A DNA stretch of 64,000 nucleotides from Moniliophthora roreri (taxonomy: Eukaryota; Basidiomycota; Agaricomycetes; Agaricales; Marasmiaceae). Within the stretch, counting starts at the first letter, position 1, and each line of letters opens with the position of its first letter. The notes beneath the pieces were generated by a model, which saw only the letters and a list, made by a program, of their open reading frames with translations, was not told the origin of the DNA and did no database searches. The DNA is taken from contig LATX02000202.1 of NCBI GenBank assembly GCA_001466705.2, forward strand, positions 434,001 to 498,000, written 5' to 3'. Below, in pieces: positions 1 through 64,000 of this stretch. The translations under genes were made by a program, and so were the position numbers.

Positions 1-1458
1 ACTCTTGACGTAAATTGAAAGGTGGTGTCCTTTGGTGTTTAGGATTCGCTGGCTGAAGCGCATCGCTGTGGTGAACGTCAGGTGGGTCCCTGGAAGCGAG
101 AGCCGAGTCACGAGGTTACCGTAACACGGAAGATCAATTTCCAAAGGAAGGCGGTCCAGGCTTTGCTTCGCACCACCGCCGGCAAAAGTTTTTGCTCGTC
201 AAATGCTTTAGAGCACGAATATCTCTGTTCTCTTTTTTACCGCTCAAAAGAAATAGAATGATGGTTTCTAGGTTAATCATCCTCGTTTCGGGCGATTGGC
301 TGTGGTCCTGAACCCGTCAATGGGGCAGCAAGACTTTGGTCGGAATCCCGGTCGTTTCATCGGAAATCGCAGCGTAGGTGACGTGAACCTTAAATATTTT
401 TACTACTGCGTGCTTCGACAGTGCCAGTGAGTACCTGCATTTCTATTTCGTTTGCCACTTTCTCATACCATGGTAGCAGTAGACCAGGTGGAAAACGGTA
501 TACTTGTCACGACATACGGTATGTATGTTTACAAGACTACTTTCTGTGAGCTTGCATCTTTCGCCTCTATAATTACCCGTCAGCTAACACGTGGGGATTG
601 TACTTAAACAGGAAGATTCTGGACTGCCTTCACAGCTCTGCTAGTATTACCCAAAGCATTTGCGAGGCATTCTTAATGACGACTCACGAAGACAACGATC
701 AAGAGGATTCCTTTTTGAGATTCGAGTTCTGGATCTCTCAATGCTCATCATCAAAATCATTCACATAGCCGCCGGGATTTGCGTGGCCTCCGCTTTGGCA
801 GGGTTCTATCGACAGAATTTGCATATATTGCGTGGTATAATTCTATGGTCCGAGAACCTTTTCCGAAAAAAAGCTAATTCCTGGGAAGCTCTTCGTGGCT
901 GCTCTTCGTGGCTGCTATTCCCACCCAATGTTCTCCCGACCAGCGTGACTAGTACCAACCATTTTCGCCAGCATCAGCATTTCTGCACTCCCAACTTCCA
1001 GCAGTAATGCTACCTCTTGCCAGGGTATCACGGCTCACATTCACGCCATTAGGATTGTCCCCCAAATAAAATCTTTATCTATGTTCCTGGTCTTCTGCTT
1101 GAGTTTCTATCTTCCATGCCTACTTACTTATCTTGACTCGGATGTCTGAAACCTTTGTCCCCTTCTTGCAGCCTACGAGTCAACACGGTGCAGGCAACGA
1201 TTAACGCACTCTGCCACAGCTCAACACGTGGAGAAATAACCATAGGTAAAGATATATTGCAGAACGAGCGGCAAACAAGCATAGAATAAGGATTTGAAAG
1301 CAAATTACAGGGACAGCAAGAATGGTGGAGTAGTGGTCAAAGGTGGACGGTAGAAATGGAAGAGACAAACAGGAGTTGATGAGGGCGGCTTAGATACCGT
1401 TCATAAACATCGTCGCCGATGAGCAGAAGTGAAATACGCACTGAGAGAACATCGACCT
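1..1458. other. No supported gene
   Basis: I see no reading frame with convincing splice sites, family motifs or codon structure in this stretch. A 115-codon open frame at 660-1007 (plus) has no recognisable motif and is not supported further. The stretch ends at the stop codon of the first YPC-GFHP family member. Confidence 0.5.
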
Positions 1459-2098
1459 TCAATACAATATGCCGAATGAATAGCTGTCATGCCCACCCGA
1501 TTGAGTCCCATAGTGATCTTGAGTAGCGGACTCAACGATAATCTGATAAATACGACGTTAAATGACAAGGAGATAACTCGGAGTCCAGCGACTACGTACC
1601 AGTATGTCTCTGACAATAATTTCGACATCGTGATTCCAAGTAACGATGTCTCCGACAATCTCGGGATGAAAACCAAGATATATCTTGCAAATGGACAACG
1701 ACGTCGCATCTAGTTCAAGAGATCTGACGCGTATCTTGGAAGCCCTTCTCTTCAAACTAAAAGATATAGATATCAGTAGCTTGAGCTTGAACCTTTGACA
1801 TGTAGAGAAGGTGGACCTACGCGATTCTCCTCCGCGTCATACTCTCCAGCTCGAAACCATACCCATACAACGGGAGGTTTTCAACGCTCCGAAAGTGCTC
1901 ATAAGCATTGTCGAGGACTTTTTCCTTCTGCTTCAAGTCTGATACGGTGAGGCACGGGTATCGATGGCGAAAGTATGGCCAGAGCATTGCGGCGGAGAGG
2001 ACCATCGCGCCCGCAATGATGTAGTAGAGAGTATGGTTATTGGCATCAGGGATTGGGTTTTCGATGGGAGAAACCTGACTTGCTGCGAGAATGGGCAT
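1459..2098 (-). CDS. YPC-GFHP family membrane protein, copy 1
   Basis: Function unknown. Three exons, 2098-1821, 1756-1600 and 1542-1459, join in frame to 172 codons plus stop. Exon 1 encodes a variable N-terminus, a hydrophobic helix at about residues 24-43 and the YPCLT motif at about 47-51, followed by a charged helical stretch rich in Lys and Glu. Exon 2 holds the family core (LKRRAS, then GFHPEIV, then RDIL at the exon end). Exon 3 is a short tail of 27 residues. Intron 1 is phase 2 and intron 2 phase 0, as in the other copies. The frame is also open upstream to a Met at 2176, so the start is uncertain; I chose the Met giving an N-terminus of usual family length. A 21-bp minisatellite lies just upstream. 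Confidence 0.75.
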
Positions 2099-2282
2099 TG
2101 AGAATGGGTACTTAAGAAGTGGGGGGTTCTGGTGGGCAAGACGCACGATTTTTAAAGTGTCAACAGGATAGGGCATTGATAAGTAATTCCATGATGTGGA
2201 AGCCGGTTTGGGAACTGGTGATGTTCAGTGGACATGATGTGGATATCTGGACATCAAAAAGGGCGAGTTGTTCGGAAACTGG

Positions 2283-2430
2283 GTACCGAAAAGGGTGAAC
2301 TAGACATTGAAAAGGGTGAACTGGACATCGGAAAGGGTGAACTGGACATCGAAAAGGGTGAACTGGACATCAAAAAGGGTGAACTGGACATCGAAAAGGG
2401 CGAACTGGACATTGAAAAGGGCGAACTGAA
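2283..2430. repeat. 21-bp minisatellite, about seven units
   Basis: The 21-bp unit (aagggtgaactggacatcga and near variants) is repeated about seven times with few substitutions. Because 21 is a multiple of three, the plus-strand frame at 2228-2440 stays open and would encode a KGELDIE heptad repeat, but I see no other support for a gene. It lies in the presumed promoter or 5' region of YPC-GFHP copy 1. Confidence 0.85.
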
Positions 2431-2440
2431 CAATGATTAG

Positions 2441-3174
2441 TTCAATAGACACGACGGAGTGATGATGATCGCCCGGTATGGCAGTGCGGATGTCGTATAC
2501 ATGGTATTAACCTGTAATCTCTTTTTCGTATAGCAGCCTTACTATATATCTGACCTTCCTCTCATTTTCCGCCTTCCCGGTCTTTTGGCGGATCCCGCAG
2601 GCGAGAAACAATCTTGCCTGTAGTAGTATGCTCCTGAGCATAAGAGGTTAGTGGAAGTGGGTGGAGAAAGTAAGGGATTGGCTGAGAACCCCTGATGCAG
2701 ACTAAAGTTACATATAGACTGCTGTAGAGCCCCCCACAAGACATGCGGAAATGCGAGTAGACATACAGAACGGGAAGTTCCATTCCAACGTCGTGATGTC
2801 GGGATACAACTACTGTATCCCATCATGAAACTTGCTCTGTGTTACACAGATATCCTACTGTTGATTGTGGCGTATGGAGAAGATGACAACTGAATAGTAA
2901 GGCCGGTAAAGGCCCAAAGTTGGTGAGAACCCTCGTCCAAAGAAGGGCAGCTCAGGCAGACGACACTGATCCACCCCACTTCAACACACTCACTCATCAT
3001 TGGGCGTACGGAGATTGAAAGCTTTTCGACCCATAATCATATATACTGCATAGCATGAAAGTGTATGTGGGCGTGTAACAAAGGGCAAGGCATGCATACG
3101 CGTACAGTAAAGCAGGTATAGTAAAAAAAGGATCCCTACGCCCGACGCTGCTTTGAGGGAAGGTAGTACACGTT
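2441..3174. other. Intergenic, no supported gene
   Basis: Between the minisatellite and the stop codon of the eS6 gene I find only short frames without motifs. The part nearest 3174 is presumably the 3' untranslated region and terminator of the minus-strand eS6 gene. Confidence 0.5.
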
Positions 3175-4126
3175 TTAAGCGGTCGTTGCTCTGGAACACT
3201 AGAGTTAGTATCTGAAGTGCAAATACAAGTTGAGAGGAGATGGGAAACGTACTTCTGGTGGTGAGCAGCCTTGACGGCAGCAACCTTGGCCTTCTTCTCT
3301 GCGATACGCTTGGCGAGGAGAGCGCTGCGTAGTGTCAGTATCAGGGGAACGAATGGAAGAAGAGACGGTACTCACTCATACTCGGCCTTCTGCTCCTTTT
3401 GTGCCTCAAACTTGCGACGCTTGATAGATCTGAGGTGACGACGGCGCTGGAGACGAACGGGGGTGACGAGACGCTGGATTTTGGGGCTAGACACAAAATA
3501 AGCGTTTTAGTAGACGAAATGATCCAAATCGGCAATGCACACTCACGCCTTGGTATACGGCTTGGCGTTCTCCTTCTTTGCGCTCTTCACCTCTCGCCTA
3601 ACAACATACTTCCTCACATCATCCTCCTTGCTCAAATTAAAGAATCTCCTAATCTTTGTAGCCCTCTTTGGTCCAAGTCTCTTTGGCAAGACAGTATCGG
3701 TAAGACCAGGAATCTCATTTTCGCCCTGCTTCACGATAACGAGAGAGAGAACGGCAATATCTGGGCCGACGATGCATCCACGAACGGATTTACGCTTGCG
3801 TTCACCGGTACGGCGGGGGCGGTAGCACGAGTGGCCGTCGGAGAGGAGGAGGCGGACACGGTGGGGAAGGAGGACACCCTGCTTCATTGGGAAACCTTGC
3901 TTGTCGTTTCCACCGGTGATACGGAAGATGTAACCTTTCCATTCGTCACCGATAGAGTCGGCGGGGACTTCTTGGGCCATTTTCTTGTCGAAGAAGATAC
4001 GGTAGCGTCTTTCATCGTCGATGTCGAGGAGTTTTTGAGCCCCAGTCGCGGGGTCTATGGGTCATGTCAGATGATAATCTGTGTAGAAATAAATTTTTGA
4101 TACTCACTGGCAATGTTCAGCTTCAT
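3175..4126 (-). CDS. RPS6: 40S ribosomal protein S6 (eS6)
   Basis: Structural protein of the small cytosolic ribosomal subunit. Five exons, 4126-4108, 4054-3547, 3486-3376, 3324-3253 and 3190-3175, join to 241 codons plus stop. The protein starts MKLNIANPATGAQK, continues with the family's DDERR and Gly-rich segments ([17 protein letters not shown]) and ends in the long basic helix typical of eS6 ([15 protein letters not shown] and onward). The start codon sits in a 19-nt first exon, a usual arrangement for fungal ribosomal genes. The last intron contains a perfect tactaac branch point, and the final exon adds only KATTA. The gene is divergent from RPS13 with about 305 bp between the start codons. 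The large plus-strand frame over 3399-4100 is a shadow. Confidence 0.95.
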
Positions 4127-4431
4127 GATTTGAGGAAATGAGGGCTAGCAGCGACTCTTGAGGTACGCCTGCGTTGAGGAATCTTGCTGTTGAAAGGGAC
4201 GTCGACTGCTTGGCCTGTCGGTCGTATAACCAAATAGGAAAACAAAAACAAACACACCATCAATAATTTAAAGTTTGGCAACTGTACAGTTACACTCCAA
4301 GCCACCGCGGCAAATGCCGAAAGGCTCACGCGGAGACATTCTCTGCATTCTCTGCTCGTTGGACTCTCGTTGCCTCAAGACCCTCAAAACTTTTTTAATT
4401 CTTCCTCTCGACACCCCTCAAGACAGTCGCC
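4127..4431. promoter_or_regulatory. Shared bidirectional promoter of RPS6 and RPS13
   Basis: This 305-bp gap separates two divergent start codons of small-subunit ribosomal proteins. Pyrimidine-rich tracts precede the RPS13 start (around 4390-4428), as is common for ribosomal protein genes. I infer a shared promoter from the arrangement. I did not identify specific factor sites. Confidence 0.6.
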
Positions 4432-5128
4432 ATGGGTCGTATGCACGCTCCCGGAAAGGGCATTTGTACGTCGCAGAGTCATTCAGAACGAGATCATGTA
4501 CTGACATTTTTGACTTTTTAATATAGCGTCCTCTGCTCTCCCATACCGTCGCGCTCCCCCTACGTGGCTCAAAACGACTCCCGAGGATGTCGTCGACCAC
4601 ATCATCAAACTCGCCCGTAAGGGTCTGACCCCATCTCAAATTGGTGTCACCCTCCGTGACTCGCACGGTATCCCCCAAGTCCGTTTCGTCACTGGAAACA
4701 AGATCCTTCGTATCCTCAAGTCTCACGGTGTGTGGTACTTTGTGTCGAGTCTTGATAGGTCCTCATACACTATCTTTTATCCTTGCTCTTCTTATCTCTG
4801 TTACGTCTTGCTTGATGCGCTTTTTTGCATATACCTTTTTGTTTGGGGATAGGACTTGGCCCATCCATCCCTGAGGACCTCTGGCACCTCATCAAAAAGG
4901 CGGTCGCCGTCCGAAAGCACCTTGAGGTTAACCGCAAGGACAAGGACTCTAAATTCAGACTTATCTTGATCGAGTCGAGGATTCACAGGTGTGTTTGCCG
5001 GCTATTATCTTTTTCGCTACATTGACTAATTGATCCGTCATAGACTTGCGCGTTACTACAAATCCAAGCAGCAGATCCCTCCCACCTTCAAATATGACTC
5101 TGCTACCGCATCTACCCTCATTGCCTAA
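4432..5128 (+). CDS. RPS13: 40S ribosomal protein S13 (uS15)
   Basis: Small-subunit ribosomal protein of the uS15 family. Four exons, 4432-4465, 4527-4727, 4853-4988 and 5044-5128, give exactly 151 residues, the usual eukaryotic length. Recognisable blocks are [12 protein letters not shown] at the N-terminus, [50 protein letters not shown] and [12 protein letters not shown], ending TASTLIA. All introns are GT-AG. The start follows a pyrimidine-rich leader and is fixed by the family N-terminus. No damage is seen. Confidence 0.97.
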
Positions 5129-6160
5129 GCGCATGTTGGTCAAGGCGGACAGTTTGGGGCTGGATGAGGGTATCACCATTAGTGACTCGATTATTGTCGT
5201 ATATGATTCCATGTACTGGTGCTCTGTATGTTATACATCCAAGCGTATGCCGAACTATGGTATTCCAATGGTTGCGAATGTTCGAACAGCCATCTCGTAG
5301 TCTAGAAACCTCGGTTTTCGGCACATACCCTGTGCTGTGAAAATTCGAAGACTCAAGTGAGCGAACCCAGAGCAGCGTTCGTCCACGAGTACTCAACCGG
5401 GTCAAAGTCGAGTATGCTGAACGTGGGTTTCAGTCTCTTTATATCACCTCGGATGCATCATCTCCACCGCAATTCCTACTCGTGAGATGCCGACCCCATG
5501 CGCCCTGCCTCTTCAATCAGTACGTTAATCTCAAGACCGCGGATATCAGCGAAGACGGAAGATAACGGGGCCGGTACATGTTGTCGTGGAAGTCCAGTGG
5601 AGGCAAAGATGTGGCTCGGGAAACAATGTTTTGTTGGCGCTGTGCGGATTTAAGAGCTTCAGACACTTATTCCGAGCAAGCCGTTTTTTTTCTATCAACT
5701 TCGTGATTGCTAGAAATTCCCTCGCTATCGATCCAAAGCAACGGAAGACCCCACACTCTCGCTCGCTCGCTTGCTCACTAGTTGTCGACACTCAATACCA
5801 ACTCGAGGAATCTCCATTACATTCCCAATGTCAACTTGCTACTTCGATTCCGAAAATGACATCGATTTTACAGCATCAGGTGAGTGTAATGTAATATAAT
5901 ATATCCTGCTCCAGACTTGGACAGCGACTGATGATGATGATGAGAACCACACAGCAATAATCATATGCCAAACCTGTCGACGCGAAGATCCGTAAACGAG
6001 GTCCAGGGTAATATATATACTAATAGGCCCCTCTCGGTCTCCAGATCTACTTAACCACGTTCATCCTTGGGAGTACTTATAGCCCGCCCTCTACGACGCT
6101 TTTAGGTTATTCTTCTTCTCCTTGTTTACTAGCCCCCCTCCTCCAAGCTCTCGACCCAAC
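5129..6160. other. Intergenic, no supported gene
   Basis: About 1 kb between RPS13 and the next gene. Frames of about 80-100 codons on both strands overlap one another and carry no motif. The last 60 bp before 6161 are rich in C and T, as expected for a fungal promoter and 5' leader. Confidence 0.5.
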
Positions 6161-7089
6161 ATGACGACTCAAGTCTTGACGGTGAACCCTACCCGTACTC
6201 TCCCACATACATCAACGATACGGATCCCATTTGTCAAGTCGACCCCATCCTCTGCTGGTAGGCCATCCAACGCGTGTTTTCTAGGCCCAGGCTAAAGCAA
6301 ACATAAACAGTACAACAGGAAACCCTTCTTCCCCTTCGCGAAGGTATCTACCGTATCCAGACTACACACGATGACGACGTGTCAGGGGAGAAGCTGTACC
6401 TCTCCGCTCAAGGAGGATACGTCAAAGCCAAACCCCAGCATGACTCTGATAATACTTCTTTGGTGCGTTACGTTTATCATCCTAGTCCTTGATCCGACCA
6501 CTAACTCTGGGGGAACAAGTGGAAAGTAACACGCAGCCGAACACTCACCTCTGGTATAAAATACACCGTGGAGAACGTTGGCACAAAGGAGAAGATTGGT
6601 GTAAGCAATTCGGTGTGTATATATCCTTTTCTGTTCTATATTCTTTCCTCGGTACTCATACTCATACTCATACTCACGCTAAAACAGAGACTCCTATTAA
6701 TCACGATAAAAGAAGCCGATTTACACCCCTATGCACCTCCATTCGAGGTATCGTTCACACAGTCGGGGTCGGGGTATCAGATATCCACGACGTTGCCGTC
6801 TGATTATAACTCCAAGGATGAGTTCTACTTGCATCTTGGGATATGGCAGTTGGAGCCGTGGGGAAAGCCGGTTTTGCCTGCTCCGGTATGTTTTCTTCTT
6901 CTTTCTTCATGTTTGATCTCGTGGTACTGATGTGTCGTGTTGTAGGTTCACCTATCAACAAAAGTATTCCCCGAAGCGGACTGCGTTTGGGGATTGGACT
7001 TTGTATCTCCGCTACCCACACCAACACAAGAGAGAAAGGAAAGTTTAAAGAGTGTTAGTTCGTTGGAAAGTGTTGAGGAGGACGAATAA
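6161..7089 (+). CDS. Unrecognised 227-residue beta-rich protein
   Basis: Five exons, 6161-6257, 6311-6462, 6520-6612, 6688-6885 and 6946-7089, join through good GT-AG introns with matching phases to 227 codons plus stop. There is no signal peptide or membrane helix. The middle (PLREGIYRIQT, LYLSAQGGYVKAKP, TSGIKYTVENVGT) reads as short beta strands joined by turns and recalls the small beta-trefoil lectins and protease inhibitors of mushrooms. That is a resemblance in style only, and I name no family. The C-terminus is acidic (SLESVEEDE). It converges with the minus-strand repeat protein ending at 7357, leaving about 270 bp between them. Confidence 0.7.
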
Positions 7090-7356
7090 CTATCTCGTAT
7101 GCTTTGGTCAAGGATCGGGATCGGAATCACACATGTAATTGTAGCAGGTTCATATGTATTATAATACCCAAAACAAACACTACTCGACCGACTGAATGAC
7201 ATGGAGTGAACAAAAAACGGTTTGTGTAAAGGTGGAGAAAGAAGAAGTCGAGCATGGATCACATGTATGTAGATAAACGTCCTCTTCACACTCGGTAAGA
7301 CGTCACACATATTCGTGAATAGGATAATTATCATCTCTAACCTGTCCCACCAACAC

Positions 7357-8624
7357 TCATCCAACAAGTGAGGCAGCACCGGTGGGGAAATAGCCGAACG
7401 TCGTCGTACCCTTGGCAGTGGCTGTCGGGAAGTTGTCGAACGTAGTCGTGTCATCGTAGCCCGAGGCGGTGACGGTGATAGTGATACCATTGGCAGAGCT
7501 GGACGCGGTGGGATGAACGACTGTGATGCCACTAGCAGAGCCGGACACGGTGGGGTGAACGACTGTGATACCACCAGCAGAGCTGGACGCGGTGGGATGA
7601 ACGACTGTGATACCACTAGCAGAGCCGGACGCAGTGGGATGAACAACTGTGATACCACTAGCAGAGCTGGACGCGGTGGGATGAACGACTGTGATACCAC
7701 TGGCTGAGGCTGAGGCAGTGGGATGAACGACTGTGATGCCACAAGCAGAGCCGGACGCGGTGGGATGAACGACTGTGATACCACTAGCAGAGCCGGACGC
7801 AGTGGGATGAACAACTGTGATACCACTAGCAGAGCTGGACGCGGTGGGATGAACGACTGTGATACCACTGGCTGAGGCTGAGGCAGTGGGATGAACGACT
7901 GTGATGCCACAAGCAGAAGCCGTTGCGGTGGCATGAACACCCGTGATGCCACTAGCGGAGGCGGACACAGTGGGAATAGCAACCCCTGTGATACCGCTGG
8001 CTGAAGCCGAAGCAGTGGGATGAACGACTGTGATGCCACAAGCACAAGCCGTTGCGGTGGCATGAACAGCCGTGATGCCACTAGCAGAGGCGGACACAGT
8101 GGGATAAACGACCGTGATACCACTTGCAGAAGCCGAAGCAGTGGGATAAACGACCGTGATGCCACTTGCAGAAGCCGAAGCAGTGGGATGAACAACTGTG
8201 ATACCACTAGCAGAGGCGGAGGCAGTGGGACAAACCACCGTGATACCACTTGCAGAAGCCGAAGCAGTGGGATGAACGACCGTGATGCCACTTGCAGAAG
8301 CCGAGGCAGTGGGATAAACGACCGTGATACCACTAGCAGAGGCGGACGCAGTGGGATGAGCAACCGTGATACCACTGGCTGAAGCCGAAGCAGTAGGATG
8401 AACGACTGTGATACCGCTGGCCGAAGCAGATACCGTGCCACTGAAGACGCTGGGGAAAACGGCAGTAACACTAAAATTCCTGACGGCGATCTTGGGAGCA
8501 GGAATCTAGAAAGAAGAATACGTCGGTAAACTCGGAGACATCTTGGAAGTGCATCACATACCGCCACAACGCAGGAAATACCTGCAAGAACAAAAATCTT
8601 GAGAGCAGGGTTGAAAAGACGCAT
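7357..8624 (-). CDS. Secreted repetitive protein (about 22 x 14-residue repeats)
   Basis: Two exons, 8624-8562 and 8505-7357, give about 403 residues. Exon 1 encodes almost exactly a signal peptide (MRLFNPALKIFVLAGISCVV). After a short linker the protein is a run of about 22 repeats of the type GITVVHPTASASAS, a 42-bp unit, with variants carrying Cys, Tyr or Gly. The tail is Thr-rich and non-repetitive (TTTFDNFPTATAKG) and ends without a hydrophobic GPI-type segment. Role unknown; the composition fits a Ser/Thr-rich, probably O-glycosylated wall or matrix protein. The large minus-strand frame 6948-8624 and the plus-strand frames are shadows of the repeat. Confidence 0.8.
7480..8430. repeat. 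42-bp coding minisatellite
   Basis: About 22 imperfect head-to-tail copies of a 42-bp unit encode the 14-residue repeat of the secreted protein. Neighbouring units often share the same third-base variants (for example the GSAS and SSAS types alternate), which suggests local homogenisation by slippage or unequal exchange. One unit near 7970-8010 carries an extra codon, so length changes have stayed in frame. Confidence 0.85.
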
Positions 8625-8639
8625 CTTGTGGCTAGAATA

Positions 8640-10598
8640 AGAGCGCTAAATCAAGAAGAAAGTGCACTGAGAGAGAGGCAGCTCTTTTGACGCATCTTCT
8701 TATACCATAGACACAGCTTGCAGACCGCTCGAGCCCATAAAGTGTTGAAGGCAAACCAAGACCTCCGTGAGAAGGTCAAATGGCGAGTTACCATCAGGAA
8801 AGTCAGCATGTCCGATGGTGATTGTGAGGTAAGAATGGACTCCGCAGCACTCCAGGCGTAATTAATTCATTTGAAGGAAGGATTTCATCAGCTTTCATGA
8901 TTCCAAATGCACTTCTTGAGCGAATGTGTGATATCCGCAGCATTACTACCGTGAAATGAGAGTGGTTGAATACATACTATATGTTGTCGGAGGCCAGTGA
9001 TAACCGTTGTCATGTCTGGCAGACACGATGGCCTTTGTAGTCCGGTTGACGCCCACCTATCCTTTGGTATCGATAAGTACGTGGAATTCTTTTGGGGCGA
9101 TACTAATTTGACGCTATGATCACTGCAGTAAGAAATTTAAGTTCAATCCCTTCACGGATGAAAAGAAGTAACCTTGTTCCAGTTTTCCGCAGAACAGCCA
9201 ACGCACCGAGTACATTTGCCTAGTAAGATTCTGGTTCCTGGGTTTCTGTACCTAATGACTTCATCAAGCTTGGGATTCGAGAAGCTTGGCTGCTCACAGC
9301 GGTTGGTAATACTTTGAGTCGATTTCCACCCAGTCATTCGGCACGTAAACATGGCTAGGAAGGATATCACAGGGTGCTGCTTCCAGTAAAATGGGTCGAA
9401 AGCCTTTGCACGGAGCTGCCAAGGCCAGATACTGATAACTGTAGTGGACAGTAAACGTCCAAGGTGAGCGGAGAGAACTATCATGCCAGGCCAGGCCGTT
9501 GGTCGACATTCAGATGTACGAGCCGCTCGATGTCGGAACTCGCCTTTAAGGAGCAGTAGCCTGGTTAACCTGGTTTTATACCGAGATTGAAGACAGTCGT
9601 TCAATCTGAGGAGCAGAGGCGTCCATCTTGGTTGGATATTCCTCCGAGCCATTAACTATGTGTCGGTTGTGCCCGCGACAACAGTCGCGGCCACCTCCAA
9701 GCCTAGGCAAGCTATAGTCGTGGTAATAAAAATGGAAAAACAGCCCATTTGTATCAGTTTCAGCGACTCGTTTGCATGAGCCTATAACCCACATTTCAAT
9801 TTGATCCTCTGTAAAATGTGTGAAATGATCCATGACGTCAAAACACAGGAAACTGACCTGCCGTTTGGATTTCGGCCGACTCAGAGTCGTAGGCAGTCAA
9901 AAAGATCTATGCAGACCTTTATGTTTAGAAAATTCGGACTTTCTGGCTGGAAGGCCTAATCCTCGTTGCTCCCGCTGTAGTAGGGGGACCGGGGCATGGA
10001 GCGGAGGTTCCAGGCCTGTTTGGCAGTGTTTGGCATGAGCTTCCGGCGCGTAGTCTACATTTCCGTGTACGTAGTTAGCAGCATCATCAACGAGCAGCGT
10101 CGTCTTCGGCATCGCGATAGCCAGACCATCCGGCCCTCTCCACCGCTATTCGGGTTCAGGGCCATCGCACTCCCAACAGCGCACGAAACTGTCCAGGAAC
10201 TGAAAGCACAGACAATCCGGTGTTTTCAACCACGACTCTTTCGCTCCTCTAGTCACTTAAGAGATTACAGCGTGTGGATCATTTTCAGAGAGATACAAAG
10301 TCTACCATGAGTCCTAGAGCTACGAGGAAGAATACTTGCGATGGTGGTTGTAAGGCAAAGCTAATCTTAGGCGCCGGCCGGAGCCTGGGCCCTTTGGATC
10401 CTTGTCTTATCAGATAACAGGGTCGATTTTGCACGGGTCATCAATCATCAATTTGATTGACACGGCAATTTTCTGAATCAAAAAGCACACCACCTGCACT
10501 CATGGACGGGAAGCCTAGAAAAGGCTTTGGCTGCTTCCTTGTTCCTGGACCACCACCTTGACCTCAAAAGGATTGGGAGAGACTCCTTGTTCTCCACC
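8640..10598. other. Intergenic, no supported gene
   Basis: Nearly 2 kb with scattered frames of up to 166 codons (9152-9652 minus). None shows a recognisable motif, a signal peptide or a chain of in-frame splice sites. Some could be remnants of a decayed gene. The region separates the divergently placed repeat protein and siderophore transporter genes. Confidence 0.4.
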
Positions 10599-13165
10599 AT
10601 GTCCGGTCGCAATGCACCATCGAATTCGTCGATTCATAGCAAACACTCGGGTACGAGCGATAGGAATTCCGTGGCGGATATAAACACGAATGAAGCTCTG
10701 ATGCATACTGGGGTTTTGACGGTGGAGGCCACCCATAAGGTTTTTGGGAGTTATTCAAAGTGGTATCTGTTCATTGGGTACGTCTGCTAGTTCCTTGTTT
10801 ATTGCGCAAGGAACTTACCTCTTTTCCGTTGCAGTCTCGGATTAGCGGCGTACATCTACTCTTTGGATGGACAGACGACCTATTCATACCTTATCTTCGC
10901 TGCATCCGATCTTAAAGACCACAGCTTAATCGCTACTATTCAAGTTGTCCAGTCTATCATCAGTACGATTTCTTTTGGATACATTCTTTGGCCTCTCGGA
11001 CCTGAACACTTGCTACAGTTGCGACCTTCAAGCCGGTTGTAGCAAAGACAGCTGACGTTGCCTCGCGAGGATATGCGTATTTGGCAGTCCGTGGGTCTTT
11101 TTATGTCTTTTTGCATGTGGTCTCGCTGACATCGTCTCCGTTTAGTGATATTCTATGTCCTCGGTAATCATCACCCCTGGTTTGCTCCGGAAGCAAAGTC
11201 TCACATTTGCTGGTTATGAAGGTTACATTGTCATCGCTTCAGCTCAACGGATTGAAGCCGTCGCCGGAGGAATAGTCTTGTATGCAATGTAAGTGGTCAA
11301 ACTGTCCTTCCCATGCAATCCATTGACTTCTGTCATGTCAGAGGATACACGTGAGTTCCACGATCCTTGGCCCGGTGATCACTTCCTAAAGAAACATGTC
11401 GCCTTCTCAACATATAGCGGATTGCAGCTATTGACGCAAATCATCATCGCTGATATTACGACACTGAAATGGAGGGGTCTTGTCTCGGGTCTCATTTCGC
11501 TTCCCTTTGTCATCAACGCCTTCATCGGTGCCAATATTGTCAATCAAGTTTTGGCCAAGTCGGGATGGAGATGGGGTTGTGAGTCGTTATACATTCTGGA
11601 GTTGGCAATGACTAATACCTTTGGCTTCAGATGGCATGTTCGCAATCCTGATCCCGGCATCCCTCTCTCCTCTAATCATTACCCTACTGTGGGCGGAGAG
11701 AAAGGCCAAGAAGCTCAATCTCGTTCCCAAACCGAACAATCCTGCGCCAATCTTGGGCCGTATCTGGGATCTCATCGAGGAAATGGACATTTTCGGTCTG
11801 ATGCTCATTGGAGCTTCGGTCGCGTTGATCTTACTTCCCTTGACGTTGGCGAAGAACGCTTCTAATGGATGGAATAATCGTGCGTTGCCCTACCTCTTTG
11901 ACAGTCTAGGCCCTCGCTTAATCACTTGAAGCGTCTATGATTGCCATGATTGTCGTTGGCTTTGTTCTTTTGCCGTTTGTATGTCTGTGGGAGTTCAAGT
12001 ACGCCAAGTTCCCCGTACTTCCTCTTCGTTACGTTCGGAATAGGAGCGTCATCGTCGCATCTGCGATTGGTTTCTTTGACTTCGTACGTTGTTCGTTCTG
12101 CCCTCGTTTTGGTTGACCTGATGAGTCCATAGGTGTCCTTCTACTTGACCTTCACATATTTGTATTCGTTTGTGCTTGTCGTGAAACCCTGGTATGCGCT
12201 CCATTTCGCCGTTCCTTCCAGCTACTGTCTTAATCAAATGATATAGGTCAACCCTCAACGCTACATACTTCACCTTAACGCAATCCGTAGCCCTGACTGT
12301 CTTTGGTATCTTGGGTGGTGTGATTCTGCGTTTCACTCATCATTACAAGGTTCGTCGTTCGCGAGTCCTGTTAGGATTATCTGGTTGACCTCTCTCGACT
12401 AGTGGTGCCTCGTCGCAGGTCTTGCTGTCCGTCTCCTGTAAGCTTTGTCCTGATCAATTCATACGGACGTATACTAATACACCTCTAGCGGCTGCGGTAT
12501 CATGATCCACTCTCGCGGTGCCCAAGGCACCGACGCCGAAGTCGTCTGGACACAAATTCTCCAAGGTCTCGGAGGAGGCTTTGCTGCTGTCACATCCCAA
12601 GTCGGTGCTCAAGCTAGCGTCCCCCATATCGACGTTGCAATGGTTACTGCCGTCGTACTCCTTCTCACTGAGGTCGGAGGTGCCGTTGGGAATGCTATTG
12701 GTATGCCCTTTTTTGTGAACTTAATTGCTTACCGGTTGGACTTATATGCTCCCTTAGCTGGTGCCATATGGTCAAATCAAATGCCAGACAAGCTCGCCCA
12801 GTACCTGCCGAATGTCAACGCTACGGAAAGAGCGTCAATATACTCGTCTATCTCGTTCATTAGGGATATGTACCCTGAGGGATCCGAGACGAGAGATGGT
12901 ATTATTCGCGGTACGTCCTTGCAGACTTCTTATCTTCACGTTGGGACTGACGCGAATCTGGGTAGCCTACAGCGATGTTATGCGAACCATGGTCATCACA
13001 GCTACCGCTGTCGCCGTTGTTCCACTAGTTTTGTCATTGCTGATGCCTGACTGGTACCTCGGCGACACGCAAAATGCGGTGGACGATGCAGGTCTGGAGG
13101 GAGCCATCGTTGCTGGTTCTGCAGACCCTCAAGAAAAAACGTCAGAGAAAGAGGCTAGTGCTTGA
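10599..13165 (+). CDS. MFS siderophore-iron transporter (SIT/ARN type)
   Basis: Plasma-membrane or vesicle transporter that, by family, takes up Fe(III)-siderophore complexes by proton symport. Fifteen exons join in phase to 598 residues. Evidence: a hydrophilic Ser-rich N-terminus, then the order of SIT signatures: YIYSLDGQTTYSYL, KPVVAKTADVASRGYAY, YTGLQLLTQIIIADIT, LKWRGLVSGLISLPFVINAF, WAERKAKK, GTDAEVVWTQILQGLGGGF and a C-terminal PDWYLGD. Transmembrane helices are spread as expected for 14 segments. Three exons are very small: 11146-11163 (18 nt), 11342-11350 (9 nt) and 12403-12437 (35 nt). The acidic C-terminus is cytosolic. No frame damage is seen. No siderophore synthetase is next to it. 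Confidence 0.92.
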
Positions 13166-15390
13166 GGTGGGATTTGTTTTGGTAAATACGTTTGCGCTTA
13201 GCATCACCTGGATAAAATGATAATGGGATAGCAGCAGTATGACTGCGGGCATGTCGCAAATGGCAGATTAATCCATGGAATGAGAAATAGAAGGTCACGC
13301 ACGCCGAGAATATCTCGCTCAAGTTTATGTGGCGTTGTCGTACCAAGCGAAAATGTCGGGATATACCTTCCATGTTGACGAGAATTCCGCGTCCAGTACC
13401 AGGGACCTGACGGGTACCTTATACTGTAGGGTATAGACATATTTTTTGGGTCATATTTCGCAGGCGATGATGATGAACGGACTCCATTCGCCTTCAATCC
13501 ATATCCTCTAGCCCTAACCCGCACGATTGTAGCACTTCCGCTTTCATAAGACAATTTTAGGCACATCATTAACCCTTTTCCTTGAGCGTTAAAGCCCACA
13601 TCATCCATCGGGATTAATAAAGGTTGGGAAGGTGCAGATTCAGCACCGTTGGGCGTCAAATTTTTGACAGAACTAAGGCCGCCTAATCTTCTCCAGAAAG
13701 AGTGTTCGCAGCGGACACGCGCCAATGCGCTAATTAGGCTTCTTCACCACATGGACAATGGCCAAATCATGCTGCTGCTGTGCGACATGCAAGTCTGGGA
13801 ATAGTTCATTATCAACTTCAGTTGAATTCAAAAATAGAGAAACGATCTGATGCATATAGTGCGTGTGACGAGGTTTACCACAGAGGAAGACAGAATGACC
13901 CTCGGCTGAGGCTCCGAGGCTGCAAGTCCATAGTTTACTTGCCAATCATCAGAGACGAATAGAAGCTACATCAATGTCGTCCGCCATTGCAACGTTAGAT
14001 ACATGATACCTCTTCCTGGTTAGCACAATATACAAGATATACGATCGGTGATATGAGATGGTTGGCAGCAGCCGATCTTGCCTAAGCAATCTGGTAGTGA
14101 AGGCGGCGACTTAGACAGGGTGGGCATGACCTTCGTCAATGCAACCGTATTGCGCCAAAGTCAGGCTGGATTGTATCTTGGCTTTATGGAAATCTTGCAT
14201 CAAGCCGTTGATCTATTGATCCCTTGAAGCGGTTAGCTGGTTAGTGCGGCACTCTTTTCTAGCTCTTATCCTAACGCTGTTTTACTTGCACACGGCGCGC
14301 CACAGGGATTTTCTCAGTGCTGAGCAACCTCCGCAAATAGGCCTCGTCCACTGCAATGCAAACCAAAAGGAGAGGCACTTAGGTCCTAGAGATTGTAGGG
14401 GAATCAGTTGGGATTTGTGCGTCCCGCAGTGAGAATTCTCCACAACGCTACCACCAGTGTCGGCTCTGGGATATCGACATAGACATATGGCTTATCCATG
14501 GGGAAGAATTGAAAACAGCAGCAGATTCAAGTTTCTCAAGCATAGGAGCACAATGCTCATCCTCCATGCAAGCATGTAAACTGCGGGAGGTGTGCGGGAG
14601 AACTTGATGATCCTATTCCAAGTAGTTGGCGGCACCTCTTAGCGTCGGCTGCATTACCATCGTTTGGAGACGCGCGCGCTTCTTCGCATTTCCCTCGGAG
14701 CGGGCTTGAAAGACATCCTGAGTCAATATCTACAGTGTTCAGTCAAAGGGCGGAGAAATATTGAGAGTGGTACTGCATGACTCACTGGAAGCCAACTCTG
14801 ACGCAGCATTCAGTCCGGTACTCTGCAAGTCTCAGGTAGGAGTTAGAACCTCCAGAGGTCGCCAATACTAGTGTTAGTCGCCCGATCAAGAAGCTCCTAA
14901 GTCCACCTGTCTCGCTGTGGTAAGGCGGCCATTTCGCATTTACCCGAGATACCAGCGAGAGAATCGGAGACGTACAGTGGGAGTTGTCTAGACTCTAGCA
15001 TCACTGACAACCTGTTCCATCGCCCCAATGTAGTTAGTACAGGCAAACCCATCAAATACTACGTGCAGAAAAAGAACAGAGATTGAGTGACAGATTTGTA
15101 TATTATATGATAGAGAATTACACTCGTCGAAAAGAAGGCAAACAGCATGTGCACTTCGTAAAAGCATGACAGAAGAACGATAACAAGACGAGAGAAAGAA
15201 ATCGTGAGATTTTCAAATGCTGGTATACAACGCGTAAGAGGATGGCTATGGCTAGGTGAATTACATACCATGTAAATGGTGGCGCAGCCAAAGGAGATCG
15301 ATCGAGATTCAATCCATAAGTACAGTTGGAGAAGGCCTTCGGTGACGATGTCGAACTGCGGCAGAATCAGTGAGATCCTGGGGCAACAAC
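13166..15390. other. Intergenic, no supported gene
   Basis: More than 2 kb without a convincing coding region. A 173-codon minus-strand frame at 13204-13725 has no motif and no matching splice partners. The region marks the left border of the gene-family island that starts with copy 2. Confidence 0.45.
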
Positions 15391-16066
15391 TTATGACTTA
15401 TGGAACGAACTTCCATACTCTCCACGTTGAGTGGTAGGAGCAGGAGGCGCAGGCAGAATGATTGATGACCAATTTACTGCTTCTAAGGGCTGTCTCAGTT
15501 CAACCTCCAAACGGTATTGGAAATCGGTTTCCATGAGCCTCTATCATGGGGTGTTAGTATAAGTGAAACATGGCGCGAGGAGAAAAATCATACGAGAATA
15601 TCGCATTCGAGGTCCTCGGCATTCATGTACCAAGCGACGAGGTCTGGCACCAGGTTGGGGTGAAAGCCGAGGTAGACTTTCCACAGGGAGCGTGTTCCAA
15701 AGTCTCCGTATCGGAGTTGGGAAGCTCTCCTCTTTAATCTATATAATAAGGATATCAGAAACGATTACACAGAGAAGATGACAGGACGGTGCACTCTATG
15801 CGCATACGCGACAAATCCTCGAGCTCATATGCAAAGTGAAGTAATGATACACTTGAGCGTGCGTCGGCATAAACACTGTCGACCTCCTTCTCCTTCGTAT
15901 TCAGTTCCGCCAAGGTCAGGCATGGGTACTGTGATCGAAGATAAGGCCACAGTGTAACTGTGACGAGGGTTGAGAGGGCGAATAGACCACAGGCGATGTA
16001 TCCCTTTGTGAGCAAAGAACTCTGGGTAGAAGGTAGTATGTTCGGACTTCCTGTGAGAGCGAGCAT
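15391..16066 (-). CDS. YPC-GFHP family membrane protein, copy 2
   Basis: Function unknown. Exons 16066-15795, 15738-15594 and 15540-15391 join to 188 residues plus stop. The transmembrane helix lies at about residues 22-42, followed directly by SQYPCLTLAEL and a Lys/Glu helix. Exon 2 carries LKRRASQ, LWKVYLGFHPNLVPD and CDIL at the donor. Exon 3 starts with RLMETDFQYRLEVELRQ, the family's heptad-like stretch, and ends in a proline-rich tail. A tactaac-like branch point precedes exon 3. It is one of the best-preserved members and more like copies 1 and 16 than the neighbouring group. Confidence 0.85.
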
Positions 16067-17660
16067 TGAGAAATTAACGTAGTACTATGAACGAGAAAAA
16101 CATACTAGAGCTGAGTTTATATGTGCGGTATAGCTTGATATGCATCTATGGTGCATATCGATCACCATATGGCATACGGTTGCCTCGAGGACCTGTGTAC
16201 AGTGCCATCCGATGGACGGTTAGCACTTTAGTGTGCGTGGAACCACCCGGAAACGCTTGTGAGAGAATGTAAAAGGAGCCTGAGATAAACCCGTTCCTGA
16301 GCTTGCAAACGTCCAAATGCCCGGGAGAGGCCTGCTGCGTTTCTGTGTGTTCGTCTGAAAAGGATATAGTACGGGGTGTGTGTATAGCAATGCATGTAAA
16401 CGGTACCGGAGGGAGTAATGACAGGCCTGCCGAGTCTAAAACAGGAACAAACTCGATATTTTACCCAGAAGCACGGTATCATGATACGTCATTCAAATTG
16501 TGCCATCCTAACCGCGTACGGGCAAGGTGCCGGTATATGGGTTTGGGGCATATGTAGGGCTTCGTCAGAAGTGAGTTGATAACAAGTCAATCCGATTAGG
16601 TACTAGAACGGAGTGAGTAGACAAATGAAAAGGGGATGACTTGATCACGCACAAGAATGGCTACGCAAACAGCAGAATCCCTGGTGACGGTCCAATTCCC
16701 TCCGGATTGTAGACGTGCGAGGTCCAAGTATTCGGGGCAGGCGCGGATATTCCTCTGGTTTTGCAAATCCTATTCAGTATCAGATTACTCCGTGCACTGG
16801 AGCAGAGTGAGTGTATAGAACAGGAAAGAGCCGGATTACGCACGAGAATAATATCGGCCAAAAATCAGCTGGCATTTCCTACGAGCCCTCCAAAATGTCC
16901 TCCAGCAGAAAGCTTCCCAAGAAGTGATGAACCTTCGATGGGTGCGCAAGCTATAGAAAAGGAAGTCCGTACTCGTTCAGAAAATCAAAGACAGATTGAC
17001 GCACTCGTTTCACGCCATTTTTCCTGACGACTCTCTCTTTTCCTTCATCTTTGCCCGATGATACGAGCTCTGCACACCCGAGAATTTGATGTCAAGAAGT
17101 CAGGCATGAGATGATACGAGTCCTGCCCAAGAAGCTTGAAGTCCTGCGTCAATGAGGGCAGTGACAGAACGAGAAAGAGCATCATTGTGGCTGTGCAGAA
17201 CCAGAGTTGATGAACGTGTCGATCATCGAGAGAAAAAGTAACTGGTACATTCTTAGCGTAAGATACATTAAATAGCAAAGCAAGCCATAGTAAATAATAC
17301 TCCAAGACATTTGCGATACATGGAGAGATTCGAGAGAAACAGACACTAGATGTACATGTGACATAACGGAGTAGTCAACGATGAAGAAAGGTATCATGGC
17401 TTGAATACAATGAGATGGATATACTCAGAGGAACAACGATCATAATGAGGGGTATAAAATGCTCAGTCTACTCTGGAGGATGGAGGCCGTAAACGTATGT
17501 GTACCACGCAAGCGATCTGGCACGAGCCGACACTAAAAAACATATCTTCTCCACACCAATGACGGGGGAAATGAGGATTCATACATGGACGATCTTCATC
17601 AAACGGCTGTCCATGATGGCCTTCGGCGTTGGTGACGACCTGCAATATATCAGCGCAATA
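16067..17660. other. Island spacer with exon-2-end relics
   Basis: No intact gene. Around 16645 and 16845 the minus strand reads an open segment ending in (I/A)ILV followed by gtgcgt, the same ending seen where exon 2 of the YPC-GFHP copies meets its intron. I read these as short relics of family-related exons. The rest shows nothing recognisable. Confidence 0.35.
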
Positions 17661-19260
17661 TCAGCATACATTTGCAGCATTCGGGAAAGGAAACGAACGG
17701 CAGATAGTCCTGAGCATACTGCAAAAACCAGTGGATGAACGTCCTGGATATGAGGTGCCATTTGATACGTTCGGCGTGGTAGCACTGGAGCCAGCGGGAA
17801 TGGTACATTGGACACTTGAATCGAGGCGACGTTGGGCAATGAATTCAATAATGTGCTATCTCAGCGAATTAGCTAAACGAACAAAGCTCGGGGACCAGGA
17901 ACGCACGAGAATATCTCGTTCAAGAGTCTCCGTATCCTTATTCCAGTTGACAATGTCAGATACCAACTTCGGATGAAAGCCAAAATAGATTCTCCAGATT
18001 GAAGATGATGTTACGTCGAGCTGTAGCGATTTCATACGTATCTGCGAGGCTCGCTTCTTCAAGCTATTGTTTACGCTTGTCAATGATCACCACTCAGAGA
18101 ATGAAGAGGTACACCTACTTGAATCGCCTCCGGGCGATATCCTCTAGCTTAGATCCATAGAGAAGCAGATCTTCGGCTTTCAGGGTGCGGGTGTAGGCAT
18201 TGTCGAGGTTCTCTTCCTTCTTATTCATCTCCTGCAAGGTGAGGCAGGGGTAGCGACACCGAAGATAAAGAGACATTGTACTAATGAAGAGGGCCAAGGT
18301 TACAAAGAGTCCGTAACCGAGATAATCAGAGGAAATAAGAATCCCATCTGGAGAAATGGATTCGTCGGCTGTGGGGATGTACATTGAGAGATCGAGGTTC
18401 TCTTCCTGAGGAATCAAGACGTACCAATGCCGTGCTTTTATGTAGGTCAGAGGTCGATTAGCTTCCCGCGTTCCAAGTACAACATTCGCGTAACTCGGAT
18501 GTCGGCCCAAAAGGCGACGTGCCTAACAGATCTAGAAAGAAACAGCATACCAAGTCAATCTAGCTGAGATCATCATTGTCAGAGATAATGAGATGAAAGC
18601 TGTGTATCATGTTTGCCTCGAGATTTCATAAGCTTACCTTTTAGTCTAAATGTCCGCCAACATTACTTCATCCTGGTGGGTAAATCCACATTTGGACGGC
18701 AGCTAGTGTCGGAAACCCGTGCCGATCCACGCCCAAGTGACAAGTGTGTTGACAGTGTTTTGAGGCTCAAGGTTATCATCAATTGAAGTCCAACCTCAAA
18801 CACTGTGGTAGTTCGGGTCATCGGGAATCTCCCTCACGTACGTGTAAAACACAAGTATATCCTTGTACCTGAAATGAACAGTGGTTTGTGGAGGAGATAT
18901 TCCGCGTTCGTAGAGGCCTGTGCGAACCTATACGTTAGGTTCGGTACAAAGTACCGACCCGAAACATACGGGGTAACTTGAAGTGGGGCGTGTCTCACGA
19001 CACACAGATCCACGGTATATAATAACTGAGAGTCAGAACTTCCACGGTCTACCACCAATACGTCGCGATTGGCAGAAACTCTTCGTACTGCGTTGAAAAG
19101 ATACTTGGAGCCGACTCTGAGGGCAAGCCTTGAGAAAAATAACAACAGCTTCGGCGAGATTTGATAACATACCAAAGGCCATCCCTGATGCACCAGTGAT
19201 CCTCCCGCGGAATGTTGACGTCAAGTAGCAACAAGATCTGGACGACTCCCGCTGTCATGA
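17560..19260. repeat. Segmental duplication block A, left copy
   Basis: Copy 3 and about 700 bp beyond its 5' side match 30120-31690 almost continuously. The shared sequence includes non-coding landmarks such as aacagtggtttgtggagg and ggttcggtacaaagtaccg. Small indels separate the two. The homology beyond the gene shows that a segment, not just a transcript, was duplicated. Confidence 0.8.
17661..18384 (-). CDS. YPC-GFHP family membrane protein, copy 3
   Basis: Function unknown. Exons 18384-18119, 18063-17907 and 17855-17661 give 205 residues. The N-terminus MYIPTADESIS is followed by a transmembrane helix (YGLFVTLALFISTMSLYL), then RYPCLTLQEMNKKE and LYGSKLEDIARRR. Exon 2 has LKKRASQIRMKSL, SIWRIYFGFHPKLVSD and ERDIL. 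Exon 3 encodes HIIEFIAQRRLDSS and a Ser/Thr/Pro-rich tail. The frame is open upstream to a Met at 18510, so a longer N-terminus is possible. It is a near-duplicate of copy 6 (30184-30904) and part of a duplicated block. Confidence 0.8.
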
Positions 19261-19739
19261 TCACGAGAGCGCGACAAACTTCTCCGATGGGATATCGCCG
19301 TTCAGCCGGATATTAAAGTATTACTGGAATCAATAAGAGAGCATGGCTTGAACGAAGACAGTGCGAGTGACAAATAATGATAGAATAAGCCTGGTCCCAG
19401 AAAAGGAACGCAATAATATATGAGGCGGAGTGATGATACGTGACTAACTGAACAGAGAATGATGTATAGGATAGGAATAAAGATAACAGTGACAGCACGA
19501 GGTCTTGCCTTCCAAGGAAATCCAGTGCCTACATAGGACATGGAATTACTGTACTTGGGTTACGCCCCAAGTCGTGCTTGAAAGGATCTCTGAGGAAATG
19601 GGCAATCCGGATGCTACATGAAGCATTGATTAGGCGGGCCAGTGTGCTAGCATTCCGATGATTCCTTTTTGTTTCACCTCTCGTTGGTAAGATGAATTTC
19701 CTGACGAAATCATGCCAGAGCTCATTAGAATAGCAGAGA

Positions 19740-19860
19740 GAATATCACATTGGGCTACGCACGAGAATGGCCCGAGAATGTTCCAAAGCCTCCACTTCCT
19801 GGTTGAGAGCCTCGGCCTTGTTCTGAGTCTCCTGATACAATCTTTATGAGGGATAACGAC
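19740..19860 (-). pseudogene. Relic exon ending like family exon 2
   Basis: The minus strand reads an open stretch with NKAEALNQEVEALEHSRAIL followed by a gtgcgt donor. The Leu/Glu pattern and the (R)xIL end at the donor match the end of exon 2 in the YPC-GFHP family, but the GFHP core is absent. It could be a remnant of an old copy or an exon of another gene. No full gene could be built around it. Confidence 0.3.
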
Positions 19861-20343
19861 AGCCGTATATCACCCGTAGACAGTATTCATAAATCTAATC
19901 CGGAACATAAGAACAAGGCGACTATGACTTTCTCTTCTCCTTCAGCATCGTGGGCGAGTTATATTGAGAATAGTTGAGTTCCCAATAAAAATGAGGCAAG
20001 AGATAATGACAGTTCTGCCCGCGAGGTCCTGCGTCACAGCGCGATGAAAGGAGAGGCAAAGGAATGATGTGGCTGTGCATCACGTTCAAGACACGTTGGT
20101 AATCCTTCGCAGGAGAAGGGCTGCGATTCAGCTGCGATTTACGGAACGGTCACATTGGGAAGCCGAATTACATTCTAGGAGAAATCAAGTATCAAGCAGA
20201 TATATAGGAAAATGTACGAAAAAATCGCAGTACACAACGAGAAGGCATGGATAAGTATAGTGTCCGACGAAGAAAGCTTTCCACGGACTAGCAACGTACG
20301 AACGGGAGAAGTGATCATCGGATAATCAAAGAGTATATGGTGC

Positions 20344-21171
20344 TCAGTCTGCCCCGGGACTTATGGTAGTATCAGTAACCGCACGTGTATTCCGATACTT
20401 AGCATGAACCATTCTGACTTCTGTGTCGGTGGCGGTGCTGTGCTGAAATGAAACGTTTGAGTGAGCTGATGAGCAGTCCAATGCCGGAGGCGTACCTTCC
20501 CTATAATGATGACTCGTCGATGGAAAGGGTATAATAGGCGTCACTGGCGGCGGAGGTGGGAGAACACGACTCGCTGCAATATCTCGCCTACTGATCTCGG
20601 CATCGCATTGCTGTTGGGTATCATGCTCAACAATGACCTGTAACATCCCGGTATAAATGAGCCAAAGAGAAAATAGTGAAGAAGTTACAGGGAACATACC
20701 ACAATATCCCGCTGCAGAGAGGCTGCAGCGTTGTACCACCGTACGATGTCCGGAGCCAGCTCAATGTGCAATCCAAGGTAGACCTGCCAGATCGAAGATG
20801 CTGATAGAAGTCGAATTTCGGATGCATATCTCTTCAAGCTAGAGATGCCGAGGTCAGTCCTGTAAAGGCCCGAGAAAATACATGTCATCGACGTACCAAA
20901 GTTTTGTCCGGGTAATATCATCCAAATCATGTCCATAGAGGTAGCCCTTTTCTACGGCTTCATTGAAAGCATCTTCTAGTTTTTCTTGAGCGATCTTCAA
21001 TTCCGAGAGGGTAATGCAAGGGTAGATACGTCGAAGGCAGCGGTAAAGTGCAAAAGCAAAGATGGTGAGAGATAGATAGATGACGGCGGCGGGGTCAGGT
21101 GCTACCTCGGAGATAGCCGCCAGCCACCCGATGTCCGTGGATTCGTATTCTTGGAGGTCTTTGTGGGCCAT
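20344..21171 (-). CDS. YPC-GFHP family membrane protein, copy 4
   Basis: Function unknown. Exons 21171-20897, 20838-20700 and 20637-20344 give 235 residues if the last exon is read to its stop. The helix (VIYLSLTIFAFALYRCL) precedes RRIYPCITLSELK and an acidic helix ending LYGHDLDDITRTKL. Exon 2 has LKRYASEIRLLS, SIWQVYLGLHIELAPDIV and QRDIV. Exon 3 has VIVEHDTQQQCDAEISRRD followed by a run of prolines and a Ser/Thr tail. A further splice near 20490 is possible, so the C-terminus is uncertain. It is related to copy 8. Confidence 0.8.
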
Positions 21172-23570
21172 AATGGATATTGCCTGGAGAAGGCGAAGAC
21201 CAACCCTTGAAATCTTGAGGACAGTTGTTCTCAAACTGGGGAATACTTATACGCAGGTCAATCATGAGCGCTTGCAGCACAGACTATTGCTAAATGGAGT
21301 GAGTAGAGATTATTTATTTTCCGACGTCACATGCCTATCATTCTTAAAATCAGATCATACCGAAGCGACTCGACGGAGATATCAAAGCTGTAAGGAAGGG
21401 CAGGCTATATGAGCGAGATATTTGAGAAACTCTCACCCTGATTCACCAACAATGATTCAGCTTGAAAAGGCTTGATTGGACTCTTAAGTTGACTTGATGT
21501 CAGACGAGCCCTATCATTGTACTTTTGTGACCAAAGGAAAGGATGACCAAGTCACTGTTTGAAATCAGAACCAAACATATCAAGTTCAACCAGGTGACAC
21601 ACGTGTTTCACGCATTTCGGCACGCAAAAAAAAAGGATACCTGATAGTTCGCCAACGATAGTCGGATTCAGTCCGGTAACGAGCACATCCTAGAGTCCAC
21701 CCGCCAAGCAGCCCCTCTGAATACTTTCAATAGAGCAGGATCGAACTTTGGGGCTGGAATTATTCATGTTAGAACGCGCGTCTAGAGCAAATGGCTGTGA
21801 AGGCGGCGGACTTCTACAATTGTCGTCTTTCAACATGAAAAAGAAGGAAGTTTGGCTCCATATGTCGGCGTTTGAGTGCCCAGTCGGGTATCCACGTAGA
21901 ACCATCACTGCAACTGGGGGAAAACTTCTAGTCTACTTTGCCACCCAAACCTCCTAAACAACTTGCGGAGTAGGTGCAAATAATGTGACGAAAATGAGGC
22001 AGCTGACCCAATGGCATTCATACATCAAAAGGAGCTATCCAGAATTCGGTGCATAACAGAGAAGGCTAACCCAGTTACCATCTCCTGAAAGATCAAACAA
22101 GTACTGACAGACTTGCAACATCTTCAAACCCCTCAATCAACGCAAATCGCCCATTCAGATCCTCAATCACCCTGAAGGAGGTTAGATTCCCAATTTGTAG
22201 CTGATGATGACTGATGACAGAAGAGCGTAAGGGTAAGAGCGTAAGGGTAAGTACGGACATCATTGCGGGGTAACCAATAATGGCCCGCCAAAAGCGATGA
22301 TGCCCTTTCCTGTATATTGGAGTGATGCCGGAAGTTGGGAAGTTGGTTGAAGCCACGTATTAGTAACAGAAGAGATGAGGTTCCTGGGAGCTGATAGCGG
22401 TATTCACCGAGATTTCGAGTTACCCCAATTGTTTGCAGTAACTGTCATTACGAGAACCGACACAGCACGGGAAACGAGGAACACAGGATCGGATATTTAT
22501 GTGAAAGTCTCTGCAGATGAGCTGTAGCGGGTTCAATCAGGACGCACAAGGAGTGAAAAGGCAAGGTCAGCCGTATCGTATATTGGTCGAGTGTTATTAG
22601 TGAACGAGTGTAACGAGGCTCCAGGCGGGAAGACTATCGACAGGGTACGTCGTAACTTGATCCATTCTAGGACAATATCAATAGATTTGATGTATTTGAG
22701 GAGTACAGGCGACGAAGACAGGACAAAGAATGAGAGGAGAATACCTGAACTTGATGAATATAACGTAGCGGGATAAATGATTGAACAAGAGTGCGGAGAA
22801 AGCTGAGGTAGGCGCTCAGTCGTTGCAGTAAGCGGATTGAAGTGAAGGCAGTGTGTCACCTCTACAGCATGAGCTGGCAATCCAGTATATCATGGCCGTG
22901 TTCGTGAAGCCGAACAGAGAAACCCTTCAGCAACACCATTCAGTCGCCTAGGGTGAGAGCGCAGCGTGAGATAACCACACCGAAATGATCAGAGGCCGGC
23001 GCCTGGAGTCTGTACACTGTCTATTCAGGACCCGAACTATCACAGCACACAGTACCTGAGAGCAGTCACCGGTGACAACGAAGAACTGTATAGCGGAATC
23101 TGTCCACGAGCGTCAAATTCAGAGCCTGATCCATTGACATACGAGGCTGATTATAGCAACAGGACTGAGGAGACCCGTGTTGGAGGTAGCTCCTGCGATG
23201 GAACGATCGGCAGAGGCGAGTACGGCTGGTTACACCTTTAAGAACCGACGGAGGACACTCGTCATGTCGCTTCAAGCGTTTGCTAGTATCCAGACGCAGG
23301 GGTGTTTTCTTTCACCATATTGTCGAGAGAAAATCCGATTCCTTTATTCACTGATGAGCTGGAGCGAACAGATCAGGAAGAAAGTAGAGGTAGAACGGTG
23401 GTCGGCCACGCACCAGAATGGGTCCACTGCTTATCATCGGTCTTCGGATACAAGCAGCTTCGTATTCTACTCCAAAATGAATCCTCGCAACGGGCACATG
23501 CCCACGTTCGAGTTTCGGAGCGATAAAAAGAACCATAGGCCGACCTGCGAGCGTCCGAAAAGTTAGGAAT
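21172..23570. other. Island spacer, no supported gene
   Basis: No frame in this stretch carries the family motifs or a chain of good splice sites. Short direct repeats occur, for example two copies of gagcgtaagggtaa around 22225-22245. Parts resemble decayed coding sequence, but I cannot assign them. Confidence 0.4.
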
Positions 23571-23574
23571 GGGT

Positions 23575-23790
23575 TCACGAAAAAAAGGTAGAGTAACGTA
23601 CTCTTAACCAAAAATCATCCAACAAAACTTAGCAGAATCTTTGTAGAATCCTCCTCTCCTTCAACTTCTCCAGTCCCCCAAAAAAAAGTTGCTGTGAGAT
23701 GGCAGTATCGTAATGGAATCAGATGTCTCGTGAGTCCAAAGGCTTCATCTGATTGACCGCCTGCAAAGGTCAGTCTTATATGGGTATCTG
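23575..23790 (-). repeat. R2 repeat family, copy a
   Basis: Member of a second degenerate repeat family interspersed among the YPC-GFHP genes. Read on the minus strand it resembles an exon with the pattern LEKLKER...VLLDDFWLR followed by a gtacgt-type donor. It aligns well with 31960-32220 (including the string cttctccagtccccca or near variants). This copy has an in-frame stop, so it looks non-coding now. Confidence 0.55.
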
Positions 23791-24203
23791 GCGAGGCGGA
23801 AGGATATGAGAGCTTGGGATTGGCGAGTTTGAAGACACCATGATGACGGAACAAGGAAAAGAGGTTTATTAATGAAACTCGGACCCACGTTTGACGGCCA
23901 CGAGGTATCAGACACGCATGCACTAATTTACATCTCAAGAGTTTCTGGACAGCAAAGTAGATAGCAAGGAAAGACGTATACAACGGAGATAGCAGTTCAG
24001 AAGAAAAGCAGCAGTATTTGACACCAATCCGATAATAGATGGAACTCCGATAGAATAAGATGAGGTAAAAAGAAAAGCATATGGCCCAGAAAATGATATG
24101 GCATGTTCATTCAGACCCTTGAACGGGTTGCGAGGAGGTAGTAGTACCCTGGACATTGGGAAAGGCATTTGGTCGTCGATGACGATGCCGAGCTGTGGTG
24201 CAT

Positions 24204-24924
24204 TCACTTAGCAGCGTTCAAACACAGTGAATTGGATAGCACACCTCCTACACGAGTCTGATTAGCCGAAGGAGGATTCATGGACATCATTGCAGTTGCA
24301 GATGTAGATGCGGTGGGGATCTGAGCCGCTGCGTAAACCTTTTCTCGCCGACTGATTTCAGTATCGCAATGATGTTGTTTGTCGTGTTCTACAAGGATCT
24401 GTCAGGTTGAAGTGTCAATTAGTAAATGAATAGTAGAAGAATCTACAGATAACACACCAGAATATCCCGACGAAGCTTCTCTGCTGTTGCATACCATCGG
24501 ATGATATCTGGCATGAGCCTAACATGAAGCCCAAGATAATCCTCCCAGATCGATGGAGGATTTTGAAGACTTTGAAAGCGAATTTGTGAAGCTGTTTTCT
24601 TCACGCTAGAAGCAGTGTAGTCAGTATCGGAACATTTGAAAGAATATGTCGTGCTCACCGAAATCTTGTCAGTTCAACAAGCTCCAGCTCGCGGCCATAC
24701 AGGCAGCCATTATCAACAGCAGTCCTGAAGGCGCGGTCTAGGCCTGATTCTGCTTTGTTTAAATCGGAAAGAGTGAGGCATGGGTAGACGAGTCGGAGGA
24801 CGCAGTAAAGGGCAATGGCAAGGACAAACGTGACGATGGCTGTCCTTCGGTCAGGTGATTCGGAGATAGCCGAGACCAAGTCAGCGGGTTTTGGGTCGTC
24901 TTGTAATGTCAAAGTGGTATGCAT
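24204..24924 (-). CDS. YPC-GFHP family membrane protein, copy 5
   Basis: Function unknown. Exons 24924-24659, 24605-24458 and 24398-24204 give 202 residues. The N-terminus MHTTLTLQDDPKPADLVSAI precedes a helix (IVTFVLAIALYCVL), then RLVYPCLTLSDLNKAE and LYGRELELVELTRFR. Exon 2 has VKKTASQIRFQSL, SIWEDYLGLH, MPDIIRWYATAEKLRRDIL. Exon 3 has ILVEHDKQHHCDTEISRRE and an Ala/Thr/Ser tail. An alternative splice from about 24232 into a downstream open exon at 24207 is possible. It is the intact relative of the broken copies 7 and 9, so it serves as their reference. Confidence 0.83.
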
Positions 24925-25786
24925 TCAGAACTGGAAGTGTCGATGCTTGAGGGTACTATCAAGGGAGGGAGAGAAAAGTGAGTCGTAGTAGTATTTGTTC
25001 GCAATGTTGGCCCTCTATATACCATGCAGGCAATACTGACCCAAGTAAAATGGATTTCGAAGAGGTTGCCGAGGGTTCTCTTTAGGACATGGATCGGGCA
25101 AGTGAGAGATTCAAGTCAAATTACATAATAAACAGAATATAATGTTGAAGAAGCATAGAGATGAAATCACCACACGGAAGAAGTAGTGATACTTGGTCGC
25201 TTTACGCTTCGCTCCCATATATCGGGTAACTGAGCAAGCTGTGTTCATTCAGGAAACAGGTGCACAAGGGTCATTGCTCTCGGTGCGGTAGCTTTTGATG
25301 ACGGATCTGCATTATCAAAAATAGGGCAGTGGTTAGCGATGGCTGATACACTTGCCTAAAACTCTTTTGGTCGATTTCTAGCTTCATGATCCAGTAGAAC
25401 TTGATGAGACTGCTTGACATCTGCGGGCTTGACATAACCACGACAGTCGTGCCAAAGCGCTTAACCCACAAGATAGACTCTAGTTGACATAGTTTAGTAT
25501 TGTCATCATCTCAAGTACTTGATTCGTGTCTAGGTACTGCACATATGACGAGGAAAAAGGAAAGCCGAAGGAATAGCGATGAAGAATAGGCAGGCATATT
25601 TTCGGAGGCGAATCACACATCTATACGTCGAGACGCCCGAGAAATTAATGAGATCAGACAGAACTTACTCTACCAAGACCGTCCAGATTTCAACTCCGCG
25701 GCATCAAAGAGTCCCTGCAAAACCCAGGGATATGGTCCGATAGAGAAGGACAGAAGGTAACTAGGAGAGAGCCGGTATGTATAAGG

Positions 25787-26618
25787 CACACGGGTTTAGG
25801 AAAAAAATCAGTTAGCCAGATTTCAGCCGGAAACCGCACCAGATTCATCAGGGAGCTGGCAGAACAAAAGGTAAGCAGAAATGGCTGTGGAAATTGGGTG
25901 ATTCTGAACTTCTGACCTGACGCCTGAAAGGAAAGGAATCAGGAAGCATTTCGGTGGGCAGGAAGCCAAGTCCGAAATGCAGACGATAAGACGCTCCGAA
26001 ATCCTTCCATATTTGGAGACAATCGGCGCATATTTCTGATCTTTCGAAAGAAGTCCATTCAGGTAAGCTTTCTGGGCTTCCTGACACACCAGAAAGGGAA
26101 ATAAATCTGCTCGACAGAATGTACAGCTGAAATGCACCATGGTACTATATGTGGTACCGAACCGCCCGAGACCTGCCATATGGGGCGCCGAGATCCATTT
26201 CAGCTGCAAATTCTGTCGCGCAGTTCCCTTTCTGGCGTGTGAAATGCCCCCAATCAGACTGCCTGAAACCGGCCGCCGTGGGCCAATGGAAAAATATCTG
26301 GTAGACAGATTCGACCCAAATCTGCTTCTGTTGCGGAACCCCCGAAGCTTCGACTGAAATGCTGTGTTTCGGTAATCTCAGAAATGACGCAAATCAGCAT
26401 TCATTCCGGTACGTCCAAGTTCTCGTCTTTTTCTTCATCTTTCTGGTAGTCCTAAAGCGCTCCTGATTGGTTGAGTTACAGCTCAAAATTCGGGGCGACC
26501 TAAACTCCATGATTCTGGACGCCTTTCAGTTTGCCATATCCTGCTCCTTATTGCAGGTAAATCAGTATACGTTTCCGGTTGAAATCTGTCTAACAGATTT
26601 TTTTCCTAAACCAGTGTG
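25787..26618. mobile_element. Non-autonomous TIR element, 832 bp
   Basis: The left end (CACACGGGTTTAGG and onward) and the inverted right end (CACACTGGTTTAGG and onward) match over about 50 bp with a handful of mismatches, including the shared run ggtttaggaaaaaaatc. The direct string AAGG flanks both ends and may be a 4-bp target-site duplication. No transposase frame is present. Inside, a second inverted repeat at 26113-26213 and an internal TIR-like copy near 26286-26315 suggest nesting or rearrangement. Superfamily not assigned. Confidence 0.7.
26113..26213. repeat. Internal palindrome of the TIR element
   Basis: Arms of about 25 bp (around cagctgaaatg and catttcagctg, continuing to ctgctcgacagaat and attctgtcgcgcag) face each other across about 50 bp. 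A decayed relative of the same palindrome lies at about 27667-27785, which shows the motif has moved or been duplicated within the island. Confidence 0.6.
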
Positions 26619-26879
26619 AAGGGCCGAATACAGTCCATCTGATGACGGCGACCTCAGAAGAACGGTCGACCAAGCACTTGAAGCTGTTGTAGGAAAGGCA
26701 CTGGTTCCCGCGCATGCATTATGGAACCGAAAAAGGGTGACGGACCGCGGTTGCACAGTATTCGTGGCCGAATCATAACATGCTGCACAAAGGGGATCAA
26801 CTTTAATATATGCAAAGATGGTGTACATTCACGGATAGGAACCAAAAACTCTCAGGCTAGGCGGAGATGATAGTGATAC

Positions 26880-27190
26880 AGCATCGAGATGTGTCCCGGC
26901 GTCCTGCTGACATACGAAGCTAGATCCAGCAAGATAGGGGTAAATGTATATGAGACGGAGCGTCTCGTGCTAAAGCAGAGGTATTTGGATTTGACAATGA
27001 CCTGAACTAAATGGAGTTAGGCCCAGGTTTGACCAAAGATTGATGAAGGTGTATTCTCACCAAAACCACGGCAAACTGGTTGAAGACTGGCTTCTGGGAT
27101 ACTTAGGTAATTGAAGCAAGCATGTTATCTTGTTCGATAAGGAGATAGTCATAATATCATGCAAAATGCTGATGTGCGTTGTCATTGTCA
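26880..27190. repeat. Segmental duplication block B, left copy
   Basis: Matches 38130-38430: both contain ctgacatacgaagct, a gaccaaag(a/g)ttg(a/g)tgaagg segment and cttctgggat/ctgggtc followed by a string around aagatagtc/aggagatagtc. It lies at the same relative position downstream of the copy 5 / copy 9 pair, so it extends the block duplication beyond the genes. Confidence 0.55.
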
Positions 27191-27409
27191 GTAGGAGAAA
27201 CCGGCCTCCAGATTATACCATGATCTGCGATGAAGCTGGAAAGGAAAGCGAGCTACGCACGAGAACGGATATTCGAAATTTGAACCTTGACCCTTCCATC
27301 ATTGGTACCCGAAATTAAGCAGTCAAAAAATACGCCGCGTTCGTACTTTCGCAACGACGAAGAGAGCTACAGCCTGAGATCACCGGTCACCCTGCGAGCT
27401 TCTGAAAAC

Positions 27410-27640
27410 TCAGAAATAGAGATTCATGAACAAAAGTAGAGCAACGCACCTCTAAGCAGAGTCGATCCAACATAGCCCAGCAATACCTCCACGGAAATTA
27501 TCTTCTCCTTTAGGTGCCCCCGAAGTGTGTTGATCCACAAGTCTTGACTAGGGAGGTTTCACACTTGGACACTGGCTGGAAAAGTTCCCAGTGAGAGGAT
27601 GAAATAGGTATTTATACTGAAATGAAAGGCGTACCGTGAA
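27410..27640 (-). repeat. R2 repeat family, copy b
   Basis: Aligns with 38700-38970 and, more weakly, 23575-23790. Shared landmarks are gcaacgcacct, gaaattatcttctcctt and aatgaaaggcgtacc. Minus-strand reading gives an LKEKIIS segment and a donor-like gtgcgt. No intact gene can be built. Confidence 0.55.
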
Positions 27641-30119
27641 GTCCGATGGTGGTCCGACAAATATGACAGAAGTCTGCTCGACAAAATTCGCAGTTGAAAT
27701 ACGCTTCGGCACCCTTATAGCAGGTTTCGGCAGGTCCGGCACTATATAAAGCTCTGAGCTGCATTTCAGCCGCACATTCAATGGAGCAGTTTTTTGTCAG
27801 AAACTGGTGTGTATGAAGCTTCAACGAGGCAAAGGTCCGGGGTGGATGTGCTTATCCTGTTCCCCCTTGTTCGGGCCCCATTCTTCTCAAAAGAATCCGA
27901 TGGGCTAGGTTCCAAGTAACACGAGATATAGGCAGCGATTCGGCAGCAGAAAAAACACGCGATATCTACAAAGTAAGCCAGTACGCGATGAACAAAGAAC
28001 CGTGGAAGCAGTTTAGAACGCTCTGGTAACAGAAAGACAAAGAGGGAGGGGAAATAATGTGGCTTGGGCTAAGTTGACTTTCCCAGGTCGAACGTAGTCT
28101 TAAGAGCGAATCCGAGAGGCTTCACTCTTCGTACTGTAAATCACCAGCATTGGACGCGGCCTCCAAGAAGAAATAAATAAATTGATGTACTTGATCAGTC
28201 CACGCGTCATGCCTTGATGCGAAAACGACGTATTGAAGAGCACCTTTCATAGAGCTTCTTCAGCTCCAGCGAGTGTTGAGATTACTGACGAAGCCTAGCT
28301 GCAGCAGAGGCGAAGAATAAGAGGACGAGGAAGGTGTAGACTGTATTCGTGTGGCATGATTAAGGAGCGAGGCTTTGAAAACTGAAATATCTGCTTTTCA
28401 GCCATTCACCACTGACCCGCTGACTTTATTACGAGCTGCCATGAAGAGATGATGTGGGAGCAGACAAAGGTCCAAAGCTAGATGACTAGAGCGACGAGAA
28501 TGAATCTCAGAACACCAGAACACTTTGACGATGGTTCACAAAGGATTAGAATATGTTCTATGAAGCAAAACAGAGACAACGTACTTCCAGTATTCCCAGG
28601 CTCACTCTTCTTCCGTGGCACCCCTCAACTTGGTCTCGACTTCTCAACAATCCAATTTGAATGTACTGTGAGAATGTGAAATGAAAGGGCGAGGCACCAC
28701 TCGTCAATTGAGTTGCTCTCTTCGCGGCTACTTGACTGCCGAAAGATTGTCTGTTGAGGATTTAGGGTGTCACGTCCAAGGTAAAATCTGAGAGTGAAAA
28801 GTTGACAAGCGGGGCGAAGCAAACCGGCAAAGAGCAGCTACGCTGTGCCTGGACCTGCCGCCGTTAGAACTGTAGCCTGGGTCGGGCAAACTCGGTCATG
28901 GTGACGGTCATGCCGGTTGTCGTTCGGGTTTTGGTAAGTCTGTGGTTATGAAGGAAGTTCCGGATGGCACGTATGAAGAAGCCTCGAGAGGCGCGTACTT
29001 TTTGATACCAGATGGATAGTTTTGCTCACCTCCGAGTTGTCTTTTACCGAGTCCTAAACAATGTTCTACGGCGGCTTGAACACTCCCAGTGAGGAATTCA
29101 CTGATGGTACACGACATATTGTGAAGCATTCTGACTATTTATTTGGGGAGCATAGGTTTTCTGATGCCATCCGATGTCAGATGAGAAGAGTTGCATGTAG
29201 TACTTATGCCAGCCTCTGTAGTGAAGGAATGTGTAAGTCGACAGGCCGACTATGATCTTATGGACAACATACCTCAAATCATCCAACCCGATCCTCTCCG
29301 AAGTCATCTCTCCGACTTCTAATTCATTCCATTTCAACGTCCCTCATGGCCGTGGGCGTCGAAGATGGGTTTGTGCGCAAACTTTACTCTTGTTTATCCT
29401 CGTTCATCATCGCTTCCCACAGCGCCGAACCCTGACTAGTCATCTCAGTGCGTCTTTCTCTATGTCCTCCCAATTTCGGCTGATGACTTGCGCCCCAGGA
29501 TCAATCTGTACCATTGCTTCAAGCCGGCCAGAAAGAGGGGCGTGAAAATGGGCTTTTTGGTGCATAGCATAAGTATATCATAACCTGCAGCCGGCTAATG
29601 CGTAAATTTAGGTTTCTCTGAATGCGACCTCATCCTTATGCCAATGACACTCAGAAGAAGTTTGGTCGTCCATGGATCGATCCAGACAACTTTACCAAGT
29701 GACAAGCTGATCGAAGAGGAATTTCGCTGTGGGGACTCAATCGGGGCATAGGGTTGTCGCCTATTAGATAGAGGTCTGGGGGAGTGGTTAGGTGGACTGG
29801 GTAGAGAGGTATAGTATACCTTGGTGGTTGGGATAGATTTGGGGCGCTGGATGGGCGTCGGACATCTCGCTATGTATTTGCATAGGTATACCAGGTTTTG
29901 TGACTACATTTGACGGAATCCGACGAAAAGCAAAAGCTAAGCGAACCAAATCAACTTCACCCAAATCAACTTCATTCAAATCCATCGAATACCGTCGGTC
30001 ACCGGTCACCGTTCATCGTCAGAAAGTACAGCCCTTTCTCGATGATATCCAATGGTTTTTTTTGGGGGGTCATGTGTATACCATCAGATATCGCCAGCGA
30101 AATTCTCACTGAGAATCAG

Positions 30120-31690
30120 GTTTCGTACATGTACGATCTTCATCAAACGGCCGCCGATGAGGACCTGCAATATCAACGCAATATTAGCGAAGGTTCGCAG
30201 TAATGGGGCAAAGAAACGAACGACAGATATTCCTGAGCATACCGCAGAAAGTGCATGAACGTGATTCTCGACATGAGGTGTCCTTGGATATGTTCGGCGC
30301 GGTGACAGGGTCAGCGGGAGTAGTCAATTGGACGTTGGAATCGAGGCGACGTTGTGCAACGAATTCAATAATGTGCTATCTCAACGAATTAGCTAAACGA
30401 ACAAAGCTCGGAAACCAGGAACGCACGAGGATATCTCGTTCAAGAGTCTCCGTATCCTTATTCCAATTGACAATGTCAGATACCAACTTTGGGTGAAAGC
30501 CAAGATAGATTCTCCAGATTGAAGACGATGTTACGTCGAGCTGTAGCGATTTCATACGTATCTGCGAGGCTCGCTTCTTCAAGCTATTATTTACGCTTGT
30601 CAATGATCAACACTCAGAGAATGAAAACGTACACGTACTTGAATCGCCTCCGGGCGATATCCTCCAGCTTAGATCCGTAGAGAAGTAGATCTTCGGCTTT
30701 CAGAGTGCGGGTGTAGGCGTTGTCGAGGCCCTCTTCCTTCTTGTTCATCTCCTGCAAGGTGAGGCAGGGGTAGCGACACCGAAGATAAAGAGACACTGCA
30801 CTAATGAAGAGGACAAAGATTGCAAAGAAACCGTAGCCGAGATAATCAGAGGAAACTGGAATCTCATCTGGGGAAATGGATTCGTCGGCTGTGGGGATGT
30901 ACATTGAGAGATTGAGGTCCTCTTTCTGAGGAATTAAGACGTACCAATGCCGTGCTTTTATGTATGTCAGAGGTCGATTAGCTTCCCGCGCTCCAAGTAC
31001 AACATTCGCGTAACTCGGATGTCGGTCCAAAAGGTGCCGTGCCTATAGATCTCGAAAGAAATAGTAGAACCAAGTCAATCTCGCTGCAACATCGTGTCAA
31101 CGATAATGGCAGAAAAGCTGTGTATCAATGTCGATCAACTTACTCCATTGTGATGGGAAATCCACAGTAGGCGTGGTCAGTGTCGGATTCTCGTGCCGAT
31201 GCACGACTGGCGTATTGATATGTTGCGCCAAGGCTCAAGGTCGCCATCAACTGAAGTCCGACCTCAAACACTGCGGCGGTAATCCGGGCCATTGGGTATC
31301 ACGTACGTTAACACAAGTATACCATTCTTGTAGCTGGTAGTTGAAATGAACAGTGGTTTGTGGAGGCCTGTGCGAACGTGTACTTAGGTTCGGTACAAAG
31401 TACCGACCCAACAAATATGGTGTGGCTTGATGGGTGTGGAGGTGTAAAACAATTGGGATCTTAACTTAATTGCACAGTCTATCGACACTACGCTGCCTTG
31501 ACAAGATGAACTCTGACGGTGTGCATTGAGCAACAACGCAATTTTAGCGAGAGTCGATAATGTACCAAAGACCACCTCTGGTATAACAGTGATTCTCCTG
31601 CGAAATGGTGTTATAGCAGATCCGGAGGCTACTCCCGATATCATGGGCCACAACATTCGAGCCATAACAGCGTCGTGGACTTCTTGGAAT
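30120..31690. repeat. Segmental duplication block A, right copy
   Basis: Right partner of 17560-19260, about 12.5 kb away in the same orientation. It contains copy 6 and matching upstream non-coding sequence. The order of family members after it (8, 9) mirrors the order after the left block (4, 5). Confidence 0.8.
30184..30904 (-). CDS. YPC-GFHP family membrane protein, copy 6
   Basis: Function unknown. Exon 1 is 30904-30639, exon 2 lies within 30603-30427 and exon 3 is 30375-30184. The protein is close to copy 3 over the first two exons (MYIPTADESIS, YGFFAIFVLFISAVSLYL, RYPCLTLQEMNKKE, LKKRASQIRMKSL, IYLGFHPKLVSD, ERDIL). Exon 3 begins HIIEFVAQRRLDSN and then diverges more strongly from copy 3 and ends three bases from a different stop. 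The faster change in exon 3 than in exons 1-2 is visible directly. The frame is open upstream to 31030. Confidence 0.8.
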
Positions 31691-31959
31691 ATCACCATGT
31701 CGATCCATCGGAATTCGAGCCGTTCATCCGGGTATCAAAGTGCCCGGAAGCTGGAATTGGAAGGAGACCGTGATTTGAAAGTCTTGCACAAGAAAGCGTG
31801 GGCGACGAGTAATAATGATGGAATGAACCAGGTGCTAGTGAGGGAATACAGCACTGGAGGGCCGAATATAGGCAAGATAAAATCGTGAGGTCTTGTTTTT
31901 CGAGGAACCCGCAGCCTAGGATAGGCACTTTGGAGCGGCAAAAAGGGCCATGTATTGAC

Positions 31960-32220
31960 CTGTGAGCATCCGAATAGTCAGAAATGGATTCATGAAAAGA
32001 GGTAGAGTAACGCACTCTTTGACGAAATTCATCCGATCAAACGTACTTAGTAGAACCTCAGACCTGTGTAGAATCTTCTGCTCCGGCTTCTCTGGTCCCC
32101 CAAAAATGTAGCGGCGAGATAGTAGTATCAAACTGGAACTAGACTTTGTCCAAGAATTTCTTGTGAATCCGGAGGCTTCAAGTGATTGACTAGTTCCAAA
32201 GGTCAACGTTGCACGGCCTG
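31960..32220 (-). repeat. R2 repeat family, copy c
   Basis: Closest to copy a (23575-23790): the strings gaggtagagtaacg, gtagaatct and tctggtccccca (or tctccagtccccca) recur in order. On the minus strand it encodes a longer open segment with PEKPEQKILHRSEVLLS. It stands upstream of the decayed copy 7 as copy a stands near copy 5. Confidence 0.55.
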
Positions 32221-32689
32221 CATAGATGTTAATCACGAATATACCTGACAAGGCAGCTGTGAGGGCTTGGGCTTGGCGAGCACCACGATGATGGAACAAG
32301 GCAAAGAGGCTACTCGGACGCAAGTCGGAGTTTTACGACCACGAGGCTTCAGGTACGCGGAAAACACAGACGCACTAACATCTTAGGAGACTCTGGATAG
32401 CAAAGTGAATTACAAGGGAAAACATATGCAATGGAGCGACAGTAGTAGCAAAATAAAAGCCATGGAGTACTCGACAACAGATCGACAATGGAAAACATCT
32501 CACGAAGCTCCGACAATGAGACAAATTGAATGTGACCCGGAAAATGACATGGTAAGCTCATTCAATCTCTTGAGTTGGAGTGCGAGGAGATAGTGATACC
32601 CTGGACATCGAGAAAGGTATTTGGTCGTCGATGACGACGACGAGCTATGACGGAATTACTTAGCAGCGTTTATATACAGTGAACTGGAT

Positions 32690-33994
32690 GGCGCACCTTC
32701 ACGAGTCTGACCAGCCGAGGGAAGGTTCATAGGCACCATTGCAGTTGCAGATGTAGATGCGATGGGAATCTGAGTCGTTGCGTAAACGTTTTCTCGCCGA
32801 CTGATTTCAGTATTCGCAATGGTGTTGTTTGTCGTGTTCTACAAGGATCTGTCAAGTTGAAGTATCAATTAGTAAATGTATAGTAGAAGAATTCACGGAT
32901 AACACACCAGAATATCTCGATGAAGCTTCTCTGCTGTTGCATACCATCGGATGATATCTGGCATGAGCCCGACGTAAAGTACGAAATAATCCTTCCAGAT
33001 AGATGGAGGATTCTGAAGACTTTGAAAGCGAATTTATGAAGCATTTTCTTCACGCTAGAAGCGACATGGTCAATATCGGCACATTGAAAAGAATATGTCG
33101 TGCTCACCGGAATCTTGTCAGTTCAACGGTCTCCAGCTTGCGCCCTATTATCAACAGCAGTCTTAAAGGTGCTGTCTGTGCTTGATTCTACTTTGGATCG
33201 GAAAAAGTGAGACATGGATGGACAAGTGGGAGGACGCAGTAAAGGGCGAGAGTGATGACGATGGCTGCTGTCCTTCGGTCAGGTGATTCGGAGACAGCCG
33301 AGACCAAGTCCGGCGTTTAACGTGGAACAGGGGGGAGGGAAATTTTTTTTTTGTACATGGGGTCGAATTTTTTTTTAAGGACCGTCGCGGTGAACCAACC
33401 AACCACTGACTACCATATATGGAAGGTAGTTCACATGACATCACCGGCGCTAAGTAGCAAGCACCTGACTAGCGCTGGTCCTCTTCCCCCTTCGCATTAG
33501 CTAGGTTCAGCGAAGTGCGAGCACAATATACCGAAGTCTGCAGTAGAATGTTTCAAACTGTTTGTAAGGTTCATCTACATTATATTCTAGGTACGGGAGC
33601 CCAAGCAAGCGATATCTGCTAAGATCTAAGGATAGTATGTTTATCCAGGGTGTAAGTTAGTTCAAGAAGGCATATAATGTAACCCTATTATGGAGAACTC
33701 CCAGTCCTATACAGCCGAACCACCACAAACCCTTAAAATACCTGTGAGTGAGCCCCAAGGACCATGGGTGGGCAGGAAACTGATCTGGACCAGCATCCAA
33801 AAGGCATATAGGAGCAAATTTGAGTCTTTCTGCTATGAAGGTGGTCATAAAAGAACCTTTGGTTACTGAGAAAGTGTTCAAAATTTGAAAAAAAAATTGG
33901 CTCAAAAATTTTTTTAAGCCGGCCATCGGGCAACCAACCAACCGTCCCGGTGTTCCGGAACCACGGCCCGCCTCCCCCCTGACGTGGAATGCAT
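32690..33994 (-). pseudogene. YPC-GFHP family copy 7, disrupted by a hAT-like element
   Basis: Clear relative of copy 5, but dead. A 654-bp transposon-like insertion (33328-33981) separates the initial ATG (33994-33992) from the rest of exon 1. Next to it exon 1 has lost bases and carries a stop after the LTFSD segment. Exon 2 (about 33055-32908) has a net one-base loss in the region matching KKTASQ, which throws the rest out of frame. Exon 3 has an inserted base that creates a stop shortly after the EHDKQHHC segment. The order of events is unknown. Confidence 0.85.
33328..33981. mobile_element. hAT-like non-autonomous element (MITE), 654 bp
   Basis: The ends are perfect 11-bp inverted repeats (CAGGGGGGAGG) and both sides carry the same 8-bp direct string ACGTGGAA (33320-33327 and 33982-33989). 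An 8-bp target-site duplication with CAG-type ends is the hallmark of the hAT superfamily. Subterminal ggttggttggtt strings also face each other. No transposase is encoded. The element sits a few codons into YPC-GFHP copy 7. Confidence 0.85.
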
Positions 33995-34730
33995 CCGGAA
34001 CTCAAAGCGTCGACACATGAGGGTGCTATCAGGGAGCATTGTGCACGTCTCCATAACCTACACGAGTACTTACTTTATGCAGAGCCCGTAGTCTGGTGAC
34101 TGACGCTACTCTTTGTATTCGCCAGTTTTTCGATATCTTGGGAGAGTACTACCGTAAGGCGGGCAATGTGATTGGCTGGCATATGTGGCTGTGCGGCGTT
34201 GTGCCTTAAACTCTATTCCGGTCAATGTCAAAGATACCGCCGCCATCGTTTGCGTCTATGCTCGCGAACACCAAGGTATTATATACGGAAAGCGCTTCAC
34301 CGGTTGGATATTGCGAGACTGACTACAGATAGCAAAAGCTGGAGGGTCGGACGTAATAAAAACTACGTTGGGCCATCCAATAGGATAAGATTCTGAGCGA
34401 ATAGCCATCCGAAATCTGGGATCACCATAAAACAACAATACAGCCCATAGTGAGCAACACTGACAAGAGCCTTCAATGACCCGTGCCAGAGGATTCTTGC
34501 AGGAGAGCTGATAGATTTGAAAGTAACAGCACAAAACATTACACAGAGGACAAAATGCTGAAAAAAGCTTTCCATGAAACCGAGATCAAACGAGATAAAC
34601 AAGGAAAAGATGATCATGATCTGAATAAAGGGTATAAAAACTCAATCTTCTCTGTTGGTACCTGCGATCATTATGGCTATCATGCAAGCCATCTAACTTC
34701 ACTAGTGATACCAAGCTGGAATAGATTGAC

Positions 34731-35410
34731 TTAGGTGAGTTTCATGAGGCTTACTAGCAGCAACATACCTTCTCCATAATGACAAATCGTCGACGAAAAG
34801 GGTATCGTGGGCATCACTGGTAACATAGATGGGGGAGCACGAGTCGCCGCGTTCTTCCTGATCTCGGTATTACATTGGTACTGGGTTTCTTGATCAACGA
34901 TAATCTGTGAAAGCACCAGTATAAATGAGCGGGGAAATAGCGACAAAGTTTCAGAAAACATACCAGAACATCCCGCTGCAACCTCTCTGCTGTGTTGTAC
35001 CACCGTATGATCTCCGAAACCAGCTGAACATGAAATCCAACGTAGACCTGGCAAATTGAAGATCTCGATCGAAGCTGAATTTCAGATGCCCATTCCTTCA
35101 GGCTTGAAAAACAGTGGTCAGTCCTAGAAGAACACGAGATAATATAATAAACACACCGAAGCCTTGCCTGTGTTTTATGCTCCAATTCAAGTCCATAGAG
35201 GGAGCCTTTTTCCGCTGCATCGTTCAAAGTATCTTCTAGCTTTGTCACTGCCCTGTTGAGTTCTTCAAGGGTGAGGCAAGGGTAGAAACGCCGAAGATAG
35301 CGGTAAAATGCAAGAAAGATGATGACGACAACAACGGTTCGGTCAGGTGCCACCCCGGGGACAGCCGCCCAAAGACCGAAGGCGGTGGATTCGGTTTCGT
35401 TGCAATCCAT
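34731..35410 (-). CDS. YPC-GFHP family membrane protein, copy 8
   Basis: Function unknown. Exons 35410-35157, 35102-34964 and 34904-34731 give 188 residues. The N-terminus MDCNETESTAFGLWAAVPG leads into the helix (VVVVIIFLAFYRYL), then RRFYPCLTLEELNRA and LYGLELEHKTQARLR. Exon 2 has LKEWASEIQLRS, VYVGFHVQLVSEIIRWYNTAERLQ and RDVL. Exon 3 has IIVDQETQYQCNTEIRKN followed by a short tail. The exon-2 acceptor is a tcaag, less pyrimidine-rich than in the others. Related to copy 4. A 198-codon frame without the first splice is the unspliced reading. Confidence 0.8.
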
Positions 35411-36639
35411 GAATCCTATACAGAAATCGAAGTGCTAATCTCTGGAAGACTGGCAATATACATCCTCACCTGGGGGCTGCTTTTATAGGATGAATCTCAT
35501 TGGCTCTCCAGCACAGTTGATATCTGTTTCGCCGAAGTGGCTTCGGTGCGGCACTTGGCATTTCCGTCCCGAAGGCGATCGGACAGCCATTCCCGTCTCG
35601 TGAACCTCAACGGGACTTTTGGCCTCCAGCCAATTTACCTGAGAACTTTTTTAGCAGTTGTAAAAGTTGAACTTGAATATTGTCATTGTCTAAATAACTC
35701 GGGTTGTGCAATATAGTGTAATGAGGAAGGAGGAAAGACAACATACCGGGGACGGACAACACGGTGTCCGTTTGGCACTTAGGGGGGCGGCGCAAGGAGA
35801 GGAGAAATGGAAGGTGACCAAGCTGTTGCGTGTATACGATGGTAAAACACTGCTTCGGGTTCCTAGCATGCATGAACCGAGTGTTTCTGCGCACTGATAC
35901 CTATGATTCATCAAGAGACCAAAATCGTTGCCACTGAAGTACGACGACCTGCATACAGCTAATATCAGAGCCCGAACGGATATCCGGCGTACAGGAGATC
36001 ACTACGGTTGAACCACAGATAACAGCAACGAAGACCGGTACATCTCCGTTTTTCGACAGATGTAAAATGGAACCTATCCTAAGCCGTATCCGTCCCGCCG
36101 GGATTGTACACAGCATGAGGAACGTAGGCCACGAGGCCTCGAAAGGAAGCGAAGGTCTCCCAGCGAAGATATGGATGGTAATGACTCATAAGCAGTGAGG
36201 ATGGCACACTCTCCTCAGAACAGCGGCATAGGTCCATGTTTGAACGTCGAAGACCATTTCCGTGTCAATAATCACAGAAGTTTGGTGATATCTGATGATC
36301 ACTCGTTGCATTGCCATGGGGTAAGCATTCTTTCACTACGTCTTCCGGAAGTGAATCGCGCACGAGAATCTTGTAGGAATCGACACTCGATCTCCAGATC
36401 CATAGACAAGGAAAACCATACGCAATGGAGCGATAGTAACAGAAAAAAAGTAAAGGAGTACTCAACAGCTCGACAATGAAAACGTATTTCATGAATATTG
36501 ACACAATAGGATGAGGGATGAGGAACGAATAGGTCTTGTAGAATGATATGGCATGCTCGTTCTACCTCTAAACGGCAGTAGTATCCTGGACGTTGAGCAT
36601 TTGGCCGTCGATGTCGATGCCGGACTATGATGGAATTAG

Positions 36640-37363
36640 TTAGCAGCGTCTATATACAGTGAGCTGGATAGCACACCTCCTACGCGAGTCTGACCAGCGG
36701 AAGGAAGATTCACAGGTACTATTGTAGTTGCCGATGCAGATGCAGTGGGGATCTGAGTCGTTGCGTAAACCTTTTCTCGCCAACTGATTTCAGTATCGCA
36801 ATGATGTTGTTTGTCGTGTCCTACGAGGATCTGTCAGGTTGAAGTATCAATTAGTAAATGAATAGTAAAAGAATTTACGGATAACACACCAGAATATCCC
36901 GGTGAAGCTTCTCTGCTGTTGAATACCATCAGATAATATCTGGCATGAGCCCAACATGAAATCCAAGACAGTCCTTCCAGATCGATGGAGGATTTTGAAG
37001 ACTTTGAAAGCGAATTTATGAAGCTGTTTTCTTCACGCTAGAAGCAGTGTGGTTAGTATCGGAACATTTGAAAGAATATGTCGTGCTCACCGAAATCTTG
37101 TCAGTTCAACGAGCTCCAGCTCGCGGCCGTACAGGCAGCCATTATCAACAGCAGTCCTGAAGGTGCGGTCTAGGCCTGATTCTGCTTTGTTTAAATCGGA
37201 GAGAGTGAAGCATGGGTAGACAAGTCGGAGGACGCAGTAAAGGGGCAAGGACGAGAGTGACGACGATGGCTGCTGTCCTGCGGTCAGGTGGTTCGGAGAT
37301 AGCCGAGACTCGGACCAAGTCGGCGGGTTTTGGGTCTTGTAATGTCAAAGTGGTACGATGCAT
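36640..37363 (-). pseudogene. YPC-GFHP family copy 9, inactivated
   Basis: Relative of copy 5 with several lesions. In exon 1 five bases are missing inside the transmembrane helix, so the YPC motif falls out of frame (the frame instead reads LLRPPTCLPM). Exon 2 contains two premature stops where copy 5 has codons CAA and CGA (TAA in the segment matching TASQI, TGA in the segment matching PDIIRW). Both are C-to-T changes on the coding strand. Exon 3 is similar to that of copy 5. It belongs to the right-hand duplicated block. Confidence 0.85.
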
Positions 37364-38129
37364 AAGCGTTGACTCTTGAGGGTACCACAGGGAGGGCGCG
37401 AAAAAGGAACACTATGTATATCTTCCTGACCTGAAGGGATACTTATACATGTTTTCTAGTCACTTACCAATCAAAAGATGCGCCAATTGGAGAAAAGAGG
37501 AAGTAACGGAAACCATTCCATCAGGCCCTTTTGGACATCAAACTTTTCCCCTTGGAGAATGGCGCCCTAATACGCCCGGCACTCTGTTTGGATTCCATCG
37601 CTGTACGGAGAACCTTCCTATACGGACTTCTGTCATTTGCCTCTGGCCTGCTTGGCCAAAATCTACTTCGTCAACCCTCTGGTCGCTTCCTAGCGTAGAA
37701 CTCGTTAAGGCGGCTTGACATTCTGACATTCAATGATCGCTCTGTGAGGCTCGAGGCGACTCAAGACAGGTGCCTAACCTACAAGATAGATGGTTAGGAT
37801 ACTATAGTATCGGCATTGTCTCGGTACTGAATTCATGTCAGGTAACACATATGGGCGGGAAGAAGGAGGCCGAAGGAGCAAAGGCCATTATCTGATGGTG
37901 ACGACCCGAGAGAAACGACGGAACGCTTGCTCAAAAGCTGTTAAACTTGTGGGAAAGGCAGTGTAGATATCTCGTCCGATCATGCATGGGTCCAAAGAAG
38001 GATGACAGTCGGTGATTGCGCGGTACTCATGGCCATCTAGGGACCAGAGTTGTCACACACTGCACGGAAAGTAACAACCCCACTTAATCCAATATGCAGT
38101 GACAAGATGGCTTACAATCTGCAACAGAA

Positions 38130-38430
38130 ATCCAGAACGGTACGCAAAGGCGACAGTGATATAGCATTGAGATCTGTTCTCAACCTTGGTTGAACCTTGC
38201 CTGTCCTGTTGACATACGAAGCTCGATCCAATACGAGGTGGTATCCGGAATCGACGATGACTGAGTCAAACCCGAGTCTGACCAAAGGTTGGTGAAGGCG
38301 CTCTTTCATCAAGAATCATGGTAAAGATTGGCTTCTGGGTCAGGGTAGTAACCGACGCAAACATGTTGAACTCCTCGATAACAAGATAGTCGTAACGTCG
38401 TGCAAAGTGCCAGTTTGCAGGTGTACTTTT
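38130..38430. repeat. Segmental duplication block B, right copy
   Basis: Right partner of 26880-27190, lying at the corresponding place after the copy 9 relic as the left partner does after copy 5. Similarity is patchy, with indels, suggesting the duplication is older than the 39-41 kb palindrome. Confidence 0.5.
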
Positions 38431-38699
38431 GAAAGATTTTTCCTTTGTTTCCTCTCACTGTCGATAGGAGAAGCCGGGATCCTACTCATATCATGACCTG
38501 GGACGAAGGGGTTAGAAGGAAATGAAAAAGAGAGAATGATAGCAGGCAATGCACGAAAAGAGTCCGCCCTGAGACCACTAGTTGCTCCCCAAAATCAAGT
38601 AGCTCTTGAATTCGCTCGACGTTGATCTTCCCGGGTAAGGAGCGTTCTGCGTTTGTGCTTTTGGAACAACGGGGGAGCCTTACGTCACCCTGGGAGCTT

Positions 38700-38970
38700 C
38701 TGAAATTTTAGAAATCGGTTCACGAAGAAAGTATAGCAACGCACCTTTAGCCATGATTCATTTAAAAATCTCAGTAGTACCCTCGCAGAAATTATCTTCT
38801 CCTTCAGCTCCATAGCTTTCATTGCAACATGGCGGTATCGAGTCGTCTTAGTTCCCAGCCTTGGCTCTGTCCGAAGGTTTCGCATTTGAATAGCTGGCTG
38901 GCAATGTTTTCAGTGAGGGAATAAGTGCAGCCTTTGAACTGAGATGAAAGGCGTACCATTTCACTTGAAT
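38700..38970 (-). repeat. R2 repeat family, copy d
   Basis: Best-preserved member of the second repeat family. On the minus strand it reads open as RHVAMKAMELKEKIISARVL then LRFLNESWLK up to a gtgcgttg donor-like site. It aligns with copies b, c, e and f. It may be an exon of an unrecognised gene family that has mostly decayed here. Confidence 0.55.
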
Positions 38971-39081
38971 GTAAGAGCTTCAGCGAGCTGACAGGGAGAA
39001 CATGATAGAACAATCCAGAGGTCTGGTGTGGCTGTGCTACCAGTCGCCGCGGTCATATCCATCTCAACAAAGAAAGGGCTG

Positions 39082-40063
39082 GAGTGGTACTAAATAGATT
39101 TCATTGTAGAATAGCATTTGGACAGCAGTACAAAAAAAACATGCGACACGTACAAAGCAGAAGGAGGCAGATGAATAGAAGATACAGAGTGGTACTCTAA
39201 TAACAAAGAGGTATATTGATAGCCTAAAAGAAGCGTCCTCAGACTTCAATATGCCTACGAGAGTCGGATAATAGGAGCAAATGGCTTAGTGATGTTCGTA
39301 TTATACGGGAAGACGCGCACCTTATGCACGAGCTTGGCTGGTAGACGAAGAAGATGCTGTGGGCAATATTGGAGACGCGATGGAAGGACAATTCGCTGCG
39401 TTTCCTCGCCTGTTCAGTTCGATGTCGTATCGGTGTTGGTTGTCATCCTCGACAATAGCCTATTAGAGTTCAAACATTATGAGCACAGTAAAGGTAGAGC
39501 ATTTCCAAAGAACGTACCAGGATATCCCATCGAAGTTTCTCTGCATTGTTGCTCCATTCAATGATCTCTGATAACAGTTCGGGATGGAATCCTAGGTAAG
39601 TCCTCCAGATGGAAGAGGAATTCTGAAGACTCCTGGAGCGAATTTCCGAGGCCTTTCTCTTCAAGCTAGAGTGGATCGAGTTAACCTCTGCGCAACGGAA
39701 GAGACGTCAAGAGCGCACCGAAGCCTTGTCTCCGTAATGAGGTCCCTATCACGTCCATATGATAGAGAGCCGGACTCGACAGCGTTGTCGAAGGTAGCAT
39801 CCAGGTTTGATTCTGCCGTCTCCAATTCGAAAAGAGTGAGGCAGGGATAAAGAAGTCGGAGTAGTCGGTAAAGGGCAAAAGCAGAAACGGGGGTGATAAT
39901 AGCACCGATGACGACAGCACCGTGACCATCTTCGGCAATGGCCGTAACCAATTCCACCGCGGGATGGGGGCTCATCGTCAAGAACGCGATTGTCTGCAGA
40001 GAAAAGCAATGAAGTGGAACGAAGAACTAAAGAACAGAAGAAAGTGAGGAAGAAAGTAATGGT
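39082..40063. repeat. Inverted repeat, left arm (982 bp)
   Basis: This arm is the exact reverse complement of 40187-41168: every mirrored open frame has the same length and the same translation, and positions add to 80250 throughout. The arms hold YPC-GFHP copies 10 and 11 head to head. The spacer is 40064-40186 (123 bp). Confidence 0.95.
39322..39975 (-). CDS. YPC-GFHP family membrane protein, copy 10
   Basis: Function unknown. Identical in sequence to copy 11, on the other arm of the palindrome. Three exons mirror those of copy 11 and encode 180 residues: a short N-terminus MSPHPAVELVTAIAED, a helix at about 19-38, YPCLTLFELE, then exon 2 with LKRKASEIRSRSL, IWRTYLGFHPELLSEIIEW and RWDIL, and exon 3 AIVEDDNQHRYDIELNRRGN with a Ser/Thr/Ala tail ending ARA. 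Compared with copy 13 the tail stops earlier. Confidence 0.85.
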
Positions 40064-40186
40064 TGAGCATCTTTATCGCCTAAATACGCAGTCAGAGATG
40101 GGAGAGATCAAAAAACGTAACATAGGGCAGGCGGCGTTGATTGACACCAGGAATACCAGGAATACTGACGGTGATGAAGGTGAGCC
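40064..40186. other. Spacer of the 982-bp palindrome
   Basis: Non-repeated 123 bp between the two arms. With about 90 bp of arm on each side it forms the 299-bp gap between the divergent start codons of copies 10 and 11, so any promoter of either gene must lie here or in the arm ends. Confidence 0.8.
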
Positions 40187-41168
40187 ACCATTACTTTCTT
40201 CCTCACTTTCTTCTGTTCTTTAGTTCTTCGTTCCACTTCATTGCTTTTCTCTGCAGACAATCGCGTTCTTGACGATGAGCCCCCATCCCGCGGTGGAATT
40301 GGTTACGGCCATTGCCGAAGATGGTCACGGTGCTGTCGTCATCGGTGCTATTATCACCCCCGTTTCTGCTTTTGCCCTTTACCGACTACTCCGACTTCTT
40401 TATCCCTGCCTCACTCTTTTCGAATTGGAGACGGCAGAATCAAACCTGGATGCTACCTTCGACAACGCTGTCGAGTCCGGCTCTCTATCATATGGACGTG
40501 ATAGGGACCTCATTACGGAGACAAGGCTTCGGTGCGCTCTTGACGTCTCTTCCGTTGCGCAGAGGTTAACTCGATCCACTCTAGCTTGAAGAGAAAGGCC
40601 TCGGAAATTCGCTCCAGGAGTCTTCAGAATTCCTCTTCCATCTGGAGGACTTACCTAGGATTCCATCCCGAACTGTTATCAGAGATCATTGAATGGAGCA
40701 ACAATGCAGAGAAACTTCGATGGGATATCCTGGTACGTTCTTTGGAAATGCTCTACCTTTACTGTGCTCATAATGTTTGAACTCTAATAGGCTATTGTCG
40801 AGGATGACAACCAACACCGATACGACATCGAACTGAACAGGCGAGGAAACGCAGCGAATTGTCCTTCCATCGCGTCTCCAATATTGCCCACAGCATCTTC
40901 TTCGTCTACCAGCCAAGCTCGTGCATAAGGTGCGCGTCTTCCCGTATAATACGAACATCACTAAGCCATTTGCTCCTATTATCCGACTCTCGTAGGCATA
41001 TTGAAGTCTGAGGACGCTTCTTTTAGGCTATCAATATACCTCTTTGTTATTAGAGTACCACTCTGTATCTTCTATTCATCTGCCTCCTTCTGCTTTGTAC
41101 GTGTCGCATGTTTTTTTTGTACTGCTGTCCAAATGCTATTCTACAATGAAATCTATTTAGTACCACTC
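40187..41168. repeat. Inverted repeat, right arm (982 bp)
   Basis: Exact reverse complement of 39082-40063. Beyond 41168 (right) and before 39082 (left) the similarity stops sharply, inside the shared string taccactc. Confidence 0.95.
40275..40928 (+). CDS. YPC-GFHP family membrane protein, copy 11
   Basis: Function unknown. Exons 40275-40531, 40585-40732 and 40791-40928 give 180 residues. Intron 1 is phase 2 (R split as CG/C) and intron 2 phase 0. The membrane helix (about 19-38) is followed by RLLYPCLTLFELE, an acidic helical stretch and the RDLITETRLR link. Exon 2 is the GFHPELL core. Exon 3 begins AIVEDDNQHRYDIELNRR. The Cys right after the helix is a possible acylation site (inference). 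It is identical to copy 10 and very close to copy 13. This member best defines the gene model for the family. Confidence 0.88.
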
Positions 41169-42079
41169 TACAGTTGACCCCCGGTACTTGTAATAGGGAC
41201 TCCCATTCCTTCAATACCTCAAAGTCTCCCTCGGAGAAATTTTCAGGATTGTCATTTGCTCCATCTCCAGCTGCAATCATGGGTTCGAACGCAAGATGAA
41301 CCTTCAACACTGACAGCGTTGAAAGACATTAGATGGGCTCAATTTTACCGATAGATTGAGTAAGGAGAAATCTACAACTTGAATGGGCTACCCAACTCGA
41401 GTTCTAGATTTTGTCGGTCCACCACGGGTCTGCTACTAAGACATCAGCCGCAATAAAAAAAAGAGACCAAGAGCGTTGTCATACCAAATTTCTGCACTCA
41501 AGGTCGTCTGCATTTGTGTATCAAGTGACGACACTAGGAGTCATAAGGATAAAAGCCGGGGTAACTTTCCGAGACCAAACGCAGCTCTAAGAGTGAATCT
41601 GGGAGGCTCCGTCCTTCATACTGTAAAATGCTGTGAGTTATAGGTATTAGATGCGGTCTCCAGAGAAAAACAAGTTGACAAGCCTGATCAGCTCACGCGT
41701 CACGTCTGCAAGCTTGCTATCGAATGCAAAAATGGCGTATTGAAGAGTGGTCTTTCATAGCTAAACGGCAGCGGAGGGTAAGCGAGGAGAATGCAGCTGT
41801 GCGGCCATCTTCGGTATCGGCGAGAAAAAGATGGCTTGGATGGGTCCTTTTCCTTTCACTGGTATCTCCCTGGTTTGGCCGTCAGCTACCATGAAGGGTT
41901 AGCAAGAGAGAAAAAGGACACGATGTTGGGTTACGCACAGGAATGACACATCGCGAATCTTCTACTTTCAGGACTGAGACCAGCAGCTGACAATAGTCCC
42001 AGGATCCAAGCTCAGCTAGGGGCGGATGTCTATAGCGAGAATGGAGGCCTCAGATTGCCCATAAAATCGGCAAACACGT

Positions 42080-42330
42080 CAGAATCACGATTCACAAAAC
42101 AAAAGTAGACCAACGCACTTCCCGCCAAAAATCATCAATCAAGCCTTCCAAACATCTCTCTGGAATCATTTTTCTTCCTCTCTCGCTCCTTCCAGCTCCA
42201 AGGATGTTGTCCTGACCTGAGTATCAACTGTACGGCAAGAATGTAGCATGAACTTGAAGGGCGAAAAGGCCACTGCCGATTGGATTGGTTGTTTTTCCGC
42301 AGCTACTTGACCCGCGGATAAATTTCCGCT
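42080..42330 (-). repeat. R2 repeat family, copy e
   Basis: Aligns with the other R2 copies through gcaacgcact-like and cttccagctcc strings. The minus strand reads ELEGARERKKN and LDDFWRE before a donor-like gtgcgt. The right part also matches 28600-28760, another fragment of the same family. Confidence 0.5.
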
Positions 42331-42771
42331 AAGTTTGAACAGGTCTTCATGAGGGTGAAAAGTGGATTATGGAACGCTCAACATGAAAGCAACTCAACAT
42401 GCTGATCGTGGTACGAAGCAAAGTGGTGTCGTGGCCTAGCGCAGTCCAGCTTGGTGACCCTGGCATTCATCGAGCATAAGAATAGGTTCATTCTGCATTG
42501 GCATACAGTACATATCAAAGCGCGAATCGATAGCGAAACCGAAAACACCTAATAAAAAGCAGATTCGAAGAGATAATTGACTGTTTGATGTAATACCGCG
42601 AAGAATAGAAAGATGAATGCACGCAAGACGGTTGTGGTCGAGATGGAGGGCGTGAAGTCATCGGTATTCCGTATGTCCGGCAGTAATAGTACCCATGTAG
42701 ATTTCGGGCGAGGTGCTTGGTCTTCGATGCCGATGTCGACGTCAAGCTGTAAGAAAATGGGTCGGTGATGT

Positions 42772-43475
42772 TCATGAGAAATCCGTTAGTAGAGACACAC
42801 CCGAATACATCTGGCCACTTTGCGGGAGCTGTTCCTCGGGCCTCGTTGCAGACGGTGGATAAATAGTCGTGGTTGCTGCATCCTCCCGCCTACTCAGTTC
42901 GGCATTGCATTGGTATTGGCTATCGTGTTGGACAGCAATTTGGTGATTATGAGGAGTAGTCAGTGAAGTTAAGCAGGAGAACCTGTCAGTAGACACACGA
43001 GGATATCGCGTTGTAGCCTTTCTGCAGCGGTATACCACTGAACGATATCTGGAACCAATTCGATGTCAATTCCAATAAAATTCTTCCAGATCGAGTTGTT
43101 TAATTGGAATTTTTCGCGTCTTTCTGCAGCTCTTTTCCTCAAGCTGAAGGGGCAAGACCAGATTCAGTATTTCTAAGGTAAAAAGGACATGAGATGCTCA
43201 CCGAAGCTTGGACTGCGTTATGATCTCTAGTTTGTGTCCATACAAGCAACCATTATTGATCGCATCACTGAAAGTACTTTGTACGGTTTTTTCTGCCTTG
43301 TCTAGTTCGGAGACGGTGAGGCAAGGGTAGAGCAGTCGAACGAATCGACAAAGGGCAACGGCAAGGATGAGAGTGATGATGTCAGCTGTTGTTCGGTCAG
43401 GTGCTTCGGAAATAGCCGACGCTAATTCCGTAGATTTGTGGTCCAGGTCGTTCCAACTGGTAAGGTGTCTCGAGA
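42772..43475 (-). pseudogene. YPC-GFHP family copy 12, probably inactive
   Basis: The core is well preserved: exon 1 has ELASAISEAPDRTTAD, a helix, RLLYPCLTVSELDKAE and LYGHKLEIITQSKLR; exon 2 has LRKRAAERREKF, SIWKNFIGIDIELVPD and QRDIL; exon 3 has IAVQHDSQYQCNAELSRRE. However, no ATG is in frame with exon 1 before an upstream stop, and the acceptor before exon 3 reads aa instead of ag. Retaining intron 2 would keep the frame open, so a changed product cannot be excluded. An upstream exon carrying the start is also possible. Confidence 0.7.
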
Positions 43476-45059
43476 ATAGTATGTAGAGTGGAAAGTATTG
43501 CGTACAGTCTCGATAACCAGAGGCATCTTATACTCGTATATGAAAGCTGCGTGAAAAAATCAGACTTGAATCGGGATCATTCATCTCGGAGGCGAAGCGA
43601 ACCCCGCTCTTTCCCACCCTTCCATCCATGCTATTGATGATGGGCAAAAGGCCAGGCCTTATTTGAGCAATGCTGTCACTCGTCCCAGCCCTCCGGCTCA
43701 GTCCATCAACGATAGCCCATTTGCCAACGCACGGCCGACCGCATAGCGTCTATCATATGGTTCAAACCGTTTTTTGGTGAGCTTCGGTCCAGTTCTTCCG
43801 TCCCCAGAGATTTGAACTAGATTTTCAGTTACCTCACTTCATAGTTTGCAGCGGAGCTGCTAGGTTAGGGGTAAGAGATTAGATTTAGGGCCTCGGCGCG
43901 TACCTAAACTTGCAGACTTGGGCGACCGCTCAAACTTGGGGCGCAGAGAGTACCAATAGGTAGCAAATGGATAATATTAAATCACTACGAGAAGGTGGCA
44001 ATCTCTGCTAAAAACTTATGGAGATAAATATTGAAAAATCATTCAGCTCGCAAGAGACGCTAATAAAAATGGATAACGACTTATAGGAATAGCAAATCGA
44101 AATAGGCATAAATAGTAGCACAACACTGATAACACAATTGAATAACGAGTGAGCGAAAATGCAATGTCGGGGAAGAACTGAAAGGACTGGAAGGATGCCG
44201 GAGAAACAACGACGAGAACGAAGTCGCGAAGAGGCAAGGGTGATGTGAGGTGATGGGAGGGATGGCCATGAATTGATGGGACGAAGAGAGAGATGATAGG
44301 GGGATGCCCACGAGATGATGGACAAAGAGATGATAGCGCTTCAACTCAACTAACGCCCAGCATATCTTCAACAGCTTTAGCTATGTAGCCTTATCTGGAG
44401 CAAGGACACAAGGGGGGAGTGTTGATGGAATAGCATCTTTCGGGATCTAGGCGGTTAGCTCAGCCATCTACACGCCCAAAAAACCACACAACATCCGCAA
44501 GTTAGTAATGTGAACACACCAATAACGAAGAGGCCATATGACCTATCATATCGAGGCACTGTCGAGAACTCCGTACGTCGGATTGTCACTACGAGGATCG
44601 ATACAGCATGACGAATGTCAGATACAGCTTTGGAGGTATCCGCAATTGGTATTAATAATAAGCTCTGGCGGGCTCAGGGCTCATATAAGGACCAGAGAAA
44701 CAAAACGAAACATATCCTAAGTACGCCGGTTGAGTGTTATGTAGCTCCATGCTGAATAGACCTTGGGAAGACGACTTGCGATGGAAGTACGGGCAACGGA
44801 TCACATCAGTGTAGCTCTGGGATGCTGGCGCGGCTGAGTACTCTCTCTTTCACCATGTCATCGAGTATCGTGATTCAATCATGACCTAGAACAGATGGGT
44901 TAGAGAAAGGAGACAAAAGCATGATAGCGGGCGACGCACGAGAATGAGTCTTTCGGATTCTGAATCTCTATTTCGTGTCGCCAGCCTCTGAAGGACAGAG
45001 CAAACCCTGTTCCCGCTCAGCGTGAATCTTCCAAATATTAAAATTTGCCATCTACAGCG

Positions 45060-45330
45060 TTCAGGAGTTCAGGATAGATTAAGCTGTTAGATATGCATTC
45101 GTAGCGTAACGCACCTCCAAACAGAATCCATCCAAAGTCCCTAGCGGTGTCCTTTCAAACACACACTTCTCCTTTATCCCCTTTAGGTCCCTCCAAAATG
45201 TTAGCGGGACATAGCAGTATTGAATCATATTTCGCTCCTGGTCCCTCTTCCGAAAGTTTCACATTGGGATAACTGGCCACCGCCGGAAAGACCTTTAATG
45301 AGGGAATGAGCGAGGCGTTTAGTAGAGACA
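45060..45330 (-). repeat. R2 repeat family, copy f
   Basis: Aligns with copies b-e: gtaacgcacctcc, acttctccttta and a string around gaaagtttcacatt recur in order. Minus strand reads DLKGIKEKCVFERT and LDGFCLE before a gtgcgt donor-like site. It lies upstream of copy 13 in the transcription sense of neither gene, so its own promoter is not evident. Confidence 0.5.
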
Positions 45331-45740
45331 CACCAAAATTGCACTGACGGATTGGCGAATTGTGGGTGCTCCAGTGAAAACATGATGATGGAACGAGGCA
45401 AAGGTCCACGGTGGCTGTGCTGTGACGGTTGACTTTATAGTTTCTCGCGCGACTCGCGAAACAACATCTCATCTTTACAGGTTACGATAGTGCTAGGTAG
45501 AACACAAATATCAACAGCAGTTGAACAACAGAGCAAAACACATATATACAAAGCGTGGGCACGACAGGCATGACAGAAGGGTAATAAAAGAAACAAACAA
45601 GACGACCAGAGGAAGGATGGTGTGTATGACCTGGACGAAGCACCATCGGAGTTCTATACACCTGATAACGATTCCTAGTCGGATAATGCCAAAGTCAACC
45701 TGGAAACCAAAAACCAAATGCTCAGTACCATTCACGGTAA

Positions 45741-46415
45741 TCACACAGAAAGACGCGTACCTCCTGCACGAGCGTGGCTGGTAGATGAAGAAGATGCTGT
45801 GGGCAATATTGGAGGTGCAATGGAAGGGCGATTCACTGCGTTTCCTCGCCTGTTCAGTTCGATGTCGTATCGGTGTTGGTTGTCATCCTCGACAATAGCC
45901 TATTAGAGTTCAAATATTATGAGCACAGTAAAGGTAGAGCATTTCCAAAGAACGTAACAGGATATCCCGTCGAAGTTTCTCTGCATCGTTGCTCCATTCG
46001 ATGATCTCCGATAACAATTCGGGATGGAATCCTAGGTAAGTCCTCCAGATGGAAGAGGAATTCTGAAGACTCCTGGAGCGAATTTCCGAGGCCTTTCTCT
46101 TCAAGCTGGGGTGGATCGAGTTAGCCTCTGCGCAACGGAATAGACGTCGAGAGCGCACCGAAGCCTTGCCCGTCTGATGAGCTCTTGTTGATAGCCATAT
46201 AGTGAACTCGACTTGACAGCGTTGTCGAAGACAACATCCAGGCTCGATTCTGCGCTCTCTAATTCAAAAAGAGTGAGGCAGGGATAGATAAGTCGGAGTA
46301 GTCGGTAAAGGGCAAAAGCAAGAACGAAGGTGACAATAGCACCGATGACGACAGCAACACCGTGACCATCTTCGGCAATGGCTGTAACCAATTCTGCCGC
46401 GTGATTGGGACTCAT
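45741..46415 (-). pseudogene. YPC-GFHP family copy 13, splice donor lost
   Basis: Very similar to copies 10 and 11. Exon 1 (46415-46159) and exon 2 (46105 to about 45958) are open and encode MSPNHAAELVTAIAEDG, a helix, RLIYPCLTLFELE, LKRKASEIRSRSL and LGFHPELLSEIIEW. At the end of exon 2 the donor that is GTACGT in copies 10 and 11 reads TTACGT. If intron 2 is retained the protein ends early after LYLYCAHNI; a donor one base earlier would shift the frame. The third exon (AIVEDDNQHRYDIE) is still open. It may be a truncated expressed version or a new pseudogene. Confidence 0.7.
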
Positions 46416-46879
46416 CGTCAAGAACGCGATTGTCTGCAGAGAAAAGCAATGAAGTGGAACGAAGAACTAAAGGACAGAAGAAAGCGACACTAGGAGTTAG
46501 ATAAAGATAAAAGCCGGGGTAACTTTCCGAGGCCGAACGCAGCTCTGGTACCGAAGTAAATCAGCAGAGTGGCTGTGTTGTGCCTGGAGTGGTCGCCACG
46601 CATAAAGCTGTACCTGAGGTTGAGCAGACACGACGTCAAGATAATGGCAGCCTCTCGTACTGAAAAGCCAAACCAAGAAGAGAAAAGATAACAGCCAAAC
46701 GTTGAAAAAGAACTTTGTAGGGTTGCAGGTGCATGGGAAGGTGGATAGAGGAAAGACGGTCATGATTCCACTCTGAAATAGCATACCAAAGAACAAAACA
46801 AAAAGCGAAAAAGAGATAATAATAAGCAGCCAACATTTGATGCACTATAGAAAAGACGGTCATAGCCTGGATAAATGGT

Positions 46880-47070
46880 ACAAGGTTATTGATATTCCGT
46901 ATGTCCAGTGGTGGTAGCACCCATCCAGGTGTCGGGCGGGGAGCTTGGTCCTCAATGCCGAATGTCGAGCTGTAAGCAAATGGGTTGGTGATGTTCATGA
47001 GCAATCCACTGGTAGAGACACACCAGAATACATCTGGCCAGTTTGAGGGGACTGTTTTCCGGGGCACTTG
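46880..47070 (-). pseudogene. Truncated relic of a copy-12-like 3' part
   Basis: Matches 42657-42840, the 3' end of copy 12 and the sequence beyond: gatattccgtatgtcc, agctgtaagaaaatggg/agctgtaagcaaatggg, gatgttcatgag and acatctggcca recur. Homology stops abruptly at about 47070, so the rest of the copy was lost or left behind in duplication. Confidence 0.65.
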
Positions 47071-48080
47071 ATTCTACTCTTCATCCCTTCATCATGACAC
47101 GTTGGCAATTTCGTCCAAGCGTCTTTTGCGCTTTTTGTGTCGGTCCGAAACCGTAGGGCGCGGCAGGACGGATACGAAAGACCTCTCTGCAGAGTCCTGT
47201 ATGACCGTTGAGCAAAGCTCTACTGTGGTGGACTTAGTAGACTGAGATTTTCGCACCTGTACTGTACTGTGGCCCTCTGCAACCTCAAGGAGACACCTCA
47301 GACCCTTGGCTGAGACCAAGCTGAGACCAGTTGAAAAACATTCTTGCCGAACCTGGATCTGTCATACCCACCGCCGAACCCAGATCATCGCTGGGCCTAT
47401 GGGTGATAGGACAGCGGATCTGCAGGGCGGCGCAGGGGTTTTGATCGATAGATTTCTGGGTAGTGAGAGTTTGCTTGGAGTCTGCTAAGCTTCACTAGTA
47501 GCATCTAAGTATTGAAGTTAAAAAATACCTTTTCCAAGAACTCGCCTTAAAATCTTTGAAGCGATGTAACATATTGATGCCGGGGAAGAATATTCAAATT
47601 GAGTAGACTGGCGCTGAAGACGAGGTTTTTCAGGAACCGGATCACGCTCGACGCGACAGCGCAAACCCTGACACGTGGAGTTTCCCACGTCTCCAACGAG
47701 GCTCACTGTCATTCATCATTGAATCATCGTGCCCAGGGATGCCCTCGCTCTCCAAGTTCACAATGTTCTCAACAGTCATTGAAGATCCTTTTCGAGTAAG
47801 TAACAACTAATTCTCGGCTACCTTTGTTAATTTTCACCTAATCTTGCGCCTTCGGTCGGGTACCTCGGGTTCCTGAATACGCGTATATATTGTTACGGTC
47901 AAGGTGTGCATGGCACGCTTCCGCAATTCACACCGGGTTATTATTAGACCTTCCGAAGCCGCTGTTGTTTGCCCTACCGTGAAACATCAGTGAAGCACAT
48001 CCGACCGACCAAAGTCTAGCGTAGTATAAAAGGCGTGCCGATCCAGAGGAAGTATCAACCATTTGGATCGCAACTCGCCC

Positions 48081-48637
48081 ATGAAGTCCTTCGCTGCCTT
48101 GCTCACCACTCTCGCTGTAACCGCGTCGGCCCTGGGCCAGGGAATAACCATTGGTTATCCCAAAGACGGAGACAGTTTCAAACGTGGAGAGACCATCAAG
48201 TTCAGAGTCGAAACTGAGGTGAAGTCCATATTACTCTCCAGCTCATCCCGAATTATCGCTAATTCACCTCGTCAAACAGCGTGCTTGGGACGTCTCCCAG
48301 ATCGGTATTGGCATTGGTATTCAGAAATGCCAATACCTCGGTGGCGCGGGCGACAAATGTTTCTATAACACCTCACTCGGCAAACTTCTCTACAAGGGCA
48401 AATTCGAACCTTATGAAACTGATGGAAGGCCGGAGCTCAAGTATCATGACACTTTCGATGTCAAGATTCCGGACGATTTTGAAAAAGGAAAGGCCGTTAT
48501 TTCAGTTGTCCATTTGGCGCTGGTCGGAGTAAGTTTATTCGAGTGCTCTCGTGTTGGATGCAATACTGAAGTGCTTTGATAAGGAATCGAGTGATGTGCA
48601 GTACGATACTGTCAGTGTCAACATAGATGTGAAGTAG
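48081..48637 (+). CDS. Small secreted beta-sandwich-like protein 1
   Basis: Three exons, 48081-48218, 48280-48528 and 48602-48637, give 140 residues. The N-terminus MKSFAALLTTLAVTASALGQ is a signal peptide. The mature part starts with GITIGYPKDGDSFKRGETI, continues through VETERAWDVSQIGIGIGI, LGKLLYKGKFEP, a YHDTFDVKIPDDFEKGKA segment and VVHLALVG, and ends YDTVSVNIDVK. The alternating hydrophobic pattern suggests a small Ig-like fold. The layout recalls small secreted NIS1-like proteins of fungi; I consider that a weak resemblance. Exon 1 has the same 46 codons as in the paralogue at 49524-50076. Confidence 0.8.
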
Positions 48638-48929
48638 GGTTGTCGATCTTGTTTGGGACTTGGATCGATCATAGAATTCCAACTATGTAATGCTTGTTTA
48701 ATTTGAGGTCGCTCTGATGAGCCATTCAATCAGTTTCTACTGACGTGAGGAACAGCTAGCTTGAACTGCATGGTATTCTTCAGATCGTAGAAATCTCCGT
48801 TCGGGCATTTAAATTGCTTGGGACTCATCGGATTTCATTCCCGCACTCGCAGAAATTCTATGCGACTTCTGACCTTCCGACCTCGAGACTTGTCGTGAAA
48901 ATCCATACAACCCAAAGAGTACAACTCAC

Positions 48930-49350
48930 CTTAAAGTATGCTGCTTTGCTCACTATTGTCGCTCTTCCTGCTTTGACACTGGCCAACCAAGTCACCATTG
49001 GCTACCCAAAAAGCCGGCGACAGCGTCGGAAGCGGAAACCCAACTCCGGGTCGAAACCGAGGTGATTTCGTCGACATCTTCTCTCTCATCACGGGCCTTC
49101 ACTAACCACACCTCTACGTCGAAAGTCTCATTGTCGCTCACAAGGGCAAACTCAATACTCGATGGGAAGCTGGAACTTGACACAGCATGACATTTTCGAT
49201 GTCAAAACTCCGAGGAATTTCAAAAAGAGGAAAGGCAGTTATTCATTTGGCGCTGGTCTGAGCCTTTCAATGCTCTCGGTCGCTGATATAACGCTGAAGG
49301 AGAGTTGCATAGGGATATGAACGATGCCTAGTACGATATGTCCACTGGAA
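48930..49350 (+). pseudogene. Broken paralogue of the small secreted protein
   Basis: The segment KYAALLTIVALPALTLANQV plus TIGYPK matches the signal peptide and start of the intact gene just upstream. The start codon position reads tta instead of atg, a frameshift follows YPK, and most of the middle exon is deleted before a segment matching HDTFDVK and the final YDT end near 49330. It is a tandem duplicate that has decayed. Confidence 0.8.
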
Positions 49351-49523
49351 GCCCGTCCCTTCAGAGTAGATATCACGACATGAGTTTGGTGCATTCGCTG
49401 CGGCCTATTCTCCATCACTCGTTATATTCCCAGCGAGTAGTCATAATCTTGTCGTCCCGGTTATCATCATGATTTAGCCCGCTTAGAATACAAGTAGTCA
49501 CAATTTGATCAACATTCAACTAG

Positions 49524-50076
49524 TTACGCCGGAACGACATTGATGTTGACGCTCGAGGTATCGTACACCACATTATCCAGAGTCTCAACCTAAGTCCAAG
49601 AATTGAGTTCCACAAGTCCACGAGGTTAAAACGAGTCGGACTGACCTCTACTGCAGCGAGATGGTACGACCTAAGTACCGCCTGACCAGCTTTAAAGTCG
49701 ATTGGAATCTTCACCGTAAAGTCCTCCGTTTGTTTAGAGGAGGCATTAGGGGCTTTGGGGTTGTATCTCCCTTTGTACAGAATTTGCGTGATGTTCTGGT
49801 TGGTATCAGACTTGGTCGAGATATCGAGCACGATGCCGAGGTGGGTGACCTTGCCGTCTGGTGAGTCAATGAACCGTACTTGCTGTAAAGTATATATCGT
49901 GTAAGAATATTGAACTTGGATAGAAAACGAGAACGTACATCTGTTTCAACACGGATGGTGACTCGACCTCCAATAGGAACATTTGCCCCATTCTTAGGCT
50001 GAGCTATTGTGGCTTTCTGAGCAAAAGAGACTGCTGAGAATGCGAAAGCAGCAAGAAGAGCGTTGATGAACTTCAT
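49524..50076 (-). CDS. Small secreted beta-sandwich-like protein 2
   Basis: Exons 50076-49939, 49882-49646 and 49589-49524 give 146 residues. The signal peptide MKFINALLAAFAFSAVSFAQ is followed by KATIAQPKNGANVPIGGRV, TIRVETD at the intron, THLGIVLDIST, ILYKGRYNPK, a FTVKIPIDFKAGQAV segment and a YDTSSVNINVVPA end. It is a diverged paralogue of the gene at 48081, in opposite orientation, with the same exon phases and the same first-exon length. No Cys occurs in the mature part, so no disulphides are expected. Role unknown. Confidence 0.82.
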
Positions 50077-50701
50077 GGCGTGGTCTTTGCAGATTTCCGT
50101 CGAACGATAGAGGCCATAAATACTGGTCGCGACATAGCCAAGGGGAGTCGCGGGAGTCTGAGATTTGCCGTTTCCGAGAGCCCAGAAAGCGAGGCGGGGC
50201 AGGTGAATGGTTACCCAGTACCTAAGCGAAGAGAGCCACAGATAATTTGACGAAAAATGGGACGGATAGTGGAATCCAAGAGGTTGAGGGCTGTCCTCGG
50301 AACCGACGTGTGCTTGGCATCACCTGCTGTGCGAAACCGGCACGTGCCCTCCACACCTCAAACTCTTTCCAACTCCGAGACATAGGGTAGTACGTATGTC
50401 TTCATTTTTCTTCTTCTTTGGAATACCGGCTCACTGCAAGTAAACCCCCACTCCCTGTTTGCAAGTACGCTGTCATAAATTCACTTAGTCACTGATCCTG
50501 ATTGGCGCTTATTTTCAAAGGGATAAATACGAAAGCGACTGTGCGATAACATGAAAAAAAGATAACAACAACTATGCAGGGTATAGAAGGAAAAGATACC
50601 AGAGTGAGGAAGGAGAGAAATGCTGCGTGAGCGTAATTTCTAGTGATTTATTAATTTGCATACGTAGACTCGGGGCGGGCGCGATATACCATTATCGTGT
50701 A

Positions 50702-51486
50702 TCAAAAGTAATCATTGTTCAATCCTAGAGCTGGCCTTCGGAGACGATGTCGACCTACGAATATCAGAATCCACAGTTTCTGGGGAAAAAAGATAACAGC
50801 CGTACCTTCAGTATTGCTATTGCGACCTGGACGGCTATTAAACGCATTCGGCTCGATGAAACCATCCATTGGAATTATGAATCTGCAGGAACTTGTCGAG
50901 TGGTTGCATAGGCTAGGACATATCTGCAATTCACTTTCATAACGACGTTTAGTCTCCTGTTCGACGATTGTCTAGGATATACTATGGCTTCAGTCGGAGA
51001 TTCACGTCAAAAAAAAAAAAAAACGCGTTACACACGATAATACGTTGCCGAAGCTGCTCCGCTTCTCTATACCAGATGACGATGTCCTTGACGAGCTTTG
51101 GATGGAAGCCGAGAATGATTTTCCAGTTGGAAGTTCCCGATGCTCTGTCCATCTCGATTTCTTTCGTTCGGATTTCGGATGCCATGAGCTGCACTCTGTT
51201 GGCTTCTTGGTTAGCTGATAGGTTATAAAGATGACGACGTGACATACACAGTTCTTTCCCGAGGAATGCCTTCCAACTCGAGCAGACAGGATACCGTGTT
51301 GTTTGTTCTGGCAGCCTTGTAGATTTCTTCTAGTATTCGCTCCATCTCGCTCATCTCCGATGGTTTAATGCATGGGTACATGCGGCGGAGGTAGCGGAGA
51401 GCAAGGACTATGAAGGTGGCGAAGATAGCAAATACGACTGCAGGTACTGCTTGAGGGAAATTGCAAGACAATTCTACGATGTCCAT
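50702..51486 (-). CDS. YPC-GFHP family membrane protein, copy 14
   Basis: Function unknown; a diverged member outside the main island. Exons 51486-51248, 51195-51036 and 50971-50702 give 222 residues with the family's phases. Helix at about 13-31 (VPAVVFAIFATFIVLAL), then RYLRRMYPCIKPSEM and LLELEGIPRERT. Exon 2 starts VQLMASEIRTKEIEM and has NWKIILGFHPKLVKDIVIWY and RQRII. Exon 3 starts TIVEQETKRRYESELQ and has a long tail. The correct acceptor of intron 1 (caacag) keeps phase; an earlier ag would not. Intron 2 holds a 15-bp A/T run. The frame is open to an upstream Met at 51588. Confidence 0.78.
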
Positions 51487-51588
51487 TGTGGCGTTGAGAT
51501 CGCTCTTTGAGTTTTTTAAATAGAAATATCCGAACGCTGCGTTAGCTAGCACCTTTTTTCCCAAGGTCAAAAATTTTTTTATATCCAT

Positions 51589-53631
51589 GTTTTTGTCTCT
51601 TTCGGGGTTACTCGGGGAAAAAGTGGCCTTTGAACTGTACTCATCGTTATACCGTGCTTGCTTTGGTGACCGAAGTGAGTGGGTGCTACCTGCAACTGGC
51701 CTAGTAGGGTTGCCTAATGAGGTCCTGATATACTCTGCATACTATAGTCCGATGACTCCGTCTTGACCTTGTGACTGCACTGCCGCAGAGAATTGATTTT
51801 GAAACGTAATTCAAGATGAACGATTCAAATCTAGCAAAGTATTGACATCTTGACTACTGATGAAGCTACTAGGCGCTGAGAGCTTGACAATCAATACTGT
51901 TCTCAATCCTGTTGGCGACCCGGAACAGTTGAGAGAGAGGTATAAAATGTGGTACCAAAACAACCGTGACATAATAATCTCTCGAATCCGGATGGAACCA
52001 AGTTCTCGAGGACCATGATGGTGGAACACACGTCGGAACAGCCACTTTGGTTGACTATTCTATTCAACAGCTTTGCCGTTTACCGATTAGGCACTTTACT
52101 GCACGCCGCGATTTACCTTGATTAGATAGATAGTCGTAAAACTTCCATGGTTTCGATTTTTTTGGGGACACGTAGGGTTCGCGGTCTCGAATGAAACGCC
52201 TCAAGTGCAATTTATGTCGGAACAAGATGACAGGCGGGAAGTGAAGTGCTGTAGTATGTCACGGTAATGGCGTCCATCTTCTAGGTCTGGCCTGGCGCAA
52301 CTTTAGCGTATTGGGAAGTCGATAGAGGGGGTGTCCCTCTCCAACTTCTCTCTCGTGAGTACAATATTTGATGGAATGTACATACTGTTATGGCAGACTT
52401 CCTTTTATTTTCAAGTCCCGGCACTGAGGACCTTCCTAAACACAGTGCAAAAGATTTGCTACTTGCTTCTCTTTCTCTGTTCTCCACACTAGGGTAGTCG
52501 ATTAGTCTCACAAGCGGTTGACCTAAATGTTATTTCAAAACTTACCTCGAGGTGAGTCGCGGACCAGCTGATTTCATCCACCTCAAATATGCACGACGCT
52601 TGTAATCAGCACTCTCGCCCCAAGTTCCTCATCTTTCCCAAGCAGTCTGATGGTGGTACCGACCAAGCTGTCGCTCGTCCAAGAAACGCCGCACCAACGC
52701 CGCAACACCAGTTTGGCACAAAATATCAATTTTTACGCCAAACCCCTTGTGGCTGACGTGCTGACAACTCGAGGGGATTTTGAGGATCCTCTAGAGTAGT
52801 ACACTCGACTTTTTCTGCTTTTTATTGTCCGATGCCAGCGCATGATAGAAGTCAGTTCTCAACTCACACGGGACAGCTCTATGAATGATGGCGTCATGGA
52901 GCAAAGCTTGTATATTCGGCGATCAATCGAAGGACATGTCGATATTTGAAGGGCGTGACTTGGACGTGTCAGTATGGGCGTTGGTGTATGAACAACACGA
53001 GGCGACGGAGTACGGCCTTTTTTTTCCTTTATTGTGTGGCGTCGTGTGGACCTACAATGCTGCGCAACTTGCCATCTGGGGCACCATGTGCAAAGGATTG
53101 GCGACTTGTGGAGCATGGGATTAACCGGTGATACATATATCATTTTTTGACGCGTCGGCAGACTCGGCCGCGCAACACGCTTGTCAGGAACAGCAGTGAC
53201 AGGAACGCCCGGTTGAAAAAAAAAAAGCAAAAAATGGCGTTTAAAAGTGCAGATTTCCCGCCCTTACTAGACAGGCCTGTGGGCATATAAAAGGCTGCCA
53301 TTGAAGGAGCATAATCCAAAGGAAAAAGCAACGTAGAGCCCAGACCGAAAGTCAAAGAGTTGAAGCGCCCGCTGACTAATCAGGGCTGGGGTGTCCGTGG
53401 GTTTATATTCAAGCGACCGGTCCCTCGCAGGTTCCCTCATTTTGAGGGTTCTTCCTCTTCTTCCTTTCGTGGCAGAGTCTATCTTTTACTTTTTTCCCAT
53501 TCCACTCCTTTAAACTCGGACTTTCTTTTGATCACGGTCTTTACTCTTCGACCACCATCGGTCTACACTTGTACGGAACGACATAAACACATATACTCCC
53601 CACCAGGAAGAAGCGGAGGAAGAGGAACGGG
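51589..53631. other. Intergenic, no supported gene
   Basis: About 2 kb. Overlapping frames on both strands at 52859-53230 have no motif and no splice support. Homopolymer runs occur at 53215-53230. The last few hundred bases are T- and C-rich and probably include the promoter of the DUF7729-type gene. Confidence 0.45.
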
Positions 53632-55143
53632 ATGTTCACACCACCACCGTCACCGTTTCCTATGATGACTGGGGAGAAGGAGAGGGATCCGATGGGCGAG
53701 GCTGGGGAAGCGTTGTTGGTGCAAGCAGAGTGCCGTGGGGTCGAGCAGCAGCCGGAAGAGGTGTTGACAGTTGGTTTGGAGGCAGTGACCAAGAGAAAAA
53801 GACGGACAGCGACACTCCGAACCCTCAGCGCACTCCTTATTCCCCTCATTCTCATCGGAATCACCGCGTCAACAGGCTGGATATCACATCCAGTCGCATT
53901 CGACGTTTTTCTAGCTCAACATCCTCAAAACAGCAGCACTTTATTGGGGCTGCACAAGCCTCATTCGGAACCAGAACCTGGTGTACATCTACACAGACGA
54001 GCTAATGATAGCTCTTCGTCATCATTGTCACCGACGTCGACAATACCAGCAACGGCTCAACCCATACCGACGGTGCCTTCTTCCGCATCACCGCCTACGT
54101 TACCTACCCCGTTCCCACAGCCATGGGACTCTGACGTTGGCACAAACTATACGAACAGGGGGTGTTATGATTTTATGCTCAACATCACGAACACGGTTGC
54201 ATTCAGAAGTTGTAGGAGTTTTGGGGCGTTGGTTGGGTTGGGTGGTGAGGCGTTCCAAAAGGTATGTTTTCCTTCCCAGTCTTCTTTTAGGGTATCTACC
54301 CTGGAACCTATTTTTGATTGAATGAGAATGGTGACGTCTGCTCTCGATTCACATAGGCACACTCGTCTCTCGAGTCATTGAACAACATCATTTGGGGCAC
54401 ATGCAACACCAACACCTCACAAGACGATTGTATTGATAACATGAGCTGGTTTGCCAGCGCAATCAACACAGAGGATACCTGTGCCCAAGAGTTGCGAGAG
54501 GGAAATGCAGCCGTCAGGGGGATGCTGATCGGTGAGTACACTATCTCTCTGTCGTCGTTTCTGCAATCATTGACCCACCACTCGTCTAGCACTTGAATCG
54601 TACCCATTAACACGCAGCCTCGGATGTATGGTTGACCCATCGACAAACACGTACTGCTACATCAACGCAGTTAGGAATTCCAATCCGAGTGATTTATATG
54701 CCTATCAAGTGATCTTTGGTGTGTTGTTTTGGGGCACCTTCGTCAATTGTTCCTAACCCCCCCTTGCACAGGTACACGATTCCCGACAAACTCTCCTGCA
54801 ACGTGTTCAGGCTGCTCTAAACAAGTACTGGGTGCGTTGGCAGCTGCTATCGAAGATGGTGCGGGGCCGGATAAAGGTTCGTCTCTACGCTTTCGTCTAC
54901 TACCCATCGTTCTAACTTGGTGGGGGGGTATCGTAAATAGAACTCCTCGGCTCAGAATCCCTCTCAACGCTCTCCTCTGCATATCCATCAGCAGCCAATT
55001 CAGCAATAGGCACATGTGGAAAAGGTTTCGCTCAAATCGCTGGCACAGCCAATTCAGCATTGACTTTGGACATTGGAACCGGAATAGGAAGGATTGTATG
55101 GACATTGGTGCTTTTTGCTTTGGGTTGGTTATCCTTACGGTAG
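53632..55143 (+). CDS. DUF7729-type Cys-rich surface protein
   Basis: Five exons, 53632-54261, 54357-54531, 54590-54718, 54772-54876 and 54941-55143, give 413 residues. An N-terminal basic stretch and a hydrophobic helix (about 64-84, LSALLIPLILIGITASTGW) make it a probable signal anchor. A Ser/Thr/Pro-rich linker follows, then a Cys-rich domain with FRSCRSFGAL, CIDNMSWFASAI, a CYINAVRNSNPSDLYAYQV segment and TCSGCSKQVL. This Cys spacing and the NPSD-Y block are what I know from fungal DUF7729 proteins. The C-terminus is hydrophobic (RIVWTLVLFALGWLSL), consistent with a GPI anchor or second helix. Function unknown. Confidence 0.8.
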
Positions 55144-55442
55144 CCTACCACCGGAAACTTCTTTTTTTCGATCATTTGGGCTTGGTGTGGAATAGGATTT
55201 GGATTTGGGTCTTGTTTTTCTTGTGTACGCTTTTTTTTTTTTTTTACCTTACCGTCGTTCGTTTAGATGCTTGCTCGTGCTTGACGAACTCGTTGCTATT
55301 TATTGGGTTCTTTTCTTGACTGTCAAGTTACATTTTCTGTACACATTACACACGATACAAGATTTGCTTTATTGTTGGAATGGATTGTGAGTGTCGTCGA
55401 ATGGAAAAAAAAAAAAAAAAATCTACACCTTTGGCGACTTAG

Positions 55443-55533
55443 TGCATTAAGGGGGAATCGAACCCCCGGCGGGTCGAGCTTATGTAGGACTTTCCAATGG
55501 CAACGACCCAGGTTACCACTACCCCATTAATGC
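55443..55533 (-). tRNA. tRNA-Gly(GCC) with 20-nt intron
   Basis: Minus-strand sequence folds as a tRNA: perfect 7-bp acceptor stem GCATTAA/TTAATGC with discriminator A, D arm with gtagtggtaa, anticodon stem GGTCG/CGACC, and T arm GGGGG-TTCGATT-CCCCC. The anticodon loop reads TTGCCA, so the anticodon is GCC (Gly). About 20 nt after position 37 are extra, the usual place for a nuclear tRNA intron; the mature form would be 71 nt, normal for tRNA-Gly. Confidence 0.93.
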
Positions 55534-55849
55534 CCATTTGTATATCCGTGTCAATATGCTTCGGCTTCACTTGCAGGCTATCTATCACGCAGGGGTTCTC
55601 GGGCGTTGGGGGAGGGCGCTCGAGGGCGGACCATGACAAATCAAAACTGAACCTTCTCATTGTAATTTCCCGAACTTTATCGAGACACCATACAAAGTCG
55701 TCCAAGGTTAAATAAAACCGTGCACCGCTCGCGTCTCTATCCAAGCGAGAGCCCGCAGCGGTATAGAGATTCTGCCTAGGGGAGACTAGTCAAGCGCAAG
55801 CGTGAGAAGGTTTGTGGAGGTCTTTTTTGACTAGCGCTTCAACGTTCAG

Positions 55850-56350
55850 CGTTCAACCCCCTCGTCTACGCTTTCTTCTACTTTCTGATTTTTGTCCGTC
55901 CTGCGCTTTGACGTCTCATCCGATTTCAACGTCATTGCATCGCCGTTTCGGAATTGAACATGAAAGAAAAGATGATCATGAGTCAATTATATGGAGATGC
56001 TGTTGAGAAAGACAGCTTTGTAGGGTATAGGGTATGGCGAGGATTGGGTGCGTCGACTTGTTCTCATCTCATCATTCCTGTTCTTATGTTTGTATGTTTC
56101 TGTAGGCTAAAGGCCAGAGCTTCTCAGAATTCGGAACCTAGACATGACAGTTGATTTATCTCGGGCTTTCGCCGTGACCTTGAGCTCAGCGTTTAGTACA
56201 AGAATGCCGATAGCCTCGAAAGAAAGTGTTAATCGATAATCGATAAATATCTTCCCAGGTGTCTAATGCCTCCGCTAGTCCAACATCCACTGCCGTATGG
56301 AACTTCGATGGCGTAATAGGGGTCAGAGTCTCGTCCATCGTGTTTATCGT
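55850..56350 (+). pseudogene. YPC-GFHP family, decayed duplicate of copy 15
   Basis: Parallels copy 15 piece by piece: a segment like its exon 1 (ctgcgctttg, acgtctcatccga, gaaagacagctttg), one like the exon 2 start (ctaaaggccagagcttctcag) and one like exon 3 (gtccaacatc, ccgtatgga, gggtcag). The YPC motif is destroyed, stops interrupt exon 1, and the GFHP core is missing. About 1 kb separates it from copy 15, so it is a dead tandem duplicate. Confidence 0.75.
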
Positions 56351-56881
56351 GTTTTTATGTAATGCTCATCTGCACAGTAGGCCCCTTGAAGCTTGAAGCT
56401 CCATTGTCTTAATCGATCTTTTGTTGAGTTGCTCTTCTCTTGTCCTAACAACAATTATATACGTATCTGAAGTTTCATTTGCAGGGCTCCTCAACTATAT
56501 ACCGACATCCAACTCATACATACGGACATAGGTATGGAGACTCAGTCGGATTACGACAGTTCATCCCAGAGAACCAAGGCGCATGGGAATGATAGTGGCA
56601 CAAGTAGTCCACATAAGCGTAGTATCACCGCCTGCACAGCGAGTGGGGACAGTTTTGGTTGCGCCCTGACTTCCATGAAGAAGGTCCATAACAGTAATCA
56701 GAAGATGTTTGACAGGCATCAGAAATCTGATAAATTCGATTGCAGGTCGTGAGAACCAGTATATAACGAACAACCATCTGTAGTCGTTACATGTCCACTC
56801 CGTTCGGGCCCCGGCAGATGCTGCCTCTATTCGAGATATGGTATAAGAGCACTCGCAAGTGAGTATCTCCACAAAGTTCCA

Positions 56882-57575
56882 ATGTCTACTCATCCGGGTT
56901 TTCTTTATTCCTCAGATAATTCTTCTCACCAGCTCGTCGACGCTGTACTTGGCGAGTCGGAATCCAACGCTCTCCCAACCTACGGCCTTCTCAAGTTCAC
57001 AATCTCGACCTTCATCGCCGCTGCGCTTTGGCATCTCATCCGATTGCGGTACCCATGCATCACCACTGCAGGACTCAACTCGAAGGAAAAGAAGGTCGAC
57101 GAACTGTACGAAGATGCTATTGAAAAAGATAGCTTCACCGGGCCTACGCTGGAGGATATAACCAGGAGGCGAATTGAGCGCGTGTTGCTCCCTTTCCATA
57201 AATGCTCACCTCTTATTGTCAATGTGACTTATGCAGACTAAAAGCCAAAGCTTCCCAGATCCGGACGAGAAGCCTAGCGATGGCGTCGTCAATTTGGTTG
57301 ATCTACTTTGACTTTCACCCTAAATTGGTCGACGATCTCAGCAAATGGTACAAGGCTGCAGATATCCTTGAGCGGGATATTCAGGTGTGTCGAAACTGGA
57401 AATACATTCATTCTTGTAATTGATAGTTTCATTTTACTAGTCCAACATTGAATCCGATATCCAACATCGTTACCGTATGGAGCTTCAAAGGCGCACTGGG
57501 GGTCAGGATCGTTCTCCGAATGCGTCTGCTGGCACGTCCGTCGTATCACCGGCCTCAGGCAACGCTTGTGCCTAA
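56882..57575 (+). CDS. YPC-GFHP family membrane protein, copy 15
   Basis: Function unknown. Exons 56882-57177, 57237-57384 and 57441-57575 give 192 residues. The helix (YGLLKFTISTFIAAALWHLI) is followed by RLRYPCITTAGLNSKEKK, an acidic helix and LEDITRRRIE. Exon 2 has LKAKASQIRTRSL, IWLIYFDFHPKLVDDLSKWY and ERDIQ; note FDFHP instead of LGFHP. Exon 3 has SNIESDIQHRYRMELQRR and a Ser/Gly-rich tail. By alignment of the exon ends, intron 1 would have a gc donor (GA/gcgcgt) where other copies have gt. If this is not spliced, the frame stays open but loses the core. Confidence 0.78.
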
Positions 57576-58251
57576 TGCTGATATACAACGGTCTCGCGAA
57601 GGTTCGTCATTCCTGGTCGAGTATCAAAAGGCGTACTGTGCTGATGTCTTTGTAGCAGGTCATTCATTACGCTAGTACACGTCCACTATAATTGCTAACT
57701 CTGTCTACTATGCTATTCATTCTTGTTTTAAAATCCTTCCTTGTCTGACGTATTGACTCTGAAAATGTCGCCGACAGATCTTTCTTTGCTTTCTTCTCGG
57801 TTTTCTCGGTTTTTGCTTTTAGGCTTTCGTTATATATGTTGTAGTGTTAACTTCTTGCTATCAATGGAATTGTATTGATTATGGCTAAAGTTGCTGAAGT
57901 CACGGTTATCGATCCAAGTAGTTTCTGGTAGGATGCACAGGTCTATCGCATCAACATTTGCAAAGGCGGTTTGTGGAATCCGGTGCTGGATGATGTGAGG
58001 TTTCGTGAATAGCATTCATTTAGTCGATGACCGAACGGCCCGGGTCAGAGGGCCAAATTGACAAGGGAATATAGGCGTTAATGAGCTACTAAACAGCGAG
58101 CGGTGACAGCAGAGATTATCAAAAACAAGGAGAAATATGGACGCGCCAAAGTACAACGATGAACGAGAGAGATTAAGTCCCCCTACGAATATGTTAGTTG
58201 AAGGCATAGACGGAGCGTCAGTTATTACAACAACACCCAGTAGTGGGGACG

Positions 58252-58401
58252 CATCAGGATTTCCCTGCGGCCAGTTTCCCGGCTTTTCTTTCCCTTTTGG
58301 GTGCTTTTTGGGGTTTTGGGGCAAAAAACGGCCGAAAGGTGCCCAAAAACGGCAAAAAAGCCAGGAAAGTGGCAGGAAGGGTCCGTGGGGAAATCCTGAT
58401 G
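58252..58401. mobile_element. 150-bp foldback element (MITE-like)
   Basis: Terminal 14-bp inverted repeats (CATCAGGATTTCCC) enclose a G/T-rich half and a matching C/A-rich half, so the whole unit folds into an imperfect hairpin. No coding capacity and no clear target-site duplication is seen. The two opposing frames over 58016-58475 are by-products of the palindrome. Confidence 0.6.
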
Positions 58402-58521
58402 ACTCACCTACGCCGGTACAGCCCCCACACATTGAACGACAAAATATGATAATAGTTAGTATGGACTTCCGCTAATAGGGGATGTAGACGTAAAGTTTTG
58501 GTTATCCAGCACAACGGTGTA

Positions 58522-59322
58522 CATCAGCGAAATGGACACCTAAATATATTGGAATAAAATGAGTGAAATACGTTATAATGGCCAAAATACATTATAATCA
58601 TTATGGTGTATTTTAATGTAATATAATTGTTGTTCCTTTATTTTAATGGATTAAAATGAAGCAAAATGGTTATAATGTATTCTGGCTATTATAATGTATT
58701 TTGGCTATTATAATGTATTTCAGCCATTATAATGCATCGGCCCCACCTGGGGGTCGGGGACAAAAAGAAATAATATTTATTTGTTGCAACCCCCGTGAGT
58801 CGAACCCTCGACCTCAAGGTGGATTAGTCAGCAACCTAGGCAGCCGCGGGGTGCTCAAGACCACTGTACCACAGTGCCATATACTTACCACCACACATAG
58901 TGCAATATATCCCCTTACTCAAAAGACCTATCTCCACCCCCTTGCTGTTTCTATTGATCAAATCCCCAACCAAAAGCTTCCCTTCACTTTATAGAGTCCT
59001 CTCCCTGTCCTCTGGAAGGCATAAAAATGCACTGATTTGATTGCCTCTGTTACAATCTATTTTACTACATTATAATAACTCTGTCTCATTTTATTGCATT
59101 TTAATACACTATAATAATACCATCCTATTTTATTGCATTTTAATGTACTATAATAATACCATCCCATTTTATTGTATTTTAATGGATTATAATAACACCA
59201 GTCTCATTTTAATGCATTTTAATGTATTGTAATAGCATTGCTTGATTTTAATCTATTACAATGGACTAAAATCAGCAAAATACATTATAATTTATTATAT
59301 TTAGGTGTCCATTTTGCTGATG
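58522..59322. mobile_element. TA-flanked inverted-repeat element, 801 bp (mariner-like MITE)
   Basis: The ends (CATCAGCGAAATGGACACCT and CATCAGCAAAATGGACACCT on the opposite strand) match over about 27 bp with one mismatch, and TA stands on both sides (58520-58521 and 59323-59324). TA target duplication is typical of Tc1/mariner-type elements. The interior is AT-rich with many cattataatg / tgcattttaat strings in mirror orientation and a tRNA-like insert. No transposase is present. Confidence 0.75.
58785..58885 (-). repeat. tRNA-like (SINE-head-like) sequence inside the TA element
   Basis: On the minus strand an A-box-like TGGTACAGTGG and, about 60 bp later, a B-box-like GGTTCGACTC stand at tRNA spacing. 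The T-stem and acceptor stem do not pair well, so it is not a working tRNA. It resembles the tRNA-derived head of a SINE. Whether it inserted into the TA element or is part of it is unclear. Confidence 0.5.
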
Positions 59323-59324
59323 TA

Positions 59325-60536
59325 GTTCCAAATGGTAGCGATGTAACAGCGTCTACGCCAGTCTGCTGAAGGCGGAGGAGTGCGTAGCGATTGAGCCCAT
59401 GAATGATGAACACTGACTGCTGGGATTAAAGCCGAGGTACACCCCCCTGCAGCGAAAACCTGGACTACGTCGTGTCTTGATATTTCATCAGAGATCAAAG
59501 TACGCGGCCCTTTTAGCATCAACATGTAACAGCATTCCCTCTAACAGCATACTCATGAACCTTCACGTGTTGAGCTCCGATAGCGTGAGGGAGGGATAGT
59601 AAGACCAAATTTATGGCGAAGGAGTAGCAAAGAACCCGGAAGCCCGAACTGAACACAGAATGACCCAAGGGGGTGGCAAGACCTTAATTAGTGTATGAGG
59701 TCGAAAAATTTTTTAAGGCTGAGAGGGGGTAGTACCACCCCCCCCCCTTCCTGCCTTACTGGGTATGTTATTCCCATGCATTTCCAAAAAGGGAAATGTC
59801 AGCATCACTGCTCGCAGTGGTTAGAGTCTTCTTGCGGGAGATGACCATGGCTCTCACCTGAATTCCTGCTATCCTTTGCCAAAATGTGCTTCAAACCCTT
59901 CTCATCACTTTCAGTGGCCCTCTATGCAACCCAGCCATGACATCAGCAACAAAGCAGCTGTAGTTTACGAGGATTCGTCTTCTTCTGCCAATTTTTCCTA
60001 TGGAAGGTATAGATGGGTGGGAAAGTTGTGGTCTGATAGATCTTGATAGATCATTTTGTTTGGTTCGTTCCGCCGCTTGTTCTCATCATCTGTTAGCCCA
60101 GAAAGTTACAACGCCAGAAAATGGACTTGTACTTGCCATCCGACCCTGATGGCCCACGTGGCAAGTTGTTAATCGACCTCATGTTGCCTTGAGGTATTGG
60201 AACAGTCTCCAGACACTCAAAACAACATATTCTACACCATAATACAATACCTTGGANCTCCTCAGACCAGTAATTCTGATCCTGCCACCCCTTTGGAATG
60301 ACCTCTACCAGGATGATGAGACCTGGAACTAGTTACCAGTATACATTGGAATGAGCCTGCTATTGGGGAGAGGGAAATTTACCCTATATTACTTTGATAC
60401 CATTATGTCTAGCGCCTTTGATCATAGCACAAAAGGGAGGTCTTGGCTAGGATTTCTACAGGACTGGAAGAGAGGATGATTTTGATAGCTTGCTTAAACA
60501 AGCGTGTTTACCCAAATATTTTGTGACCAGCTAGGA
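59325..60536. other. Intergenic, no supported gene
   Basis: No convincing gene. A C-run lies at 59739-59750, and gtcgaaaaattttttaagg at 59700 resembles strings near the ends of the hAT-like element at 33.3-34.0 kb. One base near 60257 is undetermined. Confidence 0.45.
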
Positions 60537-60781
60537 AAACTGAAGCTACAGCAATCCCCAAGCTTGAGAACAGTACCTCGCATGAAGCTGGCACATACTA
60601 GTGACTGTCCAAGAAATCGTAAAATCAGAGATCGTGAAATCAATGATTTCTCCCCATATAGTAAAACTGAAGCTATATCCCCAAGCTTGAGAACAGTACC
60701 TCGCACAAAGCTGGTACGTAGTAACTCCGAGAAATCGTAAAATCGGAGATCGTGAAATCAATGATTTTTCCCCGTATAGTG
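60537..60781. repeat. Tandem duplication, unit about 120 bp
   Basis: Two head-to-tail units share ccccaagcttgagaacagta, agaaatcgtaaaatc and gatcgtgaaatcaatgattt with a few substitutions and a short gap. Non-coding. Confidence 0.85.
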
Positions 60782-60828
60782 GGGCTTGGGTTAGCCCGCA
60801 AACCAGCCCTGAGAGGCAATATTGCCTG

Positions 60829-61041
60829 AGAAAAGAGACAGTGCAGCCGCCAGTCTTCTGATAGGATAAAGCGGAGAAAACATTGTACCAAAAGATTCTA
60901 ATACCATAGGAACCAAGGCTTACACTGACTGGCCAGCGTAGAAAAGAGAGATAGTGCAGCCGCCAGTCTTCTGATAGGATAAAGTGGAGTAAACAGATTC
61001 TAATGCCATAGGAACCAAGGCTTACACTGACTGGCCCGAGG
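60829..61041. repeat. Tandem duplication, unit about 110 bp
   Basis: Two units share gtgcagccgccagtcttctg, ataggataaag and ccaaggcttacactgactgg; the second lacks about 10 bp. It directly follows the 120-bp duplication and precedes copy 16. Confidence 0.85.
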
Positions 61042-61222
61042 CATCACAGCATGGATGACGGCAGACTTGCTAACTTGGTATTCAGTAAGCTCGGTCCCTC
61101 GGTCCTTATATCAGATTCCATCTACAACAATAGTAAACACACTACTTCACACCTTCTGGCAAGTCTGGCATAAAAGCATCTATGGTATGTCTGGTTCTAC
61201 TAAATATCACCCAGATCTCACA

Positions 61223-61985
61223 ATGTCTACTCTCAGTACTGTACCCAATCTCCCACCAGTTCCTGATGGCAACTCCCCAACCTACCTCCTATACATCCCC
61301 TTTGCCATTTCGCTCCTTGTGACCGCTTCGTGGCCTTACTTTCTATCTCGCTATCCATGCTTCACGACCTCAGAGTTGACTGTGAAGGAAAAAAAGGCCA
61401 TCGAAGTTTACAAGAAGGCGCGTGCAAATGTATCGCTAGTTCGTTTTCATGATGAGCTAGAGGACAAGGAGCATAGGCTATCCGAGTGCGTCAGAATTGT
61501 CATTCTTCACTGATAACCGTGCTAATGGATCTTGGTTTACAGTTTGAAGAGGAAAGTATCCCAAATCCACCTCAAGGAGCTTGACCTGGACAGAAAGTCC
61601 CGTTCATTATGGATGATTTACCTCGGCTTCTACCCTTCCTTGATCTCGGAGATCATCGCTTGCTACATCAAGGTAGATGACCTTGAACGCGACATTCAAG
61701 TGGGTCACCACTTTTGGTCTCTTCTTACATTTTCACTAACGCTTTGATCACAGGCACTCGTAGAATCTGACATCCAATACCGTTTTAGACCCGAGGCAGT
61801 CAACTCCATCGAGGTAGGTTAGCAAATCTTCCATATTCAATACCATACATCCTTCCTGTATCCTCAATGATACTACTCAACGTCGTCATCGGCAACACGA
61901 CGGCTGGTCTCTGTCCCCTTGTCATTGTAGTCCTTTCCTGACTTCGTTGTTACAGGTTATTATCGCTGCCGGAGCTGAACTTTAG
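61223..61985 (+). CDS. YPC-GFHP family membrane protein, copy 16
   Basis: Function unknown. Four exons, 61223-61485, 61543-61699, 61754-61813 and 61956-61985, give 169 residues; the extra intron in the tail distinguishes it. The helix (YLLYIPFAISLLVTASWPYFL) leads into SRYPCFTTSELTVKEKK, then ARANVSLVRFHDELED. Exon 2 has LKRKVSQIHLKELDL, LWMIYLGFYPSLISEII and ERDIQ, with FYP in place of FHP. Exon 3 has ALVESDIQYRFRPEAVNS. It is closest to copies 1 and 2. Upstream Mets at 61055 and 61182 are in frame; I chose the one giving the usual N-terminal length. Confidence 0.8.
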
Positions 61986-61989
61986 TCTT

Positions 61990-63510
61990 AAAAGAACCGT
62001 CATCCTGGGCACTCTTCACCGATACGAACGGTATGTCCCACATCCAGCTATTCCTTTCTTTTTCACATTCTGATCATGATGCTCTCAGGACCCTGCCCGA
62101 TCCAAGTAACATCGTACACCCTATGGACTTGCGCTATGTTTCGTTATCGTCTGTACTGTACCTGTTTCGGTGTTCTTAGTCATGTTATAATCTTCAATCA
62201 TGTATATATTTCGTTGAATGTATGTCCATTTATTTATCATGGCGTTCCAAGCTGTTCGCGTCGCTTTGCTGACATAACGCGAGGCCCAGGCACACGCACA
62301 GCCTCAAAGTGTTTCTCTTTAATACCACCTCTGGATCCTTTGCACTCGACACACTGGTCCATCCCATGCATTCTGTCCAATCGAAAACCGTGGCCCCTCT
62401 GTCGAATCATCAACGGATAACTCTTCCATTGAAGGAATGCCGCAGGTAGAGCGACTATAGCTCGGTCGCGCTTCCACGGGAAGTAATTTCGGATGGGTAC
62501 GAGTTGGGCGAATGACTTTGGGGTACGTAGATCTGCTTTTTTTGCTTTTGAGTCGTGATTCTGACTTTTTCGGGCTTTTAGAGTTACGGGTGCTTATCAT
62601 TACCTTCGAAAAAGCTTCTCCTTTGGCGGTTCCAAATGCTAAAATTGTTGAGACAGAACGGAGACGTAAAGTGCAGTGGAGTGTGCTCAACTCACATTTG
62701 TACAAGAGCTTGTTAGAACCTTGAGGGTTGTAGATGTGCGATGTGCAGAGTAGTCAATGTAAATTGAACTGAAGAATGTAGCTACATACATGCTTGCTTT
62801 TATACTACTCTAAAGGATAAGTTCTGTGGATAAACGGTGAAACCTAGTAAGCTATGGATGTAAGCTACTGAATACTTGTGTGATGAAGTATCCAAGAATA
62901 ATGTGTCTTGGAGAGACACAATACAATCGTCTGACAGCGGAAGGAACTATACATGAATTCTACATGTGTTCTACTGTATTGTGCATGAGGCTACAATACT
63001 CCTACTGGATGAGGGAGCACTCCTATGACTGTAGTGCAAGCTCCGGAGAAGCTCAGGAACGTACTTTGTAAGTTCTGTAGTTGATCACATATGCAAGTAA
63101 TACAATAACTAGTGTTCCTAATGTACCTAGTTTAGTATAGTACAGGTACTGTGCTTCAACAAAAATTGGATACCTCCCTATCCCTGTGTGCTCTTCACCC
63201 TCTTCGTGTTGCATTTTGGGCTAACGTTGGCACAACTATTCAGCCTCGACTTACTATTGCTTGCCCGAATACCTCTACACTCCCCAGTTCCACCTTCGAG
63301 TCTCATCCAAATGGACTTTATGGACAGAAGAGCTCTACCCAGCTTGTGTGTTTACATACCTAGCGTCGCTACCATGTACACTGACCAGGTCTTCTCTATT
63401 CTGCAGACACGCTGCTGTTAACCAACTGATTGATATCGATGCTACCAAGTTCGAATTGGATCCCAATTGACCCAGTATATGGCATCTCCTCACGGTCCCC
63501 TCAATCTTCA
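61990..63510. other. Intergenic, no supported gene
   Basis: About 1.5 kb with no convincing gene. A basic 128-codon frame at 62319-62705 (minus) and overlapping hydrophobic frames at 63151-63470 (plus) lack motifs or splice support. Confidence 0.4.
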
Positions 63511-63519
63511 TCGATACCA

Positions 63520-63960
63520 GCTGGAATATGATTCTTCTAGTTTATGGTTCCATCATCTGCCCTCTCAACCTTCATTGTCGCGATACGCCGGCCCCCTATC
63601 CACTCGTGTCACCTGTTATCTGTCGTTTCAGAACTCAGCGCAAAGGGAAAAACTGTTCGACGGGGCATTTGGAGCTGTAATCGAGGGTGCTACGTTGGAG
63701 GATACGACAAACAGGCAGATTGAGTGCGTGTGCTTGTTCTTATCCCCCGCTCAGATCTAATCTTTCGGCAGGTAGAGGCCATGCACAGCCGCTCAGATCC
63801 AGGCCAAAGAAATAACACGATTGTTGAGTCACGTCAGTAATCACCTGGAACACCTTCGGGTATCTGAAGTCTTCACTAGTGCGGTCATGGAGACATTCTG
63901 GCTCACGCAGCAATAGACACTAGGGTTCGTCGCCCCCTCTTCACATTCGCTGGCATACCT
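63520..63960 (+). pseudogene. YPC-GFHP family copy 17, decayed
   Basis: A segment with GAVIEGATLEDTTNRQIE followed by a gtgcgt donor matches the end of exon 1 of copy 15 (EDAIEKD and LEDITRRRIE). Upstream, ctctcaaccttcattgtcgc matches the helix-coding part of copy 15, but a frame change lies between the two and the YPC motif is lost. After the intron a piece like the exon 2 start (aggccatgcacagccgctcagatcc) follows without the GFHP core. The copy may continue past the window end. Confidence 0.65.
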
Positions 63961-64000
63961 TGACCTTTATTCTCAGTCCATCAAGTTTTCAATCATCCTA

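Follow-up and report, generated by a model that had tools for sequence, protein, structure and literature searches.

We report that the analysed stretch of Moniliophthora roreri DNA, 64 kb long and called the window below, carries many copies of a gene for a small single-pass membrane protein that is apparently undescribed as compared with Pfam (four members) and the PDB. These copies, with others elsewhere in the genome, look like a real working gene family, here the YPC/GFHP family, whose core is kept by selection while its ends change. Exon-specific profile searches found the core exon (exon 2) in 16 window copies; with a fragment that has exon 1 only and a weak relic at 59584 this makes 18 copies or relics, in agreement with the first-pass annotation, which had claimed at least that number. 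Thirteen copies could be spliced by hand into one common layout. The copies are:

c01, 1459-2098, minus strand: exons 2098-1821, 1756-1600 and 1542-1459; hand-spliced.
c02, 15309-16066, minus strand: exons 16066-15795, 15738-15594 and 15540-15411; exon 4 at 15355-15309 (RHRHRRP), end counted by hand.
c03, 17599-18384, minus strand: exons 18384-18119, 18063-17907 and 17855-17720; exon 4 at 17639-17599 (variant RHQRRRP), end counted by hand.
c04, 20399-21171, minus strand: exons 21171-20897, 20838-20700 and 20637-20496; exon 4 at 20442-20399 (variant RHRHRSQ), end counted by hand.
c05, 24107-24924, minus strand: exons 24924-24659, 24605-24458 and 24398-24245; exon 4 at 24192-24107 (RHRHRRP), end counted by hand.
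c06, 30184-30904, minus strand: three exons, exon 4 not found; near twin of c03.
c07, 32600-33310 (outer limits approximate), minus strand: relic of the c05 type with a stop in exon 2 and no ATG; variant RRRHRRP at 32622-32642.
c08, 34731-35410, minus strand: three exons; intron 1 of 54 nt, without a stop.
c09, 36602-37340 (outer limits approximate), minus strand: relic of the c05 type with two stops in exon 2 and no ATG; RHRHRRP at 36602-36622.
c10, 39322-39975, minus strand: three exons.
c11, 40275-40928, plus strand: inverted copy of c10 with an identical protein.
c12, 42718-43386, minus strand: relic without ATG, intron-2 acceptor AA; RHRHRRP at 42718-42738.
c13, 45741-46415, minus strand: three exons; intron-2 donor TT.
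c14, 50702-51486, minus strand: exons 51486-51248, 51195-51036 and 50971-50806; exon 4 at 50754-50702 (variant RHRLRRP).
Exon-1-like fragment, 55864-56028, plus strand: profile match of 23 bits.
c15, 56882-57575, plus strand: three exons; first donor GC.
c16, 59383-59598, minus strand: weak relic in which the motif reads YPSLT.
c17, 61223-61822, plus strand: three exons.

Copies c10 and c11, identical in protein, sit in an inverted repeat, c14 forms the longest branch among the window copies, and at least four copies are relics, those at 32.9, 36.9 and 43.1 kb having stops or a lost ATG. Across the whole 59.4-Mb genome, the window included, single-protein searches and exon profiles gave 50 core exons with a profile score above 8 bits on nine contigs. 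The family had been called locally amplified, which describes the multiple window copies and is too narrow for a family spread in this way. A further candidate, C124, gave a marginal match (E 0.0085) that the exon profiles did not recover. One duplicated stretch takes in part of RPS6, a ribosomal gene. A two-haplotype assembly as the source of the copies is unsupported, as there is just one full-length RPS6 match.

The splice layout is conserved across the family. When splice-site scores alone decide and the phase is left free, 38 of the 39 testable copies have intron 1 in phase 2 and 20 of 21 have intron 2 in phase 0, the test covering those of the 50 core exons that could be paired well with an exon 1 or an exon 3. 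Because a free phase still gives 2 and then 0, the layout is not a product of our choice of sites. The same phases hold in the 13 hand-spliced copies, c13 and c15 with their unusual donors included, and are kept between copies of 32-45% identity, as had been claimed for divergent members.

Three exons in these phases had been proposed as the full layout, which falls short for some members. Five intact window copies (c02, c03, c04, c05 and c14) offer a phase-1 intron 3, after which the protein would close with a basic end (RHRHRRP or a variant), and their earlier gene models stop too early. Of 15 window copies examined, six offer an intron 3, with phase 1 the best choice in all six, in a search that required an RHRHRRP-like motif. 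Allowing up to one mismatch, RHRHRRP occurs 150-320 nt downstream of exon 2 in 13 of the 50 copies and only once outside the expected position in 230,428 bases on both strands. The tail, described as variable, is indeed loose, and in part of the family it closes with this motif or a variant; the end is not family-wide, since none like it was found in window copies c01, c06, c08, c10, c11, c13, c15 and c17. The outer coordinates first given (15391, 57575 and 1459-2098) fit three-exon models; with its fourth exon counted, c02 would span 15309-16066 rather than 15391-16066.

The core exon is under purifying selection. A codon model fitted to 39 stop-free rows of 52 codons gives an omega of 0.261 for exon 2 (lnL -3896.0; with omega fixed at 1 and kappa unchanged, -4045.0), and exon 1 is less constrained (omega 0.487; lnL -5536.7 versus -5594.0 at omega 1). 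Both tests used iqtree output and were run on exon pieces from profile matches, because the automatic gene models outside the window are uneven (GC donors of doubtful quality or long introns in some of them, a stop retained in one). The first-pass view that selection, not junk, explains the pattern is upheld, and a ratio near 1 in exon 2, which would have spoken against it, is rejected. Constraint is uneven across the family: the core of c03 and c06 differs by 3 nonsynonymous versus 11 synonymous changes, that of c10 and c13 by 20 versus 14 (with exon-1 parts of unequal length), and c04 and c08 have a whole-gene ratio of 0.71. These pairwise tests used three-exon hand models, in which the "tail" of c03 and c06 may include intron-3 sequence.

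Three-exon window models encode proteins of 162-235 residues with a short, mostly acidic N-terminus, a moderately hydrophobic helix (Kyte-Doolittle mean 1.35-2.99), the YPC motif, whose Cys 45 of 47 copies retain (44 P-C, one YSC), and the core LKRKASEIR...W..YLGFHP.LV..DI..W...AE.L.RDI followed by IVE..Q.R. Among 37 models (13 hand-made and 24 automatic, c10 and c11 being the same protein), 36 lack any further hydrophobic stretch downstream of YPC, so that the one-helix architecture with YPC and a conserved core, as first described, stands. Lys and Arg are richer in the 15 residues after the helix than in those before it in 33 of these models, the other four having no bias; one hydrophobic helix with basic residues behind it predicts an N-out/C-in topology. 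A helical cytosolic module is only suggested, because confidence in the structure model is low (mean pLDDT 62.8, pTM 0.37) and Foldseek found no PDB match for it at E <= 0.001 (best E 4.9); in its input alignment (A4) other copies cover exon 2 only, and exon 1 is one real sequence with translated intron 1 inside.

We propose, at a probability of roughly 40%, that the members of this nuclear family, which segmental and tandem duplication has multiplied and loss has thinned, are host genes for signal-anchored membrane adaptors. The short N-terminus would cross the membrane and the single helix remain within it, the basic flank with YPC marking the cytosolic boundary; beyond it would lie a helical module made of a charged helix and the conserved core with IVE..Q.R, and then a loose tail, ending in part of the family in the basic RHRHRRP patch. 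Tethered in this way, the conserved module may bind a shared partner or pair with itself, while N-terminus and tail would give each copy its specificity. The YPC Cys is possibly acylated, the basic C-terminal end may contact lipid or an acidic partner, and the membrane could be the plasma membrane, the ER or the mitochondrial outer membrane. DUF6533, a basidiomycete family, has matches at 65 places and counts in favour of this reading; a common neighbour or partner gene, looked for in 20 of the 96 ORFs adjoining outside copies, was not seen and counts against it.

The mitochondrial outer membrane leads to an alternative that we consider unlikely, though worth weighing: the same family would encode mitochondrial outer-membrane signal-anchored proteins of the Tom20/OM45 type, serving import, contact sites or organelle quality instead of acting as adaptors at the surface or in signalling. 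Moderate helix hydrophobicity, a basic flank and a short N-terminus mark such proteins, and all three are present here. Plasma-membrane or ER anchors fit the same features, however, and turnover as fast as that of this family would probably be unusual in mitochondrial housekeeping.

Less probable again are recognition, incompatibility or killer-type genes acting against cells or spores without matching copies, an idea that draws on the many copies, several relics, faster-evolving ends and segmental birth and loss. Some 2.5 kb separate the C89 copy from an ORF with a match to NPHP3_N, a NACHT-type domain, but no neighbour of this type appeared in the remaining ORFs tested, and the core is constrained rather than diversifying. 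We doubt still more strongly a specific form of this idea, an unnamed basidiomycete recognition or killer family of about 50 loci with a shared cytosolic interaction core and differing ends, whose balance of birth and death would come from sorting of cells or spores by the copies they carry.

Mostly decaying, functionless duplicates, alike because young, would account for the window relics (at least four) and the odd splice sites of c13 and c15; an exon 2 omega of 0.26 over long divergences and intron phases conserved at 32-45% identity refute this for the family as a whole, making it very improbable, and it may hold for single copies.

Searches for relatives agree with the first-pass description of the family as unrecognised as far as two databases are concerned. 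Four window members had no Pfam-A match over the curated cut-off (three lay below it, the best at 14.5 bits versus 25.6), and a 12-row profile found no significant PDB sequence match (best E 0.64). Among viral contigs 20 stretches fit a pattern and none was confirmed, nor were any of 48 in prokaryote genomes, where one protein served as query and detects close relatives only. None of the papers listed by a literature search named the family. A transposon-borne or selfish-element protein would be dispersed, multi-copy and accompanied by relics, as here, yet is highly improbable: the copies keep introns, a duplicated stretch contains the RPS6 piece, and no transposase, RT, integrase or gag domain, a match that would have counted against a host family, was found in four members and 30 of the 208 window ORFs (at least 80 aa), a gag match just below cut-off at outside locus L025 being one among 20 outside ORFs.

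Taken together, our findings define a protein family in what was an anonymous stretch of fungal DNA; its marks are introns in phases 2, 0 and, in some members, 1, a YPC boundary, a constrained core and, again in some members, a basic C-terminus. Gene callers may well shorten or overlook such short, intron-rich genes, and a family profile would therefore give counts of them for different mushrooms, which could then be related to lifestyle. Should the family act in recognition, it would be an entry to a little-known side of basidiomycete biology.

The membrane-tethered adaptors that we propose share a kind of architecture with Tom20/OM45 and LAT-type adaptors, which likewise have a short N-terminus, one helix, a basic cytosolic flank and a soluble cytosolic part, LAT-type adaptors also having a membrane-proximal Cys; the likeness is to kinds of architecture rather than to families. 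Lineage-expanded orphan gene families are common in mushroom genomes and are alike in their clusters, birth and loss and lack of a Pfam domain, whereas the YPC/GFHP family is set apart by its defined three- to four-exon structure, its core and, in some members, a basic C-terminal motif. The wtf killers, with paired poison and antidote products, are also multi-copy, fast-changing membrane proteins with many relics, but have several membrane helices in place of one. The Snowball (SNB1) family of Agaricomycetes consists of membrane proteins without a domain of known function, with several paralogs and an N-out/C-in orientation (PMC10949477). Both families are fungal, multi-paralog and N-out/C-in (predicted in our case), whereas SNB1 is predicted to have seven membrane helices and its family counts four members in Coprinopsis cinerea (PMC10949477), against one helix and about 50 loci in the YPC/GFHP family.

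The YPC-GFHP proteins are a genuine family, spread over the genome and held under constraint; its members are small membrane proteins, probably signal-anchored. The family is larger and more sharply defined than the first-pass annotation had drawn it, and some members have a fourth exon that was missed there. Scanned for motifs in six frames, the sequence shows YPC and LKRKASEIR...GFHP again and again, and their order is constant inside each copy. Hand splicing yielded 13 window models, in all of which the first intron is phase 2 and the second is phase 0. Among 12 of the encoded proteins (c11 was left out, its protein being the same as that of c10), mean column identity is 37%. In c01 numbering, M1, Y47, P48, C49, S99 and S114 are invariant in this alignment and 15 further positions are nearly so, including K95, A98, I101, G121, H123, W133 and D143; the motif cysteine is present in 45/47 copies.

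Splicing by hand may impose a phase, so introns were also picked on splice-site score alone, the sole demand being a stop-free join of both exon frames. With phase left free, intron 1 is phase 2 in 38/39 testable copies and intron 2 is phase 0 in 20/21, confirming that the layout is real. Introns 1 and 2 thus stand as first described, but the three-part layout is incomplete for part of the family. The basic motif RHRHRRP lies 200-290 nt 3' of exon 2 in many copies, frequently out of the exon-3 frame, and DNA inspection revealed a candidate third intron, in phase 1, ahead of it. When 15 window exon-3 regions were searched with phase free and RHRHRRP demanded with at most 2 mismatches, six offered a solution (c02, c03, c04, c05, c14 and the relic c09), the best being phase 1 in 6/6, with lower-ranking phase 0 solutions also existing for c02, c04 and c09; the remaining 9/15 gave none. 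Copies on contigs C128, C129 and C140 carry RHRHRRP or a variant within exon 3, without an intron. With at most 1 mismatch, the motif occurs in the expected zone of 13/50 copies and once elsewhere, the zone making up less than 2% of the searched space. Given this concentration, the tail is more than simply variable, as it had been described, yet RHRHRRP is not common to the whole family.

The earlier proposal of selection rather than junk was borne out by GY codon models, from which stop-bearing pieces, low-scoring pieces and identical duplicates were excluded. Omega is 0.261 for exon 2 (39 rows, 52 codons; lnL -3896.0 vs -4045.0 at omega 1) and 0.487 for exon 1 (lnL -5536.7 vs -5594.0). Between the twins c03 and c06 there are 3 nonsynonymous and 11 synonymous changes within the core, 10 and 4 ahead of YPC, and 33 and 16 in the tail of the three-exon models, a stretch that may contain intron 3. 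Constraint is less clean in some pairs: for c10/c13 the core counts are 20 nonsynonymous and 14 synonymous (2 and 3 for exon 2 alone), and the whole-gene ratio of c04/c08 is 0.71. Exon 2 of c05 differs from the relics c09 and c07 by 6 to 4 and 11.5 to 9.5 nonsynonymous to synonymous changes, respectively, plus stops; the ratios are still below 1, as expected if decay is recent.

The prediction of a single membrane helix ahead of YPC also holds: 36/37 models (13 by hand and 24 automatic, c10 and c11 both counted) lack a second hydrophobic stretch past the motif. The peak stretch stops 0-7 residues ahead of YPC, with a K/R excess on its C-terminal side in 33/37 models; its mean hydropathy ranges from 1.35 to 2.99, so some helices are weak. 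An AlphaFold model of c08 (exon 1, translated intron 1 and exon 2) suggests nothing but helices, at low confidence (mean pLDDT 62.8, pTM 0.37), and a structure search with it returned no significant PDB match.

Exon 1, 2 and 3 profiles were run on the window (C102:434001-498000) and on 19 stretches elsewhere in its genome (59.4 Mb, 154 contigs). This genome matches DUF6533, a basidiomycete family, at 65 places, against no match in any of 14 control genomes, and the fungus is thus probably a basidiomycete. At an exon-2 threshold of >8 bits we count 16 copies in the window and 34 outside, with core exons on nine contigs (C1, C89, C96, C100, C102, C118, C128, C129 and C140), all genome search counts being lower bounds. 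The family is therefore amplified in the window, as first noted, but not only there. In a tree of the 47 copies having both exons (20/43 inner branches well supported), kinship tracks contig beyond 200 shuffles (16 changes vs a shuffled mean of 26.3), and copies from C102 (the window's contig), C128 and C140 are interleaved. A lone copy at C96:291.3-292.1 kb is very diverged with exon order unchanged, and is perhaps closest to an old single-copy form. Two relics on different contigs (C128:2.1-2.4 kb and C129:163.4-163.8 kb) sit on tree branches of length 0, reflecting either recent copying or assembly redundancy. A piece of exon 1 also stands at the very start of C128, from base 14.

Features bearing on how copies arise are:

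39082-40080 and 40170-41168, inverted repeat around c10/c11 (head to head), 999-nt arms, 89-nt spacer
3546-4061, minus strand, long RPS6 exon, about 1.4 kb from c01
C102:433527-433916, RPS6 fragment just outside the window, about 1.1 kb from the next family copy

The c10/c11 arms differ by only six mismatches, all near the centre (inner end), and represent an inverted duplication of very recent date or else a fold-back in the assembly. A further family copy lies directly ahead of the window at C102:431.9-432.4 kb; an RPS6 piece stands beside both it and c01, hence the duplication took in a block of host DNA. A two-haplotype assembly is disfavoured by the one full-length RPS6 match in the genome, an argument from one gene.

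Pfam matches among 30 window ORFs were RPS6, DUF7729, Nis1 and Hpr_kinase_N, plus one below cut-off. Neighbouring features are:

53587-54318, plus strand, DUF7729 ORF (29.1 bits, cut-off 25)
48223-48576, plus strand, Nis1 ORF (27.5 bits, cut-off 27)
6948-8645, minus strand, 565-aa ORF on a 42-bp tandem repeat (Hpr_kinase_N, 24.5 bits, cut-off 24)
2256-2444, 21-bp tandem repeat array
L011:7773-8999 (a stretch outside the window), NPHP3_N ORF, about 2.5 kb away from the family member on C89

The Hpr_kinase_N match of the repeat-rich frame may be due to chance. Stretches 48367-48534 and 49640-49801 are related at the protein level and inverted, the first overlapping the Nis1 ORF. A transposon-encoded protein had been named as a match to check for; Pfam detects none in four family members or the 30 window ORFs, the latter having no transposon domain. 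Scanning 20/96 ORFs flanking outside copies gave assorted domains, one gag match below cut-off and no common partner gene.

The four members scanned matched no Pfam family, and a sequence search found no PDB relative. No relative was confirmed in the viral contigs searched or, with one protein, in the prokaryote genomes searched. Among the literature matches listed, no title or abstract opening describes this family, nor do passages of PMC10949477 and PMC7674699. Agaricomycetes may have unannotated proteins of similar appearance. Our best guess at the role of the family is a cytosol-facing adaptor.
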